Below are positions 1-64,000 of a DNA stretch of 64,000 nucleotides, one piece after another; positions within the stretch are counted from its first letter, which is position 1; every line of letters starts with the position of its first letter. This DNA comes from Paenibacillus sp. W2I17 (lineage in GTDB: Bacteria; Bacillota; Bacilli; Paenibacillales; Paenibacillaceae): contig NZ_JAUSXM010000001.1 of assembly GCF_030815985.1 (NCBI RefSeq), forward strand, positions 62,001-126,000, read 5' to 3'. The notes beneath the pieces are model-generated. The model had not been told where the DNA came from. It was given only the letters and a program-made list of their open reading frames with translations, and did not search any database. Position numbers and translations under genes: made by a program.

Positions 1-206
1 GGTTCGCAGATGAAATCATTCATCTCTACATCGCAGAAGAGCTTGAAGCAGGGGACATGGCGCTGGACGAAGATGAATTCCTTGAAGTATCCGAGATCAC
101 ACTGGAGGAAGCTTACGCTCTCATGGACGAGAACCGGATTAGCGATGCCAAAACGATGATGGCCGTGTACGCGTGGGACCTTTACAGAACGACAGGACGG
201 TTCTAG
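1..206 (+). CDS. nudF: ADP-ribose pyrophosphatase (NUDIX), C-terminal part
   Basis: Only the last 67 codons are inside the window; the reading frame begins at base 3 and stops with TAG at 204-206. The translated tail (FADEIIHLYIAEEL, then an acidic DEDEFLEV stretch, then ISDAKTMMAVYAWD) is typical of the C-terminal half of Bacillus-type ADP-ribose pyrophosphatases, which hydrolyse ADP-ribose to AMP and ribose 5-phosphate. The NUDIX box itself lies upstream of the window, so the family call rests on this tail and on position: nudF precedes the yqxK/endoQ gene in B. subtilis, as here. The next gene starts two bases after this stop, so the two are probably co-transcribed. Confidence 0.75.
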   Translation, partial: FADEIIHLYIAEELEAGDMALDEDEFLEVSEITLEEAYALMDENRISDAKTMMAVYAWDLYRTTGRF

Positions 207-208
207 GC

Positions 209-1429
209 ATGCAAGACCAACTGAAAACGTCCACGATGTGGGAGCCCTGTTACACAGACCTGCATATTCACATCGGACGAACCTCTCGCGGTGAGGCCGT
301 TAAAATCAGTGGCAGTCGTGATCTGACATTTGAGAATATTGCTCGGGAAGCTTCGGAACGTAAAGGAATTCATTTGCTTGGTGTTATTGATTGTCATTCT
401 CCGGTTGTACAGAAGGATATTGAGCAATTGCTGGAGAGTGGTACCATGTCCGAGATTGAGGGCGGCGGTATTGCCTACCAGGACACCACCATTCTGTTGG
501 GTACAGAGATTGAGCTGCGCGAGCCTGGAATGCGTGAGTTCCATATGCTGGCGTACTTCCGTGATCTGAAAACAATGAAGTCCTTCACGGACTGGATGAA
601 ACGTTATATGAAAAATGTGAATCTCAGTTCTCAGCGTGTCTACGTGCCCGCTCTAGAGATGCAAGGCGAGATTAAGGCACGTGGTGGGCTTATTGTGCCT
701 GCACATGTATTTACACCGCATAAAGGCATCTATGGCAGTACTGCGTCCCGTATGGGCGATGTACTGGATACCCGTCTCGTGGATGCTGTCGAGTTGGGGT
801 TAAGCTCTGATTCATCCATGGCCAGTTATATTCGGGAGTTGGATCATGTACCGTTTCTGACCAATTCGGATGCTCATTCACTCGGTAAGATTGGACGGGA
901 GTATAACGAACTGCAAGTGGCTTCCCCTTCTTTTGATGAATTCCGCATGGCACTTCAAGGAGAAGCCGGCAGGAAAATTGCTGCCAATTATGGACTGAAT
1001 CCAAGGCTGGGCAAATACCACCGTACTTACTGTGCCGCATGTGGCAGCATAATGGACGAGCAGGCGATGTCAGCAGAGCGTTGTCCGCACTGTGGCAGTC
1101 TGAAGCTGGTTCAGGGGGTGCTGGATCGCATTCTGGCAATCTCTGATCGGGAGAGTCCTCATGTTCCTGCAAACAGACCGGCCTATCATTATCAGGTACC
1201 ACTGGAGTTCATCCCCGGACTTGGCAAAGCCAAACTGCGGCAGCTACTGGACCATTTTGGTACAGAAATGAACGTACTTCATCGCACGCGTGAGGAAGAG
1301 CTTGCTACGGTTGTTGGACCTGTGCTAGCAGGCTTAATTGTGGCTGCACGGAACGGACAACTGGAGCTGTCCTCCGGAGGTGGCGGCACGTACGGAAAGG
1401 TTGCTGTTCAGGAAAAAGCTTCGGATTAG
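209..1429 (+). CDS. EndoQ-family PHP-domain endonuclease (YqxK-like)
   Basis: 406 aa from ATG 209, preceded by AGGACGG at 193-199; an in-frame GTG at 173 lies inside nudF and lacks a ribosome site, so 209 is preferred. The N-terminal half is a PHP metal-dependent phosphoesterase domain: TDLHIHIGR near the start, GVIDCHSP, the HMLAY and IVPAHVFTPHKG segments, and a late NSDAHS motif provide the His/Asp metal ligands. A zinc-ribbon follows (CAAC...CPHCG around 1030-1092), then a helix-hairpin-helix-like segment (FIPGLGKAKL). This layout matches the family named for archaeal EndoQ, which nicks DNA 5' of deaminated or abasic bases. The repair role in this organism is inferred from the family only. 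It sits between nudF and spoIIM, the conserved Bacillus order. Confidence 0.8.
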   Translation: MQDQLKTSTMWEPCYTDLHIHIGRTSRGEAVKISGSRDLTFENIAREASERKGIHLLGVIDCHSPVVQKDIEQLLESGTMSEIEGGGIAYQDTTILLGTEIELREPGMREFHMLAYFRDLKTMKSFTDWMKRYMKNVNLSSQRVYVPALEMQGEIKARGGLIVPAHVFTPHKGIYGSTASRMGDVLDTRLVDAVELGLSSDSSMASYIRELDHVPFLTNSDAHSLGKIGREYNELQVASPSFDEFRMALQGEAGRKIAANYGLNPRLGKYHRTYCAACGSIMDEQAMSAERCPHCGSLKLVQGVLDRILAISDRESPHVPANRPAYHYQVPLEFIPGLGKAKLRQLLDHFGTEMNVLHRTREEELATVVGPVLAGLIVAARNGQLELSSGGGGTYGKVAVQEKASD

Positions 1430-1469
1430 ATAAATTGAACTAAACATTTACACAAAACGGAGGGGACAG

Positions 1470-1645
1470 AAAGAACTTGAAGAAGCGGAGCTAAAAGCTT
1501 TCTGAAAGAAAGCTGCATCGGAAGCATATGCTTCGCCTTTATCCCCGGATTTCCCCTTTAAAAAGGAATGAAAAAAATCTGGGGAAAACAGCGATCGAAA
1601 GGTTGTTCTGTCATCGTAGTGACCCGTGTAAATACTCCTAGGTTC
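1470..1645 (+). repeat. Structured dispersed repeat upstream of spoIIM
   Basis: Non-coding stretch made of successive inverted repeats: 1496-1503 with 1507-1514, the 14-bp palindrome GAAGCATATGCTTC at 1521-1534, and an 11-bp stem 1542-1552 with 1575-1585. The stem is followed by a conserved single-stranded block, AACAGCGATC at 1587-1596 and then AAGGTTG. The same stem plus block recurs at 11230-11335 with compensating base changes in the stem. It may be a REP-like mobile element or a structured RNA. Strand is arbitrary. The rest of 1430-1782 shows no gene. Confidence 0.6.
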
Positions 1646-1689
1646 AACTGATAAAGCTTCACTTCACGTAGAGCCAATCTGGACAAGAA

Positions 1690-1719
1690 GTCATACGGGT
1701 GCATTCCGGTTCATAAGAA
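1690..1719 (+). promoter_or_regulatory. Possible sigma-E promoter of spoIIM
   Basis: GTCATAC (1690-1696) and CATAAGAA (1712-1719) with a 15-base spacer resemble sigma-E -35 and -10 boxes. spoIIM is a mother-cell sigma-E gene in B. subtilis. The match is imperfect. Confidence 0.3.
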
Positions 1720-1782
1720 TGACTATGAGGATGTAACTGAGAATCCTTGCAGCATGATACCGGAAAGGGGACTCGTACCTGT

Positions 1783-2412
1783 ATGCGCTCTTCCTACTTT
1801 ACATTTAAAGGTCAGACTTCGTTATATGTATTCGTGGCTGTCTTGTTTCTGGTCGGTGTCATTTTTGGCGCGCTCATGGTGAACGCATTGTCTCTTGAGC
1901 AACGTCAGGATCTGGAGGGTTATCTGGGCAATTTCTTCATGACCGTGCAGCACAGTGCACAGGTGACAGAGACCGGGGCATATTGGGACATTGCCATGCT
2001 TCATCTGAAATGGGTAGGTCTGATCTTTATTCTGGGTTTATCCGTTGTTGGACTACCCGGTATACTGGTTCTGGATTTTTTGAAAGGTGTGCTCATTGGA
2101 TTCACAGTGGGGTACCTTGTTGGACAGTATTCCTGGAAAGGGCTGCTGTTTGCACTGGTGTCCGTGGCACCGCATAATCTATTTGTCATTCCGATCCTTC
2201 TGATCTGCAGTGTGGCGGCGATGACGTTCTCGTTGTACATCATTCGCAATCGTGTTTTGATGCAGCGAACACCTGGTCGACAAAGGCCTTTTGCTTCATA
2301 TATAGTGTTAACTTTGGTCATGGCTGCATTGCTTCTCGGCGTGGCGTCTTTTGAAACATGGGTTACACCTGCAATGATGCGCTGGGTCACGCCAATGCTA
2401 CTACCGGCCTAA
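1783..2412 (+). CDS. spoIIM: Stage II sporulation protein M
   Basis: 209 aa from ATG 1783, with GGAAAGGGG at 1762-1770; an in-frame TTG at 1747 has no ribosome site and would add 12 residues not seen in the family. It is a polytopic membrane protein: the opening SLYVFVAVLFLVGVIFGALMVN helix and the later hydrophobic segments give about five membrane spans, and length is close to B. subtilis SpoIIM (about 214 aa). SpoIIM recruits SpoIID and SpoIIP (the DMP peptidoglycan-remodelling machine) to drive engulfment of the forespore by the mother cell. It lies just upstream of fur, as in B. subtilis. Confidence 0.9.
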   Translation: MRSSYFTFKGQTSLYVFVAVLFLVGVIFGALMVNALSLEQRQDLEGYLGNFFMTVQHSAQVTETGAYWDIAMLHLKWVGLIFILGLSVVGLPGILVLDFLKGVLIGFTVGYLVGQYSWKGLLFALVSVAPHNLFVIPILLICSVAAMTFSLYIIRNRVLMQRTPGRQRPFASYIVLTLVMAALLLGVASFETWVTPAMMRWVTPMLLPA

Positions 2413-2435
2413 CGTGCATCGTATAGTGTAAAATG

Positions 2436-2465
2436 TTGACTTTAATTACGCACTCCCCCTATAAT
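2436..2465 (+). promoter_or_regulatory. Sigma-A promoter of fur
   Basis: TTGACT (2436-2441) and TATAAT (2460-2465) are separated by 18 bases, a near-consensus vegetative promoter located 55 bases before the fur start codon. Confidence 0.75.
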
Positions 2466-2519
2466 GAAAAGAGTGGGTTAAGTTGCAGTGTGCAGTGATT
2501 TCCTAGGGGGAGGGAGAAA

Positions 2520-2987
2520 ATGGAAGCACGGATTGATAAAATTAAGCAGCAACTACAGTCCCAAGGATATAAATTAACGCCCCAGCGGGAAGCCACCTTA
2601 AGAGTACTTCTTGAGAATGAAGAAGATCATCTGAGCGCAGAAGACGTATTCATGCTCGTTAAAGAAAAGGCTCCCGAAATCGGTCTGGCAACCGTGTACC
2701 GTACCCTCGAACTGCTGAGTGAGCTGCATGTTGTAGAGAAAATCAACTTCGGCGACGGTGTAGCGCGTTATGATCTGCGCGGAGATACATCCAAGCATCA
2801 CCATCATCACTTAATCTGTGTTCAATGCGGAAGTATGGATGAAATACGTGAAGACTGGCTTGGACCGCTTGAAGAGCGTTTGGAGCGGGAATTCAACTTT
2901 TCGGTAGTAGATCACCGACTGGACTTTCATGGAATTTGTTATCGTTGCAAAGCTAAAAATGAACAGAAACCCAAAGATGAAGAATAA
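2520..2987 (+). CDS. fur: Ferric uptake regulator Fur
   Basis: 155 aa, ATG 2520 after a strong AGGGGGAGGGAG ribosome site. The N-terminal winged helix (KLTPQREATLRVLLEN; GLATVYRTLELL recognition helix) is followed by the dimerisation/metal domain with HHHHH near residue 95 and the two structural-zinc pairs C100-x2-C103 and C140-x2-C143. Fur represses iron-uptake genes when loaded with Fe2+. The FUR family also includes PerR and Zur; position between spoIIM and yqzK is that of B. subtilis fur, which supports the Fur assignment. It has its own sigma-A promoter and is followed by an intrinsic terminator. Confidence 0.9.
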   Translation: MEARIDKIKQQLQSQGYKLTPQREATLRVLLENEEDHLSAEDVFMLVKEKAPEIGLATVYRTLELLSELHVVEKINFGDGVARYDLRGDTSKHHHHHLICVQCGSMDEIREDWLGPLEERLEREFNFSVVDHRLDFHGICYRCKAKNEQKPKDEE

Positions 2988-3001
2988 CATAGCATATCTT
3001 C

Positions 3002-3038
3002 AAGCTCTCACCGGCGGTTTTGACGGGAGAGCTTTTTT
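3002..3038 (+). terminator. Rho-independent terminator after fur
   Basis: AAGCTCTC (3002-3009) pairs with GAGAGCTT (3027-3034), followed by a run of six T. Confidence 0.8.
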
Positions 3039-3145
3039 GGCACCGGACATGATCTGGAGTTTCCCCCGAATGGCATAAACCTGTGTTTATGGACATACCC
3101 TGATTCAAGGACATTACCGGATTCGAATCAGGAGGGGACGCGCCC

Positions 3146-3388
3146 ATGATTATATCAGTGCGGAGAGGGCTCCGTTTTATTCGATTTATCATAGTTTTTG
3201 CTGCATTAGTTTATCTGTTCTATCATGTTCTGGATCTGTTTAATGGCTGGATCTCACCTGTGGATCAGTATCAGATGCCAACTGGCAATGCAATCAAAGT
3301 ATTTCAGGAAACGGATTGGCCTGGTAATGGAGAAGGACATCCTACGATGGCAGAGCGTCTCCGTTTGTTCTATTGGTACGGGGAGTAG
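3146..3388 (+). CDS. DUF4227 small membrane protein (YqzK-like)
   Basis: 80 aa, ATG 3146 preceded by AGGAGGGG at 3131-3138. A basic N-terminus (RRGLRFIR) leads into one membrane helix (FIIVFAALVYLFYHVLDLF), then a short hydrophilic tail ending in ERLRLFYWYGE. This matches the uncharacterised YqzK/DUF4227 family, which sits between fur and xerD in Bacilli exactly as here. No function is known. The tail is separated from xerD by about 75 bases with no obvious terminator, so co-transcription with xerD is likely. Confidence 0.75.
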   Translation: MIISVRRGLRFIRFIIVFAALVYLFYHVLDLFNGWISPVDQYQMPTGNAIKVFQETDWPGNGEGHPTMAERLRLFYWYGE

Positions 3389-3463
3389 CTTCGAACAGCC
3401 AGGGATGCAAATACGGGAGCAGTCTGCCAGAGCGGCAGATCTGTCAGTTGAGGAGCGTTGTAC

Positions 3464-4354
3464 ATGAAACAGACGATACATGCCTATGCCTTATACTTGG
3501 AAGATGATAAAGGGATGTCGAGCAGCACGCTTGAATCGTATCTCCGAGACGTGGACAAGTTCATTGAATTTGCAGATAAGGAATATGGCATACGCGAAGC
3601 CGATCAGGTCAGACGCACACATGTCGTCCTGTTTGCAGGTCAGCTCAAACAGGCAGGACGTGCCAATGCAACCATTGCCCGCAGCATCGTATCTCTGCGC
3701 TCCTACTTTCATTTTTTGATGCGGCGGGGTGATATTATACAGGACCCTACGTTTGATGTGGAAGCTCCCAAGGCGGACAAGACGCCACCACAGGTGTTAA
3801 GTATCCAGGAGATCGAACAACTGCTGACAGCGCCTGATATTCGTTCACCGCAGGGTGTGAGAGATCGAGCGATGCTTGAACTGTTATATGCTACAGGCAT
3901 TAGGGTCTCGGAACTGATTGCCCTTGACATTCGGGATGTACAGCCAGGCATGCGCTTTATACGATGCGGTGGGGCGGGCAAGGAACGTATCCTTCCCATG
4001 GGTGCACCAGCAGCACATTGGGCAAGTGTATATGTGGAGGAATTCCGCAATAAGTTGCTCAAAACCGATTCGGACGAGCAGGCACTATTCGTGAATGTAT
4101 CTGGTAGACGTTTAACCCGGCAGGGTTTCTGGAAGCTGCTCAAAAAAGCGGCGGTGGACGCAGGAATCTCGGAAGAAATTACGCCGCATACGCTGCGTCA
4201 TTCGTTTGCAGCACACCTTATTGCCAATGGGGCGGATACACGTGCGGTTCAAGACATGCTGGGTCACGTGGAGCAGCCTGGGCAACAATATGGCAATCAT
4301 GGTCGCAAAACCATGAAAGAAATCTATGAAACCCATCATCCGAGGGCAAGATAG
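3464..4354 (+). CDS. xerD: Tyrosine recombinase XerD (RipX), atypical active-site loop
   Basis: 296 aa, ATG 3464 with GAGGAG eight bases upstream; TTG 3458 is too close to it. It resolves chromosome dimers at dif together with XerC. The N-terminal SAM-like domain (residues 1-95) and C-terminal catalytic domain carry R147 (TGIRVSE), K173, H242-x2-R245 (HTLRH), H268 (LGH) and Y276. The usual LGHxDISTTQxY element, with nine positions from His to the Tyr nucleophile, is replaced by LGHVEQPGQQY, only eight apart and without the STTQ consensus. Flanking sequence (AVQDM before, MKEIYETHHPRAR after) is normal. The change could be a real in-frame alteration or compensating sequencing errors. deoB, expected next, is missing. 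Confidence 0.85.
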   Translation: MKQTIHAYALYLEDDKGMSSSTLESYLRDVDKFIEFADKEYGIREADQVRRTHVVLFAGQLKQAGRANATIARSIVSLRSYFHFLMRRGDIIQDPTFDVEAPKADKTPPQVLSIQEIEQLLTAPDIRSPQGVRDRAMLELLYATGIRVSELIALDIRDVQPGMRFIRCGGAGKERILPMGAPAAHWASVYVEEFRNKLLKTDSDEQALFVNVSGRRLTRQGFWKLLKKAAVDAGISEEITPHTLRHSFAAHLIANGADTRAVQDMLGHVEQPGQQYGNHGRKTMKEIYETHHPRAR

Positions 4355-4483
4355 ATTTTGACGCATGGCCTTCACAAATAAATGCGGAACATTGGGCCGA
4401 TTTAGGATAAAATAAATTGAATACATCCAAACGCCGTTATACATAAGACGGATCGTTTCAACTCAAGGAGGAACATACATCGC

Positions 4484-5308
4484 ATGACAGCATTAAACCA
4501 ACAAATGATTTCGGAAGCAGCATCTTATATTCAAAGCAAAAGCTCCATCAAGCCGGAAGTCGGTTTGATTTTGGGTTCGGGTCTTGGCGTACTGGCAGAA
4601 CTGATTGAAGATGGCGTAAGTATCGCTTATCAGGATATTCCACATTTTCCGGTGTCCACAGTAGAAGGACATGAAGGTGAACTATTGGTAGGAACCATTA
4701 AAGGTCGTCCAGTCGTGATGATGAAAGGCCGTTTCCATATGTACGAAGGATATGGTCCGGAATTGACAGCTTTCCCGGTACGGGTCATGAAAGAACTGGG
4801 TGTAAGTAGCCTGCTTGTAACCAATGCTGCGGGCGGCGTGAATACGTCGTATGAAGCTGGAGACTTGATGCTGATCTCGGATCATTTAAATCTCACAGGC
4901 AAAAATCCACTGATCGGACCAAATGACGCCGCACTGGGCGTACGTTTCCCGGATCTTTCCGAAGCATACAGCCGCCGTTTGCGTGCGCTGGCGAAGGATA
5001 CGGCTGCATCACAAGGTTTTAACGTACGTGAAGGGGTATACGCAGGTATGCTTGGTCCGAACTACGAGACACCGGCAGAGATCAGAATGCTGCGTACATT
5101 GGGCGCAGACGCAGTGGGCATGTCCACTGTATCTGAAGTGATCGTCGCACGCCACGCAGGCCTGGAAGTACTCGGTATTTCCTGTATCAGCAACATGGCT
5201 GCCGGAATTCTGGATCAGCCGCTGTCACATGATGAGGTGATGGAAACGACGGAACGTGTGCGTGAGTCGTTCCTGGCGCTGGTATTGGCGGTTATTCCAC
5301 AAATGTAA
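4484..5308 (+). CDS. pupG: Purine nucleoside phosphorylase I
   Basis: 274 aa, ATG 4484 after AAGGAGG (4465-4471, spacer 12). It cleaves inosine and guanosine with phosphate to the free base and (deoxy)ribose 1-phosphate. Family signatures: LILGSGLG phosphate-binding loop near residue 30, the MKGRFHMYEGY segment, LLVTNAAGGVN around residue 110, GPNYETPAE around 190 and the SNMAAG base-pocket motif near the end. The trimeric high-molecular-class PNP length matches. In B. subtilis pupG follows deoB (drm); here it directly follows xerD and is closed by its own terminator, separating it from dacF. Confidence 0.93.
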   Translation: MTALNQQMISEAASYIQSKSSIKPEVGLILGSGLGVLAELIEDGVSIAYQDIPHFPVSTVEGHEGELLVGTIKGRPVVMMKGRFHMYEGYGPELTAFPVRVMKELGVSSLLVTNAAGGVNTSYEAGDLMLISDHLNLTGKNPLIGPNDAALGVRFPDLSEAYSRRLRALAKDTAASQGFNVREGVYAGMLGPNYETPAEIRMLRTLGADAVGMSTVSEVIVARHAGLEVLGISCISNMAAGILDQPLSHDEVMETTERVRESFLALVLAVIPQM

Positions 5309-5326
5309 GCAAGATTTGAGTAGATT

Positions 5327-5372
5327 AGGTTACCTCTTTGGATGAGAAATCATCGGGGGTAACCTTTTTTTG
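5327..5372 (+). terminator. Terminator after pupG
   Basis: GGTTACC (5328-5334) pairs with GGTAACC (5358-5364), followed by seven T. Confidence 0.8.
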
Positions 5373-5556
5373 TTATGTTAAACGTACGGTTACTCATTCG
5401 TTGAGTGCAGTGCGTTTTTTTGGCTTTGATCACATTTTCAATAAAAGTTCGGGAAATCATGCTTTACATGGAATAATTTACTGGAAACGGGCCGACAATG
5501 ATTAGCAGTACATGCATGGAACATGCAGTAAGCAAGTCATTTGAGGAGGTAACCTA

Positions 5557-6733
5557 GTGAAGAAAAGAATAATGGCATCGTTCATGACCCTTTGTATCCT
5601 GCTGTCCCTTATGGCATCAACGGCATTGGCTGAAGAAACACCAAAGGGAGCGGGAGCCGCTGATTTAGCCCCGTCGGCGCGCTCTGCGATCTTAATGGAT
5701 GCAGACACGGGAACGGTCATTTATGAGAAAAACAGTCATGATCAGCTGCCTCCGGCGAGCATTACGAAAATTATGACCATGCTGCTTACGATCGAAGCGA
5801 TCGACTCAGGCAAGCTGAAGCTGACAGACAAAGTAAGAGCGAGCGAATATGCAGCTTCGATGGGCGGTTCGCAGATCTTTCTGGAGCCCGGGGAAGAAAT
5901 GACAGTTGATGATATGTTAAAAGGGATCGCGATGGCTTCAGGCAATGATGCCTCGGTCGCTATGGCCGAGAAGATTGCTGGCTCGGAAGAAGCGTTTGTA
6001 CAACTGATGAATGAGCGTGCGAAGGAGCTTGGCATGAAGGATACTCATTTTGCCAACTGTAACGGCCTGCCGGTCGATAATCATTATTCTTCCGCCCATG
6101 ACATTGCCGTCATGAGCCGTGAACTGCTGAAACATTCCGGGATTACGAAGTACACCGGTGCATATCAGGATTACCTTCGCAAAGATACTGAAAAGCCATT
6201 CTGGCTGGTGAACACAAACAAGCTGGTTCGTTTTTATCAAGGGGCAGACGGTTTGAAAACAGGTTACACATCCGAAGCGAAATTCTGCTTGTCCGCAACA
6301 GCGTCCAAAGATGGACTGCGTGTCGTTTCCGTGGTACTCGGTGAACCAAATACCAAAACACGGAACAGCGAAGTGTCTTCGATGTTTGACTATGCCTTTA
6401 GCCAATATACGATGAAGGCACTCTACAAGGCAGGGGATCTGCTGGGCAGTCTGAAGATCGAAAAAGGCGAAGTTGCCGAATTGCCTCTGAATGCCACGCA
6501 AAAATTATAGTGTGCTGATGCGCAAAGGAGCCAAATCCAATGACATCCGGCATGAATTGCTGGTTGCCAAAGAATTGAAAGCTCCGATCAAAGCCGGGCA
6601 AAGTATAGGAAAACTTGTGGTTTACCAGGGCAATGACGTGATTAAGGAGTTCGACATTCAGGCTCCGCAGGATGTGAATAAGGCTGGCTGGTGGAAGCTG
6701 TTCAAGCGGACAACGTCCAACCTGTTTGACTAA
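5557..6733 (+). pseudogene. dacF: D-alanyl-D-alanine carboxypeptidase DacF, frameshifted
   Basis: GTG 5557 follows GAGGAGGT (spacer about 6). Signal peptide (residues 1-26, ending ALAEE), then a class-A PBP fold with S68-x2-K71 (SITK), S128-G129-N130 and K234-T235-G236, so it is a D,D-carboxypeptidase trimming pentapeptides; in B. subtilis DacF acts in the forespore under sigma-F/sigma-G. The first frame stops at 6510. The C-terminal beta-domain continues in another frame (6503-6733, NYSVLMRKG onward). The break lies in the A5 run 6500-6504: removing one A gives NATQNYSVLM and a continuous protein of about 391 aa. The catalytic domain is intact either way. A homopolymer sequencing error is as plausible as a true mutation. 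Confidence 0.85.
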
Positions 6734-6814
6734 ACGGCGATTTCTGCGAGTTGCACGCATCCTTCGAACATATTTTGTAGTTAAATAGGGGTTTTCTTCT
6801 AGTTTTGTCGGGGG

Positions 6815-6843
6815 GCAGGAAAAGCCCTCGGAAGCGTAGAAAT
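6815..6843 (+). promoter_or_regulatory. Sigma-H promoter of the spoIIA operon
   Basis: GCAGGAAAA (6815-6823), a 12-base spacer, then GTAGAAAT (6836-6843) fits the sigma-H consensus RnAGGAwwW / RnnGAAT. It lies 35 bases before spoIIAA. spoIIA is sigma-H and Spo0A-P dependent in B. subtilis. Confidence 0.65.
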
Positions 6844-6877
6844 CCTTGTTCTAAGACAGGGAGGAGAGTGAGCAAAC

Positions 6878-7231
6878 GTGAACTTGCATGTGGAAATGGA
6901 ACACCATCGCGGGATTCTGATTGTACGATTATCCGGGGAGCTGGATCACCATACAGCTGACATGGTACGGATGCAGATGGATGAAGCCATCCAGCGGAGA
7001 CAAAGCGAGCATCTCGTACTCAGCCTGAAAGATCTGCAATTTATGGACAGTTCAGGTCTGGGTGTCATTTTGGGAAGATACAAGCTCATTAAGAATAAAG
7101 GCGGCAAGATGGTGGTCTGTGACGTCAATTCGCCAGTGTACCGTTTGCTGGAAATGTCGGGTCTGTTCAAGATTATGCCGATATACGAAAATGAGGGAAC
7201 TGCTCTCTCAGGTCTGGAGGTCGTCTCATGA
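6878..7231 (+). CDS. spoIIAA: Anti-sigma-F factor antagonist SpoIIAA
   Basis: 117 aa, GTG 6878 preceded by AGGGAGGAG at 6858-6866. STAS-domain protein. Unphosphorylated SpoIIAA binds SpoIIAB and frees sigma-F in the forespore; SpoIIAB inactivates it by phosphorylating a serine, here S58 in the FMDSSGLGV motif. SpoIIE reverses this. Length and all key motifs are standard. Its stop overlaps the spoIIAB start (ATGA at 7228), consistent with translational coupling in the three-gene operon spoIIAA-spoIIAB-sigF. Confidence 0.95.
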
Positions 7232-7683
7232 ATGAAGGAACAGGGACAAATTTCATGAATCTGCAATTCGCGGCCAAGTCAGAGAATGAATCGTTTGCAC
7301 GGGTAACCGTTGCTGCATTTATCTCCCAGCTTGATCCAACGATGGACGAGCTCAGTGACCTGAAGACGGTCATTTCGGAAGCCGTGACCAACAGCATCAT
7401 CCACGGATACAACAACAACTCCGAGGGTGTGGTGTCCATCCAGGCCGAGATTCGGGAAGACATGATCACTATTATTGTGGAAGACCGCGGTGAAGGAATC
7501 GAAGATCTTGAACTGGCCAAGCAGCCGCTATATACGTCCAAACCCGAACTTGAGCGGTCGGGCATGGGCTTCACCATTATGGAAAACTTTATGGATGAAT
7601 TCGAAGTCAGCAGTGAGCCCGGCAGAGGCACCTCCATCAAGATGAAAAAAAGGATTGAATCCAAGAAAGCATTGTATAATTAG
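7228..7683 (+). CDS. spoIIAB: Anti-sigma-F factor / serine kinase SpoIIAB
   Basis: 151 aa, ATG 7228 overlapping the spoIIAA stop by four bases. GHKL ATPase: N-box [14 protein letters not shown] (residues 50-63), G1 box [11 protein letters not shown]2 box GMGFTIM, and a GRGT motif near the end. It holds sigma-F inactive before septation and phosphorylates SpoIIAA. The longer N-terminus ([14 protein letters not shown]) offers an internal ATG at codon 10, but the coupled start at 7228 is favoured because of the overlap with spoIIAA. Confidence 0.95.
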
Positions 7684-7697
7684 GGGTTGGTGTTCTT

Positions 7698-8453
7698 ATG
7701 GATGCTGAAGTGAAACCATCTTCACAGACCTATTTGGACGATGCCGAGGTCAAACGGCTGATTGCGCTCAGTCAGTCGGGTGACCATGTCTCACGGGATA
7801 CGCTGGTGAACTGCAACATCAGACTCGTCTGGTCCGTCGTACAGCGTTTTATGAACAGGGGATATGATCCGGAAGATCTATTCCAGATTGGTTGTATCGG
7901 TCTGCTCAAGTCAGTGGACAAATTCGATCTCAGTTATGACGTGAAGTTCTCGACCTACGCGGTGCCGATGATCATCGGAGAAATCCAGCGATTCCTGCGG
8001 GATGACGGTACTCTGAAGGTCAGCCGTTCACTGAAAGAGATGGCGAATAAAGTCCGCAAAAAAAGGGACGAACTGTCCAAACATCTGGATCGTTTACCAA
8101 CGATTAAGGAAGTTGCCGCAGAGCTGGGGGTAACCCCGGAGGAAGTCGTATTTGCCCAGGAAGCGAACAAACCACCGACCTCCATCCATGAGACGGTATT
8201 TGAGAATGACGGTGATCCCATTACGTTAATGGATCAGATTGCCGACGAGTCTCAGGAACGATGGTTTGACAAACTGGCGCTAAACGAAGCCATCGGTGGT
8301 CTCAGTGAGCGGGAGCGGTTAATCGTTTATCTTCGGTATTACCGGGATCAGACCCAGTCCGAGGTTGCCAGCAGGCTGGGAATATCTCAGGTACAGGTAT
8401 CACGTCTGGAGAAAAAAATACTGCAATCCATCCGCGACCAGATCGCGCAGTGA
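7698..8453 (+). CDS. sigF: RNA polymerase sporulation sigma factor SigF
   Basis: 251 aa, ATG 7698 after TAGGGGTTGG. Sigma-70 family: region 2 (NIRLVWSVVQRFMNRGYDPEDLFQIGCIGLLKSVDKFD; core-binding and -10 recognition), region 3, and region 4 helix-turn-helix (YRDQTQSEVASRLGISQVQVSRLEKKIL). Sigma-F is the first forespore-specific sigma factor; it is released from SpoIIAB after polar division and activates genes such as spoIIR and sigG. It is the last gene of the spoIIA operon and is followed by inverted repeats rather than directly by spoVA. Confidence 0.95.
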   Translation: MDAEVKPSSQTYLDDAEVKRLIALSQSGDHVSRDTLVNCNIRLVWSVVQRFMNRGYDPEDLFQIGCIGLLKSVDKFDLSYDVKFSTYAVPMIIGEIQRFLRDDGTLKVSRSLKEMANKVRKKRDELSKHLDRLPTIKEVAAELGVTPEEVVFAQEANKPPTSIHETVFENDGDPITLMDQIADESQERWFDKLALNEAIGGLSERERLIVYLRYYRDQTQSEVASRLGISQVQVSRLEKKILQSIRDQIAQ

Positions 8454-8472
8454 TTCTGGGATTGCAACAACA

Positions 8473-8555
8473 ATATTGGTGCATATACACCAATATACGA
8501 CAACTAACAACCTTCTATCGCGCATTATGGCGAGGGAGGTTATTTGTTGTTAATA
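8473..8555. terminator. Inverted repeats between convergent sigF and EamA genes
   Basis: Perfect 9-bp inverted repeat ATATTGGTG (8473-8481) / CACCAATAT (8488-8496), then a second imperfect one built on AACAACC (about 8505-8511) and GGTTATTTGTTG (about 8537-8548). These lie between two convergent genes and likely act as a bidirectional terminator. Confidence 0.5.
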
Positions 8556-9469
8556 CGGGGAGATTCCGAACGATTGGACTGCATGACCAGCATCATGCCA
8601 AGAATACATACCATACCAATCCATTGATAGAAGCCAAAAGGTTCATGGAGCCATACGACGGTTGTTCCAACAGCAGCAAGCGGCTCTGCGCTCCCGAGCA
8701 GGCTGGTTTCCTTGGGTGTAAGACTTTTGAGACTCGCAATATAAAACCAAAAAGCAATCATGGTTCCAAAAAGGATCGTAAATATCAAATAACCGTAAGT
8801 TTCGAGCGTGATGTTAGCAAAATTCATTTTCCAGGGCGGGTGAATAAAACTCATTCCCAAACCACCGATGATCATAGCCCAGCCGACCACAACAAGTGAA
8901 TCGAACTTTTTAATCAGTTGCACGGCATACAGCGTATAAAATGCAGCTGAAACCCCAGATAACAGTCCCCATATCACTGCGAGTGAGGAGACAGATAACC
9001 GCGTAAGCGAGCCATTCGTCAGCAGGAGAAAACACCCACTGAGAGCCAGAACGGCGCATGCAAGGTCATTGCGTGTGAGGACAGACTGCTTACGGAGTGC
9101 GATGTAAATCATGATCATGACAGGGGACAGGTACTGCAGGAGTGTAGCCACCGCTGAATTGCCGTGTTTAATGGATGCCATGTACGTATACTGGACGGCA
9201 AGCATGCCCACCAATCCGAAAATGATCATCTGCCTAGTAGTTTTTTTATTTCTCCACACATTAAAAATCTGAAATTGTCCATTTGTAAACGATTGAATAA
9301 CCAGTAATAGTAACCCAGCAATCAACAAGCGTACAGTGACATACCAATTGACCTCAATTCCATCCAGTTGAAAGAGTTTTTGAGATACCGTCCCCCCAAT
9401 GCCCCAGCAGATGGCCCCCGTCAGAACGAGTACGATGCCTGAAATTTTGGATTTTGCAGAAGTTGTCAT
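8540..9469 (-). CDS. EamA/DMT-family transporter
   Basis: 309 aa on the minus strand, start ATG at 9469 with AAGGTGAGG nine bases upstream; an in-frame GTG at 9484 lies inside that ribosome site. Ten hydrophobic segments arranged as two similar halves ([12 protein letters not shown] in the first EamA repeat, [17 protein letters not shown] in the second) identify a drug/metabolite exporter of the plasma membrane. Substrate cannot be told. It is divergent from an AraC-type regulator 100 bases away, a common local-regulator arrangement. The pair interrupts the sigF-spoVAA order of B. subtilis and looks like an acquired islet. Confidence 0.9.
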
Positions 9470-9484
9470 TCTTGTTCGCCTCAC

Positions 9485-9567
9485 CTTAAATATAAGAATA
9501 GTGTTATATTAAGGAGAAATCCGGTACATTTATATCAATATTACACTTAAAAATATAACTATATTGA
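9485..9567. promoter_or_regulatory. Divergent operator region with two inverted repeats
   Basis: Between the EamA and AraC genes: TTAAATATAA (9486-9495) opposite TTATATTAA (9504-9512), and TCAATAT (9535-9541) opposite ATATTGA (9561-9567). The AT-rich repeats are candidate binding sites for the AraC-type protein and would overlap both promoters. Confidence 0.4.
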
Positions 9568-9568
9568 G

Positions 9569-10486
9569 ATGAGGGCCATGCAGAAAATCGAATTTATCAT
9601 TGATCAACATTTGAAAGAAATGACGCAACACCGTACCGATACCTTATCTATAGCCTGTTATGAGACAACCATTGTTCAAAATGTTCACGGACATATTCCT
9701 CTCCACTGGCATAATGAATTGCAGTTTGTTGACGTTCTTCAGGGTACGGCGTTGTTTCATATCAACGATCAAAAGATGATTTTGTCCAAAGGTGACGGGA
9801 TTTTTATCAACAGTGGAATAATGCATATGGCCGAAGATCACGGTGTGAGCGAGAACTGCATTTATTTATGTCTGAATTTGTCCCCACATGTTATCATGCC
9901 TTCGGATTTGTATATAAAGTACGTACATCCATATGTAACAGCAACTAATTTGCCTTTTCTGTATATCGAAAGAGCTAACGCTTGGGGAGAACAGATCTTG
10001 GATGCTATTGCAAGGATTAGAAAGGAGCTGGTGCACCAAGTTCCTTTTTACGAAGTGAATATTGCTTCGGCGGTGCTTAATATGTGGAAACTGCTGATTA
10101 TGAACGGATATTCTCTTGAACATGATCCATCAGAGATGAGCAGAAACAACCGAATGAAAGACATGTTGCAATGGATTAATCTCAATTATGCCGATCCAAT
10201 TAAGCTTGAAGATATTGCAAAGGCGGGACAGTTAAGTCGATCAGAGACCTGCCGTTATTTCAAGCAAATCCTGAAAACCACACCCATGCAATATGTGATA
10301 GAGTACCGCATCCAAAGAAGCATTGAACTATTGCAATCCTCCAAGCGTAGCATCACCGAAATTGCCTATGAGGTCGGTTTTAACAGTACGAGTTATTACA
10401 TTAACCAATTCCGCAAAACAATGAATTCAACCCCTTTACGATTTAGAAGGGAATTGAACAAAAGAGACAAAGAACATAATTTTTGA
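9569..10486 (+). CDS. AraC-family transcriptional regulator with cupin sensor
   Basis: 305 aa, ATG 9569 or ATG 9578; neither has a strong ribosome site, so the start is uncertain by three codons. The N-terminal half is a cupin-type sensor (HGHIPLHWHNELQFVDVLQGTALFHIN, INSGIMHM). The C-terminal 100 residues form two helix-turn-helix units of AraC/XylS type (LEDIAKAGQLSRSETCRYFKQILKTTP and ITEIAYEVGFNSTSYYINQFRKTMNSTPLRFR). It probably activates or represses the divergent EamA exporter in response to that exporter's substrate. The gene ends before a clear terminator. Confidence 0.88.
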   Translation: MRAMQKIEFIIDQHLKEMTQHRTDTLSIACYETTIVQNVHGHIPLHWHNELQFVDVLQGTALFHINDQKMILSKGDGIFINSGIMHMAEDHGVSENCIYLCLNLSPHVIMPSDLYIKYVHPYVTATNLPFLYIERANAWGEQILDAIARIRKELVHQVPFYEVNIASAVLNMWKLLIMNGYSLEHDPSEMSRNNRMKDMLQWINLNYADPIKLEDIAKAGQLSRSETCRYFKQILKTTPMQYVIEYRIQRSIELLQSSKRSITEIAYEVGFNSTSYYINQFRKTMNSTPLRFRRELNKRDKEHNF

Positions 10487-10528
10487 GATATTGTTCATGA
10501 TTCGTGAGCCTATCCACCAATACCGAAG

Positions 10529-10552
10529 AGTCGCCCATACGGCGACTTTTTT
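10529..10552 (+). terminator. Terminator after araC-type gene
   Basis: AGTCGCC (10529-10535) pairs with GGCGACT (10541-10547) with a five-base loop and a T tract. Confidence 0.85.
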
Positions 10553-10589
10553 GATATGTAAAATAATGCTTCACACTCCGTTACGCTTC

Positions 10590-11240
10590 AACCCGGTCAC
10601 AAGAAGCATAGGGTGAGGGCTTGCCTAATGATACACAAGCAACGCAGGCGGCAGTTTAGACCTGAAGAAGCGAAGCCTTCACCTTTGTCACCAAATTTCT
10701 ACACAACTGTATTCTAAGACGCATGCAGAGATAACCTCAAAAGTCATAGAATTGTGAGAAAAATAACCCCATAAAGCTCATCTTTCAATTCCCTTCCTGC
10801 CACCTCCCCAGCATATTTATTACAAACGTTTGGAAACGGGAGGACGATGGGTAGCGAAGGGATGGAATCGGTCAAAAGGAGAGAAGCGTGAGGGCTCATC
10901 TAAGGATACACAGCAACACAGGCGGCAGATTAGGACCTGAAGAAGCGAAGCGTGCACATTTGTCTTCAAAATTTCTACACAGCTGTAGTCTAGACGGCTC
11001 CAGAAGATAACTTCAAGAGTCATAGAATTTTGAGCAAAATAACCCCAAAAAGCTCTTCTTTCAATTCCCTTCCTGCCTACTCCCCCAGCATATTTATTTC
11101 AAACGTTTGGAAATGGGAGGACGAGGGGTAGCGGAGGGATGGAATCGGTCAAAAGGAGCGAAGCGTGAGGGTTCGTCTAAGGATACACAAGCAACGCAGG
11201 CGGCAGATTAGACCTGAAGAAGCGAAGCGTTCGCCTTTGT
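10590..11240. repeat. Tandem repeat, nearly three copies of about 276 bp
   Basis: The segment GTGAGGG...ACACAAGCAACGCAGGCGGCAG...GACCTGAAGAAGCGAAG occurs at about 10613, 10888 and 11165, that is at 275- and 277-bp intervals. The intervening AGCATATTTATT.CAAACGTTTGGAAA block occurs at 10810 and 11087. Copies are similar but not identical, with scattered substitutions and small indels. No coding frame is conserved across copies. The third copy runs directly into the structured element at 11230-11335. No gene is visible in 10487-11476. Confidence 0.75.
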
Positions 11241-11335
11241 CTCCAAATTTCTAACACTTAGAAATCAATCAAAAGAATTTGGAGACAACAGCGATCAGAA
11301 GGTTGGTCTGCCGTCGGAGTGTCTGCGTGTATCCT
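11230..11335 (+). repeat. Second copy of the structured dispersed repeat
   Basis: Stem TCTCCAAATTT (11240-11250) with AATTTGGAGA (11276-11285), then AACAGCGATC (11287-11296), AAGGTTGGTCTG and CGGAGTG. It matches the element at 1535-1645 in order and spacing. A short further echo, CAACAGCGATCAA, begins at 11347. Confidence 0.6.
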
Positions 11336-11414
11336 CCCCCCCCGAGCAACAGCGATCAATGACCGATCCATCCCGCAGCGTCAACTCAGCCTTCCACCTT
11401 TTTTCCAACCAGTT

Positions 11415-11445
11415 TGTAATAAATTTGCACATTCTTCAAATACTA
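11415..11445 (+). promoter_or_regulatory. Possible sigma-G promoter of spoVA operon
   Basis: TGTAATA (11415-11421), 17-base spacer, AATACTA (11439-11445) resembles the sigma-G consensus (TGAATA / CATACTA). spoVA is a forespore sigma-G operon in B. subtilis. Confidence 0.4.
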
Positions 11446-11476
11446 ACCTAAATTACGCAGTAAAGGAGTGCTATGG

Positions 11477-12133
11477 ATGTCCCAGACACCCACTCCAATG
11501 GTCTATATTCGTCTGCGCAGCCGTATTCGCATCCAGAGGGGCAGAGCAGTCAAGCTTGGAGACATTGCACATGTACTGACCTCTTCTGAAGACCAGGAGA
11601 GCAGGCTACTGGAGCTTGAACTGCTGCGCCCTGGACCGGAGGATGGCAATCTGATCCTCATTGATATATTGCAGATTATTCCCCGAATTCGGAACATCTT
11701 GCCAGAGGTAAGTGTGGAACTGATGGGATCAGGTCATACGTTGGTTGAAGTCATTGCGGGAAATGGTCAACCTTCCAAGTCCCTGTTCATTCTGGTTTGG
11801 CTGCTGCTGTTCTTTGGTTCAGCCTTAACCATCATGAATTTTCATGCCGATGTGAACATGCAGGAAGTACAGATTCGAATTGTGGAGATGCTTACTGGGC
11901 ATCGGGACGAACATCCCTATCTGTTCCAAGTGGCGTATTCCATTGGCATTGGATTCGGAATGGCAGTATTTTTTAATCATTTGTTCAAGAAAAAGTGGAA
12001 TGAAGAACCTACCCCGCTGGAAGTGGAGATGTTCCTATACCAGCAAAATGTAGATAAATATGTGGTGATTGAAGAGAGCGAACGGATGCACGAGCAGGAA
12101 CGCAGGGAGATGAATGCGGATGAGCGTTCTTAA
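11477..12133 (+). CDS. spoVAA: Stage V sporulation protein AA
   Basis: 218 aa, ATG 11477, with AAAGGAG at 11462-11467; an in-frame GTG at 11468 abuts the ribosome site and is rejected. The soluble N-terminal half (VYIRLRSRIRIQRGRAVKLGDIAHV) is followed by two membrane helices (SLFILVWLLLFFGSALTIMNFH and FQVAYSIGIGFGMAVFFNHLF). SpoVAA is a forespore inner-membrane component of the SpoVA system, which moves Ca-dipicolinic acid during sporulation and germination. Its 3' end overlaps spoVAB. The C-terminal tail is acidic and hydrophilic. Confidence 0.88.
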   Translation: MSQTPTPMVYIRLRSRIRIQRGRAVKLGDIAHVLTSSEDQESRLLELELLRPGPEDGNLILIDILQIIPRIRNILPEVSVELMGSGHTLVEVIAGNGQPSKSLFILVWLLLFFGSALTIMNFHADVNMQEVQIRIVEMLTGHRDEHPYLFQVAYSIGIGFGMAVFFNHLFKKKWNEEPTPLEVEMFLYQQNVDKYVVIEESERMHEQERREMNADERS

Positions 12134-12542
12134 TGGAGCAATCAGCATTGTATTGGGTATTGCAGGGGGAATTGCCGTAGGGAGCGGCGTAATTGCGCTC
12201 ATTCTGGTGCTCGATATGATTCCCAGGTTGGCCCAACTTACGCAATCGTATGACAAGACTCACTGGTACGAAGGGGCGCTAATAGGTGGTTCACTGCTCG
12301 GGACGGTGGCGGACTTCTGGCACTGGAAAATGCATGGGGTGCTGCTGCTCAGCCCGATTGTTGGTTTGTTCTGTGGCGTGTTCATCGGTCTGCTGGCCGC
12401 GGCGCTCACTGAGGTACTCAATGTACTGCCCGTATTAGCCAAACGATTGGGCATGAAACCTTATTTGTTTGGATTACTGCTCGCCATGATTTTGGGCAAA
12501 ATGACAGGTTCCCTGTTTGATTTTTTTATATATCAGCGGTAA
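12120..12542 (+). CDS. spoVAB: Stage V sporulation protein AB
   Basis: 140 aa, ATG 12120 with AGGGAG ten bases upstream; an ATG six bases earlier is too close to it. It overlaps the end of spoVAA by 14 bases. Four hydrophobic membrane segments (ISIVLGIAGGIAVGSGVIALILVLDMIP, a LIGGSLLGTVADF stretch, LLLSPIVGLFCGVFIGLLAAALTEVLNVLP, and LFGLLLAMILGKMTGSLFDFF) and a length matching B. subtilis SpoVAB (141 aa). It is part of the Ca-DPA transport system of the spore inner membrane. In B. subtilis spoVAC-AD-AE would come next; here spoVAF follows after 25 bases. Confidence 0.9.
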   Translation: MSVLNGAISIVLGIAGGIAVGSGVIALILVLDMIPRLAQLTQSYDKTHWYEGALIGGSLLGTVADFWHWKMHGVLLLSPIVGLFCGVFIGLLAAALTEVLNVLPVLAKRLGMKPYLFGLLLAMILGKMTGSLFDFFIYQR

Positions 12543-12567
12543 CTCGTGGCCATAGGAGGATGGGAAG

Positions 12568-14236
12568 ATGGATGAACGAACGGAGCACACAGGCCAGGAA
12601 AATAGTGAAGGTATAACGGAAGAGATGTTACACAAGTCTGCTTATGAGATTCAAAAGGAAGAAGAGGAGAAAGCGTACAATAAGAAAAAACAAAATGAGA
12701 TGTCCGACAGCATTGAGGAATCCGTACAATATTGGCAGGAAAACGATGACATCTCCCCACGAATGAGTGAGAACAAATATACGCTGCAACAGGTATTGGG
12801 GCTTGGAGAATCGTTCGACGTGAATATGAGGGAAATGGTCCTGGGTGGCAAGCACGTTGGATTGCTGATGATCACGGGCTTCGCCAAGGATGAGATTTTG
12901 CTTGAAGTGTTGAAAAGACTGACCTATCTCACGCCGGATGACGTCTCCGGACATGCACTCAAATCCTATTTTGAATGTTACATTCCCCATATTCAGGTGG
13001 AAAAAGTCGAGAAGATGAGTGCGGTCATCAACAAGGTTCTTACTGGTATGAGTGCAATGTTCGTTGAAGGGGACCGCTCGGTCTTAATTATGGATACCCG
13101 GAGTTATCCGGTTCGTTCACCGGAAGAACCTTCATTGGAAAGGGTCGTCCGCGGTTCCAGAGACGGCTTTACCGAAACACTCCTGACCAATGTAACCTTG
13201 GTCCGTCGAAGAATACGCGACCCAGGACTGAAATTTGAGATCATGCAGGTGGGGCGGAGAACACAAACCGACGTCTGCGTGGTGTACATTGACGATATTG
13301 TGGATAAAGTGCAGGTAGATTCCGTTCGTGAAAAAATACAGCGAGTGGATATCGATGGTATTCCCGCAGCCGACAAGCAGCTGGAAGAAGCGATTATCAA
13401 CAAGGGTTGGAATCCGTTCCCACTCGTTCGTTATTCGGAACGACCGGATGTTACAGCTTCCCATTTGCTGGAAGGACGAGTTGTCATTTTTGTAGACACT
13501 TCCCCGAGTGTGATGATTTTGCCTACGACCTTCTTCGATCTGTGTGAACATGCGGAGGAGAACAGACAAACGGCATTGATGGGGACGTATTTACGGTGGG
13601 TGCGTTTTGCAGGGATTCTCATATCGTTATTTTTGCTACCACTATGGCTTCTCATGGTTATTGACCCTTCGATTAAACCGATGGGACTTGACTTCATTGG
13701 TCCGCAGGAAAATGTAAAGTTACCGCTGATTCTACAGTTTCTACTGATCGAACTGGGCGTCGATTTATTACGGATGGCAGCGGTTCATACGCCTACACCT
13801 CTGGCATCGGCCATGGGCTTGATCGCGGCAATTCTAGTCGGGGATATCGCCGTCAAAACAGGATATTTTGTCAATGAAGTTGTACTCTATATGGCTATCG
13901 CAGCCATCGGTATGTTTGCTACGCCGAGTTACGAGCTGGGTCTTGCCAACAGGTTAGTCAGGTTAGTTCTGCTCATTGCAGTAGCGATATTCAAGGTTCC
14001 GGGGATTGGTCGTGGGCTGTACATTGCTCATATTGGCGCTTACCGTTCACCGGTCGTACAATTCTTCGTATCTCTGGCCTTTTATACCGTTTAATGCAAA
14101 AGCCCTGGGCAATTTTTTATTCCGGCTTCCGTTGCTGGAAAATAAAAAACGTCCATCATTCAATAAAACCCGTGACAACACCAAAATGTCCGATGATCCG
14201 GACGGGGAACTGCGAAAAAGTAAAAAACACAAATGA
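12568..14236 (+). pseudogene. spoVAF: SpoVAF, GerA-family spore membrane protein, frameshifted
   Basis: ATG 12568 with AGGAGG upstream. A long acidic N-terminal region precedes a GerAA-type soluble domain (residues 80-330) and a membrane region (VRFAGILISLFLLPLWLL, then further helices). The open frame stops at 14096, inside the last membrane helix. The conserved ending continues in another frame: LVVGCTLLILAL, SYLWPFIPFNAKAL, ENKKRPS, up to 14236. The switch point is the G4 run at 14001-14004: removing one G gives KVPGLVVGC and an intact GerA-type C-terminus. SpoVAF forms an auxiliary spore channel with FigP/YqhR-type partners and amplifies germination. Sequencing error or real mutation cannot be separated here. 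Confidence 0.85.
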
Positions 14237-14273
14237 TCTTCCGAAAAATCCATTCATCTCGCTGCCTAATTTG

Positions 14274-14318
14274 ATATACTGGTGTAAAATCATTGGAATA
14301 TCAATTGTTCCAGTATAT
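14274..14318 (+). promoter_or_regulatory. Inverted repeat in the lysA leader
   Basis: ATATACTGG (14274-14282) pairs perfectly with CCAGTATAT (14310-14318), with an inner ATTG/CAAT pair in the loop. It ends four bases before the lysA ribosome site. It may regulate lysA or end spoVAF transcription, although the following A-rich tract argues against a simple terminator. It is too small to be a lysine riboswitch. Confidence 0.35.
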
Positions 14319-14339
14319 AAAAAGTGAGGAATGCAGATT

Positions 14340-15671
14340 ATGTATTTACATGGTACAAGTAAAATAAATGCGCAAGGACATCTGGAGATTGGCGGAGTTG
14401 ATGCAACAGATCTGAAAGAACAATTTGGAACTCCCCTGTACGTTGTGGACGAGCAATTGGTTCGCGAGCGTTGCAGAGAATACATGGAAGCATTCCGTGC
14501 TTCCGGATTGGGCTTCCAGGTTGCTTACGCAAGTAAAGCATTCTGTGTAATGGCGATGTGTGCCCTTGCAGCTGAAGAAGGACTTTCCCTGGATGTTGTA
14601 TCTGATGGTGAACTGTTTACTGCACTGCAAGCAGGTTTCCCGGCTGAGCGCATTCACTTCCACGGTAACAACAAAACGCTGGAAGAGATCGAAATGGCTC
14701 TTGATGCGGAGATTGGATGCTTTGTTGTTGATAACTTCAATGAATTGCATCTGTTGCAGGCTGTAGCAGCGGACAAAAATCGTAAAGTAAACATTTTGCT
14801 TCGTGTGACGCCAGGTGTTGAGGCACATACGCATGAATATATTTCCACAGGTCAAACGGATTCCAAATTTGGATTCGATATTGGCAATGGTACAGCATTT
14901 GAAGCGATTGACTTGGCTTCCAAGCAGTCTAACCTGGTATTGCTCGGTGTGCATTCCCACATCGGTTCCCAGATCTTCGAAGTTGAAGGCTTCCAGATGG
15001 CTGTTCAACGTGTTGCTGAATTTGCAGCAAGTGTATATGAGCGCCTTAATGTTGCTTTCAAAGTAGTTAACCTTGGTGGTGGATTCGGAATTCGGTATAT
15101 CGACGGAGATACGCCACTTGAAGTTGCGCAATATGTGAAGGCTATTACAGATGCCGTTAAAAATCATTTTGCTCAAATCGGCTATGCCGTACCTGAGATC
15201 TGGGTTGAGCCAGGCCGCAGCATCGTAGGTGAAGCGGGAACAACGTTGTATACCGTTGGAACAAGCAAAGACATTCCAGGCGTGCGTAAATACGTTGCCG
15301 TTGATGGTGGTATGACCGATAACCCACGTCCTGCTTTGTATGAATCCAAGTACGAAGCCGTGCTTGCGAATCGTGCGAATGAGGCTGCTCAGGAAACGGT
15401 ATCTGTCGCTGGTAAATGCTGCGAGAGTGGCGATATGTTGATCTGGGATCTGGATCTGCCAAAAGTAGAAAGCGGCGATCTGCTCGCTGTAGCTTGCACA
15501 GGTGCGTATAACTACTCCATGGCGAGCAACTACAACCGGATTCGTCGTCCGGCTGTTGTATTTGTCAAAGACGGTCAAGGAGATGTCGTGGTACGCCGTG
15601 AGACGTATCAAGATATCATCCAGAATGACCTGGTACCAGCGCGCATTGCAAAACAGCCAGTAACTCGCTAA
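14340..15671 (+). CDS. lysA: Diaminopimelate decarboxylase
   Basis: 443 aa, ATG 14340 with AAGTGAGGA ten bases upstream; ATG 14331 touches the ribosome site. It decarboxylates meso-diaminopimelate to L-lysine using PLP. The N-terminal alanine-racemase-type barrel has the PLP lysine in FQVAYASKAF (about residue 61), HFHGNNK, HSHIGSQI and the GGGFG phosphate-binding loop; the C-terminal beta domain has EPGRSIVGEAG, CCESGD and the GAYNYSMASNYN active-site motif. It follows spoVAF as in B. subtilis, and a terminator separates it from ppiB. Confidence 0.95.
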   Translation: MYLHGTSKINAQGHLEIGGVDATDLKEQFGTPLYVVDEQLVRERCREYMEAFRASGLGFQVAYASKAFCVMAMCALAAEEGLSLDVVSDGELFTALQAGFPAERIHFHGNNKTLEEIEMALDAEIGCFVVDNFNELHLLQAVAADKNRKVNILLRVTPGVEAHTHEYISTGQTDSKFGFDIGNGTAFEAIDLASKQSNLVLLGVHSHIGSQIFEVEGFQMAVQRVAEFAASVYERLNVAFKVVNLGGGFGIRYIDGDTPLEVAQYVKAITDAVKNHFAQIGYAVPEIWVEPGRSIVGEAGTTLYTVGTSKDIPGVRKYVAVDGGMTDNPRPALYESKYEAVLANRANEAAQETVSVAGKCCESGDMLIWDLDLPKVESGDLLAVACTGAYNYSMASNYNRIRRPAVVFVKDGQGDVVVRRETYQDIIQNDLVPARIAKQPVTR

Positions 15672-15685
15672 TTCGTTTTACAGTT

Positions 15686-15727
15686 AAAGCAGATGAAAAG
15701 GGAACTTCCTTTTTTGTCTGCTTTTTG
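15686..15727 (+). terminator. Terminator after lysA
   Basis: AAAGCAGA (15686-15693) pairs with TCTGCTTT (15717-15724), with an inner AAGG/CCTT stem and a T tract. Confidence 0.75.
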
Positions 15728-15766
15728 CGTATTTGAGCTAAATCATGAAAAAAGTTGCCGTTTTTT

Positions 15767-15795
15767 TTGCGATCCAGACATTTTCGGTGTACACT
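15767..15795 (+). promoter_or_regulatory. Sigma-A-type promoter of ppiB
   Basis: TTGCGA (15767-15772), 17-base spacer, TACACT (15790-15795), about 84 bases before the ppiB start. Confidence 0.55.
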
Positions 15796-15878
15796 AAGAA
15801 AAGTGCTGTAATGCTTGGCCCAGGGTCATGCGTTCTGGCACCATTAACGATGGTCAATACGAAAGGAGTCATTTACAT

Positions 15879-16310
15879 ATGGCGAAACAAGCGAAAATTA
15901 AATTGGCAAACGGCGGAGAAGTTCTGATCGATCTGTTCGATCAAGAAGCTCCAAACACAGTAGCAAACTTTGAGAAACTGGCTAACTCCGGTTTCTACAA
16001 TGGTCTTACATTCCACCGCGTTATCCCGGGCTTTGTAGCTCAAGGCGGATGCCCTAACGGTTCCGGTGCAGGTGGCCCAGGTTACACAATCAACTGTGAA
16101 ATTAACCCGAACAAACATGAGCGCGGAACACTTGCTATGGCACATGCTGGCCGTAACACAGGTGGAAGCCAGTTCTACATCTGCTACCAACCGCAACCAC
16201 ATTTGGATGGACAACATACGGTATTTGGTAAAGTAACTAAAGGTATGGAGTTCGTGGACGCTTTAGAAGGTAAAGACAAAATGGAAACTGTTGAAGTTGT
16301 AGAAGCTTAA
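15879..16310 (+). CDS. ppiB: Peptidyl-prolyl cis-trans isomerase, cyclophilin type
   Basis: 143 aa, ATG 15879 after AAAGGAG (15862-15868). Single cyclophilin domain, cytoplasmic, no signal peptide. It contains the catalytic-groove motifs [13 protein letters not shown] (with the conserved Arg and Phe), the GGSQFYI segment, and [12 protein letters not shown] near the end. It accelerates proline isomerisation during protein folding. The tryptophan often seen before LDG is replaced by His in this bacterial subtype (PHLDG), as in B. subtilis PpiB. It lies alone between its own promoter and terminator, after lysA as in B. subtilis. Confidence 0.95.
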
Positions 16311-16339
16311 TACCTTCACCTTAACTGGATCCAAACATG

Positions 16340-16368
16340 AAGTGCTTCTTTTATAGAAGCACTTTTTT
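16340..16368 (+). terminator. Terminator after ppiB
   Basis: AAGTGCTTCT (16340-16349) pairs with AGAAGCACTT (16355-16364), followed by seven T. Confidence 0.9.
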
Positions 16369-16405
16369 TATTTTTTTACATACTTGAAATCGATGATTAG
16401 AAAGG

Positions 16406-17731
16406 ATGAATCAAACCTTGGATATGGTTACTCAGCTAAGCTTGTTAAAACAAATTTATAGTGAGCGCACGTTGTGGGATGAAGAACTGCAGGCATCGCG
16501 GCATGTCGTTCCGGATAGTCTATCCGTAAAGGATCGAGAAGCGCTTGAGGCAGCCGGGCATGAACCGAATCGATTTGTACGTCCACAACATGATGAAACG
16601 ATTACTGAGCTGAAAAAAGTTGCAAATCAATGGACGATCAATGATGCAGCGCAGGCCTTTGTATCCTCTTTGTGGTCAGCACCCATGATCTGGCGCTCGT
16701 TGCTTACGGGCAAGCTTATTGCGAGCAGTATGCCAAGTCATGAACATACGCCATATCCATCTTCGAACACTTGTAAGATCTGCGGATTAAGTGTAGATCA
16801 AGCAACCGACACAACGCTGCAATGGTATTGGCGGATGACCAATGGAACCCCGTTGGACGGTGATCCTTTTGGATATGTGTTGGCACTTCGAGAGCTGGCT
16901 GCCGCGCAGGAGCTTCCAATACCCAATGAGTACGACCGCTGGACATTCCGTGCGGTGTTAACGGTGCTGCGCGAATTACCTCCCAAAACACGTTACAGCA
17001 AGGCAGCAGTAGCGCTCAAGAAGGAACGTCTTTTGCCTACACAGAAGGAATATGCCTACCGTGATTTGCTTGAGACGTTAGCTCTGATTGGCATATTGGA
17101 TACGCCGGAACATCCCGGAATGATCACGGAATTTACCTCTTACATGCAGCGTGACGCACGCCCCAATGTGCGGGTTGAAGTGCAGGCCCCTCTGGCGTGG
17201 TGGGACTCATCTGTCGGAATTAATGAGAACAACCTGAACAAGATATTTCATGATTTTGATCTGAATAATATATCTCTTGCGGATAAGCCTGATGAGAGTC
17301 CAGCTGTAAAGGACACGATCTTAGGGGCATTGGAGAAGAAGAGAAGTGTTCGCGGAAAAGTGCCAAAGGCATCTCCTGATGCAGGTACCGGGGAGGTACA
17401 GTCTGGAGATGTGTATGCTGTTCGGGTCCGGGAAGGCGTATGGGTGACTGTATACTGTCACGAAGTCAGAGACAAGCGTGTCATCGTCGAATATCTGGAG
17501 GGTGTCTTTCCAGAGATGCCGGGAAAAGCAGATTTGCATGGGACGTTTCGACCGAGAGCGAATGGACGCTGGAAATGCTCGGCTATTGCGATTGATTCCA
17601 CAAGTTGGGTCAGAAGGGTGGCAAGAGAGTTCCCGCTTCCGACTTCGCCCCTGCAAGAACCTGACCGCATTCCATTTCATAATGCTAAAGAATTAAAGCA
17701 TATGGCGAGCTGGTGTTTTCCTGATATGTAG
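16406..17731 (+). CDS. Uncharacterised 441-aa cytoplasmic protein
   Basis: The start is uncertain: ATG 16406 directly abuts AAAGG, TTG 16418 has better spacing, ATG 16424 is a third option. The product is soluble, without signal peptide or membrane helices. It holds one CxxC pair (NTCKICGLSVDQ, around residue 122), but no second pair to complete a zinc ribbon. Later features are a helical middle region rich in charged residues (LPPKTRYSKAAVALKKERLLPTQ), a WW-containing stretch (PLAWWDSSVG), and a beta-rich C-terminal third (GDVYAVRVREGVWVTVYCHEVRDKR) that could be a small SH3-like barrel. I do not recognise the family. It is a single transcription unit between ppiB and the rib operon. Confidence 0.8.
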   Translation: MNQTLDMVTQLSLLKQIYSERTLWDEELQASRHVVPDSLSVKDREALEAAGHEPNRFVRPQHDETITELKKVANQWTINDAAQAFVSSLWSAPMIWRSLLTGKLIASSMPSHEHTPYPSSNTCKICGLSVDQATDTTLQWYWRMTNGTPLDGDPFGYVLALRELAAAQELPIPNEYDRWTFRAVLTVLRELPPKTRYSKAAVALKKERLLPTQKEYAYRDLLETLALIGILDTPEHPGMITEFTSYMQRDARPNVRVEVQAPLAWWDSSVGINENNLNKIFHDFDLNNISLADKPDESPAVKDTILGALEKKRSVRGKVPKASPDAGTGEVQSGDVYAVRVREGVWVTVYCHEVRDKRVIVEYLEGVFPEMPGKADLHGTFRPRANGRWKCSAIAIDSTSWVRRVAREFPLPTSPLQEPDRIPFHNAKELKHMASWCFPDM

Positions 17732-17764
17732 AATGATACGATGGATGTGAAAATGTGCCTCCAA

Positions 17765-17805
17765 GCAAAAAACGTACCTCCTTAAGAGGAAGCGGTTTTT
17801 TGTTG
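17765..17805 (+). terminator. Probable terminator before the rib leader
   Basis: A-rich AAAAAACG and CCTC (to 17780) face GAGG and CGGTTTTTTG (to 17803), forming a short hairpin with a strong T tract. Confidence 0.5.
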
Positions 17806-17856
17806 TTTCTTAGCTTATTAAAAGTTAGTATGTGACAAAAAGGAACAAAAAACAAT

Positions 17857-17885
17857 TGATTTTTTGGCATTAAAGTGCTAACATC
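17857..17885 (+). promoter_or_regulatory. Sigma-A promoter of the rib operon
   Basis: TTGATT (17857-17862), 17-base spacer, TAACAT (17880-17885), about 20 bases before the FMN aptamer. Confidence 0.6.
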
Positions 17886-17903
17886 CAAGTAATAACGAAA
17901 GCA

Positions 17904-18066
17904 ATCCTTCAGGGCAGGGTGCAATTCCCTACCGGCGGTGATGCAGGAAGTGTAAGGACCTATGTGTCCAGCACTTGATGCAAAGTCCGTGACCTGTCTG
18001 CCATTGGCAGATGGCTGATCTGGTGTAATTCCAGAACCGACAGTATAGTCTGGATGGGAGAAGGAG
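17904..18066 (+). ncRNA. FMN riboswitch (RFN element)
   Basis: The sequence has every hallmark of the RFN aptamer in order: CCTTCAGGGCAGGGTGCAATTC, ACCGGCGGT, AGTCCGTGAC, GTGTAATTCCAGAACCGACAG, and the closing ATAGTCTGGATGGGAGAAGGA. It binds FMN and shuts down the ribDEBAH genes by premature termination. Stem P3 carries an extended, species-specific arm (about 17943-17975). The expression platform is unusually far away: the terminator begins at 18322, about 255 bases downstream, with further hairpins between (18070-18090, and TCCGG/CCGGA near 18151-18165). Confidence 0.95.
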
Positions 18067-18321
18067 AGGTGCAGACCTAACAGGTTTGCATTCAGCAGGA
18101 GTATTGCTGCACGGTCACGATGTGTGATGTCTTGCACTGTGCAGGGAAGATCCGGTTACGCCGGACAGTTCCATACATATGCCGCACTATAAAAGCTCTT
18201 TACCTGTAATTGATGTTCATTAAGGTATGTGTCTATTTTCACTTGTCCGAAATGAAGTTTTGGGCAAAGTGTTGGCGTGCTGTATCCATTTCACTCCTGC
18301 TGGTGACATTTGTCTCTCATC

Positions 18322-18358
18322 ATCCCCATCGAACTGATTGTTCGACGGGGATTTTTTA
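18322..18358 (+). terminator. Riboswitch-controlled terminator before ribD
   Basis: ATCCCCATCGAAC (18322-18334) pairs with GTTCGACGGGGAT (18340-18352), followed by a T run. It is the likely off-state terminator of the FMN riboswitch, 35 bases before ribD. Confidence 0.85.
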
Positions 18359-18392
18359 ATAAACAAGACTTTAAACCGCGGGGTGAACGGAT

Positions 18393-19496
18393 TTGGAAAT
18401 GATCAATGATGAATTTTATATGGCACTTGCATTGGATATGGCGGAACGAGCACAGGGACAGACTGGGATTAATCCGGTCGTTGGATGTGTAGTTGTGAAA
18501 GAGGGTCGTATTGTAGGCCTGGGAAGCCATCTGAAACGTGGAACCGGTCATGCAGAGGTGCATGCACTTAACATGGCAGGCAGTGATGCAGAAGGAAGTA
18601 CGGTATACGTTACACTTGAGCCTTGTAGTCATTATGGCAAGACGCCACCTTGTAGTGAACGCCTGATTCATGAAAAGGTGAAACGTGTTGTGGTATGTTG
18701 TGAAGATCCAAATCCGCAAGTATCCGGCAGGGGCATAAGCATGCTTCGTCAACAAGGCATTGAAGTTGAAGTTGGCGTACTGCGTGAGCGTGGAAGACGC
18801 ATGAATGAAAAATTCATTAAATTTATTACAACGGGTCTACCTTTTGTGACACTGAAGACGGCTACTACTTTGGACGGCAAAATTGCTACTCGCAGCGGAG
18901 ACAGCAAGTGGATCTCCAACGAGCCCGCTCGTGAGATTGTGCATGCCCTTCGTCATCGTCACCAGGGAATTATGGTTGGCGTCGACACAGTGATTGCCGA
19001 TAATCCGGAACTTACAACCCGTTTGCAAGTCGAAGGCATTAGTCCAGTGCGCATTGTGGTGGATTCCAAGTTACGTCTTCCCGTAGGTGCCAAAATGGTT
19101 AAGGATGGTCTTGCTCCAACATGGGTGCTGACAACAGACGAAGCCAGTCCTGAAGCTGCTGAACGTTTGGAAGCCTACGGCGTCGAAATTATACGCTGTG
19201 GTCCTGGACCACGTGTGGATCTGTTAAACGGACTTAGCAAGTTGGGTGAGCGTGAGATTGGTTCAATTTTGCTTGAAGGTGGAGGCACCTTGAATGGAGC
19301 CATGCTGGAGGCACGGTTGGTTGATCGACTGCTGATGTTTATCGCTCCAAAGATTGTAGGCGGTTATGATACACCTGGAAGCTTCCGCTTCGAGGGTGTG
19401 GAACGTATGAATCAGGCGATTCAATTGAATCAGTTGGAGATCGAACAAGTTGGAGATAATATCAGCATTGGCGGTATTCCAGTGTGGCCTGAATAA
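18393..19496 (+). CDS. ribD: Bifunctional riboflavin biosynthesis deaminase/reductase
   Basis: 367 aa from TTG 18393 (six bases after GGGGTGA); ATG 18399 two codons later is equally possible. The N-terminal deaminase domain (residues 1-145) has the zinc site GHAEVHAL and EPCSHYGKTPPC. The C-terminal domain is the RibG/dihydrofolate-reductase-like reductase (TLKTATTLDGKIATRSGDSKWIS, and LLEGGGTLNGAML). Together they convert the first pyrimidine of the pathway to 5-amino-6-ribitylaminouracil phosphate. It is the first gene of the FMN-riboswitch operon ribD-ribE-ribBA-ribH, the B. subtilis order. Confidence 0.95.
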   Translation: MEMINDEFYMALALDMAERAQGQTGINPVVGCVVVKEGRIVGLGSHLKRGTGHAEVHALNMAGSDAEGSTVYVTLEPCSHYGKTPPCSERLIHEKVKRVVVCCEDPNPQVSGRGISMLRQQGIEVEVGVLRERGRRMNEKFIKFITTGLPFVTLKTATTLDGKIATRSGDSKWISNEPAREIVHALRHRHQGIMVGVDTVIADNPELTTRLQVEGISPVRIVVDSKLRLPVGAKMVKDGLAPTWVLTTDEASPEAAERLEAYGVEIIRCGPGPRVDLLNGLSKLGEREIGSILLEGGGTLNGAMLEARLVDRLLMFIAPKIVGGYDTPGSFRFEGVERMNQAIQLNQLEIEQVGDNISIGGIPVWPE

Positions 19497-19558
19497 ATAA
19501 ATGAATTTGAAAAAAAGTAAGTTAGGTTCTTTATAACTTGAAAAAGGGAGGCGGCAGC

Positions 19559-20227
19559 ATGTTTACCGGTTTGGTGGAAGAAGTCGGTCAGATCCGGCGT
19601 ATTGGTCGGAAAGGCGAAGCGATGGTCCTGAATATCGGAGCTTCCGCCATCATGGACGATCTGAAGATTGGTGATAGTGTAGCAGTGAACGGCGTGTGCT
19701 TAACTGCGACAACGCTCGAAGGTGGAGGTTTTACCGCTGATGTAATGCCTGAAACCTACCGCCATACCAATCTCAGTCAGCTGCAATCTGGGAGTAAAGT
19801 TAATCTGGAGCGGGCCATGCAATCAGGTGGTCGTTTTGGCGGACATATCGTTCAGGGCCATGTCGATGGTACTGGAGTGATTGGCAGTATAACACGTGAT
19901 CAGAATGCAATTGTGTTTGAGATCAAACCTGATGATCACCAGTTGTTCAAATATCTGATCCCCAAAGGATCGGTTACACTGGATGGCATTAGCTTGACCG
20001 TTGTCCATACGTCGGATACCGCATTCACGGTTTCCATTATCCCGCATACCATTGGTGAAACTGTACTAAATGTGAAAAAGACAGGGGATACCATTAATAT
20101 CGAATGCGATATTTTGGGCAAATATGTGGATCATCTGCTCCAGTATGGGAGAGGACATCGGGAGACAGGTGCTGGCAAGCCGCGCAGTATCAGTGAAGAT
20201 TTTCTCGCCAATCACGGATTTGCATAA
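19559..20227 (+). CDS. ribE: Riboflavin synthase alpha subunit
   Basis: 222 aa, ATG 19559 after GGGAGG (spacer about 8); an in-frame TTG at 19538 precedes the ribosome site and is rejected. Two tandem lumazine-binding beta barrels: the first begins [10 protein letters not shown] and has VAVNGVCLT, the second begins [12 protein letters not shown] and has [10 protein letters not shown]. Two molecules of 6,7-dimethyl-8-ribityllumazine are dismutated to riboflavin. Second gene of the riboflavin operon; the product works inside a lumazine synthase (RibH) capsid in Bacilli. Confidence 0.95.
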
Positions 20228-20259
20228 ATAGAGAACAGAAAAAAACTGGAGGTGGACCA

Positions 20260-21492
20260 ATGTCAGAACAATCCATTCTGGACACAATAGAAGAAGCCAT
20301 ATATGATCTCATGCGTGGTAAACCCGTCATTGTTGTGGATGATGAAGATCGGGAGAATGAGGGCGATTTTATCGCTTTGGCCGAAAAGGCGACACCTGAA
20401 GTCATTAATTTCATGATTACTGAAGGTAGAGGTCTGGTCTGTGTTCCGATTACACAACAACGTGCGGACGAACTTAACCTGAAACCGATGGTTCAACAAA
20501 ATACGGATTTCCATGGAACAGCCTTCACCGTTTCTGTGGACCACAAAGATACGACAACAGGTATTTCGGCACATGAACGCTCTATTACTGTGAAAGGTCT
20601 GATCGATCCTGAGGCGAAAGCTGGGGACTTCCGTAAGCCTGGTCACATGTTCCCGTTGATTGCAAAAGACGGCGGTGTACTTCGGCGTGCCGGACATACG
20701 GAAGCTGCAGTAGATCTCGCTATCATGTGTGGTTCCTACCCTGCTGGCGTTATCTGTGAAGTGATTAAGGAAGATGGCACGATGGCCAGACTTCCGGATC
20801 TGCAGGAGATTGCCCGCAAACATGATCTGAAGCTGATCAGTATTCAGGACATGATTCGTTACCGTAACGAAAAAGAGCAGCTGGTTCAACGTGAAGTGGC
20901 TGTACGCATGCCAACGGACTTTGGTGAGTTTCAAGCGGTGGCTTATACAAATGCTGTGGACAATAAGGAACATGTGGCTTTGGTCAAAGGAGAAATTGAT
21001 GGTTCGAAACCTGTGCTAGTACGTGTGCACTCTGAATGTTTGACAGGTGATGTGTTCCATTCGCATCGTTGTGACTGTGGTCCGCAGTTTGATGCGGCAC
21101 TCAAACAGATTCACGAGGAAGGCAATGGCGTACTGCTCTATATGAGACAGGAAGGTCGGGGTATTGGCCTGATCAACAAACTCAAAGCCTATAAGCTGCA
21201 AGAGGAAGGTATGGATACTGTTGATGCAAACCTGAGTTTGGGTTTTGCTGCCGACTTGCGTGATTACGGAATTGGCGCTCAAATTCTGAAAGACCTTGGA
21301 GTTCGTCAGATCAGACTGTTAACTAACAACCCTCGTAAAATTAAAGGCCTTGAAGGATATGGACTTGAAGTTGTAGAGCGTGTCGCGATCCAGATGGAGG
21401 AGAACGAGGACAATACGGTGTATCTTCATACCAAGCAAGCCAAGCTGGGGCATATGCTCAAGTTTGATGATATCGAGCAAAACGAACAGTAA
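20260..21492 (+). CDS. ribBA: Bifunctional DHBP synthase / GTP cyclohydrolase II
   Basis: 410 aa, ATG 20260 after CTGGAGGTGG. Residues 1-200 are 3,4-dihydroxy-2-butanone 4-phosphate synthase, with the acidic loop [13 protein letters not shown] and the HMFPLI and GHTEAAVDL motifs. Residues 205-400 are GTP cyclohydrolase II with the zinc ligands in [15 protein letters not shown] and the RQEGRGIGL nucleotide-binding loop. It produces both precursors of riboflavin, so it feeds RibH and RibD. The fused arrangement is standard in Firmicutes and plants. Third gene of the operon. Confidence 0.95.
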
Positions 21493-21595
21493 ATATATTT
21501 TTAGATGAATAACGTTCACCATGTAATTTATGGAAGAGATTAATTAGGGATTTCCGTTACTTACATTACATTATACCGTTAGGGAGATGACATGA

Positions 21596-22063
21596 ATGGC
21601 ACAATTTTTTGAAGGACATTTAGTATCAGAAGGATTAAGATATGGAGTTGTTGTTGGACGTTTCAACGAATTCATCACGAGCAAATTGCTTAGCGCAGCG
21701 CTCGATGCATTCAAACGTCACGGCGTGAAGGATGAGGAAGTGGATGTAGCTTGGGTCCCAGGTGCGTTCGAAATCCCTTTGATTGCGCAGAAAATGGCGG
21801 AGAGCGGCAAGTATGATGCAGTAATTACCTTGGGAACTGTCATTCGTGGGTCCACTACGCATTACGATTATGTGTGCAACGAGATGGCTAAAGGGATAGC
21901 GGCAATTAACCTGAAAACTGGCGTGCCTACGATCTTTGGACTGGTTACAACAGAAAATATTGAACAAGCGATTGAACGTGCCGGAACCAAGGCGGGTAAC
22001 AAAGGTTGGGATGCAGCTACGGCGGCAATTGAGATGGCAAACTTGACGAAACAGCTAAAATAG
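21596..22063 (+). CDS. ribH: Lumazine synthase (riboflavin synthase beta)
   Basis: 155 aa, ATG 21596 with AGGGAG nine bases upstream; ATG 21592 is out of frame. The sequence shows [21 protein letters not shown], the [14 protein letters not shown] phosphate-binding motif, and [12 protein letters not shown]. It condenses 5-amino-6-ribitylaminouracil with 3,4-dihydroxy-2-butanone 4-phosphate to 6,7-dimethyl-8-ribityllumazine and assembles into a 60-mer shell. Last gene of the operon, followed by an inverted repeat with T tract before scpA. Confidence 0.95.
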
Positions 22064-22082
22064 TGCTTATTTAATAGTAGTG

Positions 22083-22147
22083 CCCTGCTTTGCGCAGACG
22101 AACACGGGAAACCGGATTCGGACGGCTTAGCAGGGTTTTGTATTTTT
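22083..22147 (+). terminator. Probable terminator of the rib operon
   Basis: CCCTGCT (22083-22089) pairs with AGCAGGG (22129-22135), followed by TTTTGTATTTTT. The loop is long (39 bases). Confidence 0.5.
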
Positions 22148-22167
22148 CTGGCGGGAGGATTCGTCTA

Positions 22168-22968
22168 GTGACGGTAGTTACATACAAACTGGAGACTTTT
22201 GAAGGGCCTTTGGATCTGCTGCTTCATCTGATTGATAAGGCTGAAATTCATATCCAGGATATTCCCATCAGCGATATTACCGATCAATACATGGCGTATC
22301 TGCATTCGATGCAGGAACTGGAACTGGATATTACGAGTGAATTTCTGGTCATGGCAGCAACACTGCTGTCGATCAAGAGCAAACTTTTACTGCCCAAACC
22401 ACCGGTCATTGAGGACTTCGAGGATTATGATTTTATGGAAGAAGAAGATTATGATCCACGTGCAGAGCTGATTGCACGTCTGATAGAATATCGCAAGTAC
22501 AAGGGAATTGCGCGTCATCTTCATGAACGGGAGTGGGAACGCAGCCTTATATTTTCCAAAGAGCCCGAGGATCTGCGCCCCTATATGCCCGTAGAAGCCC
22601 AATCAAACCCGGTTGAGGGTTTACACACCTCTGACCTGATTGCAGCCTTTCAGAAGGCGCTACGCAAGGCTGAGAAGCGCACAACTGTAACCCGAATCAA
22701 ACGGGATGAGATTTCGGTTAAGGACCGGATACGGGATGTCATCGGCGCTTTGGAAAGTATGGGGCCGGGAGGCAGACTGTTATTCTCCAAGTTGATGGAC
22801 GAGCATATCTATCGCCATGAGATTGTTGTCACTTTTCTGGCGGTGCTGGAACTGATGAAGATGAAGCAGATTGTCTGTTATCAGGAACGGATGTTTGAGG
22901 ATATTGTTATGGAGTGGAGAGGGGAAACAAAGAATCATGGATTTTCCGAAATTGAAATCGATTATTGA
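22168..22968 (+). CDS. scpA: Segregation and condensation protein A
   Basis: 266 aa, GTG 22168 with GGGAGGA eight bases upstream; an in-frame ATG at 22090 lies in the rib terminator and is rejected. The N-terminal kleisin domain (YKLETFEGPLDLLLHLIDKAEI, ISDITDQYMAYL, ITSEFLVMAATLLSIKSKLLLP) binds the neck of Smc; the acidic linker (EDFEDYDFMEEED) and the C-terminal winged helix (FLAVLELMKMKQI) bind ScpB and the Smc head. It is the kleisin of the bacterial condensin Smc-ScpAB. Its 3' end overlaps scpB by 32 bases, implying coupled translation. Confidence 0.93.
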   Translation: MTVVTYKLETFEGPLDLLLHLIDKAEIHIQDIPISDITDQYMAYLHSMQELELDITSEFLVMAATLLSIKSKLLLPKPPVIEDFEDYDFMEEEDYDPRAELIARLIEYRKYKGIARHLHEREWERSLIFSKEPEDLRPYMPVEAQSNPVEGLHTSDLIAAFQKALRKAEKRTTVTRIKRDEISVKDRIRDVIGALESMGPGGRLLFSKLMDEHIYRHEIVVTFLAVLELMKMKQIVCYQERMFEDIVMEWRGETKNHGFSEIEIDY

Positions 22969-23593
22969 AGGCCTGCTGTTTTTGTCCGGAGAAGAAGGTC
23001 TGAGTATCAAACAAATCGCCGAGATCGTCGACCAGCGAGTGGAACTTGTAACGGACGCGATTGAGGAGATGATTCATGAATTCTCACAGCAGGGACGAGG
23101 TGTACAGATTCTCAAGATCGCTGGTGTAGTTCAGCTGGGCACCTTGCCTGAGCATGCTGTGTATTTTGAGAAACTGGCGTACTCTCCAGCACGCACGTCC
23201 TTATCCCAAGCGGCTCTGGAGACGCTGGCTATTGTAGCGTACCGGCAGCCCATTACACGGGTAGAGATTGAGGAAATCCGCGGTGTAAAATCGGAGCGGG
23301 CCATTCATACGCTTGTGAATAAGGATTTGATTATTGAAGTGGGACGAGCCGAGGCGATCGGACGACCAATTCTGTATGGAACGACCAAGTCATTCCTGGA
23401 TTATTTCGGACTGGCTTCAATTAAAGACCTTCCGGAACCAGGCTTGTTTGAAGATTCGGAAAACCTGGAGGAAGAGACACAACTTTTATTCAACAAACTG
23501 GATCTGCAACAACTGGAACCGGAAAGTGCTGATCCGGCGGATGATCTAAGTCATATCGACAGCGAAGATGATAATACGGATTCTTCACTCTAA
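22937..23593 (+). CDS. scpB: Segregation and condensation protein B
   Basis: 218 aa, ATG 22937 (MDFPKLKSIIEGLLF), with GGAGAGGGG about 12 bases upstream; an earlier in-frame start at 22871 lies deep in scpA. Two winged-helix domains (ISIKQIAEIVD-type first unit; LSQAALETLAIVAYRQPITRVEIEEIRGV and LLEVGRAEAIGRPILYGTT-type second unit) identify ScpB, the dimeric kite subunit of condensin. The C-terminus is an extended acidic tail (DPADDLSHIDSEDDNTD), typical of this lineage. A terminator follows. Confidence 0.93.
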   Translation: MDFPKLKSIIEGLLFLSGEEGLSIKQIAEIVDQRVELVTDAIEEMIHEFSQQGRGVQILKIAGVVQLGTLPEHAVYFEKLAYSPARTSLSQAALETLAIVAYRQPITRVEIEEIRGVKSERAIHTLVNKDLIIEVGRAEAIGRPILYGTTKSFLDYFGLASIKDLPEPGLFEDSENLEEETQLLFNKLDLQQLEPESADPADDLSHIDSEDDNTDSSL

Positions 23594-23608
23594 TTTGCAA
23601 GCTCATAC

Positions 23609-23642
23609 TAACCGACACCCATCAGTGGAGTCGGTTTTTTTG
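23609..23642 (+). terminator. Terminator after scpB
   Basis: ACCGAC (23611-23616) pairs with GTCGGT (23630-23635), followed by seven T. Confidence 0.75.
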
Positions 23643-23782
23643 TGCAATGTTTTAGATAAATGATGAATAAAACAGTTTTCAAACAAATATGAAATGGGAT
23701 TTTTAGGTCAGACGTGAATTTTTTCCTATCCAGAGTGCCATACTAGACTAGAAAAAGAATTGAGGGCTTGGAGGTAAGGCCT

Positions 23783-24508
23783 GTGTGGATTTGGCTTGGA
23801 GGAATCGGTTTGTTGTTCGCATTGCTGATTGCCGCAGTCCTCATCTCAAATGTTCATGTACATTTTACATTCAGTAAACATAAAAGTGATGATTACGCCA
23901 ATATTAATGTTCGTCTTCTCTATGGAATTGTGCGGATTAACTATGAAATCCCGAGTATTGTTTTTCGCAATATGAAGGAAGGTTTTCTGGTCAAGACCGA
24001 ACAATCCATGAATCATTCCAGAGGGAGGGCCGAGGGAAGCGAGCGAGTCAACAAACGTAAAGTTAAAAAATGGGTTAAAGATGTCAAAATCATGCTGAGG
24101 GCTACCGATGCGCTAAAGCTCTGGCTGAAGCAGACCCTTACTCGTGTACATATGACCCAACTGTCCTGGTCTACTCACATCGGGGTAAGTGATGCAGCGT
24201 ATACGGCTGTCCTTACGGGCTGGGTATGGGGGATCAAGTCCATTATCATTGGTTTTCTGACCTATCAGGTTAAGATTGAAAAGACGCCAATGCTTGAAGT
24301 TATACCGGTATGGTCAGATGAGATGGAGTTCCGGACGGAACTTGAATTCCGATTGAAGATCCGGATTACAGCCATTATGGTTGCAGGAATAAGGTTATTA
24401 ACCCGAGTGTTACAAGTCGAGGGAGGATGGCGGATGTGGTTCAAGCTACTGCGGGAGCAGCGTCGTAAACACAAGGAGAAACAAAAGCTCGAAGGGGCAA
24501 AACCGTAA
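23783..24508 (+). CDS. DUF2953 membrane-anchored protein (YtfI-like)
   Basis: 241 aa, GTG 23783 with GGAGGT seven bases upstream; TTG 23768 lies before the ribosome site. One N-terminal membrane helix (WIWLGGIGLLFALLIAAVLISNV) leads into a beta-rich domain (VHVHFTFSKHKSDDYANINVRLLYGIVRINYEIP) and a basic tail (REQRRKHKEKQK). It matches the DUF2953 family, represented by YtfI next to YtfJ (GerW) in B. subtilis; the same partner follows here. Its function is unknown; co-occurrence with GerW suggests a sporulation or germination role (inference). Confidence 0.8.
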   Translation: MWIWLGGIGLLFALLIAAVLISNVHVHFTFSKHKSDDYANINVRLLYGIVRINYEIPSIVFRNMKEGFLVKTEQSMNHSRGRAEGSERVNKRKVKKWVKDVKIMLRATDALKLWLKQTLTRVHMTQLSWSTHIGVSDAAYTAVLTGWVWGIKSIIIGFLTYQVKIEKTPMLEVIPVWSDEMEFRTELEFRLKIRITAIMVAGIRLLTRVLQVEGGWRMWFKLLREQRRKHKEKQKLEGAKP

Positions 24509-24658
24509 CTTTTGAAGACAGAGATGTGTTATTCGTTCATGTTATCTCAATTTGGACTGGCAGTTTCTGATGGGTACAGTGATGTGTAGAACACTCGTTA
24601 CACATTTTAGCCCAGATGAGACTGAGAAATCGCAGGATATGGATAAAATGCATTTGTT

Positions 24659-24688
24659 ACATAAGTCCCCTGGTGTTTGGGGATCATA
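24659..24688 (+). promoter_or_regulatory. Possible sigma-F promoter of ytfJ/gerW
   Basis: ACATA (24659-24663), 15-base spacer, GGGGATCATA (24679-24688) resembles sigma-F boxes (GywTA / GGnrAnAnTw). ytfJ is a forespore gene in B. subtilis. Confidence 0.3.
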
Positions 24689-24733
24689 TGGTTAGATCAA
24701 ACCTAGCTTACATTGAAACTGGAGGGAATTCAG

Positions 24734-25225
24734 ATGTCAGATCATCCAATTCAAGGCTTAATGGAAACTGCAATGGAAAATATCAAGGCCATGGTGGATG
24801 TCAATACTATCGTTGGCGATGCAGTTGAAACACCTGACGGTACAGTCATTCTGCCGATCAGTAAAGTGGGTTTCGGATTTGCAGCAGGTGGTAGCGATTT
24901 TCGCGTGAATGATGAAAAGAACAAGGAGACTGGTTCCACGACAGGAGCGAAGACAGAGCATGCCTCTGTATCTTCACCTTTTGGTGGAGGTAGTGGTGGT
25001 GGAGTTTCCATCCGCCCAATCGCATTTCTTGTCGTTGGTAAACAAGGGGTACACATTGTACCACTCGATAACTCCACGCATTTGTTTGAGAAGCTCATTG
25101 ACTCTACCCCTTATGTTCTTGACCGAATCCAGGGCATGTTCCAACGTAATACAACACCAACGAATACAACACAAACGAATACAACAGATGTACCCGTTAC
25201 ACCAGACCCATCAACTTATAGCTAA
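24734..25225 (+). CDS. ytfJ: GerW-family spore protein (YtfJ)
   Basis: 163 aa, ATG 24734 after GGAGGGAATTCAG. Matches the GerW/YtfJ family: MDVNTIVGDAVETPDGTVILPISKVGFGFAAGGSDF, then a glycine-rich GGGSGGGVSIRPIAFLVV core. GerW is needed for normal germination response in B. subtilis spores. The C-terminus carries a short low-complexity Thr/Asn/Gln tail (NTTPTNTTQTNTT) not needed for the fold. It closes the conserved chromosomal block; the tail-like locus begins 165 bases later. Confidence 0.88.
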   Translation: MSDHPIQGLMETAMENIKAMVDVNTIVGDAVETPDGTVILPISKVGFGFAAGGSDFRVNDEKNKETGSTTGAKTEHASVSSPFGGGSGGGVSIRPIAFLVVGKQGVHIVPLDNSTHLFEKLIDSTPYVLDRIQGMFQRNTTPTNTTQTNTTDVPVTPDPSTYS

Positions 25226-25239
25226 GATCTATACGCAAA

Positions 25240-25276
25240 GATCCCTTCCGCACCCCATGCGAGAGGGATTTTTTGT
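25240..25276 (+). terminator. Terminator after ytfJ
   Basis: ATCCCTTCCGC (25241-25251) pairs with GCGAGAGGGAT (25259-25269) apart from a few mismatches, followed by a T tract. Confidence 0.75.
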
Positions 25277-25350
25277 TGTTTGTTTGAAGCACATTGAGCG
25301 TTTTTTCGGAGGGTTTCCGTATTGCATGAGACTTATGTCTGTGATCCGCC

Positions 25351-25373
25351 TAACCTAGACATGAAATAGGTTA
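25351..25373. promoter_or_regulatory. Operator-like perfect inverted repeat before the holin
   Basis: TAACCTA (25351-25357) and TAGGTTA (25367-25373) form a perfect 7-bp inverted repeat with a 9-base centre, ending just before the AAGGGGG ribosome site of the holin gene. It could be a repressor site controlling the lysis genes or an mRNA hairpin. Confidence 0.4.
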
Positions 25374-25390
25374 TTAAAGGGGGAACGTTA

Positions 25391-25813
25391 ATGCACAGAG
25401 ACACCGTTTTTATGGTTTTGTTTGGCTGGCTGCTATCTGCAGTCGTGTATTTGGTAGGGGGAATTGATCACCTGTTTATTGCAGTGACCATCTTTGTGGG
25501 GCTGGATTACATTACAGGGGTGCTGTCTGCATGGTATAGGAAGGAGTTATCCAGCAGGGTTGGATGGTGGGGGCTTGCTCGTAAGTCATTGACATTTGTT
25601 TTTGTCATTATTGCACATCAACTGGATATGGTTGCAGGCAATTCCAATGATTTTATGCGAGATGCAATGTTAATGTTCATTATCGGTACGGAAGGAATCA
25701 GTATATTGGAGAACCTGGGGAAACTGGGCCTGCCTGTACCGAAGTTTATCACTTCAGCTCTCTTTAAGCTTCGAGGCAATGAAGATCAAGTTGAAGACGA
25801 GGGGAAGATGTAA
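25391..25813 (+). CDS. Phage holin (holin_4_1 family)
   Basis: 140 aa, ATG 25391 with AAGGGGG upstream. Three to four membrane segments (FMVLFGWLLSAVVYLVGG; LFIAVTIFVGLDYITGVLSA; LARKSLTFVFVIIAHQLDMVAG; MLMFIIGTEGISILENLGKLGLPVP) and the conserved GLDYITG and EGISILENLGKLGLPVP motifs match the phage_holin_4_1 (toxin-secretion/lysis holin) family. Holins make membrane holes that release endolysin. The stop overlaps the amidase start (TAATG), so the two form a lysis cassette. The charged C-terminal tail (NEDQVEDEGK) is usual. Confidence 0.9.
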   Translation: MHRDTVFMVLFGWLLSAVVYLVGGIDHLFIAVTIFVGLDYITGVLSAWYRKELSSRVGWWGLARKSLTFVFVIIAHQLDMVAGNSNDFMRDAMLMFIIGTEGISILENLGKLGLPVPKFITSALFKLRGNEDQVEDEGKM

Positions 25814-26580
25814 TGTTACAGATCATCAAGGATTACATACCTGTGAATAAATACAGCCGAGCCGGACTGAAATTAAAAGCAAAACGTGGGATTGTGATGC
25901 ATTATACGGCTTCTCCCGGGGCGCCCGCCAAGAACATTAGCAAGTACTTTGCAAGTCTGGCACAGCAAGATTCCAATAAAGCAGTGAAAGGTCGTTATGC
26001 AAGTGCACATTTCTCGGTAGATCGAAATTCGATATATAACAGTCTCCCGGATGATGAACTAGCCTATCACTGCGGGAGTGCAACATACACGAAGGAAGCT
26101 CTAGCCAAACTTGGGACATATCCGAACAATAGTACAGTGGGCATTGAGATGTGCATTGAAAAGGATGGCAGTATCCATGAAGATACATTCAATAACGTTG
26201 TAGACCTCGCGGTATACCTAATCAGGGAACGGGGCTTTCCACCCGTCTTCTTCACACATAAAGAAGTGGTTGGATGGAAGGAATGCCCACTGCCATGGAT
26301 TAAACAACCAGGTGAATATGAAAGATTTAAGCAAGCAGTACATATAAAATTAAACCCACTACAAGAAATAGCAGTCACGGAGGATGATGAGATGAATACG
26401 GTTCTGGATTATGCACAATGGGCCTGGAATGAACTTGATCAGTACATTGGAGATGCCTACAACGACAAGGTGATTGACGATTGGGCATGGGTAGAGAAGG
26501 TACGCAAGAAGAAGTTAACCTATGGAGAGTTGCTGTTACTGAAGGTTTTAATTGATGAGCGCAGACGTAAAAAGTCCTGA
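25813..26580 (+). CDS. N-acetylmuramoyl-L-alanine amidase (endolysin)
   Basis: 255 aa, ATG 25813 overlapping the holin stop. Amidase_2 (PGRP-like) domain in residues 10-175: the zinc ligands are in IVMHYTAS and in FTHKEVVGWKECPLPW (His and Cys), with SAHFSVDR and the TVGIEMCIEKDGS segment between. It cuts the amide between N-acetylmuramic acid and L-alanine. There is no signal peptide, so release depends on the holin. The C-terminal 60 residues (YAQWAWNELDQYIGDAYND, DDWAWVEKVRKKKLT) form a small helical module that may bind the cell wall. Confidence 0.93.
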   Translation: MLQIIKDYIPVNKYSRAGLKLKAKRGIVMHYTASPGAPAKNISKYFASLAQQDSNKAVKGRYASAHFSVDRNSIYNSLPDDELAYHCGSATYTKEALAKLGTYPNNSTVGIEMCIEKDGSIHEDTFNNVVDLAVYLIRERGFPPVFFTHKEVVGWKECPLPWIKQPGEYERFKQAVHIKLNPLQEIAVTEDDEMNTVLDYAQWAWNELDQYIGDAYNDKVIDDWAWVEKVRKKKLTYGELLLLKVLIDERRRKKS

Positions 26581-26604
26581 CCTAAAATACATCTCGGATA
26601 GGGG

Positions 26605-26793
26605 TTATGCCTGTCTGCTGGTTAACCAGGAGTTAAAGTGTGCTGGATCTTTCAAAAAATAAAAATGTTGTATAATCACGATATGGTCAGGATACTCAAG
26701 TTCATATTGGGTCTGAATCGAGGATTCATCGACGACTCCAATAACAGCGAGTTGATTTGTTTCGATCACATGTGTTGGTGTGGGTGAGCTCAT
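26605..26793 (-). CDS. Small hypothetical protein (62 aa)
   Basis: Minus strand, ATG 26793 with GAAAGGATG about seven bases upstream, which supports translation. The product has a Val/Ile-rich middle (NQLAVIGVVDESSIQTQYELEYPDHIVIIQHFYFLKD) suggesting a small beta fold. No family recognised, no membrane helix. It lies next to two other small minus-strand genes within the phage-like locus. Confidence 0.45.
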   Translation of the reverse strand: MSSPTPTHVIETNQLAVIGVVDESSIQTQYELEYPDHIVIIQHFYFLKDPAHFNSWLTSRQA

Positions 26794-26933
26794 ACAAACA
26801 TCCTTTCGTTTATTAAGTCAGAGTCAACAGGGGCGATGGAGATGTCCATGGTCCCTAGATGACCTATACGAGGCAGGATGGGGAAGGTTAAGCTGATCCG
26901 GTTCAAAACGGGTTCAAAATTCATAAATATAAA

Positions 26934-26973
26934 AAGCAGAACCCCACGTCGAATGTGATGTGGGGTTCTGCTT
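26934..26973 (-). terminator. Strong terminator of the minus-strand small genes
   Basis: A 14-bp perfect stem AAGCAGAACCCCAC (26934-26947) / GTGGGGTTCTGCTT (26960-26973). On the minus strand it is followed by a T-rich tract (TTTTTATATTT). Confidence 0.85.
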
Positions 26974-26979
26974 ATGTAA

Positions 26980-27207
26980 CTACTCTTTTGAGAACGTGTC
27001 CAGGGCCTCATCTGTAAGATGGAGTTCTGCGAAAGCCCTGCATATTTTTTGGAAAGATCTAATCGTATTTGTCTCGTACAACATCTCAATGGGATCAAAG
27101 CCTAACATGACAAGCGAATCCACAAGTTCTGTCTGATCTACTTCTGTATGGTGGAGCGCTTCAAGCATGGTTTCAATAACTGCTAAAAATAAAATGGCTT
27201 TATTCAC
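26980..27207 (-). CDS. Small acidic helical protein (75 aa)
   Basis: Minus strand, GTG 27207, with GGAGGGGACACC about 14 bases upstream. Predicted all-helical and acidic (NKAILFLAVIETMLEALHHTEVDQTELVDSL; AFAELHLTDEALDTF). No family recognised. It ends immediately before a strong minus-strand terminator, which supports it being a real transcription unit. Similar in size and acidity to the next minus-strand gene, so both may be regulators or accessory factors of the tail locus (inference only). Confidence 0.55.
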   Translation of the reverse strand: MNKAILFLAVIETMLEALHHTEVDQTELVDSLVMLGFDPIEMLYETNTIRSFQKICRAFAELHLTDEALDTFSKE

Positions 27208-27382
27208 TGTCTCGATTGGTGTCCCCTCCTTCGTAATACTACTAGAATAAGCGGAGGAGGACAGAAAATAACGAGAAAGTCCAATTTCTCAGTGATGAAT
27301 CTATTCAATCTAAAAGTGTGGAGAGAATAACGGGTTGTTGTAAATTAAAATCTGATGATAAGCTCTCCCTTTGTATGTAAGA

Positions 27383-27652
27383 TTAAGCTTTTTCGTTTAC
27401 TTCGTGGAGAATGGAATCAATTAATTCATCATCAATCAGAGTGCTAGCTTTTTTGAGTGCCAACAGAATACCTTGCGGTTGTTCAAAAAAGACTGTAGAG
27501 AGAATAGGGGCAACCTCATCTAAATTAATCTTCTCAGCTTTGACCATACTGATCAAGGCAACAACGATCTCATGTCCCTCCACGTTACCTTCCATAAATC
27601 TTGTTCGTAAATGAGTTGCTACTATTTCGGTCTTTGACTGCGAGTACGCCAT
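27383..27652 (-). CDS. Small helical protein (89 aa)
   Basis: Minus strand, ATG 27652 after GGAGGGAAATGTA, which decides the start over an in-frame ATG at 27700. The product is helical and mixed-charge (SKTEIVATHLRTRFMEGNVEGHEIVVALISMVKAEKINLDEVAPILSTVF, then EQPQGILLALKKASTLIDDELIDSILHEV). I do not recognise the family. It lies between the lysis cassette and the glycosyltransferase genes of the phage-like locus. Confidence 0.55.
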   Translation of the reverse strand: MAYSQSKTEIVATHLRTRFMEGNVEGHEIVVALISMVKAEKINLDEVAPILSTVFFEQPQGILLALKKASTLIDDELIDSILHEVNEKA

Positions 27653-27816
27653 TACATTTCCCTCCAACGGTTCGAATATCTTAGCAGAGCTCCTCTTCAT
27701 GCAAGTTTAAACCAGGTTAGATTAGGAGTTATCTTAACAATAATAAGGCAGATAGTTTAATTTATCAACAGCCACTAAATCAATAAAATCGGATTATAAT
27801 CACAGTTTTATCCAGT

Positions 27817-27848
27817 AAAAAAGACCCGGAGAGGGTCATTTTTTAGGT
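27817..27848 (-). terminator. Terminator at the end of the GT-D gene
   Basis: GACCC (27826-27830) pairs with GGGTC (27834-27838) between an A-run and a T-run, so it can work on both strands; it overlaps the stop of the minus-strand GT-D gene. Confidence 0.5.
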
Positions 27849-28576
27849 CTGCCTTCCCAATAATCAGGAAATCCGTTGTAATCCCATGCGTTCAGATTTT
27901 CGCTGTCGGCTTGAATGGCAACATCTGCTCCGGAACCAAAGTCAACACCTACGGTTTGCAGTTCTTTGGCCTTAATAACCAGTACCTTGCCGGGTGCACC
28001 TGCACATATCAGAGCAAGCTTCCACGGTGTCTGTTGGTAGATATGTTCCATTTGTTTGGATGCTGTGCTCACATGAGACCACGAGGGGCAGTCCACCGTT
28101 CCCACGATGCTTGTCCACCCGTATCTCCGCTCCAGAACTTCTCGATATTGCTCGGCCTTGGCTCCGCAGATCAGAATAGGCATGGTCTTGAATGTTTCAT
28201 AGAATAACTTGAATCGGGCGATGTAATTATTCTCAAAAGCATAGAAGGTCTCCCTGGGTTCGACTTTGTAATATGCAAGGCACATATCGAATAACGGCTT
28301 GAAATACCAGTGATCCGTCTGGATCAGATGTCCGACGTAATCCGCTTTTCGCAGGCAGTGTACGATAATTTCTCTCGCACTTGCATTGGGTAAGGTTATC
28401 CCGCAATAGGTAGGATCGTTCAACCAGCCGTAATGAGACTTGATGAAATCCATAGTCAGAACGGTATCGTGGGCCAGAATGGTGTTGGAAGCATCCCCAA
28501 ATCGAACAGAAGCATGGGCTTCTCCATCAGAGGCCATTTGGAACCAGTTGTGGATTAATTCTACACTCCCCAGCAT
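27836..28576 (-). CDS. GT-D fold glycosyltransferase
   Basis: 246 aa, minus strand; ATG 28576 has AAGAAGG at good distance, whereas an upstream in-frame GTG (28585) is too near it. The sequence resembles the GT-D fold family: HNWFQMASDGEAHASVRFGDASNTILAHD, DHWYFKPLFDMCLAYY, LICGAKAEQYREVL and LALICAGAPGKVLVIKAKELQTVGVDFGSGADV. These proteins transfer sugars to glycoprotein or wall acceptors; the acceptor here is unknown. It is divergent from three further glycosyltransferase-type genes. Confidence 0.7.
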   Translation of the reverse strand: MLGSVELIHNWFQMASDGEAHASVRFGDASNTILAHDTVLTMDFIKSHYGWLNDPTYCGITLPNASAREIIVHCLRKADYVGHLIQTDHWYFKPLFDMCLAYYKVEPRETFYAFENNYIARFKLFYETFKTMPILICGAKAEQYREVLERRYGWTSIVGTVDCPSWSHVSTASKQMEHIYQQTPWKLALICAGAPGKVLVIKAKELQTVGVDFGSGADVAIQADSENLNAWDYNGFPDYWEGRPKK

Positions 28577-28766
28577 GCATGTCACCTTCTTTCCATGTGT
28601 GAATAATGGTTTCTTTGGTATACATATTCATCAACTCCTTCTGTACTAGAATAGGAAAAATGCTTCGTTCTCTCTCTTCTTTTGAGGAATCACTCCTTTT
28701 TTGTTCAACGTGCGAAGGTTATTGAGCAACAGTCTAGACTATGTAAAAAGGGAGAGGGGATGGACT

Positions 28767-29426
28767 GTGAAAAACGTATTTATAGGTAGTCCTGTACGAA
28801 ACCGGGCTTGGATTATGGAACGGCACTTGCAATCACTTGAGCAGCAAGCAGTGCAGAAGCATTATATGTATATCCTGAATGATAGTGAAGATCAGACGGA
28901 GCATATCCTTGATTGTCATCAGATTCCTTATCTAACTCATAATCTGGGGAGAACATATGGTCATATACGTGGACAATATTCCTATCACAACCTGGCGTTG
29001 TTGAGGAATATGCTTCTGGATGAGTTTCTGAAATCGGACTGTAATTATCTGTTCTCGATTGATACGGATATCCTCGTTCCTGAGCATAGCCTGCAGCAGT
29101 TAATGGATAATGACAAGGATATATGTTCCATGCTTATACGGAATCATCCAAAGTTGAAGGCTCATAATGCCATGATCGGCGGAAAACATATACCTGAATT
29201 CAAAGCGGGTTTGTTCCCGGTAGAACTGACAGGTGCCGTATATTTGATTAAGCGTGAAGTGATCGAAGCAGGCGTTCGATATGGTTCTCATCCAACAGGT
29301 GAAGATGCACTATTTTGTGAGCAAGCTAGAAGACTGGGGTTTGAACTGTTTGTAGATACTCGGTTGCGTCCCGTTCATGCCTATGCGGAAGGGGTGGAGT
29401 TGATTGCTCAATTGGCTGCTTCGTAG
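28767..29426 (+). CDS. GT-A type glycosyltransferase
   Basis: 219 aa, GTG 28767 with GGGAGAGGGG upstream; an in-frame ATG at 28701 adds an unrelated leader and lacks a ribosome site. It opens KNVFIGSPVRNRAWIMERHLQSLEQQ and has the metal-binding SIDTDILVPE motif (a D-x-D variant), then GAVYLIKREVIEAG and HPTGEDALFCEQA, the usual GT2-like core. It is cytoplasmic. It overlaps the next gene by 23 bases, forming an operon of three sugar-transferase genes directly upstream of the tail genes. Confidence 0.75.
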   Translation: MKNVFIGSPVRNRAWIMERHLQSLEQQAVQKHYMYILNDSEDQTEHILDCHQIPYLTHNLGRTYGHIRGQYSYHNLALLRNMLLDEFLKSDCNYLFSIDTDILVPEHSLQQLMDNDKDICSMLIRNHPKLKAHNAMIGGKHIPEFKAGLFPVELTGAVYLIKREVIEAGVRYGSHPTGEDALFCEQARRLGFELFVDTRLRPVHAYAEGVELIAQLAAS

Positions 29427-30495
29427 AAAACAACGAGAAAATCCGGTTTTTGAAAGTATAGAAATGACCATTGTCTACCCGCCCGCACTTGACTGGAACC
29501 TCTTGTTCCAACGTCCTCAGCAATTGATGACCGCCTTCTCCAATATTCCAGGTATACGGGCTATCTTTATCAATGAAGAAACGTACAGGAAGCAGAGCCG
29601 CCCGATTGAAAAGTTAAATGAGGATCTGTTCCTTGTGCAAAAAGGTGTGAACTACGATCACCTGGTCAAAGGAAAGAAAGTACTCTGGTTCTCGAATCCA
29701 GGTCAGTACAATTATTCGGATGGACGGAAGTTTGATTTTACCGTATTTGATTACCTTGATAATTCGGCTGATGAGTTTGCTGTGTGGAAATCCTACATCC
29801 CGAAATGTTTTGACCGTGCAGATCTTATTGCCACGACTGCCAAGGTGATGTACGAGGCACATAAACATGACGGCAAACCAATCTTTATGTGCCCTAACGG
29901 GGCAGATTACCAACATTTTGAGAAAGCGCGGGCAATTCTGCCCAAACCGGCGGACTTCCCCGATGTTCATGATGGGCAAAAGATTGTGGGTTTCCACGGG
30001 GCAATGGCATCGTGGGTGGATTATTCGCTGATTACCGCTATTGCAGATAAAGGTTATCGTGTCGTTTTGATTGGAAACAATGCCCTCTATCAAAAAAATA
30101 TTGTGCATCCCAATGTGACTTGTCTTCCACACAAAGATTATAAAGTACTTCCCGCCTACATTGCTCAATTCGATGTCTGTATCGTGCCATTCAAGCTGAC
30201 AGAGATGATCCGGGGCTGCGATCCGATCAAATATTATGAATATTTGTCTGCGGGCAAACCTGTGTTGACAACGCGTATGGAGGAAATTGTTCATAAGTAC
30301 AGCGATGTAACTTACTTTATGAATCAGCATAATTGCGGGGTGATGTTGGAGAAAGCGATTCGTGAGAATAGTGCTTCCAAAATTGCGGCAAGAGTAAGGG
30401 TGGCTAAGTCTAATAGCTGGGATGGCAGGGCAATGGATGCCGTGAAGATGATTAATCAGGTCATAGGAGGTATGAGAAATGAAAAAGATATTTAA
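29404..30495 (+). CDS. GT-B glycosyltransferase (group 1 type)
   Basis: 363 aa from TTG 29404 with GGGGTGGAG just upstream, inside the preceding gene. It is a two-Rossmann GT-B protein: N-terminal TIVYPPALDWNLLFQRPQQLMTAFSNI, CPNGADYQHF in the hinge, and the C-terminal nucleotide-sugar site FDVCIVPFKLTEMIRGCDPIKYYEYLSAGKPVLTT, which contains the E-x7-E-like region of GT4 enzymes. Donor and acceptor are unknown. Overlaps the next gene by 17 bases. Confidence 0.8.
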   Translation: MLNWLLRRKQRENPVFESIEMTIVYPPALDWNLLFQRPQQLMTAFSNIPGIRAIFINEETYRKQSRPIEKLNEDLFLVQKGVNYDHLVKGKKVLWFSNPGQYNYSDGRKFDFTVFDYLDNSADEFAVWKSYIPKCFDRADLIATTAKVMYEAHKHDGKPIFMCPNGADYQHFEKARAILPKPADFPDVHDGQKIVGFHGAMASWVDYSLITAIADKGYRVVLIGNNALYQKNIVHPNVTCLPHKDYKVLPAYIAQFDVCIVPFKLTEMIRGCDPIKYYEYLSAGKPVLTTRMEEIVHKYSDVTYFMNQHNCGVMLEKAIRENSASKIAARVRVAKSNSWDGRAMDAVKMINQVIGGMRNEKDI

Positions 30496-31117
30496 ACGAA
30501 TGTTTGGTAGCCAATCGACTACACCGACAATTGAGCTTGAAGAAATAGAGATTGACGCGACGGAGTTCAATGTTACGACATACACCCCAAACACGGATAC
30601 TACGATTGTATATCTGCCTGCGATCGATTTCCATAGTGAACGATTCGGGCGTCGACCACAACGGCTGTTAAAAGCACTCGCGGAAGTAGGCTACAATGTA
30701 ATATATATCAACTCCAGTGATGAGTTCTATCAGGTAGATGCCTTGGAGTATCCATATCCGGAGATTCCAAACTTTGTTGTAGCCCGTGTGGGCCATAATG
30801 TCCGTACGCTGTTTCAAGGTGATCGCGTAATCTATTGGGTGAACGATAGCCGGCTGGCAAGTTCGGTCGAGACAGCCTATCCTGATCTAGTCGTATTTGA
30901 TTCGTTGACCGATCCGGATCAGTACGAGAAGCACAAACACAAGATGGAAGCTGTTGCTGACGTTGTCTTTATTACACCTGAGAGAATCTATGAGCATGGC
31001 AAATACTGCTCACATGTTCATCTGGTTACTGCCGATGAATTTGAGATCAAGGAACGTGCAGAACAGGTAGCGCAAATTATAGATGCTTTGCCAAACAGAA
31101 CGGCCCCTCTGATGTAG
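30479..31117 (+). CDS. GT-B-like protein, N-terminal half only
   Basis: 212 aa, ATG 30479 overlapping the preceding gene. After a variable, acidic N-terminus (IELEEIEIDATEF), residues 43-212 resemble the N-terminal Rossmann half of the previous protein (TIVYLPAIDFHSERFGRRPQRLLKALAEVGYNVIYINSSDEF against the TIVYPPALDWNLLFQRPQQL motif). There is no C-terminal sugar-nucleotide domain. It may be a partner subunit or a non-catalytic duplicate. A CCCCT/AGGGG hairpin with T tract follows at 31103-31127, ending the operon. Confidence 0.6.
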   Translation: MKKIFKRMFGSQSTTPTIELEEIEIDATEFNVTTYTPNTDTTIVYLPAIDFHSERFGRRPQRLLKALAEVGYNVIYINSSDEFYQVDALEYPYPEIPNFVVARVGHNVRTLFQGDRVIYWVNDSRLASSVETAYPDLVVFDSLTDPDQYEKHKHKMEAVADVVFITPERIYEHGKYCSHVHLVTADEFEIKERAEQVAQIIDALPNRTAPLM

Positions 31118-31130
31118 GGGTCTTTTCTTT
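31103..31130 (+). terminator. Terminator after the glycosyltransferase operon
   Basis: CCCCT (31104-31108) pairs with AGGGG (31116-31120), followed by TCTTTTCTTT. The 240 bases after it, up to the tube gene, show no gene. Confidence 0.55.
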
Positions 31131-31370
31131 GATCATATGCAGGACTATTCCTTTTCCAAAGATGACAGGGCTAATCGTGCTTCAATATATTTCGTTTGCA
31201 TTATCGTTAGGGAATGAAGATAGCGTTCTACACTATAAAAAGCAGAGACGGCGAACAGCCAGACGGGTTAAACGAAGGATCTCCCGATCATCAAGTCATT
31301 TAACCTGATCCCGGCTTAAGCAAGTCTCGGTAGCTAAAATTACATACTATCCTAAGGAGTGGACTGTTCA

Positions 31371-32192
31371 ATGGCTAAAAAAATGATTATCAAAGGTGTA
31401 GGTACGTTCATGGCTAAACGCCTTCCAAAAGATCCGATGGGCGAAATTGAGGTAGTTACCCTGGGTACCCTGCAAGATCTGAAAATTGACCTTAACGTGG
31501 AGCTTGAGGATATCTTTGGTGGTGACGGTCTGTTCGCCATTGATGTACTGGTGAAGTCCAAATCGATTGAAGTGTCGGCAACAGATGCCAAATTCGATCT
31601 GGATGCGATCCAGCTGATGATGGGTTCAACGGTACAAGAGCAAGTGAAGTCTTATGTATGGGTGCTGAATGAGCAGTCTACAGTGGCTGCAGGCGTATCC
31701 AATTCTGGCTTTGCTGAAGCCAAGCCAAAATATGCAAATAAAATCTATGGAAGCAACGGTGGCATCACGGTTCGTCTCAAAGATTCCAACACATTGCTGA
31801 AACAACTCACTTTAAAAGGAACGGCCGTGGAACCGAATGCGTTCTTCTACGACGAAGCAAATGGTGTAGTTATCCTGAATGCGGTCCATATCGATAAGGA
31901 GATTGTGCTGAACTACAAACGTGAAGAAACTGTAGACATGGTTGACCTGTTGGTTGACGAAGTACCATTCCCGATCTCTGTCGTTCATCACGGGACGTTC
32001 CAGCAAAAAGATGGTTCGTATGCAGGTGTTGAAACCGAGTTGTACATGTGCCGTGCAAAAGGAACATTCAGCATCAATGCCCAGCGTGCTGCCGCTTCTG
32101 CATCTGCAATCTCCTTGCAGATTCTTGATCCTGAACGTGCTGACGGAAAAATCGGCAGTATCAAACGCTTCAGCGCACCAAGCAAGATCTAA
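31371..32192 (+). CDS. Probable tail tube (major tail) protein
   Basis: 273 aa, ATG 31371 with AAGGAG (spacer 11); a GTG at 31359 lies in that site. The product is beta-rich and soluble, without signal peptide: MAKKMIIKGVGTFM, EIEVVTLGTLQDLKIDLNVELEDIFGGDGLF, then SKSIEVSATDAKFDLDAIQLMMG. This layout is common in phage tube proteins (a plan of N-terminal strand, GG loop, then strands), and it sits directly before the chaperone pair and tape measure. It is alone upstream of a strong hairpin terminator, as expected for a protein needed in many copies. Family membership cannot be proved by eye. Confidence 0.6.
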   Translation: MAKKMIIKGVGTFMAKRLPKDPMGEIEVVTLGTLQDLKIDLNVELEDIFGGDGLFAIDVLVKSKSIEVSATDAKFDLDAIQLMMGSTVQEQVKSYVWVLNEQSTVAAGVSNSGFAEAKPKYANKIYGSNGGITVRLKDSNTLLKQLTLKGTAVEPNAFFYDEANGVVILNAVHIDKEIVLNYKREETVDMVDLLVDEVPFPISVVHHGTFQQKDGSYAGVETELYMCRAKGTFSINAQRAAASASAISLQILDPERADGKIGSIKRFSAPSKI

Positions 32193-32214
32193 TATCTAAA
32201 TAAGGTTGATTGCT

Positions 32215-32281
32215 CCTGGCAAGGTATCAAACGGCATCTGTGTCCTCCCCTTCACAGAGCCTTGCCTTGCCAGGTTTTTTA
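32215..32281 (+). terminator. Terminator after the tail tube gene
   Basis: CCTGGCAAGG (32215-32224) pairs perfectly with CCTTGCCAGG (32265-32274), with an inner CTGTG/CACAG stem, then six T. It would attenuate transcription into the assembly genes. Confidence 0.85.
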
Positions 32282-32320
32282 TTATATGGGGGAGAATGCC
32301 TTGAGGAGGTCTTTAAATTC

Positions 32321-32800
32321 ATGGAAACAGAACAAGAAAAAGCCGAGCGTGAACTTGCGGAAAAGCTGAATGAGGAAGCGGCGAAACGAATCAAAGATGA
32401 TCCGGAAAACAAACGGGTGACTCCGGAGGAAGTGGAAGCTGCTGAGCGTGCATTCTTTGAAGATGATGAGATTATTACGCTGCGGGATCGACGGAAATAT
32501 CGTATTCCGCCATGTAACCTGAAGGATGCCCGCCGTCTGATGAAGTTGCTGAAAACGGTGAATATCGATGCCATTATTCTTAACTTCATTCCGACTGAGA
32601 ATGATGAACTGGATGAAAAGCGGCAACAGGATTTATTTGATGTATTGGCAATGGCATTCAAAAACTATCCACATATCGTGACCAAAGATGAGCATGGTGA
32701 GTATATCATCAATCGAGAGTATCTGGATGAGTACCTTGATCTGAACACAGCTCGCAAAGTCATTGATATGCTCATTGGACTCAATGGTTTAAAAAAGTAG
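32321..32800 (+). CDS. Tail assembly chaperone, upstream frame (gpG-like)
   Basis: 159 aa, ATG 32321 with GAGGAGGT ten bases upstream; an in-frame start at 32210 lies in the preceding terminator. Charged helical N-terminus (EQEKAERELAEKLNEEAAKRIKDDPENKRVTPEEVEAAE), then a compact domain (RRKYRIPPCNLKDARRLMKLLKTVNIDAIILNFIP; TARKVIDMLIGLNGLKK). Position between tube and tape measure marks it as a tail assembly chaperone. The last codons GGT TTA AAA AAG TAG contain two overlapping slippery heptamers (TTTAAAA 32788-32794 and AAAAAAG 32791-32797), so some ribosomes should shift -1 into the next frame. Confidence 0.7.
   Translation: METEQEKAERELAEKLNEEAAKRIKDDPENKRVTPEEVEAAERAFFEDDEIITLRDRRKYRIPPCNLKDARRLMKLLKTVNIDAIILNFIPTENDELDEKRQQDLFDVLAMAFKNYPHIVTKDEHGEYIINREYLDEYLDLNTARKVIDMLIGLNGLKK
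32788..32797 (+). promoter_or_regulatory. Programmed -1 frameshift slippery site
   Basis: A_AAA_AAG (the dnaX-type heptamer) overlaps T_TTA_AAA immediately before the stop TAG of the first chaperone frame. After a -1 slip, reading continues VERTEGESLEG into the frame that ends at 33153 with no stop codon. This is the gpG/gpGT arrangement of tailed phages. Confidence 0.7.
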
Positions 32801-32820
32801 AACGCACCGAGGGGGAGTCT

Positions 32821-33153
32821 TTGGAGGGAACCGAAATCCGTGATACGGAAACACAGGAACCCGTTCACTGGGGAGAAATCTTCTTCACCCTCCATAAACA
32901 CTGTGGGCTGAACAAGTGGGAGATTTGGGAGTACACACTCCCTCAGGTTGCGGAGCTGTGCAAGTCAGCCGAGAAATATATTCAATTTGAGGTTGAACTT
33001 ATGACAGCACCTCTTCGCATGTTCGGTGGCGGTGGGGGCGAGGAAGTTGAAGAAGATGGGACTGTCAGACGTAAAAGAACCTTCAATGACGAGGATTACA
33101 CGGAGATATCAGAAGATGATATCGGTATGCTTGCACAAGCGCTCGGAGGATAA
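32821..33153 (+). CDS. Tail assembly chaperone, downstream frame (gpT-like)
   Basis: 110 aa if started at TTG 32821 (CGAGGGGGAG upstream); more likely made as a -1 fusion to the preceding frame, ending at 33153 (about 277 aa in total). Sequence: EPVHWGEIFFTLHKHCGLNKWEIWEYTLPQVAELCKSAEKYIQFEVE, an alpha-helical region typical of the second chaperone frame, then a glycine patch and acidic tail. In lambda the gpGT product bridges the tape measure and tube subunits. The tape measure gene begins 67 bases later. Confidence 0.65.
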   Translation: MEGTEIRDTETQEPVHWGEIFFTLHKHCGLNKWEIWEYTLPQVAELCKSAEKYIQFEVELMTAPLRMFGGGGGEEVEEDGTVRRKRTFNDEDYTEISEDDIGMLAQALGG

Positions 33154-33220
33154 GAGAGAGACATCCCGTTTTGCCTAAATGAAGGTAGAACGGGATTTAT
33201 GCATAAAGGCGGTGATTCTT

Positions 33221-36200
33221 TTGACTGAAACAGAAGGACAAGGAGATAAACATTCCTTAACACAAGAAATATTAACAGATATGGATCAATTAACTGGACA
33301 AAACGCAGTACTGAAAGAGAGTTCCCCTTCAGGCGTTAGCACACTGATTAGACGAGTGGAGACAATCAGAAGTGATATGCAGTCGCAAATGATTGAAATA
33401 CTGACTACCGATTTGGAGCACTTTTATCGTGGAGCGTTCAGTAAAATGAAGGATGTATCTGCAGCTGGCTCACAGGGGTTGATAGACTCCGTGATGAATA
33501 CGATGAAATATATTTCAGCAGGTGAAACCAAGGGGTATTCATCAACATTACTCAAGAAATCCCTTGACTCGTCGCAGCAGATGGATCAACAGATGAGCCG
33601 GGCCGACCAAAATATGGAGCTTAGATCGTCTGGGACAACAAATGACAGTGGGCAATTCACACAAACCGGAACGGTCAAAAATCTGCAACGAATTGCACTG
33701 CAACATGGTATGGATCAGGAAGATGTAGGTCTTGCCTATCGCATTGGTTCTCGTAATTATGATCATTCATCTGAAGCTGTCGCGTTTGCTGAAGAAGTAG
33801 CCAAGCTGCATTCAGTGGGCAATATGGATGTAGAACAGACGGCAACAGGTCTGGAAGCTGTTACTCCGGCATGGGGTAGCAGTAGCTTTGATCTGTCCCA
33901 AGTCACAGACATGATGATTAGAGCTTCAACGATGTTGGATGTTGGCATTCAGGACTTGATGGATATGATGCGTCAGACCCTTCCAATGGTTGGTAATCCT
34001 GATGGAACGCTTGCACAAGAGGATGCATTAGCCAACTGGATTAGCAAGGCTGGATTGTTGGTTCAGTCAAAAGGAGATAATCCTCAGCAGGGCTTTGCAT
34101 CGAATCGAGTTAGATTCGATCTTCTTGCTGAACAAGTGAAGGCTACGGATGCAAATGCGTCCATTCATCAGCGCACAGGTAGTAGAGACAACCTTCAATT
34201 CCGACAACGAGAGATCGAAATCGCATTTCAGATTGCAACACATGAGGCGATGCAAGGGTTGAAAGAGGAATTTGCCGAGCTGGGCGATTATCTTATCGCA
34301 GTCATGCGGTTAATTGGAGATCGTACGGGTGGCATTGTTGATCATATGGAATTGCTTAACCGAATTATGGATGAAGTCGGTGTTCAGGTTGCGTGGGATA
34401 AGTTCGGTGAAGTGATGAATGAAGGCGATCAGAAGCTATACGGTGCTACGAATGCGGATCCAGGGAAAGTCGAAAATACGGGGAGCGATGTTCCCGAGCC
34501 ACTTCGAGTCACGGATGTGCAACGTGCTGGTGTAGCGCAAGAAATGGGCAGACAGCAGAGTCGTCTGCAGACGCTGGATCATCGCAGAACAGAAATTCAA
34601 AGTAGGACCGCCTCCAAGCAAGATGATGTACTTCAGGCCCGGACTAACCGAGATCATCAACATAAAATGTACAATCAGGCTATAAAAGATGGGGATACAG
34701 CGTCTTCTTCCATTCATGCAGAAGAACGTGACGAAGCTGAGAAGCGAGTCAAAACGTATAGTCGAGAACTTCTTCTATTGCGAGAAGAAATGCATTCTCT
34801 CGATATTCAGATTGCAAAGACGAAGCGAAGTCTTGAGTTTCTAGGCCGAGAACTGGATGACACGAGTAGAGCAATGATGCAACTTGAACACCAAGCTAGA
34901 GTTTTGATGATGGCGATGGATGATATGGACTTGGATGCAGTTGAACTACGAAACAAGTTGTATTTCCTTAATGCTGAGTTTACATACGGTTCAACGGATG
35001 TTCAGCGCTACGAATCCGAGATCCAGAAGCTGCGTAAACAGTCAACTCTATTGAATGACGTTCTCTCCACTTTGAGAACCGAAGTTAATGAATTAAATGC
35101 TTCTTTTAGACAGGGCATGATCGATGCTACAGCATACATATCCAAACTGAAGGAACTTGAACAGGTTCAGCTCGCAAGTATGATGAATGGTTCAGGAGGA
35201 TTATTAGTCGTTCCAGGTGCAGGAAGCGTTGAATCACCTGGATCCCCTGTTAAGGATGATAAGGAAGAACCAAAGAACAAAACCTTTTTAGCTCGTCATG
35301 AAGACCTGATCAAAGATGTCATGAAAGACGCAATAATGGATGAATTCAATCCGGGGGGCGACTCGAAAAAAGGGAATAAAAACACACCCAAAAGAGGCCT
35401 TCTTTCCAGATTTAAGGATATGAAAGAAACGGGCAATCGCAAAGCATTTTTTGACAGCAATGCCCCGATCCGGAATAAAGATGGAAATATTCTTCGAGAT
35501 AGACAAGGAAATTCGATTACTCAGCGTGACATCAATGCGGAGCAAGCTGCCCGTGGGATTAAAACACCCGGAAAATTTTCGAAATTAGTCAAATCCGGCG
35601 GGAGATTATTGAGGCCTTTAAAAGCTGTACCGGCACTTGGGTTGGCGATGACCGCCATGGATGTCGTCTCTGGTCTTGTCGATCCATTAAACAACATGGG
35701 TAAGTCAGAAGCGGAGAAGCAGAGTATTCGCGCTACCAATAAGGAAGAGTTGGCCAAAGATTTCAAGGATATGGAGCAGTCATCTTTTGTAGGGAAAGTG
35801 TGGAAAGGGTTAAACCTGGGGATGGATGCCGCTGTGTCCGGCACAATGAGTTCAATATTCGGAGAAAGTGCAACGAATAACAAGTTCGGGGACTACTGGA
35901 AGGGATTTAAGGCGGTATGGAGCGAAGACGGCGGAGATGCAGTTGAGAAGAAACTGGGCAAGGAATACAACTACAAGCAGGAGAAAAAAGAAGCCCAGAT
36001 TCAAATGGATAAAGAGTCTGGAAAGCCGCCTGCGGACAGCAAACAACAACAACCGCAGATACAATACATTCAACCTCAAATGCAGTATATTCCTGCTGTG
36101 GGCGGAATAGGTACCATTGCTAACGGTTATACGCCTCAGCCACAGAGCAATGGCATTGATGAAATGATTGCCAAGATTAATCGGCAGCTTAACAAATCGA

Positions 36201-37051
36201 CAAGTGATAACGAAACCAATTACCAAGTCACTCGATCCCGTCTATTGATTAGTGGTGTTCGCGAAGATTCTGGTCAGATGCGCGCGCTAATGGAGAAATA
36301 TCTGCAAGAGAATATCAAGTTCTTCGATAAGGCCATTGCAAGTTTACAGAAGACGTACGACAAGATGGCTGAAGGTAAGGATAAAGATGAACTGGGCCTG
36401 GAGATCAATGAGAAGAAACAGAAGAAGGCACAATCAGAGCTTGAACTGAATGGTGTTAAAAACAGCCAGATTGATGAGCTTAGACGAAAGATGAATGATC
36501 AGTTTGAGTTGACGCAGTTGGATTATGATAAACGAATGTATGATCTCCTGGCGGCTAATGGGGGGAAGGAAGATGCACCAGAATTAATTGCATTGAACAA
36601 ATCCCGTGCATCTGAAATGAACTCACAAATAAGTTCGATCAAGCAAGATTGGAAGAATCTGCTGAATAGTGGTTTGTTTAAACCAGGATCAAATGAATAT
36701 ATGGAGATTTTTAAACAAATCCAGGCATTGGGTGTAGAACAGTCCAAAAATTTGTATGAAATTAGCAAAAAAATGGATAAACCGATATCTTCTTTCAACA
36801 TTCCAGCAGGTCTTAAGGTCATGGATTACTTTGATTACATGACGACGAACAATACACATAAAAGTGTGATGGTTGGCTCAGGTGATGTCACGGTTCATGT
36901 GAACATCGATAATATGACAGGCAGCACAAAAGATGTGGAGAGACTGACATCTACGTTGGACAAGACACTGCGGCAGAATAACCCGGGTATGGTGAACTAT
37001 ATGGCCAGCAATGTAGGTGCAAGAATGGGAAGCAATCATATCCCCAGATAA
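33221..37051 (+). CDS. Tail tape measure protein
   Basis: 1276 aa, TTG 33221 with AAAGGCGGTGAT seven bases upstream; ATG 33179 lies before that site. The product is very long, mostly helical and coiled coil. A core segment (ATGLEAVTPAWGSSSFDLSQVTDMMIRASTMLDVGIQDL) resembles the channel-like domain of phage tape measures. Long heptad-rich stretches follow (ERDEAEKRVKTYSRELLLLREEMHSLDIQIAKTKRSLEFLGRELDD), then an Ala/Gly hydrophobic segment near residue 805 (LGLAMTAMDVVSGLV). At 0.15 nm per residue, the usual scale, it implies a tail of about 190 nm. Gene order (chaperones, tape measure, distal tail) supports the call. Confidence 0.8.
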   Translation: MTETEGQGDKHSLTQEILTDMDQLTGQNAVLKESSPSGVSTLIRRVETIRSDMQSQMIEILTTDLEHFYRGAFSKMKDVSAAGSQGLIDSVMNTMKYISAGETKGYSSTLLKKSLDSSQQMDQQMSRADQNMELRSSGTTNDSGQFTQTGTVKNLQRIALQHGMDQEDVGLAYRIGSRNYDHSSEAVAFAEEVAKLHSVGNMDVEQTATGLEAVTPAWGSSSFDLSQVTDMMIRASTMLDVGIQDLMDMMRQTLPMVGNPDGTLAQEDALANWISKAGLLVQSKGDNPQQGFASNRVRFDLLAEQVKATDANASIHQRTGSRDNLQFRQREIEIAFQIATHEAMQGLKEEFAELGDYLIAVMRLIGDRTGGIVDHMELLNRIMDEVGVQVAWDKFGEVMNEGDQKLYGATNADPGKVENTGSDVPEPLRVTDVQRAGVAQEMGRQQSRLQTLDHRRTEIQSRTASKQDDVLQARTNRDHQHKMYNQAIKDGDTASSSIHAEERDEAEKRVKTYSRELLLLREEMHSLDIQIAKTKRSLEFLGRELDDTSRAMMQLEHQARVLMMAMDDMDLDAVELRNKLYFLNAEFTYGSTDVQRYESEIQKLRKQSTLLNDVLSTLRTEVNELNASFRQGMIDATAYISKLKELEQVQLASMMNGSGGLLVVPGAGSVESPGSPVKDDKEEPKNKTFLARHEDLIKDVMKDAIMDEFNPGGDSKKGNKNTPKRGLLSRFKDMKETGNRKAFFDSNAPIRNKDGNILRDRQGNSITQRDINAEQAARGIKTPGKFSKLVKSGGRLLRPLKAVPALGLAMTAMDVVSGLVDPLNNMGKSEAEKQSIRATNKEELAKDFKDMEQSSFVGKVWKGLNLGMDAAVSGTMSSIFGESATNNKFGDYWKGFKAVWSEDGGDAVEKKLGKEYNYKQEKKEAQIQMDKESGKPPADSKQQQPQIQYIQPQMQYIPAVGGIGTIANGYTPQPQSNGIDEMIAKINRQLNKSTSDNETNYQVTRSRLLISGVREDSGQMRALMEKYLQENIKFFDKAIASLQKTYDKMAEGKDKDELGLEINEKKQKKAQSELELNGVKNSQIDELRRKMNDQFELTQLDYDKRMYDLLAANGGKEDAPELIALNKSRASEMNSQISSIKQDWKNLLNSGLFKPGSNEYMEIFKQIQALGVEQSKNLYEISKKMDKPISSFNIPAGLKVMDYFDYMTTNNTHKSVMVGSGDVTVHVNIDNMTGSTKDVERLTSTLDKTLRQNNPGMVNYMASNVGARMGSNHIPR

Positions 37052-37074
37052 AATAGGTAAGGAGGGCTTCTGAT

Positions 37075-37725
37075 ATGACTCAGCAAGACCCGTTTGGCTT
37101 AGTTAATGACCGGTATAAAAGAAGGCTGTATGTAGATACAGGCATGAAGTTCGAGCCAGTGAACGGAAGAATCATTGATCCGTACTCTTCACCTTCGCCC
37201 AATCCGCAAATGAGGGAAATTAAAATGATTAATGCTCCCTCGCATTTTCATCAGATGGGCGTATCTTCGTACAAGGCCATCATTAACATCTTGTTTAAAG
37301 ATAAGCAATCCTATCACGACTACGCCATGTACGTAGGCTGGACACACAAATTTTATGATGAGAAGGGTAATATCTATGTTGGTGTTGTAGAGTCCATCAA
37401 AGTTGACCCTATTTTCTACCATCAGGATACGATGGATAAAGATCAGAAGGGGTACAAGGTCGAATTGACCATGACCCTGATCAAAAAAGATGGATATGAC
37501 CGTAAGAGTGCAATACAGTTTCAGGATTTACAGACAACAGAAGGGAAGGACCACTGGGCAAGAGATTCCATTGAACGCTTGGCTGATTTGGGACTGACGG
37601 TTGTAACACAATTGGATGGCACCCCAATTCTATATTTCAGACCGGAAAACTTTATAACCAGAGCAGAGTTTGTTACTTTCCTGATGCGAACCAAGCGTCT
37701 GCTGGAACGAACAATTCGAGAGTAG
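37075..37725 (+). CDS. Distal tail protein with C-terminal SLH motif
   Basis: 216 aa, ATG 37075 after AAGGAGGGC. Residues 1-150 form a beta-rich domain (IINILFKDKQSYHDYAMYVGWTHKFYDEKGNIYVGVVESIKVD) that resembles the first domain of phage distal tail (Dit/gp19.1-type) proteins. Residues 157-205 read like an S-layer homology unit: DHWARDSIERLADLGL, a DG...YFRP turn and NFITRAEFVTFLMRT with the ITRAE signature (194-198). SLH units bind pyruvylated secondary wall polymers in Paenibacillus. It directly follows the tape measure, so it should lie at the tail tip. Only one SLH repeat is present, and there is no signal peptide. Confidence 0.65.
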   Translation: MTQQDPFGLVNDRYKRRLYVDTGMKFEPVNGRIIDPYSSPSPNPQMREIKMINAPSHFHQMGVSSYKAIINILFKDKQSYHDYAMYVGWTHKFYDEKGNIYVGVVESIKVDPIFYHQDTMDKDQKGYKVELTMTLIKKDGYDRKSAIQFQDLQTTEGKDHWARDSIERLADLGLTVVTQLDGTPILYFRPENFITRAEFVTFLMRTKRLLERTIRE

Positions 37726-37765
37726 GGTGACCTACTCTCTTTTCTGTCTATTCTAAAGATAGGAG

Positions 37766-39178
37766 GTGTTTATCATACGAAAATGGGTTGATGTAAACGA
37801 AGGGGATTGGTTCTATAACGATGTTATGGAAGCCACGAATATGGTTTTGGAAGATGGTGAAGTCTTTGTGGCCGGGATCAACTATAACAAGTTTGAGGAA
37901 GGCAAGCCTTTTGTATATGAGGAAATCAAAGGGAAAGCGGGGCAAACCTCATTTAGTCTGCCTGTGTTGATTAAACCAACAGATGACAATCCACTGTATG
38001 TGTTTATTGATGGTGTTCAAACGATTTACCAAACGGCTGAAACCAATAGTAAGGGATTAACCGATGTGGAGTTGTATACCGGTGTGAAAGCAGGACAGGT
38101 GGTGTCCTTCTGTAGTTATGGAGAACCGTTGCTAGACAGTGCTTGGAAAAGGCCACCCGTGTCCTGGACTGGAGATTTGCCCAGAGCTGTTCTTAGTGCA
38201 GCGACGACCTACTTCTACGATCCATTCAGTCGTAATCATCAGGAATATTTGTATGCAGCAGGCCAACCGCTTCGCAGACTCAGTATTCCTTCCGAGGTAT
38301 GGGCAGACACCATGGGAGATGCAGAGGCGGTAACCAAAATTGCAACAAAGGCTATTGGTTACCGAACGGATGTATATTGTGTCAGCCCAGGGGGCTCGGT
38401 GTTTCTTCCTTTTAATCTGAACGGTGTCACCTGCAAGTTCAATTATTGGACAAAGAATAACAAGTTCATGAGTGAAGATATCAAAGCGACAACCCTCAAA
38501 CCAGCATACAACAATTGTTTCTTTCCTAATGCCATTATACAGCGGGGAGAAGCCTTTCATCTGATTAATAAGTTACGCAAGGTGTTCTATGCCAGATTTA
38601 CGGACATGAAAGCACCAACGACGGGGATTAATCAGCCTATTACGGCATTTCAGGGACAACGGGTTTTTAGACTTAACGGCAATTATCCGGCAGGTAAAAA
38701 GAAACTTAAAATTACAGTGAAATTCAAAGACGAAAAAAAAGATAAAGTCCAAGAAACACCGGTTTATTCGGAAATTGACAACCATACGGTTGTTTTCAAT
38801 CAACCTTTCTCAGAAGGCGACGAAGTGACGTTCTATTATCTCAAAGATGTGAGCGAGAGGTTCGCAGACGTCGGCAAAGATTCGGCCATTTATTATCGGG
38901 ACAAAAAGGAGCGAGTTGTACAGAACAAGGATGCCTTCTGGAAAATAGCCGTCTCGGAAATGGAAGACGAAACATTTGCGAACAATGATCCACTAATTGC
39001 TGGCATTCCGATCAATAACAAGCTGGATGGTGCAGCGATAGTAACAGATATGGGGAGACCTACAAATGGCACAGAACAGGCAGAGGTATGGTTCCTTGGG
39101 AATTCCGCTATGACCCGGGCTGAAGCCGTAGCTTTCCTGGACCGATTCATGAAATGGACCATCGAGCGATTCAAGTAA
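37766..39178 (+). CDS. Tail protein with dispersed SLH-like motifs
   Basis: About 470 aa. The start is odd: GTG 37766 overlaps AGGAGG (37761-37766). The position with normal spacing is an ATA codon at 37775. N-terminal KWVDVNEGDWFYNDVMEA and the ending AMTRAEAVAFLDRFMKW (TRAE at 450-453) match the two halves of SLH units. A middle segment, FPNAIIQRGEAFHLINKLRK near residue 257, looks like a third half-unit. Between them are beta-sandwich regions (SFSLPVLIKPTDDNPLYVFIDGVQT; FRLNGNYPAGKKKLKITVKF). It pairs with the preceding SLH protein and precedes the hub. I infer a baseplate or wall-binding role. Confidence 0.6.
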   Translation: MFIIRKWVDVNEGDWFYNDVMEATNMVLEDGEVFVAGINYNKFEEGKPFVYEEIKGKAGQTSFSLPVLIKPTDDNPLYVFIDGVQTIYQTAETNSKGLTDVELYTGVKAGQVVSFCSYGEPLLDSAWKRPPVSWTGDLPRAVLSAATTYFYDPFSRNHQEYLYAAGQPLRRLSIPSEVWADTMGDAEAVTKIATKAIGYRTDVYCVSPGGSVFLPFNLNGVTCKFNYWTKNNKFMSEDIKATTLKPAYNNCFFPNAIIQRGEAFHLINKLRKVFYARFTDMKAPTTGINQPITAFQGQRVFRLNGNYPAGKKKLKITVKFKDEKKDKVQETPVYSEIDNHTVVFNQPFSEGDEVTFYYLKDVSERFADVGKDSAIYYRDKKERVVQNKDAFWKIAVSEMEDETFANNDPLIAGIPINNKLDGAAIVTDMGRPTNGTEQAEVWFLGNSAMTRAEAVAFLDRFMKWTIERFK

Positions 39179-39193
39179 GGGGGAGATTACAAT

Positions 39194-42100
39194 ATGATTC
39201 CAATTTCGGATGAGGTTATGAATGTGCTATCCCAGCGTCTGAAGCTGGGGGAAGGAGCGCTTCCCAATATCCGGGTCGAAGTAGATCGGCTGGCATTTAT
39301 CCCGGGACGGACGGAAGAGTTCAGGCATATCGTAACCGAGCAGGTACCCATCATCAGTACAGAATCCGTTTGGGTGGATGAGTCGAGTAATGGTATATAT
39401 AACGGTTCGACTCAAGCGAATGCACAGGAGATTTGTTTTCCGATCAAGGGTAAAACGCTGATTACTACTCCTGTTACAGATGAATTTGGTGCTCCTCGTA
39501 ATAGTGCGTCAAAAATTCACCGAGGCATCGATTTGTCGGAGAAGATCGGAACGCCAATTTTGGCTGCATGGGCCGGAAAAGTAGTCCGAACATCCTTAAA
39601 TAAAACAGAAGGTGCCGGTAATGCCGTAAATATAAGACATGATAATGGTGTTATCACTAAATATTTTCATCTGAAAGAAATTCTCTGTTCGGTGGATGAT
39701 GAAGTAGCTCAAGGGGCTGTCATTGGAACGCTAGGCAATACGGGTGGCGTATATACTGGTGGTCATAAGGTGTCCGCGGCTGAACGTGCGGCGGGCAAGG
39801 GAAAACATCTGCATTTTGAAATTTGGGAAGGAGTTAATCCAACAACGAGAACTGGAGAGGGTGGCAAGCCAGTTGATCCTAGATTATATCTGAGCGGACA
39901 GCGCAAACTGCATGGAAATGCGAAAACAACATTTACTGATGTAAAGCCGGTTCAGGTCGAAGGATATCCCGGAGAGATCAAACTGAATGAGAAGTTCGAC
40001 AAGCGAGACTGGCATGAGAAAAACGTTTATACAACCGGATTGAAATTTTCGGATTATGCCAAGATTGAATCGGGCTGGACTATGTTTGATTCAGGAGGCA
40101 AGTTGCTATACACCTTTGAAGGCAAAGCCGCCGTAGCTGAATTTGAGATTAACGTTACGAAACTGAGTATGCCTACGCAAGGGCTGCTTAGTATTGGAAT
40201 GGGGACTAATTTTAGTGAAGCAGAAGGGGATTCTTTCGCCGTGGTGATTGATGGTAAAACGTATGCCTATGTCAATAAGTTTAACGGGGCATATGATCTG
40301 ACCAAACTCACGGAATTGAATAATATTGTGATCCCTGCAAAAGCCAAGAGTATCAAGATTAAGGTGACCTATGGGGGCAAACAAAACCCCACTGTCCCAA
40401 CCGGATCTGTTCCTGCTTCGAGTAAGAAGTATAAAAAATTCGCCATTGATTATATTCGCATACAAGAGTTGTTGCCTGCTCCGTTGAAGAATCAAAAGAG
40501 TGAAGAAGGGCTGGATCCGTCTAAAGGATATTATCAAACGAACAGCTACGGAGATTTTATCAATAATAAAAGGACAGAGACGGATGTTATTCAGGTCGGG
40601 TCTTTTGTTTATATGGACACGCAGGTTCTTCCCAATATTATTAGTGCCGAAATCGATGATCAGTTTGATTCTGAAGCCAGGGAAGCACGGCTGACCCTCT
40701 CCAATCCGAGAGGATTCTTCTCTCCTGATTATAATCCTGCTCATTTTCCTGAGCTTGGTGGTGTGACGTCTCCATGGTCTTATTTCGCAAACGGATTCCA
40801 TATCGGAGTTCTGAGTGAAAATACACCGATACGCATATATATGGGATATGGTCAGCACATGATGCGGGTATTTACTGGACTGATTGACAAGGTGGACATC
40901 AATGGCGAAGGCTCCACGCTGGAGATTACGGCCCGAGATATGTACAAGCGCATTATCGAGAAAGTCATTTCCGAGAAAAAAGCCTATCCAGAAGTAGATG
41001 AGATTGATAATGTGCCAGATCCGGTGCCGCCTGCAGCAGTTGGCACGGATCGGACATCAACCATAATTCAGGCTGCACAGGCCCAAGCTGAAGCGTATAG
41101 TGTGCCTGATCATAAGTTTTTGCTTGCGATATGCAGGCACGAGACCGTTCTCGGAACACAAGGTAAGGGTAAAGATGAGAACGGCAGCTTTATTCTTGGA
41201 TATGGCTGTCCTAGTGAGGGGCCGTGTACTAAGAAATACGCAGGTATTCAGGAGCAAATGAAGCGCGGTGCAGAACGGATGTCCAAGGCGTTGGCGTCCA
41301 GAGGGAAAAAAGTGAATTCCAAGGCGGATGTACTTTATTTCCATAATGGTGGAGACATTGCTCCCATGACCTGGAGTCAAGATCGGGAGAATTGGGTGGA
41401 CAAGGTATGGACCTATTATCAGGAGATGCTTGCAGACCCTGCAAGCTGGACCATTACAGCAACCTCCACTCCCGCAGTTACACCAACACCAGCTCAGCCT
41501 GTGGAGCTTGAAAAGCCGGCCTGGGTCAAATCTACGGTAGTACTAGATCTCGTTAAACATGCAGGTATGGTGGGTTGGCGGGCTACCAGTGAGGATCGCT
41601 CTTATCCTGACTACGTGATTGACGAGACCTATCTGATTGAGGTAAATCAGAAGACGGGTAGGGTCATTGTCCCCGTACCGGGTCAAGAAGGTGAGTTTGA
41701 AGTTAAGGACGCAAGTACAGTGCTGACACCGAATGGATGGCTTAATCCATTTATCGAGGAATATGGCAGGACGTTTGAGCAATGGTCTGCCAAAGTTACG
41801 GAAGCTGTTCAGGAGGTGATCTCGGAGATTCCGTATCGAAGCTACTGTGACCGTTATGGTACATACCGACTGGAACGCCTGAATTATGACAAACCTGTCG
41901 TGGCAGAGTTTTCCGAGAATGACAATCTGATCTCCATTACGAAATCCACGGATTGGTCCAGAGGAAGAAGTCACATCGTTGTTATTGACTCGAATGATAG
42001 TCAGAGCAGTTTCGTAGACAAGGAGATTTTGCTCGAACTCAAAGGAGAAATCCGAACCATGGTGCTGGCCGTTCCTTGGGCGAAGACGGTTGAAGCCAAA

Positions 42101-42334
42101 AGACAGGTGGCAGAGCGAGCTTTTTTTGACATGAAACGGATGTGCCGTACGCTTCAGGTATCCATTCCTGCGAATCCTGCGCTTGATCTGCTCGACAACG
42201 TTATTGTGACGGATAAAACGACCACCACACGAGCTGTATATACGATTAAAAGTATTAAAACCAGTTATTCTGTCGACCGTGGCATGTTACAGGTCATTGA
42301 TATGATGTGGGCAAGAAAGGGAGTGATGGTGTAA
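39194..42334 (+). CDS. Baseplate hub with M23 peptidase and lysozyme-like insertions
   Basis: 1046 aa, ATG 39194 after AAGGGGGAGATT. Residues 80-235 are an M23 LytM-type zinc endopeptidase: H109 and D113 in HRGID, and H205-x-H207 in KHLHFEIWE. Residues 450-600 resemble the phage hub/late-control D fold (IDDQFDSEAREARLTLSNPRGFFSP; FTGLIDKVDINGEGSTLEITARDMYKR). Residues 620-750 look like a lysozyme/transglycosylase domain (FLLAICRHETVLGTQGKG, HNGGDIAPMTWSQ). After a Pro/Thr linker (TPAVTPTPAQP) the hub fold resumes to the end. It would cut peptidoglycan at both peptide and glycan bonds during penetration. Coupled to the next gene by TAATG. Confidence 0.75.
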   Translation: MIPISDEVMNVLSQRLKLGEGALPNIRVEVDRLAFIPGRTEEFRHIVTEQVPIISTESVWVDESSNGIYNGSTQANAQEICFPIKGKTLITTPVTDEFGAPRNSASKIHRGIDLSEKIGTPILAAWAGKVVRTSLNKTEGAGNAVNIRHDNGVITKYFHLKEILCSVDDEVAQGAVIGTLGNTGGVYTGGHKVSAAERAAGKGKHLHFEIWEGVNPTTRTGEGGKPVDPRLYLSGQRKLHGNAKTTFTDVKPVQVEGYPGEIKLNEKFDKRDWHEKNVYTTGLKFSDYAKIESGWTMFDSGGKLLYTFEGKAAVAEFEINVTKLSMPTQGLLSIGMGTNFSEAEGDSFAVVIDGKTYAYVNKFNGAYDLTKLTELNNIVIPAKAKSIKIKVTYGGKQNPTVPTGSVPASSKKYKKFAIDYIRIQELLPAPLKNQKSEEGLDPSKGYYQTNSYGDFINNKRTETDVIQVGSFVYMDTQVLPNIISAEIDDQFDSEAREARLTLSNPRGFFSPDYNPAHFPELGGVTSPWSYFANGFHIGVLSENTPIRIYMGYGQHMMRVFTGLIDKVDINGEGSTLEITARDMYKRIIEKVISEKKAYPEVDEIDNVPDPVPPAAVGTDRTSTIIQAAQAQAEAYSVPDHKFLLAICRHETVLGTQGKGKDENGSFILGYGCPSEGPCTKKYAGIQEQMKRGAERMSKALASRGKKVNSKADVLYFHNGGDIAPMTWSQDRENWVDKVWTYYQEMLADPASWTITATSTPAVTPTPAQPVELEKPAWVKSTVVLDLVKHAGMVGWRATSEDRSYPDYVIDETYLIEVNQKTGRVIVPVPGQEGEFEVKDASTVLTPNGWLNPFIEEYGRTFEQWSAKVTEAVQEVISEIPYRSYCDRYGTYRLERLNYDKPVVAEFSENDNLISITKSTDWSRGRSHIVVIDSNDSQSSFVDKEILLELKGEIRTMVLAVPWAKTVEAKRQVAERAFFDMKRMCRTLQVSIPANPALDLLDNVIVTDKTTTTRAVYTIKSIKTSYSVDRGMLQVIDMMWARKGVMV

Positions 42335-42750
42335 TGGCCGGCATTGTGAATGAAAATATTGTATTTCCCGTGCTGGATCTAATCCACCGGGAGCTTCGCA
42401 AATATAGCAGTATCTCCAATTCGAATGTTTCTCCTCTTGAAGGTGAACCTTCCGTTACATTATATCGGGAGCATATGCAGGACCTGGACCGGGTGACTGG
42501 AGCAGATCTCTTGTATGAATCGGCATGGAAGGTTTCGATCTGGATGAAGTTTGGCTCAGAGGATGAGGAAGACTTTCCTTCCGGGGTGGGCTACTCCCAC
42601 CCGGATTATGATTATTACAAGTATTTTAGGCTAACGCAGGTGACGGCCCGTACATATGATCCGAGTGGAGAGTCGATGTTCACATACAATATTGGTCTAA
42701 ATTATGATGACGAAGGGCGCTTAACTGGAACGAGCGTAAGTCGTATATAA
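42334..42750 (+). CDS. Hypothetical tail/baseplate protein (138 aa)
   Basis: ATG 42334 overlaps the hub stop (TAATG), with AAAGGGAG ten bases upstream; the in-frame start at 42307 is upstream of that site. Soluble, mixed alpha/beta, starting AGIVNENIVFPVLDLIHRELRKYSSISNSNVSPLEGEP and ending in a strand-rich region (YYKYFRLTQVTARTYDPSGESMFTYNIGLNYDD). Translational coupling to the hub suggests a small partner, such as a baseplate wedge or terminator-like protein. Family not recognised. Confidence 0.6.
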   Translation: MAGIVNENIVFPVLDLIHRELRKYSSISNSNVSPLEGEPSVTLYREHMQDLDRVTGADLLYESAWKVSIWMKFGSEDEEDFPSGVGYSHPDYDYYKYFRLTQVTARTYDPSGESMFTYNIGLNYDDEGRLTGTSVSRI

Positions 42751-42768
42751 CATGTAGGAGGTGGTTCC

Positions 42769-43179
42769 ATGGCATTTAATGTATCTTACATCGCGGGTGG
42801 CGTCATCGACAAAGTGCGCGAGCTGCCGTACCCACACTTCAGTAAAAAGACGATCCCGTTCATTCGGGGACAGATGTTGGACATTCCGGCGGCCAAGACC
42901 ACCAAGTCTGATACGTTCACATTGGCGTATGACACAGAGTTTCTGAGCATTGCATTTGCTGCAAGCCACTATTGTGTCGGCGATTACTGGGAGTTGATGA
43001 TCGGGACGGAGAAGGTATGTCATACCATCTATACGAAGGAACTTCCCGAATCAGTTTCCATGGGTAACAGTTTCGGAATTGTCTACCCGATTCCGGCGGG
43101 GACGACCATTAAGTTTGACTTCTACAACGCGGTGGCTGAAGCCAAGTCGGTCTGGTACAACATTAAATTTTTGAGATAA
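42769..43179 (+). CDS. Hypothetical beta-rich tail protein (136 aa)
   Basis: ATG 42769 after TAGGAGGTGG. A small, strand-rich domain without signal peptide: FNVSYIAGGVIDKVRELPYPHFSKKTIPFIRGQMLD, SKSDTFTLAYDTEFLSIAFAASHY-like core, and an ending PAGTTIKFDFYNAVAEAKSVWYNIKFLR. The layout resembles small carbohydrate-binding or spike domains. Another small beta domain with similar size and placement next to adhesins occurs at 63528. Family not recognised. Confidence 0.6.
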   Translation: MAFNVSYIAGGVIDKVRELPYPHFSKKTIPFIRGQMLDIPAAKTTKSDTFTLAYDTEFLSIAFAASHYCVGDYWELMIGTEKVCHTIYTKELPESVSMGNSFGIVYPIPAGTTIKFDFYNAVAEAKSVWYNIKFLR

Positions 43180-43190
43180 GGAGGGTGACG

Positions 43191-45071
43191 ATGGCACAGA
43201 CAGTACCATTAACCAAGTTCAGTGGGTTCGTGTCAGGCGAAAGTAAAGCAGAGGATATTATTTTCGATCTGGCCGATGCAATTGTAAGCGCGAAGATTCC
43301 ATCCGCCAATGGTTCAAATGTAGAAAACAAATGGAAAAAGGTCTACGAGTCCATGTCAGATGTATGGGTGACTTACAAAGAGATGACCCGTTCAGGCGTT
43401 CAAGGAAAATATAAGCATACCGATGGGAAGCTCTATGATGTATTGAAACTTGCAAGTAATCTTCAGAATATCGTAGCGCAAGAAGATGGAAGGTTACTTG
43501 TAGATGAGGATGGATATTTAAATGAGGTACTAGATACACCTAATAGGTTATCTGGGAAGAAAATTAGTGTTACTACCCATGAGTATCTTGATGAGAAAGA
43601 AAATAAACTTCTTATTAACATTTCAGGTTCTTTAGTAGTTATTGTCCCAGATGAAACCTCCAAAGTTGGAGAGCGGTCTTATTTTGTGAGACAAGTACAT
43701 AGGAAAAAAGACGGGATGAAGGTAAATAGTCCTGACTGGAATGAATTTGAAATTATAACCGAAATGCCTACCGATTGGGCATACGCTTTAAGTAAGCAGA
43801 ATTACAAATTAAGAGTTGAATATAAACAATATTACTTAGATGGGTATAGACGTTACTACACAACAGAACCAGTCCTTGCAACCAAGTACACGTTTACCGA
43901 ACGATATTATATCGCTGAACCAACCAACTACACTACACCAAAGGTTGTGTTGAAAGCTACACCAGATGTACCAGAGGGGATTTCCTCTCGGGATTACTTC
44001 ATCATGTTTACTCAACCTCAGAACTTTGCGGGCGGAGATTATAATTACTTTGACTGCCAGCATGGCGTAGGATTCGTAGGCGAATTAAGCAAGGGTGATC
44101 CGTCAGCTACATACAAAGGTATCTGCAGTCCTTCAACCGTCTCACCTGGGTCAACCCCCGTAGTAGTGGATCAGACAGCAGCAGAAGCGATGTACGAGCA
44201 GTGGAATGTTCCTGAAGCAACTAAACTGTACACACCACCAACCATCACATGGGATAAGGATTTTGATGGAGTTACTGAACTGATCAGTCCGGCTTCCCAT
44301 TTCTTTTATGGTCGTAACTCTACCGTAAAATGGTTGCCAAACAAAAAACGGAGACCGGATTATCTGGTAGCCTACCATATTTCAGTCAATAACGACCGAG
44401 CTGCGGTTGTCATTGAAGGAGATCCTTCTCCAAATATTCATGGATATTATCGAAGTTTCGGTTATTTTGGAAAAATCGTACCTTTTAATGACCATGATCA
44501 CATTGGAAACTTTGGTTTAACCGTAGGTATGGGAGACTTGAAACAGGATCTAACAGGATATACCAAAAATGATATTCGAACGGATTTAAATCCGGACAAA
44601 TATGCGCAATACGGAGAGTATACTTCAAATGGGATGGACTCGGTATCTCTTCTCCGAACTCGAGGTAATGTACTTTATCAAGCTCATTATCCAGCATTTA
44701 TTACCCAGCTGCCGAATTATCCCGATGTTGGGAGTATTCCAAAAGAACTGTCTAAACTAGTGTTAGATAAGGATGGTTTCCAAAAGTCACTATGGACCGG
44801 GAAATACCATGCAAGTCCAGTCTATCTGGTGCACCAGGCGGAAGGTTATCGGGGTTATATGGATGGGGTTGTTGCGATATATGATCAGAATCTCGTTAAT
44901 CTGGACGAACTGATTGTAGATACAGAGATTCCCAAAGATAATAATAACCCTGCAGCTGGTAATTGGACGGAAGTGTACAAATTCTTCAGTATCAAATCAC
45001 CGATGAATTTTTTCAAGCAGTCGCCTGCTCCTGACCTGGTAACGATTGCAATACTTAAGGAAATTAAATAA
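43191..45071 (+). CDS. Adhesin-like fibre protein, paralogue A
   Basis: 626 aa, ATG 43191 after GGAGGGTGA; a GTG at 43185 is in the ribosome site. The N-terminal segment (KFSGFVSGESKAEDIIFDLADAIVSAKIP) and the C-terminal SPVYLVHQAEGYRGYMDGVVAIYDQNLVNLDELIVD segment recur in the next gene, and a looser EGxRG version is seen at 59990, 61033 and 61990. The middle is beta-rich and has a Fn3/Ig-like stretch (SKQNYKLRVEYKQYYLDGYRRYYTTEPVLATKY). It ends with TIAILKEIK, matched by VAILKEVRY in paralogue B. I infer a host-binding tail protein. Confidence 0.6.
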   Translation: MAQTVPLTKFSGFVSGESKAEDIIFDLADAIVSAKIPSANGSNVENKWKKVYESMSDVWVTYKEMTRSGVQGKYKHTDGKLYDVLKLASNLQNIVAQEDGRLLVDEDGYLNEVLDTPNRLSGKKISVTTHEYLDEKENKLLINISGSLVVIVPDETSKVGERSYFVRQVHRKKDGMKVNSPDWNEFEIITEMPTDWAYALSKQNYKLRVEYKQYYLDGYRRYYTTEPVLATKYTFTERYYIAEPTNYTTPKVVLKATPDVPEGISSRDYFIMFTQPQNFAGGDYNYFDCQHGVGFVGELSKGDPSATYKGICSPSTVSPGSTPVVVDQTAAEAMYEQWNVPEATKLYTPPTITWDKDFDGVTELISPASHFFYGRNSTVKWLPNKKRRPDYLVAYHISVNNDRAAVVIEGDPSPNIHGYYRSFGYFGKIVPFNDHDHIGNFGLTVGMGDLKQDLTGYTKNDIRTDLNPDKYAQYGEYTSNGMDSVSLLRTRGNVLYQAHYPAFITQLPNYPDVGSIPKELSKLVLDKDGFQKSLWTGKYHASPVYLVHQAEGYRGYMDGVVAIYDQNLVNLDELIVDTEIPKDNNNPAAGNWTEVYKFFSIKSPMNFFKQSPAPDLVTIAILKEIK

Positions 45072-45087
45072 GGAGGATTAACATTAC

Positions 45088-46233
45088 ATGGCAAATTTCA
45101 AGTATGTAGAAACCATTACAACATCCCAGGATCTTCTGAACAAGTTGAAGGAGGAGATTACGGCTTTCGAGAACTTCCCCTTCGAATCAACAGCGGGTGA
45201 AACAGCTGAGAATAACTCGTGGAAGGTATTTTATGAGGAAAAGGATGCTGAAAATCGTATCAGTCTGTTGATTCTTCAAAGCACTATGTCTATCGGAACA
45301 ACAGAAAAACCAATCACCAAAAAATATTATGTACAGTTCACGAATCACGCCATCGTTCCACGAGTGATCACACCAACACCTGCTTATGTAGAGCATAGTA
45401 CATTGACGGTCCAATTGCTTGAAGGACTGGAAGGAGAAGAGCCTGCTGCTTTGCCGGTGAAGACACTGCCAACATTCAAATTAACAGGTCACCCTGTACT
45501 GTACCAGTGGGCACTGGAGAGTCATACGCCAACGGATCGAAACAAAGAAAAGCCGGTTTACATGTATATCAATGTGATGAATAATCGTCTGGCTATGGTT
45601 CTGGTTGCAGATCCGGCTGTAAATTTCCTGGATTATAAAAAATCTTTCCTCTATGTAGGTGCGCTGAAGCCATTCAAATACAACCTCAATGATGTAGACG
45701 GAAACGTTATGCTGACGGCAGGTGCAGTTATTGATGAACCGGATATCGCAACAATTGCCAAAGACGGTACATACTACTATGGACAGTATACCTCTGCAGG
45801 TAACAACACGTTGCAGATGCTTAAAACCAAATCAGGTATTGAATTCCAAAGCCATTATCCTTCTTTCATTACACAAGCACCACCAGTAGGCAAAGCCTTT
45901 ATTGATCCTGAACTTGGGGATACGGGACTTGAACTGGAACCACAGGGTTTCCAGGCATCCAAATGGACGTCCAAATATCACTTGTCTCCAATTTATGTTG
46001 TCCACCCCTATGAGGGATATCGTGGTCAGTTTGACAACTGCATTGCGGTAACGAAACATAATATCCTTCACCTGGATGAGTTGATTATTGACGTGGAAGG
46101 AAAGCCTTGGCATCAAGAGGTTTATCGTTATTTCGATACAGATACACAGCAGAACTTCATGAACTTATCAGCTAATCAACGTATGGGCGTAGCGATTCTG
46201 AAAGAGGTACGTTACTCAAGTAAACAAGCATAG
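45088..46233 (+). CDS. Adhesin-like fibre protein, paralogue B
   Basis: 381 aa, ATG 45088 after AAGGAGGATT. Shorter paralogue of the preceding product, without its central insertion. Shared blocks: the opening (DLLNKLKEEITAFENFPFE, like AEDIIFDLADAI), YGQYTSAGNNTLQMLKTKSGIEFQSHYPSFITQ (like YGEYTSNGMDSVSLLRTRGNVLYQAHYPAFITQ), and HLSPIYVVHPYEGYRGQFDNCIAV. The side-by-side copies indicate a tandem duplication with divergence. Beta-rich, soluble, no signal peptide. A strong terminator follows. Confidence 0.6.
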   Translation: MANFKYVETITTSQDLLNKLKEEITAFENFPFESTAGETAENNSWKVFYEEKDAENRISLLILQSTMSIGTTEKPITKKYYVQFTNHAIVPRVITPTPAYVEHSTLTVQLLEGLEGEEPAALPVKTLPTFKLTGHPVLYQWALESHTPTDRNKEKPVYMYINVMNNRLAMVLVADPAVNFLDYKKSFLYVGALKPFKYNLNDVDGNVMLTAGAVIDEPDIATIAKDGTYYYGQYTSAGNNTLQMLKTKSGIEFQSHYPSFITQAPPVGKAFIDPELGDTGLELEPQGFQASKWTSKYHLSPIYVVHPYEGYRGQFDNCIAVTKHNILHLDELIIDVEGKPWHQEVYRYFDTDTQQNFMNLSANQRMGVAILKEVRYSSKQA

Positions 46234-46257
46234 ACCTGAATCGTATAGATTCAGTAG

Positions 46258-46293
46258 AGGGAACCCTGACTCCGCTCAGGAGTTCCCTTTTTA
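46258..46293 (+). terminator. Terminator after paralogue B
   Basis: AGGGAAC (46258-46264) pairs with GTTCCCT (46282-46288) with an inner CTGA/TCAG pair, followed by TTTTTATTT. It separates the baseplate/adhesin block from the giant fibre. Confidence 0.75.
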
Positions 46294-46311
46294 TTTGGAG
46301 GGGGTGATGCA

Positions 46312-49300
46312 GTGCTCACAACAAACGAATACTATTTCAGCATCCGGGACATTGTTCAGACATCACAGGGATATTTGCTCAGGATAGGCAGTACAGGAAG
46401 TAGGACTTTGGACTATATGTTTGTATATATTCCTTATAGTCGTTATGCCAGTATATTGATGCTGGATTTCTACATGGCAAGGAATGCTGCTGATGATACG
46501 ATAAAAGACGAATTGATTGACTCCATCAAAAGAGATTTGGAAGGAGAAGAACAATTTATCGTTCTGTCTGATGGAAGAACAAGGAATCATATATCGATAA
46601 ACGAGATACCTATTGGAGACAAACGAAATACGGTACAAAGCGAGATCGAAGAAGGCATTAAGGCTATGCGTAATCGATTAGGTGCCGATGAGTCCTTAGA
46701 GCCGATTGAAGCAATTCGAACATCTCTTCGAGATAGCAATCTTATGGATAACTCTGAGCAAAAGGCTGCTGATCGAATGCAGTGGCTGCATCAGGGACAG
46801 TTGCATACGGAAGATGCAGCATGGCGTGTTGATAATAACAAAGAATTGAGAATATTCAAGAATGTTACAGTGACACGCAACTTGCTGAAAAATCTGGACA
46901 AAATTCATCCATCCCAATGGGGTGTTCGTTTCTCGGATCAGGATGTCATTCTGGATTATCTTGGAGATTACGAGCGAGATGATGCAGTTGAAACCGTTGT
47001 TGAACGAATCATGGCGTCAGCCAGAGATCATCAGAAGCATACCCGGCTTGAGATTTTAGCGATAGCCAATCGGACAGTTTCGATGCTCACGGAGCAAATG
47101 GTGATGGATGGTGCTCTGAAAGAAACTGAGCGATGCAGCATCATAGTTAGAGTAATTGACAGCGTTAAAGAGAGACTGAAAGATACTGCGATATCCAAGC
47201 TGGACTTGGGTTCATTAATGACTCGGCGTGAACTCGATGTTTCATATGGAAACCTGCTAAAAGCTGCAATAGTCCATCATCGGAACACCTCCAAGGAGCT
47301 CATGAGTAACTTCCAGCGTTTCTATAAACGGGATTCAAGCATAGATCATGACATACCAATAGGGAATTCTTCACGTTCCCTACAAGAAGAATATATGAAA
47401 ATTGTACATGAGCAAATTCTCTCTTCAATAGATCATACGAGAGAAATCAGTGTTCATAAGCCAGATCAGGGTGAAAGAAATCTTCAGGTCGAAGGGCAAC
47501 TGGCTCATTTCAATCAAGCCTTGCGGAATATTGATTTTGAAACGCAGATGCAGTACGTACAACGATGGGGGCAACGCAAAGACTTCGAAAACGGGTTAAT
47601 CATGCGTCCACCTGTTCTGGCTAAACTGAAAACACGCCAATTCCCAAGTGTGGTACATCAGTCTCTCCGAATGGAAAGAGATACGAATAAAGAACTGCTT
47701 TTAGCGGAAACACAGTTATATAGACGAAGCGCAGAGCATGATATTATTTCTTTAAACGAGATCATAAATTTGGATCGGAGCCGACTGACAGCACCTACCT
47801 TGATTAATAAGGAAGGTCTATGGGGAACCATGGCTAAAGGTGTGCAAACCTATATGGACAGATCTTCAGCCAATAGGTATCACCCCGCATCTGCGTTAAG
47901 AGATATTCGTAGTGATCCCTGGGTGATCCAAAATGCTTTTCCAAGAGCACAACGTATTATAGGTCATAATCCAGCAACAATAGATCAGGAATTCCCTTGG
48001 GGCAATAGAATCATAGATCATAATCCTGCTTATATTGAAGATGTGAATACGCAAATCAAGGCTCACCGGCTTATTGTTGTACTTGGAGCGGTTGAGGACA
48101 CAAATAAGCAAATTCTTGCATCAAGGGATGTTACGGAGTTCGGATATGTCTTGCGAAATAAACCCGAAGCATATCGAGATACAGTAGAATTCGCTAGTGT
48201 TGAGAGGGATAAACCTGAGGGCACTCGGGTAGATAAAGAAGCTGCACATCTCCTTCGAGAATATTCAGAAGGACGCAGGGTCGACAAATTTGAATCATTT
48301 GTATCTTCCCAATTCGATACGGGTCATGTTGGTCCGCGAGCCATGTATATTCCCAAAACAGAAGTGCATGCCGAGCGAACGGATACATATGAGATAGAAT
48401 TAAAATTTTCAAGAGCGGGTAACCGCAATACTGAGCAAGAAATCTGGTTACCCCAGGCTTTACGTGGAGAACGTGAAGATAAGACATTGACGATTGAAGA
48501 TACGGTCTACGAGGCGCTGAAGAGTAGGAATAGTAAAAACCTTTTTCTTGACGATGAGATGTATGTAGCACTTAAAGGCAGCAAAGAGCTCAATATAGAG
48601 AAATTGTGGCAATCCCTAAAAAATATGACGCAGAAGCATATGGTTTACTTGGATGACTTACTAAAAAAGTTCATCAGTGATGGTGGAACGATTGGAAACA
48701 AATTATATCCGGGTCATCTGGAAGATTCATTGCTGGCAGCTGAATTATTAGAACGCCCTGCGCTTGTATTGGAGATGATGATTGATGCGGTGTATCAGAC
48801 CGATGATGTCGCCTTTATGGATGAAAACCTTCTTACTGGAATTCGAGAGAGAATCGATGCATTAATTGAAGTGGGTATCTTGTGTTCGATTAAACAAAGT
48901 GATAATGGACTCGTTACATTCAGTTCAGAGGGTATTAGAGAATTGAAACAAGTTATCATCGACATGGACATGCCAGAAGCATATCAAGAGCCCGATGATG
49001 CATGGACAGACACACCATATCTAGATGCAGATCACCTACCCCGTCAGGGGAATGTAGATGATAAAATGTCCGAGTCCTTCAAGGAAAAGGACAGTGAGTA
49101 TAATCAAGAAGGGTTGCTGAATGAGCAAAATACGGGTTCAAAGTTTGATCGGCGCGGAGAAACCATCGAGGTGACTTATGCGGATTGGGATGCCAAACCG
49201 ATTACTTTTAATTTTGATACTCCACTTGGTTTTGTTGATTCATCTCCAGGAGTTTTCGATGAGGATCTATCAGAAATGAACGCTGCTCACTCACAGGAAA

Positions 49301-51897
49301 AGTTCGGCATGGTGAATGAAACAGTCGATGGTTCTAATCACGATCGAGATGGATTATTTAACGAGCAAGATTATGCTACAGGAGAATCTATCCTTCGGTC
49401 AGGCGAGCACTCTAATACATACGTTGCGGGTTCGACAGATCTCCGAGAACTGCATATTAGCGAAGAGTACTCCACTGGGGCCCGTTTCAGTCAACAAGCG
49501 GATGTGAGTGAGGAATATAACTTAGGCAGTCCTGTTAGTCGTGAGCTTCAACAGACTGGAGAGATAGTCTCAGGAGCTTCTTCACAAATGAGAAAAGCAC
49601 AGGTCATTCAGTTGTATACCTCCAGCACTTCTGGAATTCGTCAAGCAAATACAAGTGAGGGCTATGAATTAGGAGATCCACTTTTACGCCAAGGTCTATC
49701 TAGTGAAGGCTTTAGCCTTGGATATCAGGATTTGCGTGAAATGCAATGGGATGATGGTTATATGGGGAAAATGAATCATCGACTGGGTGTAACAGCAGAA
49801 GGATCATTTTACAGTTATATGGAATTAAAACAGGCAAACATGAATGACGGAATGCAATTGGCCATGAACTCAGAACGATTGGCAGAGCAATCAGGTCGAG
49901 TTGAACATGCTACTCAATTGAAAGATTCATGGGTGAATGAAGATTTTCTGGGTCAGGTATACAAACTTGGTAACCTGGAACAGCAGTGGATAGCTGATAA
50001 GCCACAACAGGGAAATCTGGAGAGCCAGTGGGTTGCTACCAAATATCAATATGGTTTGATGGATCAATATCTTGACAGCGGGGATAAACCTAAGTACGCA
50101 GACGTGCCAGTAGAATCCATTGGAGGTTTGCCGCTCAAATATGGGCAGATTGAAGAGGAGTTGCAGGCAACTAAATACCAGTATGGCAACTTGGAAGAGC
50201 AGCTACTCGGAATTAAACCTCAGTATGGAAAAATTGAAGAAATGCTGTTTTCTACCAAGCCCCAATATGGAAATTTGGAAGAAAATCTTCTCGCGACTAA
50301 GGGTGGTAAAAGTTCCGAATATCACATTACCAACAACGGAGATAAACGTGCAAGAGATTCATATGTTGAGGAACAACGGAACGGATCAAAGAGCGAGCGA
50401 AGGACAGGTCTTGAGGAAGATATAGCGGGAATTCTAAATCCTCTTCGGGCTACATTTGAATCTGGTTTGTTAAGCACAAAAGGTAATTCCCAGGCTGATT
50501 GGGAGCAATCTTTAGTGAGTGATAAGGCGAGCAATTATTCTTCAATTGTTACTATATCTGAAGCATTAAAAATTCAACAGCATGGGCATGTGGGAGAGCA
50601 ATTGAATGCTAGCAAGTTGGAACAAGGTGCTTCTCTTCTAGATGGTTCAGAAGGAAAGAAAGGACATGTGGATGGTGAATTAATCGATTGTACATGGACA
50701 GGCACGAACTCAGGGCACCACGCTAATGTTGGGGCAGGATTATCCGGTGAAACCGGACCACTTGAATCTACAGAGCAATACGAAATAACGACTGCATTTA
50801 AGAATATTCTTAATGGTGAATTAAATATAGAAGATACTAACATGTCAATCAAGTTAAGTGGGTCTGGACAAGAAGTGGATGATTTTTCATATGCAGATTT
50901 TGAGGGCAGAGTGGCGCTTATTCAACAGGATGTCATCACTGCAGAACGAGAGGATGAACGAATATCTCATCTGGAAAACCAGACACGAGAGGCAACATTT
51001 GCGAATGCTCGTTTGTCTGAATTGCAGAATCCGGAGGATACATTCGCAACCTTTGAGGAACGATGTACGCAGGTGATCACGGGCTTTATTTTCGCTGAAC
51101 GACCTGAGATGCGTGCAGAGTATTTGGAACAGCTTTTTGCATTTTTGCCTGAACGAACAGCGCATCTTATGAAGATCTATCACGAAGCCAAAGTGGAAGG
51201 ACGGGCTTCTGATGTTGAAGTCGATTCGGTGTTGGCTTATCGGGATCGGATTACTGAGGGATATCTGCCTCTTATGGATACTACCGCGCAGGGACTTGTT
51301 TTCGATTATACCGATAATCTGTTGGACCACGGAATGAATCCCGAAGACTGGGAGGGTGGTTTTGGCGTGCCCGAAGAGTATGATCCTCATGACCCGTTCA
51401 ACGTTTATTTCCCATACTCCAAAGAGATGGATGCACTTGAACTTGTTCAGGCGGATGATTGGGTTCAATTCGGAGGCGGCGATTGGAAACGGGATGAGCT
51501 CCTCGGCAAGTTTTACAGTAAAAATGAAACTTCTCAAATCAACGGATGGTACCGGAATAATTTTCTGGGCGATCAGTATAAATTCTCCGTTGATTTCAAG
51601 GTAGATGAGAACGAGAAGGGTGACGATGGCGTTGGTATTATTTTCAAAATGCAAGATACCAATAACTATTGGATGTTCATGGTCAATGGTGGTGATTCTA
51701 CAAGTGCTCTAGATATGAGGACACCGATGCAGCTGTATCATGTCGTCGCGGGTAGAAAAGAGTCTGTAGGTTCTCCGATGCAACCTTTTAAATGGGAGAG
51801 GGATCGATGGTACACAATCTCAGTATCCATCATTAAAGGTAAGCTGCAAATCTATACCGATTCCAAACTACAATACGATTTAACGGGCACTGATTAA
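46312..51897 (+). CDS. Giant repeat-containing fibre protein (1861 aa)
   Basis: GTG 46312 after GGAGGGGG. No signal peptide or membrane segment. The N-terminal 500 residues are helical. From about residue 540 the chain is made of short units of 16-19 residues; the clearest lie at about 1215-1335, with KYQYGNLEEQLL, KPQYGKIEEMLF and KPQYGNLEENLL in succession, and a second type around 1050-1200 built on SEEYxLGxPxxR. The last 170 residues form a laminin-G/DUF1080-like beta-sandwich (YKFSVDFKVDENEKGDDGVGIIFKMQDTNNYWMFMV), probably sugar binding. I infer a long fibre with a lectin-like end. It has no close named family that I recognise. Confidence 0.65.
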   Translation: MLTTNEYYFSIRDIVQTSQGYLLRIGSTGSRTLDYMFVYIPYSRYASILMLDFYMARNAADDTIKDELIDSIKRDLEGEEQFIVLSDGRTRNHISINEIPIGDKRNTVQSEIEEGIKAMRNRLGADESLEPIEAIRTSLRDSNLMDNSEQKAADRMQWLHQGQLHTEDAAWRVDNNKELRIFKNVTVTRNLLKNLDKIHPSQWGVRFSDQDVILDYLGDYERDDAVETVVERIMASARDHQKHTRLEILAIANRTVSMLTEQMVMDGALKETERCSIIVRVIDSVKERLKDTAISKLDLGSLMTRRELDVSYGNLLKAAIVHHRNTSKELMSNFQRFYKRDSSIDHDIPIGNSSRSLQEEYMKIVHEQILSSIDHTREISVHKPDQGERNLQVEGQLAHFNQALRNIDFETQMQYVQRWGQRKDFENGLIMRPPVLAKLKTRQFPSVVHQSLRMERDTNKELLLAETQLYRRSAEHDIISLNEIINLDRSRLTAPTLINKEGLWGTMAKGVQTYMDRSSANRYHPASALRDIRSDPWVIQNAFPRAQRIIGHNPATIDQEFPWGNRIIDHNPAYIEDVNTQIKAHRLIVVLGAVEDTNKQILASRDVTEFGYVLRNKPEAYRDTVEFASVERDKPEGTRVDKEAAHLLREYSEGRRVDKFESFVSSQFDTGHVGPRAMYIPKTEVHAERTDTYEIELKFSRAGNRNTEQEIWLPQALRGEREDKTLTIEDTVYEALKSRNSKNLFLDDEMYVALKGSKELNIEKLWQSLKNMTQKHMVYLDDLLKKFISDGGTIGNKLYPGHLEDSLLAAELLERPALVLEMMIDAVYQTDDVAFMDENLLTGIRERIDALIEVGILCSIKQSDNGLVTFSSEGIRELKQVIIDMDMPEAYQEPDDAWTDTPYLDADHLPRQGNVDDKMSESFKEKDSEYNQEGLLNEQNTGSKFDRRGETIEVTYADWDAKPITFNFDTPLGFVDSSPGVFDEDLSEMNAAHSQEKFGMVNETVDGSNHDRDGLFNEQDYATGESILRSGEHSNTYVAGSTDLRELHISEEYSTGARFSQQADVSEEYNLGSPVSRELQQTGEIVSGASSQMRKAQVIQLYTSSTSGIRQANTSEGYELGDPLLRQGLSSEGFSLGYQDLREMQWDDGYMGKMNHRLGVTAEGSFYSYMELKQANMNDGMQLAMNSERLAEQSGRVEHATQLKDSWVNEDFLGQVYKLGNLEQQWIADKPQQGNLESQWVATKYQYGLMDQYLDSGDKPKYADVPVESIGGLPLKYGQIEEELQATKYQYGNLEEQLLGIKPQYGKIEEMLFSTKPQYGNLEENLLATKGGKSSEYHITNNGDKRARDSYVEEQRNGSKSERRTGLEEDIAGILNPLRATFESGLLSTKGNSQADWEQSLVSDKASNYSSIVTISEALKIQQHGHVGEQLNASKLEQGASLLDGSEGKKGHVDGELIDCTWTGTNSGHHANVGAGLSGETGPLESTEQYEITTAFKNILNGELNIEDTNMSIKLSGSGQEVDDFSYADFEGRVALIQQDVITAEREDERISHLENQTREATFANARLSELQNPEDTFATFEERCTQVITGFIFAERPEMRAEYLEQLFAFLPERTAHLMKIYHEAKVEGRASDVEVDSVLAYRDRITEGYLPLMDTTAQGLVFDYTDNLLDHGMNPEDWEGGFGVPEEYDPHDPFNVYFPYSKEMDALELVQADDWVQFGGGDWKRDELLGKFYSKNETSQINGWYRNNFLGDQYKFSVDFKVDENEKGDDGVGIIFKMQDTNNYWMFMVNGGDSTSALDMRTPMQLYHVVAGRKESVGSPMQPFKWERDRWYTISVSIIKGKLQIYTDSKLQYDLTGTD

Positions 51898-51941
51898 CTC
51901 AGTGTTCTTTTTTTCGTATAGAGCGAGTACGAGGTGATTTT

Positions 51942-54900
51942 ATGGGTCATACATTTGGATTATTTACAATGTCTCAAAAAGGCGTGTTGTTCGCCAATAT
52001 GAGAGCTAAGATAGCTGATAAAGACGATTATGCCAATCCTAACCATCCAGAGCATCTCCCGGAGAGTCCGAATGCACCGAGAAGTGAAACGGACCGGCAT
52101 GGCGAAGAAAATAATCCTATTCTGGGTGATCCAGGTTACGGTCAGATAGGACGATGGCAGACGGTTCAATTGGATGCACTGGAAAACAGTATTGATCAAA
52201 TCATTGAGCAATATCTGAGAGATAAGTCTTGGTATGAGAGTGTACGATGTCGTGAAGCACTGTGGAATATGTACCGCAGGATTGAATGGTGGGTAGAACA
52301 ACAGCAGCCTCCAGATAAAACACAATATCAGCGAGTGATGCAAATGGTGAAAGACTGTATTCACAAGATTCTTGAAAACGCCCAGAAGCCTGGCGGTAGT
52401 CATCATGGTGTGTCATTGCCGATCTGTCCGGCACCTTACTACCATCATTTTAGCGGGAATTACTTCAATCATTTTGATGCAACCGTATATGAGATCCCGC
52501 TTTTTTCGATGAAAAAGGATGTCCCGTTCTCGAATAAATTCCCTGATTTCTTCAGATATGTATCATCGACGGAGGATAAGGAATGGGTAGCTGTTCACTC
52601 CGTAGGCAAAAATGAACAATCTGGTTCAGAGATGATCTTAAAACTGGATTTAGGGCTTCTGGAGATTGGCAACTCATCCAAAATCACATTTAACTGGCGT
52701 GTGAAGCGTTATGGACAGATCAGGTTCAAGTACCTGGCTAGTGCCAAGCGCGGTAACGGCATGCTGTTTTATATTAATGGGCAGCAAGTCGGAGGTGAAT
52801 GGAGCGAGAATAGCGGATGGCAGGAAGCTGCATTTACGTTGCAGCCAGGACAGATGTACAAGTTCGACTGGCTGATCCGTAAAATGAGACCTGAAGTATG
52901 GCAGAACAATGGCATCTATCTCAAGGATGTTGAAGTCGTTGAGATTGTGGATACACGCAAGCCGCCTGCACCGAAAGATTACGATCTGGATGGTGAGGAC
53001 GTATATGAGTATGGGAACTGGGTTGTAAGATCACCGCAAAGTTTGGCACAAGCCCATTTTAAAGGACAATTCATTACGGATGATTTACGTAAGAAAACCA
53101 TGACGATGGATCTGGATAACGAATGTGATGGAACGGTTTCATTTGCTTACAAGATGGGGGTGGATGAAGAGCCGTATCCCAATCATGATTATCAGTTGTT
53201 TTTTGATGATAAAATGCTTGAACGCACTCAGCGAGGGGATGGAGATCATGGCAGTTATGCTACATCAGTGCATGGTGTGGAGTGGAGACTGAATGGGGAA
53301 TATTCAGAAACGGAGACTAACCAGGCTAAAATCGAATATGAAATTGTTGCAGGGCCGGATACGACCGTGGACTTGAGAGGTTCGCTCGAAGTAACTTGTC
53401 CTCCGCGAGAGATTGATCATTGGGAGCCGTCTCATCGGGGACAAGGGATTGGGAAATATCAATGGTTAATGTCGGGAAATCCGAGATGGATCCGTAAAGA
53501 AGATATTTTACGTTTGGATGAACCAACGGAAGGGAATATGATAGCACAGACAGAGGTGATATTAGATCATGAGGGGTGGTTTGTATTCAGTTACGCGCAT
53601 TTGCTTAGACCTACTGAAGCTTTTGAAGTAAAAGTTAACGGAATGTTAGTACATTATACGTCCATGCAAAGTGCCAGGGAACTAGTGCGTATTCCATTAA
53701 AGGCTGGACACAACATCATAGAGTTTCATATTCAAGATAGATTGACAGAGGAGCCATTTAAGTATCAGAAGAATCATTTGTTCACCTATGGTAATAACAC
53801 GGGTAATACATACCGTACAACGTCACCGCTAGGTTCATATGTTGATGTGACACGTGGATGGGATGTAACCGATGCTGGAGCATCTACACAAACAAATGGA
53901 GATACAATTACATACAGCGCAGAGCTCAATCCTGGTGCCAAATTAAAAATTAAAGAGCACATGCGAATCTATCCTGCAATGGATTCCAATTATGACCCAG
54001 ATAAAGGGACTTCAAGAGATATCGAAATATTTGGAGAGTTATTTAATAAAAAGGATGTGTATAAACCGTCTTTGAAATTTATTGGTGGTTGGAAATGGAA
54101 AGATATCAAACCTCCGCAATATAACCCTGACAATCCCCCTGATCCAATCCCGGTTGGAGATGGTGTAATGTGGGCGCAGGGACATAACCAAAATTTTATT
54201 TGTGAATTTACAGCTTCAATGAATAACTCTGGATATATATGCTGGCAGTATGGTGGCGACTTTGATACGGGGGAGAAGTTGGAACTACAAATAGATGGCA
54301 TCAGCGTATGGACAGGAAGTCAATCCAACGGTGATAAAGGTACAGATTGTATGTATCCCCTCCCTGCTGGTAACCATATATTCCGCTGGATATACCAGGA
54401 TGGGAAGGCATATACTCCTGGTGCCGGAAGTTCAGGAGGCTCTGGAAATACCGGTGGAAATGGTCCAACAAATGAGCAAATAAGAGATGTAGTCACCGAT
54501 CCTTTTGGACAAAGCTGTTTTCCAGCAGGTACTCAAACTCACAAAATTCAATATGGGCAAGTCTCATATGACGGAAACTCAGCACAGTCTAGCCAGTGGG
54601 GATGGAAGAACGATGGATTAATTTATAGTGATAATGGTATGCAGGGTATTAAAGTGCTGGATGAAGGTAAGACAGTCACACGGTATTTTAAAGCTCCACC
54701 TACTGGAAGTATCTTATACAGTGAGCAAATTACCGTTTATCCGGTGAAAAATAAAAAAGTTCAAGGTCTAAGAAAAATTATTCCAACTATCATTCCAAGT
54801 TCAGGAGTAAGATACCCTAAATTTTTGGGAACATCTTATTATTCTATAAACGTTAAAGGTACAGAGCCTGGAGATAATAAGTCTGATTTTGATAGTAAAT

Positions 54901-56627
54901 ACACGAAAAAAATAGAAATCTCTTTTCATTGTGAAGGCAAATTTAGACTCAACTACAAATTTATTAGTTACCTTGTAGACAAGAACCCAAGAGCTAAACT
55001 CAGAGTGTATTTCTATCCTGAAGGTCAGTCAAAACAAAAAAAGCTAATTCATGAAGAGAATAATAACAGAGGATACAATAGTAGCACTGTTGATTATGAC
55101 AATTTTACCAATGAATTTTGGGAAAGATCGGCAGCATCCTATCAATCTGATGTAATTAATGTACCCCGGCCAGGTAGATATACAGTAAGTATTGGTGTTA
55201 CGGATACCTATCCAGACGAGGATCAAAATAAGCAAAATGTCCGCTATCATGCGACAATTGGTAATTTGCAGATACACACTGAAGACCCTTACAGTAATAA
55301 TAAAAATAGTCTGATCGGGTATCCCGATTATGATTATGAAACGAAAGTACAAGCAGTAATATGGGATTTAACACTAGATGTGAAAGCGGGAAGTGCCACT
55401 TATAATTTATTATTAAACGGAGAGCCTAGAAAATTTACAGACAGCTTTAAAACTTTAACACCTGGTCATACCTATCGAATTGAGTATACACTTCACAAAA
55501 AAAAGGGTGAAACAACGAATTCTGGATTGGATGCTGGTGGATTCACTCTCAGTGGAGGCAGCTATTTAGAAACATGGGATGCATACTGCGAAGATGCTCA
55601 GGGACTATTGTATGGAGAAGGACAATCACCACATCCTGGGGAGGACTCATGGAATCCACCATTACCAGAAACAACGGCACCAGATGGTGGAAGTCATGCC
55701 TGGCTCGATGTAATTCGTTTATATAAAAATAAAAGTAGAGCTTGTTCGGGAACTAAAATTGTCATCGAAACTCTTGAAGAAGGTCAAGTAATTGATACTC
55801 GACCAGTTACAAATGAAGATGACCAAATCATTTCTATTGAGGTAGAAAATACATCAGATCAGAAGAAAAGTTATGAGGTTCGTGTTCGATTCGAGCAGGG
55901 CTGCCCGGGAGATGGAGCCATGATCTGGGGTGGTTCGATGCAACTCGATGATATAAGCAAATTAGATCCATCCTGGGCTGAGGTGACTCACTTCGAAGTT
56001 TGGAATAACAAACCAATCTGGATGGGCGGCTGTGATAACAGTAATATGCGTGTAAAAATTACCCGCGAGGACGGAAAAGTGTTATGGGATGAAAAGTATT
56101 ACGGGGATGGGTATCGTGGCTTCGAACTGAATGATCTAGCTCCCAAGCCTTATAGCAAGTATAAGGTGGAGATTACAACAGATCAGAAGGGGCAAATCAG
56201 CGATTGGACAGGAAAACGATATCTGACCACCTTCAGGGTACATGACTTCAAAGCCTACGAAAGATGGGTATGGGTGCCTGAGCCGTTTGATTGTCAATTG
56301 GATTTCTTCATTGACGATGAACTGATCAAAACATTCACCCAAGAGGGTGGATACTATACATTTTCACATCCAGTGCCCAAGGGCAAACATGAGTTCAAAT
56401 GGGTGTTCACCTCACTTCAGGAAGTGGGTACGCGGAGTTACGAATACGCTAATCTGGACTGGATGGAACTGACCAACTGGATCTGTGATGACGTCTATGT
56501 CATTCCTTACTGCGAAGGTGGTGGGGGAGACAAGTGTGTTGAAGCACTTATTAAATGTTTGCTGGAAGTTTGGAAAGCAAGGCCTAAGATGTGTGTAATC
56601 GGTAAACGCATCTGGTTATTCACGTAA
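51942..56627 (+). CDS. Giant multi-domain beta-sandwich protein (1561 aa)
   Basis: ATG 51942 after GAGGTGATTTT. After a helical N-terminus (residues 60-150) the chain is a string of jelly-roll-like domains that resemble carbohydrate-binding modules: repeated patterns such as KITFNWRVKRYGQIRFKYL with LQPGQMYKFDWLIRKM, and GKLELQIDG-like LELQIDGISVWTG with PLPAGNHIFRWIYQDG. These recur near residues 250, 560, 800 and 1470. A Gly/Ser linker (GSSGGSGNTGGNG) lies near residue 830. No catalytic motif is seen. The C-terminus has a Cys-rich end (CVEALIKCLLEVWKARPKMC). It is likely a surface-binding fibre or spike. Confidence 0.6.
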   Translation: MGHTFGLFTMSQKGVLFANMRAKIADKDDYANPNHPEHLPESPNAPRSETDRHGEENNPILGDPGYGQIGRWQTVQLDALENSIDQIIEQYLRDKSWYESVRCREALWNMYRRIEWWVEQQQPPDKTQYQRVMQMVKDCIHKILENAQKPGGSHHGVSLPICPAPYYHHFSGNYFNHFDATVYEIPLFSMKKDVPFSNKFPDFFRYVSSTEDKEWVAVHSVGKNEQSGSEMILKLDLGLLEIGNSSKITFNWRVKRYGQIRFKYLASAKRGNGMLFYINGQQVGGEWSENSGWQEAAFTLQPGQMYKFDWLIRKMRPEVWQNNGIYLKDVEVVEIVDTRKPPAPKDYDLDGEDVYEYGNWVVRSPQSLAQAHFKGQFITDDLRKKTMTMDLDNECDGTVSFAYKMGVDEEPYPNHDYQLFFDDKMLERTQRGDGDHGSYATSVHGVEWRLNGEYSETETNQAKIEYEIVAGPDTTVDLRGSLEVTCPPREIDHWEPSHRGQGIGKYQWLMSGNPRWIRKEDILRLDEPTEGNMIAQTEVILDHEGWFVFSYAHLLRPTEAFEVKVNGMLVHYTSMQSARELVRIPLKAGHNIIEFHIQDRLTEEPFKYQKNHLFTYGNNTGNTYRTTSPLGSYVDVTRGWDVTDAGASTQTNGDTITYSAELNPGAKLKIKEHMRIYPAMDSNYDPDKGTSRDIEIFGELFNKKDVYKPSLKFIGGWKWKDIKPPQYNPDNPPDPIPVGDGVMWAQGHNQNFICEFTASMNNSGYICWQYGGDFDTGEKLELQIDGISVWTGSQSNGDKGTDCMYPLPAGNHIFRWIYQDGKAYTPGAGSSGGSGNTGGNGPTNEQIRDVVTDPFGQSCFPAGTQTHKIQYGQVSYDGNSAQSSQWGWKNDGLIYSDNGMQGIKVLDEGKTVTRYFKAPPTGSILYSEQITVYPVKNKKVQGLRKIIPTIIPSSGVRYPKFLGTSYYSINVKGTEPGDNKSDFDSKYTKKIEISFHCEGKFRLNYKFISYLVDKNPRAKLRVYFYPEGQSKQKKLIHEENNNRGYNSSTVDYDNFTNEFWERSAASYQSDVINVPRPGRYTVSIGVTDTYPDEDQNKQNVRYHATIGNLQIHTEDPYSNNKNSLIGYPDYDYETKVQAVIWDLTLDVKAGSATYNLLLNGEPRKFTDSFKTLTPGHTYRIEYTLHKKKGETTNSGLDAGGFTLSGGSYLETWDAYCEDAQGLLYGEGQSPHPGEDSWNPPLPETTAPDGGSHAWLDVIRLYKNKSRACSGTKIVIETLEEGQVIDTRPVTNEDDQIISIEVENTSDQKKSYEVRVRFEQGCPGDGAMIWGGSMQLDDISKLDPSWAEVTHFEVWNNKPIWMGGCDNSNMRVKITREDGKVLWDEKYYGDGYRGFELNDLAPKPYSKYKVEITTDQKGQISDWTGKRYLTTFRVHDFKAYERWVWVPEPFDCQLDFFIDDELIKTFTQEGGYYTFSHPVPKGKHEFKWVFTSLQEVGTRSYEYANLDWMELTNWICDDVYVIPYCEGGGGDKCVEALIKCLLEVWKARPKMCVIGKRIWLFT

Positions 56628-56643
56628 AGAAAGGAGGATCTGG

Positions 56644-57789
56644 ATGGGAATTGTGAGACGTCAGGAAAAAGGGCTAATCTATTTTGATGAATTCAATAAA
56701 TCCGAACTTGACTCAGGGTGGGAAGTATTGACTGACGATCATGGAAGGTACAATGCTGATCATGGGGTACTTGAACTAAGACATGGAGAGTCTCCAATAT
56801 ATATGTTTTTCACGGAGTTAACGGAAATTGAAGAGTTCGTGTTTGATGTCAAGAATGAGTATAATCCAACTGTTGAGGGAGACTCCGGGGGACTTATTGT
56901 ATATGCAGACGATGAGAATGTGGTGAAACTGGAAGAGTATTTTGATGCGGAAAAAGGGATGGCTAGAAGTTATCCTTGGATCCGTCTGGTACGAAGTTTT
57001 AATGTATATTCCGCATACTGGTCAGAGGACGGGAAGATATGGCGGTTTATTGGTAATCAGGAAGTCATCTCTTCTGTACCTAAGATCGGGCTTTTCTTAG
57101 AATCAGGAACACAAGGTGAACCACTACTTATTAATCATATTCGAATTCAAAGAAGTGCCAGAGTGAAGGTAGATAATCTGAAACAAGGTTATCAGGTTGA
57201 ACTCCGGGATCAGGCAGGAAAAACTCTTGAAAAGAAAATATGTAAATATGAGAATACCTCCATCATGTTTGACTTTCAACGATATGGTTATCCGTTTACA
57301 GGCAGCTTTGCTGTGACTTTGCCTGACGGCAATAGATTTGAGTCTTCAGACATATTAAGTATATACGGTGGCGATACATATTACTTTGAACCTAGAGTGG
57401 ATCTTTACTATCGTGAGTATAGCGACAATGGAGAATTCCTTGACATGCGGTTACAAGACAACCAGGAACGTTTCCTCGGTTATATGTCCTCTGGTCAATC
57501 CGTAACGGAGAATGTATTGTTTATTGCCAAAAATTCATTGAACCAAGGTGTTTTTCAAAATGTTAACTTCGAGCTTGCCTCTTATCGGGGAGATCAGTAC
57601 CAAAACGTAGTTCGGTTAGCGCCCGATGTTGAGGGAGAACCAGGAGCTTGGAGTATGCAAGTGAACGCAACCGAGATAACTCCAGAAAGCCCTTATCAAT
57701 TCTGGGTGAGAGTAGAGAGGCTGGATACCAGCACCAATTATGAAGCCCAGGTCACGTTCGGGATCAAAGTTTCTTCAACGTATATATAA
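56644..57789 (+). CDS. Concanavalin-like tail fibre protein (381 aa)
   Basis: ATG 56644 after AAGGAGGATC. The N-terminal 190 residues resemble a DUF1349/GH43-C2 concanavalin-type lectin fold: YFDEFNKSELDSGWEVLTDDHGRYNADHGVLEL, DSGGLIVYADDENVVKLEEY and FNVYSAYWSEDGKIWRFIGNQE, where the SEDGKxW pattern is typical. The rest is beta-rich (GYQVELRDQAGKTLEKK; SPYQFWVRVERLDTSTNYEAQVTFGIKVS), similar to Ig-like fibre modules. It probably binds sugars on the target surface. No catalytic acid pair was found. Confidence 0.6.
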   Translation: MGIVRRQEKGLIYFDEFNKSELDSGWEVLTDDHGRYNADHGVLELRHGESPIYMFFTELTEIEEFVFDVKNEYNPTVEGDSGGLIVYADDENVVKLEEYFDAEKGMARSYPWIRLVRSFNVYSAYWSEDGKIWRFIGNQEVISSVPKIGLFLESGTQGEPLLINHIRIQRSARVKVDNLKQGYQVELRDQAGKTLEKKICKYENTSIMFDFQRYGYPFTGSFAVTLPDGNRFESSDILSIYGGDTYYFEPRVDLYYREYSDNGEFLDMRLQDNQERFLGYMSSGQSVTENVLFIAKNSLNQGVFQNVNFELASYRGDQYQNVVRLAPDVEGEPGAWSMQVNATEITPESPYQFWVRVERLDTSTNYEAQVTFGIKVSSTYI

Positions 57790-57851
57790 CTCTAAACTTT
57801 AAGTGCTCGACCACGTATAGATTCAGTAAGGGTTGAGTTGGAGGTGAGAAT

Positions 57852-59625
57852 ATGTCTGTCCGCTTTAGCGGGACAAGTTCAGGAACGAACAATGGCGAGT
57901 TGCTTGACCACAATAGTTTGTTAAACAAAGGGACTCGATCCCACCAAGAAATTGATGAGCATCTTTCAGAGATGGAGGAAGCCAGAAGCGTATATGTCAG
58001 CCTCCCTGAGCGTTTGGATCAGATGGAACTTGTAGGCAAACAGAATGAAACAGGGATAACCGGTCATGAATTGCGTATTGCTGAGCTGGAACCTCGGGTA
58101 TTGAATCAGGGAATATTGTTGGAAGACCAGAAGTCCAAGTTGGGTGAAGTTGAGAAAATCGTAGCGGATCTCAGCACGGATGTTCATGAACAAAATGAAC
58201 GGTTGGAGAGTTTGGAAAATGAATTAGGAGATAGTCGGGGGAATCGTGAATCACTTGCAGATGTTATATCTGATATAGAGGATTCCATTGATGAACTAAA
58301 AACAATCCCTTTGTCTGATTTAGCAATAAGAGCCGCAGCTATGGATTCTAATGGTCTGCTTAAGGTTCAGATCAACGGTGGCAATGCAAGCATTAACAGT
58401 ACACTCGTTCAAAAAGAGGAGTCTTTCTATTCATTTACAGCTGAGCAAGATACCAGATATTATATATTTCTAAAAAATGATGGAACCTTTGTACATCAGT
58501 TGGTTTCCGATGAACCCGATAACGGCATGATTCTGGGATCTGTCACAACAGGTGCCACCTCTGATGCGGTATATCTTAAAGATCAACGCTATTATCTGAC
58601 CAAAACGGTGTCTACAGGTGATTTTCAAGATCTCCAGGAAAGAATCACAGATGCTCAATCTCAAATCAATGAATTGGACGAAGAAGTGGTCAGGTGGATT
58701 GATCATACCGAAGATTTGTCCAAACAAGTTGAAGGTTTTGGTGAAATTAAGGCTGAAGTGTCAAAAGCTAGAGTAGACAAAGATGGCTTTGAATTTGATA
58801 AGCTGCCGGATCGTTTAAACCACATGCAATCCAAGCTTGAGCTTGCTGCATCCAGGGGGACGATGGAAAATCAATCGATTTTTCGAATTGAGTACCCACC
58901 TGATATAAGGCTCTCAGAACAAAAGAGCTTTTATTGTCCAAAGTATAGCATTGGTTCTGATAGTGTAGAAGTACTTCTGGATGGCGTTAGGGTAACTCCT
59001 TGGGGAAGATTATATCGAATATACGGATACGGAAATCCGTTTTCTCTATGATATTCCGGTGGATTCACGTGTGACACTGCTTAGCCGAGGATCGATCATC
59101 AATACGTCTTCAACTTCAGAGTATGAGTATGACTCCAAAGGCAGAATGAAGCGTGAGATTATTACTGGAGGTATTAACCGCGTTATTGATTATGAGTACG
59201 ATCTTGAGGGGAATCTTATAGCGGAACTCATTACGGAGAGTGATGGGCAAGTTAAGACGATAACCTATGAACGGGAAGAAGGAAGAATTAGACGCAAGTT
59301 GAACAAAGGGGCAATGTACTTTTACTTACAGGGTAGTTCAGCCTATGATGACCGCCCTATTAAGCAACGTGTGTCTGTGCTTGAAGATATGGAAGAACAG
59401 GACGTTTATTTTGAGTATGATCATCAAAGCGGCCTGATTATCAAAGAGATTACATATAACAACGATATAAAACCATTAGTTATAAAGATTATTGAATACA
59501 ATTATAACTCTGATGGTAGTGTGGATACCGAGATGGTCGACTTTAATGGTTCGAAAATAGTGAAAAAATATAAGTACGATTCGGATGGAAATATCCTTGG
59601 CGTCCAAAAAAGAAAGGTAGGCTGA
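57852..59625 (+). pseudogene. Coiled-coil fibre with YD-repeat end, frameshifted
   Basis: ATG 57852 after TTGGAGGTGAG. The first frame (399 aa) has a short N-terminal HNSLLNKGTRSHQEIDEHL segment and a long coiled coil (residues 40-150). It stops at 59051 after TPWGRLYRIYGY. The next frame reads DYIEYTDTEIRFLYDIPVDSRVTLLSRG and then YD-type units (YEYDSKGRMKREI, YEYDLEGNLIAEL, YKYDSDGNILG) to 59625. Removing one G from the G4 run at 59002-59005 joins them as TPWEDYIEYTD, a natural fibre-tip sequence, giving about 590 aa. Annotators may list two genes, the second starting at GTG 59059. Confidence 0.7.
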
Positions 59626-59629
59626 TAGA

Positions 59630-59977
59630 GTGGAATCACACTTCTCAATGACCAAAATTAAAACAGGATTTCGTCCTTTGTTCGACAAAATGGTAGGTAC
59701 GAACCTTACGCCAATTACAGAGGAAGAGGTGGAACTCCTGATGTTTATGTTGCGGAGCGATATTATCTTCGATGGGACAGGGCAGCAGTACCTTCCGGTG
59801 CTTGAAGCTTTGGAACAGGTGGTTCCTCTTGAGTTAACGGACGAAATTAACCAGGAGCTAGTAGATCAGGATACACAACGTCAAGAGCAAGATAGACACA
59901 TGCAGATCCGCACCGTGTTTCTCACAGCAATGAAAGAGTCGATGCTTCAGGAATTGAAAGTTCGATATGGTATTTAA
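59630..59977 (+). CDS. Small helical protein between fibre genes (115 aa)
   Basis: GTG 59630, with AAAGGTAGG about 10 bases upstream. Fully helical and acidic, e.g. GTNLTPITEEEVELLMFMLRSDIIFDGTGQQYLPVLEALEQVVPLE, DQDTQRQEQDRHMQIRTVFLTAMKESMLQELKVRYGI. Size, acidity and position after a fibre gene suit a fibre assembly chaperone (inference). Family not recognised. It starts five bases after the preceding frame's stop. Confidence 0.55.
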   Translation: MESHFSMTKIKTGFRPLFDKMVGTNLTPITEEEVELLMFMLRSDIIFDGTGQQYLPVLEALEQVVPLELTDEINQELVDQDTQRQEQDRHMQIRTVFLTAMKESMLQELKVRYGI

Positions 59978-59989
59978 GGAGGTGAGCGC

Positions 59990-61033
59990 ATGACAGCAAC
60001 AGTGGTACAGGGGTTTAGACGGTACGAGTTCACGAGCACCGTGACCAATTTTTTGAGTACATTGGCAAAGGAGATGAATACTTATCCATATGAAGATGTC
60101 AACTGGAAAGTGACTTATTATCCTAAAGATCCGTATTCTCAGCCGAAGGCCTACAATTCACAGAATCAGCCATATTCTAATCCTCTGGGTGCGGTGACAC
60201 TTGAGAATATAAATGATGCTTCGCTATTTTTCACTTTGAGTCTAAACCTTTCTGTTTCGTATGGATGGACTACTTTTGGTTACCAATTAAGGTGTGGTTT
60301 AAACCGTCCTACTGTTGGAGAGGAGCCTTACCCAGATGTTTCACTTGCTATTGGAGAAGAAAGTAATATCCCCTTCCATACTTCGTCTAATAATGTAACT
60401 TTGAATATCACATATAAATGGACCGTGTTCCCCTTGAAAGAAGCTATATTTATTTTTGGAGAAGCTATTACAAATATAGGAAACGCTTATCCGTTTAGGT
60501 TATATATGGGAAATGTTACATCTTATGAAAAAGAAGACCCAGCTATAAAGAATGATTTTGTTGGTATATTCTCTCATGCACCTATTGGAAATGATACTAA
60601 CTGGGCAAATAATAATTTATACAGTGTTGGTAGAGGGGTAGTCAGAACTTCCCGTAATAACAAAAAGTACGAATTATATAACTTTTGTACTAGTGCCCAA
60701 GCTACATCTCCTGGTTCAGGAAATCGCTATTTTGTTTCCCCTTGGTATGTGTTTCAACCTAAGGAAGGAGTACGAGGTGAATTTCAACAAATGAGGTCTG
60801 CAGTATTTAAAGATGCTAACCAACATCCAGACGGATCCATGATTGATCTGGATGGTAAAAGGTACCATGTATTTCACGTTACCGATCAACAACAACCGAC
60901 AAGTTACAAATATTGGGTCGACATCTCAGGTCAGACTAGATATATTCAACCCTACTTCTTTGACAGCAACACGCTCTTGGGAGATGGACAGAGAGCAATT
61001 TTATTCGAATTACCAACGGAGGGGTCTAAGTAA
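59990..61033 (+). CDS. Adhesin-like protein, paralogue C
   Basis: 347 aa, ATG 59990 after AAGGAGGTGAGC. Shares with the next gene the blocks YKWTVFPLKEAIFIFGEA / YKWTLFTTKDGIFIHGEY, DPAIKNDFVGIFSH / DPAIANDFVGIFTH, and VFQPKEGVRGEFQQMRSAVFKDANQHPDGSMIDL. The last also echoes the EGYRG segment of the 43-46 kb pair. N-terminal NFLSTLAKEMNTYPYEDVNWKVTYY resembles the opening of paralogues A and B. Soluble, beta-rich. The stop overlaps the next start by one base (TAATG). Confidence 0.6.
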   Translation: MTATVVQGFRRYEFTSTVTNFLSTLAKEMNTYPYEDVNWKVTYYPKDPYSQPKAYNSQNQPYSNPLGAVTLENINDASLFFTLSLNLSVSYGWTTFGYQLRCGLNRPTVGEEPYPDVSLAIGEESNIPFHTSSNNVTLNITYKWTVFPLKEAIFIFGEAITNIGNAYPFRLYMGNVTSYEKEDPAIKNDFVGIFSHAPIGNDTNWANNNLYSVGRGVVRTSRNNKKYELYNFCTSAQATSPGSGNRYFVSPWYVFQPKEGVRGEFQQMRSAVFKDANQHPDGSMIDLDGKRYHVFHVTDQQQPTSYKYWVDISGQTRYIQPYFFDSNTLLGDGQRAILFELPTEGSK

Positions 61034-61974
61034 TGGCAGTACCTAAACGATATTCATGGGTGAGTACGATATCCGAGTTTTCAAACACCGCTGAGTTACA
61101 GATGGCAGGGGACTCATGGTGGGAAGTGAAAAAATATGCTGCTGGAGCAGTTAGCGGTGGTGGTAATTGGGGAAATGTAGTTTTTACGAATTTGATTGAT
61201 CGAAGCCTTGAATTGACGATGGCGATCCAAACCAATAATGGTGCTACGATTCGATGGGGTATCAACAGCAATTTATCACCAAGAGCGGATATTCATTTGG
61301 ATTCTCAGGATAAGCAGATGACGGATACCCCATTTTCTTGTGATACGGGTAACTACAACATAACCTACAAATGGACTTTATTCACTACAAAAGATGGGAT
61401 TTTTATCCATGGAGAGTATCAAAGTAACATTAATTATGCCTACCCAGTTCGTATCTATATGGGTAGACTTGCTCCACTAGAGCCTGAAGATCCAGCAATT
61501 GCAAATGATTTTGTTGGGATATTCACACACATGCCTTCCAATGTGAGTAATAACAGTGCAGCTACATATGGTGACAATAATGTTGGTAGAGGGATTGTGC
61601 GAAAATCCCGAAATGGAACTAAGTACGAATATTATAATTTTACTACTGACGCTCAACTTACTTCTCCAGGTGTAGGGGGGAGATACTATGTTAATCCCTT
61701 TATGGTATTCAATCCAGCAGAAGGAGTTAGGGGACAATTTCCAGATGTATATGCTGCTTGCCTGAAGGATGCTTCTCAGCACCCGGATGGTTCAATTCTA
61801 GATTTGGGAGAAAACAAATATTACGTATTTCATGTCGTGGATCAACAGATGCCGTATAACACGAATTATACTCGATGGTACACCTCATTAGGGGGGATAC
61901 GCTACTGCGTTCCTTGCTTCTTCGGTAGCAACAACGTCATGGGTGGGCAACGAGTCATTCTATTTAAGATATAA
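61033..61974 (+). CDS. Adhesin-like protein, paralogue D
   Basis: 313 aa, ATG 61033 overlapping the preceding stop. Closest relative of paralogue C in this window (YPVRIYMGRLAPLEPEDPAIANDFVGIF; VGRGIVRKSRNGTKYEYYNFTTDAQLTSPG; VFNPAEGVRGQFPDVYAACLKDASQHPDGSILDLG). The first 60 residues differ, which suggests that the N-terminus is a variable or attachment part. Beta-rich, no signal peptide. Likely tail surface component contacting the host. Confidence 0.6.
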   Translation: MAVPKRYSWVSTISEFSNTAELQMAGDSWWEVKKYAAGAVSGGGNWGNVVFTNLIDRSLELTMAIQTNNGATIRWGINSNLSPRADIHLDSQDKQMTDTPFSCDTGNYNITYKWTLFTTKDGIFIHGEYQSNINYAYPVRIYMGRLAPLEPEDPAIANDFVGIFTHMPSNVSNNSAATYGDNNVGRGIVRKSRNGTKYEYYNFTTDAQLTSPGVGGRYYVNPFMVFNPAEGVRGQFPDVYAACLKDASQHPDGSILDLGENKYYVFHVVDQQMPYNTNYTRWYTSLGGIRYCVPCFFGSNNVMGGQRVILFKI

Positions 61975-61989
61975 GGAGGTTTTCTATAC

Positions 61990-62781
61990 ATGTCATTCTT
62001 CAGTGGTAAAGTCAAAATGAATCTGTTATTTCAAGCATTAATTAATGGCTTCAAGGGAATTGCATCCTCGCCTTGGTCGATCTATTTTGAAACATCGGGT
62101 ATCCTCGTCATTAAATCAGTGGGCTCAACAGGAAAAGATAAGTTATTTATTAAGTTTGAGAAAGGAAATACCAAGGAATTAAACGGCAACTACATCACGG
62201 TAACTTCAGCAGAAGATATATTACTTGCTGACGGGAGTATTCCGGAAGGAAAAATGTTTACTACACGGAATTTCTACTGCCATACATCTGTTGTTGATTC
62301 CAACCTCTTAACAGACTACCAGGTATCAGTTACAGCAGATCGTGTAATTATGTGGTTGGCGGGGGATGTGAACTCGGTAACAGGGATATCCAATTTGGGG
62401 TATTTCGGTCTTATGTATCGCTATTCCCAAGAAAATCACTCGGGTGCTCAAGGGATCGGAGTAAGCTACCAGGGATTCAATGGTATTCGTACAGTTAAGG
62501 ATCTGGATAACATTCAGACCAATAATGTGTACAAATCTTATTCAGCAATGGTTCCGACCAACCCGGGTTGGGGCGCACTCTATCATCTCTCACCGTGTAT
62601 TATGGCTAATAATGCAGAAGGCCCACGAGGCGAACTACATGATATTTACTTTGCACCAGCAGCAGGTGTAAGCCACGGGGATGAAATTACAGTAGCAAAT
62701 AAGACTTACAAAGTATATTCATTGACAACAGGAGGTTCAAGCCTCCTACCGGGAAACACCGTAGCCGTATTGATGCAGTAG
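61990..62781 (+). CDS. Adhesin-like protein, paralogue E (distant)
   Basis: 263 aa, ATG 61990 after AAGGAGGTTTTC. N-terminal FSGKVKMNLLFQALINGFKGIASSPW matches the position of the short helical start in other paralogues. HLSPCIMANNAEGPRGELHDIYFAPAAGVSHGDEI corresponds to the SP...EGxRG...HPDG block of C and D. The final GNTVAVLMQ parallels QRAILFEL. It is shorter because the central strands are reduced. Same soluble beta-rich type. Confidence 0.55.
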   Translation: MSFFSGKVKMNLLFQALINGFKGIASSPWSIYFETSGILVIKSVGSTGKDKLFIKFEKGNTKELNGNYITVTSAEDILLADGSIPEGKMFTTRNFYCHTSVVDSNLLTDYQVSVTADRVIMWLAGDVNSVTGISNLGYFGLMYRYSQENHSGAQGIGVSYQGFNGIRTVKDLDNIQTNNVYKSYSAMVPTNPGWGALYHLSPCIMANNAEGPRGELHDIYFAPAAGVSHGDEITVANKTYKVYSLTTGGSSLLPGNTVAVLMQ

Positions 62782-62793
62782 AGGAGGAAGAGT

Positions 62794-63531
62794 ATGGCTG
62801 TAGCAGGGACAGAAAGTACAATCTATACACCTCATCGGGCAGGCAGGCAACATGATTCAGGAGTACTTTACACATACACTCAGGGTCAATATCGTTCCAT
62901 GGCAACGCAAAGATTGTCCCTGTATACGAGCAAAACCTTAGGTATGGCAGGTCAGATTAAGGGAGTAGGAGTACAGTATACCTTTCAGGTTGGAGAACTT
63001 CAGCATCCTGTCCCAAACAACCCATCCGAACATCACATTTATTCCATCTGGGGGTACGACCAAGCAGACCTTCCGCAATTCTACAACGGACGTCTTATGC
63101 TTACCGACACGCATGGAATAATCGTAAGCCTTAGCAAAGAATTAAGTATTTATGGTACTACGGGTTATCTACCAACACACAACACACCAGGAACCAGATT
63201 TGCAGGTAGACTAGGAAGAGCAGGTGATCGAGGCTCTTTAACTAGGTTAACGAATGGTCGCTGGGTACATATCACCAATTTCGTTTTTCCATCCGAGGAT
63301 TCATTTAGGGGAGTTATTCGTTCCTATGTAGTAGGTAGAAGAAGACTAGCCTCATCAGAGCGCACACCACTTCATTATATTGTAAGTCATCTACATCATA
63401 GCGAAATGGAAAATCTCAAGGGGCATCTTTCTGGTCAAGGAGGCAATATAGATCCAACTGTACCAACCACGATATTGCCACGAAGGTACCCTGCTACCTA
63501 TATTCCAGTTCGGAGGAGGCCAGGGCAATGA
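62794..63531 (+). CDS. Hypothetical tail/fibre protein (245 aa)
   Basis: ATG 62794 after GAGGAGGAAGAG. Beta-rich, basic. It opens AVAGTESTIYTPHRAGRQHDSGVLYTYTQGQYRSMATQ, and later has GDRGSLTRLTNGRWVHITNFVFPSEDSFRGVIRSYVVGRR. The SEDSFRGVIRSYVV stretch may be a degenerate form of the EGxRG block, but I would not call it a paralogue on that alone. Overlaps the next gene by four bases (ATGA), so the two are translationally coupled. Confidence 0.55.
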   Translation: MAVAGTESTIYTPHRAGRQHDSGVLYTYTQGQYRSMATQRLSLYTSKTLGMAGQIKGVGVQYTFQVGELQHPVPNNPSEHHIYSIWGYDQADLPQFYNGRLMLTDTHGIIVSLSKELSIYGTTGYLPTHNTPGTRFAGRLGRAGDRGSLTRLTNGRWVHITNFVFPSEDSFRGVIRSYVVGRRRLASSERTPLHYIVSHLHHSEMENLKGHLSGQGGNIDPTVPTTILPRRYPATYIPVRRRPGQ

Positions 63532-63929
63532 ACAAAACATGGCGAATTATGCAGGAGCTGAAAGATGTGTATAAACAGGTAGAATTGTCTCATGTAGTTA
63601 AAGCACTAAACGGTGGGGGGGAAACATTAATCGTTTCGCTCCCCATGGAAAGCCCGCGTTTTCTGATTAAGACGGTACGTGTTATCCCAACCGTAGAAAC
63701 GAATGTGGAGCTTCATATACTTGATAGTGCAGACAAAATGAAAGCCCAAATTTTATACTTTAATACAGCAGAATTCAGTACAGGAAACTTCATAGACGGG
63801 ATATACGACAATGTGGATTTACCTTATGACGATAAGGATGGTACATCCCATTTCCATTTTGAAATCATTAACCCAGGTTCCGTGGCTTCAGGTTTTACCA
63901 TTGAAGTAACGGGTTTGACGGTCAGATAG
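63528..63929 (+). CDS. Small beta-domain tail protein (133 aa)
   Basis: ATG 63528 overlapping the previous stop. A single beta-rich domain (VKALNGGGETLIVSLPMESPRFLIKTVRVIPTVETNVELHILD; TSHFHFEIINPGSVASGFTIEVTGLTVR) of the jelly-roll type, preceded by a short helical start (NKTWRIMQELKDVYKQVELSHV). It probably caps or decorates the neighbouring fibre proteins. Family not recognised. Confidence 0.55.
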   Translation: MNKTWRIMQELKDVYKQVELSHVVKALNGGGETLIVSLPMESPRFLIKTVRVIPTVETNVELHILDSADKMKAQILYFNTAEFSTGNFIDGIYDNVDLPYDDKDGTSHFHFEIINPGSVASGFTIEVTGLTVR

Positions 63930-63941
63930 GAGACAACGATC

Positions 63942-64000
63942 ATGGATATCATTACTTATGGTAAAGTGGTCAAGCTTTCAAACGAGATCAAGGAAGCCAG
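63942..64000 (+). CDS. Start of another fibre-type gene (partial)
   Basis: ATG 63942 after AGGAGACAACGATC opens a frame (MDIITYGKVVKLSNEIKEA) that runs off the window end. The opening resembles the helical starts of phage fibre proteins. The tail-like locus therefore continues past the right edge. Confidence 0.5.
   Translation, partial: MDIITYGKVVKLSNEIKEA

Follow-up and report, generated by a model that had tools for sequence, protein, structure and literature searches.

We analysed a window of 64,000 nucleotides of Paenibacillus sp. W2I17 (NZ_JAUSXM010000001.1; coordinates count from position 62,001 of the forward strand), which ends inside the element described here, and extended the reading rightward beyond 64,000. 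The tail locus lies on the chromosome from 25,282 to about 70,098 (44.8 kb). Its left host flank is gerW (ytfJ; 24,713–25,225, + strand; PF09579, E 1.5e-27), and the gerW terminator hairpin stands on either side of it: the left copy (25,242–25,281, +) forms the element's left edge and a direct repeat with 70,061–70,098, and the right end precedes dacB-spmA-spmB. The placement after gerW agrees with an earlier sequence-only reading, which had also proposed to compare related genomes at the gerW–dacB/spmA junction. There, the same locus was found between gerW and spmA in 16 of 75 same-genus genomes, with a gap of 45.9–46.8 kb, and the gap is at most 2.45 kb in 55 of the 75; gerW was matched in all 75. 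Detailed analyses covered 15 of the 16 loci. The hairpin pair can be aligned in all 15, over just 18 bases in G006 and 23 in G037, and the empty-site genomes G070 and G051 have a single copy. When copies were compared, with G037 excluded as the search pattern missed its right copy, a copy's own partner was the best or tied match in 7 of 14 loci, kinship not removed, which is only suggestive of gene conversion between the flanking hairpins.

Much of the gene content could be matched to a head-bearing prophage of Paenibacillus sp. FSL H7-0326 (G032; IMGVR_UViG_2693429827_000003), in which terminase, portal and capsid are present. The locus begins with a holin (25,391–25,813, +; PF05105, E 3.2e-36; 76% in the prophage) and an N-acetylmuramoyl-L-alanine amidase, the endolysin (25,813–26,580, +; PF01510, E 9.7e-17; 75%), both retained in 15/15 loci. 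A small conserved gene follows (27,383–27,700, −; 15/15 loci at 80–100%; 66% in the prophage, also in G142), then a GT-D-like glycosyltransferase (27,836–28,585, −; PF22882, E 2.2e-51; 80% in the prophage; dN/dS 0.053) and three genes including two glycosyltransferases (28,701–31,117, +; 73–84% in the prophage). The first of the three has an Anp1-like match below the cut-off; the GT4 enzyme matches PF13692 above the cut-off and a TuaH-like family below it; the family search gave no match for the third. In the prophage, the counterparts of these three genes come just before those for thymidine kinase and terminase. We thus rejected the idea that the glycosyltransferases are host genes, as counterparts 73–84% identical sit inside the prophage; family matches and counterparts agree with the earlier view that glycosyltransferases, not head genes, precede the tube. 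Next, the prophage holds an 11.5-kb stretch that includes its head and packaging genes; the corresponding interval here measures 0.24 kb (31,118–31,358).

To the right of this gap the tail module is laid out. The major tail tube protein (31,359–32,192, +; 79% to the prophage) was assigned by a profile match, its low-confidence structure model being taken only jointly with that match. The tail assembly chaperones gpG and gpGT (32,321–33,153, +) are produced with a −1 frameshift at A_AAA_AAG (32,791–32,797). The AAAAAAG site is present in 36/36, bearing out the slippery site reported earlier; T_TTA_AAA, the first reading of it, was dropped, being found in only 9 of 15 type I loci. The tape measure protein (1,290 aa; 33,179–37,051, +) is homologous to a 3,050-aa prophage version. 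Two baseplate proteins beginning at 37,075 and 37,766 (37,075–39,178, +) are homologues of gp155 and gp154, respectively, of Brevibacillus phage Jenst (NC_028805, 126 kb), the former with an SLH domain (PF00395, E 9e-6). They are followed by a tail hub with an M23 endopeptidase domain (39,194–42,334, +; PF01551, E 4.9e-23), homologous to Jenst gp153, and by four tail/baseplate genes starting at 42,307, 42,769, 43,185 and 45,088 (42,307–46,233, +). Three of these have PHROG matches (42,769 to PHROG 5955; 43,185 and 45,088 to PHROG 11431 and others), and the PHROG search returned no match for 42,307. The holin, amidase, tube, frameshifted chaperones, tape measure, hub and fibres listed by the sequence-only reading hold up against Pfam, PHROGs and Jenst.

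The remainder of the window is a fibre cassette of about 21 kb (43,218–64,000, +; the block's right end lies at about 64,344). It contains giant fibre 1 (1,861 aa, type A; 46,312–51,897, +), giant fibre 2 (1,561 aa; 51,942–56,627, +), a fibre with a ConA-like (GH43_C2/DUF1349-like) region matched below the cut-off (56,644–57,789, +) and eight smaller fibre/tail-tip genes, one with an RHS/YD repeat (57,852–63,929, +). Among the 15 loci there are two cassette types, exchanged as a block between sister genomes: G040 and G041 are 98–99% identical outside the cassette and show patches of 73–84% inside it. The exchange is also seen as tree conflict.

Beyond the window, a LexA-like box, GAACN4GTTC, lies at 66,377, a phage sigma factor gene at 66,632 and a second sigma factor at 69,209; the box stands ahead of sigECF in 15/15 loci, and the longer form CGAACN4GTTCG was found once in L002 (0.02 expected by chance). 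The motif TTAAC-N15-18-CGTAT occurs at five coding-strand sites (0.1 expected) and one further site on the other strand; of the five, four are conserved in 15/15 loci and the fifth in 13/15. One, at 51,894, lies 48 bp upstream of giant fibre 2; none was found upstream of the holin or the tube, a point against the tailocin reading given below. Together, the LexA-like box and the conserved motif suggest SOS-induced expression.

We then asked what the locus lacks. Read through to its right end, the locus yielded no gene for terminase, portal, capsid, connector or integrase, and searches with the Jenst and prophage terminase, portal, capsid and connectors and the prophage integrase gave matches in 0/15 loci. 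The positive controls behaved as they should: the genes were present in G032, and capsid in 5/5 records already seen to be head-bearing. The absence of capsid and DNA-packaging genes noted earlier within the window thus extends to the element's end, and the rightward search for terminase, portal, capsid and integrase, set beforehand as the refuting test, returned none. A complete Jenst-like siphophage or prophage was rejected, as terminase, portal and major capsid protein are missing, and so was a gene transfer agent, the tail being without head and packaging genes. Pfam and PHROGs scans, in which many proteins had no family and giant fibre 1 and several small genes lay outside the PHROGs scan, detected no tail sheath family; since, in addition, gene order follows that of the siphophage Jenst, we consider the tail sheathless, and within the limits of these scans an R-type tailocin or PBSX was rejected. 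One absence counts against the tailocin reading given below: in the head-bearing prophage the gene adjoining the tube is phrog_32412, in what would be the position of a tail terminator, and the type I loci gave no counterpart to it.

We consider it likely that a ~115-kb siphophage was domesticated here into a headless tail locus, most probably an F-type (non-contractile) tailocin, because head genes are absent from 15/15 loci, gene order is that of the head-bearing prophage with blocks missing, site and size are the same in 16 of 75 genomes, dN/dS is low, the cassette is exchanged, the LexA-like box and TTAAC motif are present, and holin and amidase are kept. The non-contractile, tailocin-like device proposed by the sequence-only reading thereby gains support from head-gene absence, site conservation, selection and fibre swapping. 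Its most likely product would be a particle made of a short, flexible tail, with which competing bacteria are killed. From gene content, head absence, selection, exchange and motifs, all read from sequence, we infer the following course of expression, sigma–promoter pairing, particle formation, lysis and killing. On DNA damage, LexA would release the promoter at 66,377, leading to synthesis of the phage sigma factor encoded at 66,632; this one, or the second at 69,209, may read the TTAAC-N-CGTAT promoters. Tube, chaperones and a tape measure of reduced length would come together with the M23 hub, the baseplate proteins bearing SLH and the large fibres in a headless tail, and the producer cell would be lysed by holin and amidase. 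Fibres and SLH parts may bind cell-wall polymers of related bacteria, whose wall would be opened by the M23 domain and whose membrane would be breached by the tube.

A tail device with another job, such as a surface-bound adhesin, a phage decoy or a tail borrowing heads or DNA from other elements, is unlikely but the strongest of the alternatives. The SLH domain in a baseplate protein would fit it, but the SLH protein is common to Jenst and the head-bearing prophage, and so resembles an ordinary phage adsorption part. Also in its favour are the retained glycosyltransferases, which in our own judgement are atypical for a tailocin and count against that reading. As for borrowed heads, an unrelated portal gene lies in the W2I17 genome 3.8 Mb from the locus, and unrelated portals also occur in the carriers G002 and G052 (38%); the portal and a sub-threshold Terminase_3 match near 3.91 Mb, considered as head genes of this element, were assigned to something else. 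The retained holin and amidase argue for lytic release.

We consider it quite improbable that the locus is a defective prophage decaying with no present function. In favour of decay, G016, G058 and G066 carry only part of the locus at this position and G069 has only sigma-gene traces; hence the locus is dispensable. Frames are also broken in some carriers: the tape measure in G037 and G005, and many frames in G054. In G005 the hub, the baseplate protein at 37,766 and host gene spmB are broken too, which points to sequencing errors in that genome. Against decay, the tape-measure frame is unbroken in 13 of 15 loci and the hub frame in 14, size is constant within 1 kb across 16 genomes and the regulatory sites are conserved. 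Moreover, 38 element genes are under purifying selection, with median dN/dS of 0.02–0.30 (below 0.22 in all but one; up to 0.55 in single pairs), computed after exclusion of pairs with dS ≤0.05 or ≥1.5 and of frames covering <85% of the query. A kept device is thus favoured over a dying prophage: 16 of 75 genomes share the one site, the genes are under purifying selection, the size stays constant and fibres are swapped. Finally, a complete prophage with head genes further right, which the earlier reading had allowed as the window ends within the element, is refuted here and has next to no probability, since the right end of the element, at about 70,098, lies ahead of dacB-spmA-spmB and the entire W2I17 genome is without Jenst-type terminase (E 1e-5), G032-type portal (E 1e-10) and the TerL_ATPase family.

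The tailocin reading is joined by a difference in tape-measure length: 1,273–1,339 residues in the tail-only loci versus 3,050 in the head-bearing prophage, the 1,290-aa protein being without about 1,600 aa from the N-terminal half of the longer one; that of Jenst has 1,738 aa. Other genera of the family, and probably Brevibacillus, also contain relatives that lack terminase, portal and capsid, most of them with a short tape measure; lengths are about 1,290 aa in type I, about 1,090 aa in Brevibacillus and 247–286 aa in one Paenibacillus group. Between 7 head-bearing and 9 headless groups, lengths differ with a one-sided Mann-Whitney p of 0.0003, kinship uncorrected, the groups being author-defined and their values rounded. 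L150/G182, which both show ≤1 kb upstream of the tube, were counted as headless; the comparison left out the head-bearing L164 (two frames, 363 and 2,432 aa) and the cut-off sequences L162, L163, L166 and L170. It is an evenly balanced question whether a ~115-kb siphophage family gave rise several separate times, in Paenibacillaceae and Brevibacillus, to headless SOS-controlled tail weapons whose tape measures were then repeatedly shortened. If so, tail length would be selected downwards once no genome needs carrying, 247–286 aa predicting a stub tail. The 247-to-3,050-residue range in one family forms a natural series for the question of what length a killing tail needs. Within one genus, headless loci can be compared with fragments, with empty sites and with a same-family head-bearing prophage, so that the steps from phage to weapon become readable and testable: head, integration and further genes are lost, the tail is shortened and fibres are exchanged. 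If the particles kill, they would influence competition among soil- and plant-associated Paenibacillus.

Among related systems, the prophage of strain FSL H7-0326 matches the locus in gene order between holin and sigECF (hub 71%, sigECF 77% identical) but has head, integrase and many additional genes, and it is integrated inside gerW, in contrast to the tail-only locus, which follows the gerW terminator. In Jenst the tail genes, tube through structural proteins, follow one another as they do here (tube 36% over 98%, hub 32% over 58%), but it is a phage that also has genes for terminase, portal, head and tRNAs. PBSX-like tail bacteriocins are described in PMC9406221 for Brevibacillus laterosporus and Bacillus as mitomycin-induced tail-derived particles, with sheath (XkdK) and capsid (XkdG) proteins named for PBSX; these too come from Gram-positive spore formers, but no sheath or capsid family was matched here. 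F-type tailocins are rarely described according to PMC10811719, where rhizoviticin (Allorhizobium), for which antagonism is reported, stands as a rare case alongside F-pyocin and monocin (Listeria). Among the matches listed in our literature search, none reported an F-type tailocin for Paenibacillus. In gene content, F-type pyocins, monocin and rhizoviticin are headless sets of non-contractile tail genes, and the W2I17 locus resembles them as a chromosomal headless non-contractile tail locus. It differs from them in its parent phage (~115 kb, with a Jenst/SPR-like tube), in its two sigma factors, glycosyltransferases and 21-kb fibre cassette, and in having a same-family head-bearing prophage with which it can be compared directly.

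Secondly, we read the element beyond the window (G000:C1:62001-126000), which lies on a 7.0-Mb, single-contig chromosome. The element begins after gerW and ends at about 70,098 (window numbering), 6.1 kb beyond the window. Its right part carries an MpsC-like gene (65617-66030, or L002:1617-2030 in the stretch right of the window; PF10057), which is common to tail-only loci and the head-bearing G032 prophage described below, the sigma gene sigECF (66632; phrog_1740), a lytic transglycosylase gene (68450) and a second sigma gene (69209; phrog_351), to the right of which lie dacB, spmA and spmB, in that order. No terminase, portal, capsid or integrase gene was found in the element read to its right end; the sequence-only reading, which had seen no capsid or DNA-packaging genes, is borne out by this extension. 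A separate phage-like region (G000:C1, ~3.908-3.910 Mb) contains a portal (PF04860) and weakly matches Terminase_3. The protein encoded at 37766-39175 had no Pfam match; by eye, its two ends look like an SLH domain that has been parted into halves by a large insert.

Two copies of a terminator-like hairpin (25242-25281 and 70061-70098) flank the element. The pair is alignable in 15/15 loci (just 18 bases in G006 and 23 in G037), a single copy is found in two empty-site genomes (G070 and G051), and the two flanking hairpins look as if they were recombining. Over 14 loci, with kinship left in, hairpins were more alike within than between genomes (0/20,000 permutations reached the mean); in only 7 of the 14 was the own-genome partner the closest match or equal to the closest.

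The gerW-spmA distance is 45.9-46.8 kb in 16 of 75 same-genus genomes, at most 2.45 kb in 55, G032 included, and 3.2, 9.3 and 9.6 kb in G069, G016 and G058, respectively; in G066 the two genes lie on separate contigs. Parts of the locus remain in G016, G058 and G066, nearly all tail genes being lost, and G069 keeps only traces. We analysed in full 15 of the 16 long-gap genomes (type I loci), leaving out G054, in which the frames of the locus are interrupted in many places. At E 1e-20, the tube gene was matched in 38/394 genomes and 5/19 genera of the wider family. Two signs that the locus is in use are its dN/dS values and the exchange of fibre cassettes (below). Compared among type I loci, the tube has a median dN/dS of 0.078; the medians are 0.089 for the hub, 0.049 for the SLH protein, 0.176 for the tape measure, 0.063 for the glycosyltransferase GT4 and 0.036 for sigECF; the highest among 38 element genes is 0.30 (p62794, named like the others by window start; five loci).

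The prophage of Paenibacillus sp. FSL H7-0326 (G032) shares the holin-to-sigECF genes with the element in identical order. The interval from the amidase to the glycosyltransferase gene GT-D spans 28 kb in this prophage versus 1.3 kb in W2I17, and that from the third gene of the glycosyltransferase group to the tube 11.5 kb versus 0.24 kb. This 11.5-kb block contains a thymidine kinase, a terminase (54% to that of Brevibacillus phage Jenst), a portal (phrog_3753, E 3e-95) and a major head protein (phrog_1005, E 4e-88); an integrase sits between p64029 and p64893. The prophage (C18, ~338.2-457.9 kb) interrupts the sporulation gene gerW, leaving residues 8-46 at the left prophage end and residues 40-146 next to dacB. 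Because 14 of the 15 type I loci are preceded by a gerW frame with at least 85% of the protein's length, this prophage is a relative of the parent phage, not the parent itself. The exception is G006, with gerW residues 38-170 beside the locus and 1-50 161 kb off. In this P. barcinonensis genome (C2:230114-390924), gerW is split and the tail-only locus still adjoins its second part. A second head-bearing relative, the 113-kb IMGVR_UViG_2518285548_000002 (L149), has a tube identical to a Brevibacillus laterosporus protein.

Type I tape measures have 1,273-1,339 residues (13 loci with an unbroken frame), typically ~1,290. Aligned to the 3,050-residue G032 protein (3-74 to 1-73, 100-297 to 1690-1945, 313-1287 to 2075-3047), that of W2I17 is without ~1,600 residues of the N-terminal half. 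Other head-bearing tape measures have 2,737 (L149), 2,637 (L168, L169), 2,471 (L160), 2,050 (L161), 1,834 (L165) and 1,738 residues (Jenst), or two frames of 363 and 2,432 (L164). Headless ones, that is, from loci with no match to terminase, portal or capsid, have 1,404 and 424 in two frames (G142), 938 (G270) and 1,031-1,136 (Brevibacillus-type L151-L159), and in other genera 1,716-1,732 (G220, G247, G260), 1,495 (G170) and 1,133 (G343). Headless Jenst-like (type II) loci have 1,731-1,757 (G058, G001, G016), 1,481 (G017) or 247-286 residues (G013, G008, G062, G060, G061, G063, G059). The short frames, seen at G013 C1 ~4.10-4.13 Mb and in six similar loci, match mainly the C-terminal 110-140 residues of the Jenst protein (three loci compared). 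The stretches of G182 and L150 (1,431 residues each) start <1 kb from the tube, so that position cannot show headlessness. Shortening in headless loci is thus frequent and not universal: six headless Jenst-like loci retain a phage-length tape measure.

In the 20 kb preceding the tube, neither terminase nor portal nor capsid was matched in 11 same-genus type II loci, save fragments in G016 (4% of terminase, 4% of portal), or in G142, G270, G247, G170, G343, G220 and G260. Several of these loci retain connector-side genes beside the tube: gp164 in G017, G058, G001, G016, G247, G170, G220 and G260, gp163 and gp162 in G247, gp161 in G260 and a full gp160 in five. In G013 and G058, host genes can be made out by eye a few kb ahead of the tube. 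No capsid was matched in ten IMG/VR records (L150-L159; 36-43 kb), possibly fragments, the same search having detected capsids in 5/5 records previously seen to bear heads. Nine of their tubes (L151-L159) are 97-99.6% identical to Brevibacillus proteins, and that of L150 is 99% identical to a Paenibacillus protein. The gene before the tube is a 26% remnant in G142 and absent in type I, where the tail would have to be closed without this usual neighbour; these differing deletion ends suggest several separate head losses. The retained glycosyltransferases may serve to glycosylate the particle or to alter the wall of the producer.

Fibre cassettes fall into type A (G000, G030, G037, G040, G050) and type B (ten loci), their proteins being 47-51% identical between types and 79-98% within; type B is similar to the cassette of the G032 phage (73-80%). 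G040 and G041 differ over a 21-kb block, with DNA 98-99% identical on both sides. Three sister pairs of the core tree, G030/G006 and G040/G041 (support 1.0) and G000/G029 (0.88), each include one type A and one type B locus, which indicates at least three cassette exchanges.

The motif GAACN4GTTC, which resembles the LexA consensus, occurs once in the window and L002, at 66,378 upstream of sigECF; 15/15 loci, three remnants and G069 carry it in the corresponding position, and in the G032 prophage a copy lies 1.2 kb ahead of sigECF. The motif TTAAC-N15-18-CGTAT, similar to ECF-type promoters, has five coding-strand sites versus 0.1 expected (first-order Markov control) and one on the other strand. 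The sites precede p42769, giant fibre 2, p64893, p67335 and p67800, none being seen before holin or tube; the 131-kb G032 stretch has ten.

Among the matches listed in the literature searched, most subscription papers being outside its scope, there was no report of a Paenibacillus F-type tailocin nor of repeated tape-measure shortening after head loss. Beside rhizoviticin, F-pyocin and monocin are named as the other F-type cases (PMC10811719); phages are reported to have probably given rise to tailocins on many occasions (PMC12090994), and tail length to be proportional to tape-measure gene length (PMC3271669). In Pectobacterium, fibre exchange by recombination is known and the tape measure gene varies too (PMC13195805). 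Finally, excision of the G032 prophage during sporulation might restore gerW, as is reported for SPbeta in spsM (PMC4191935).
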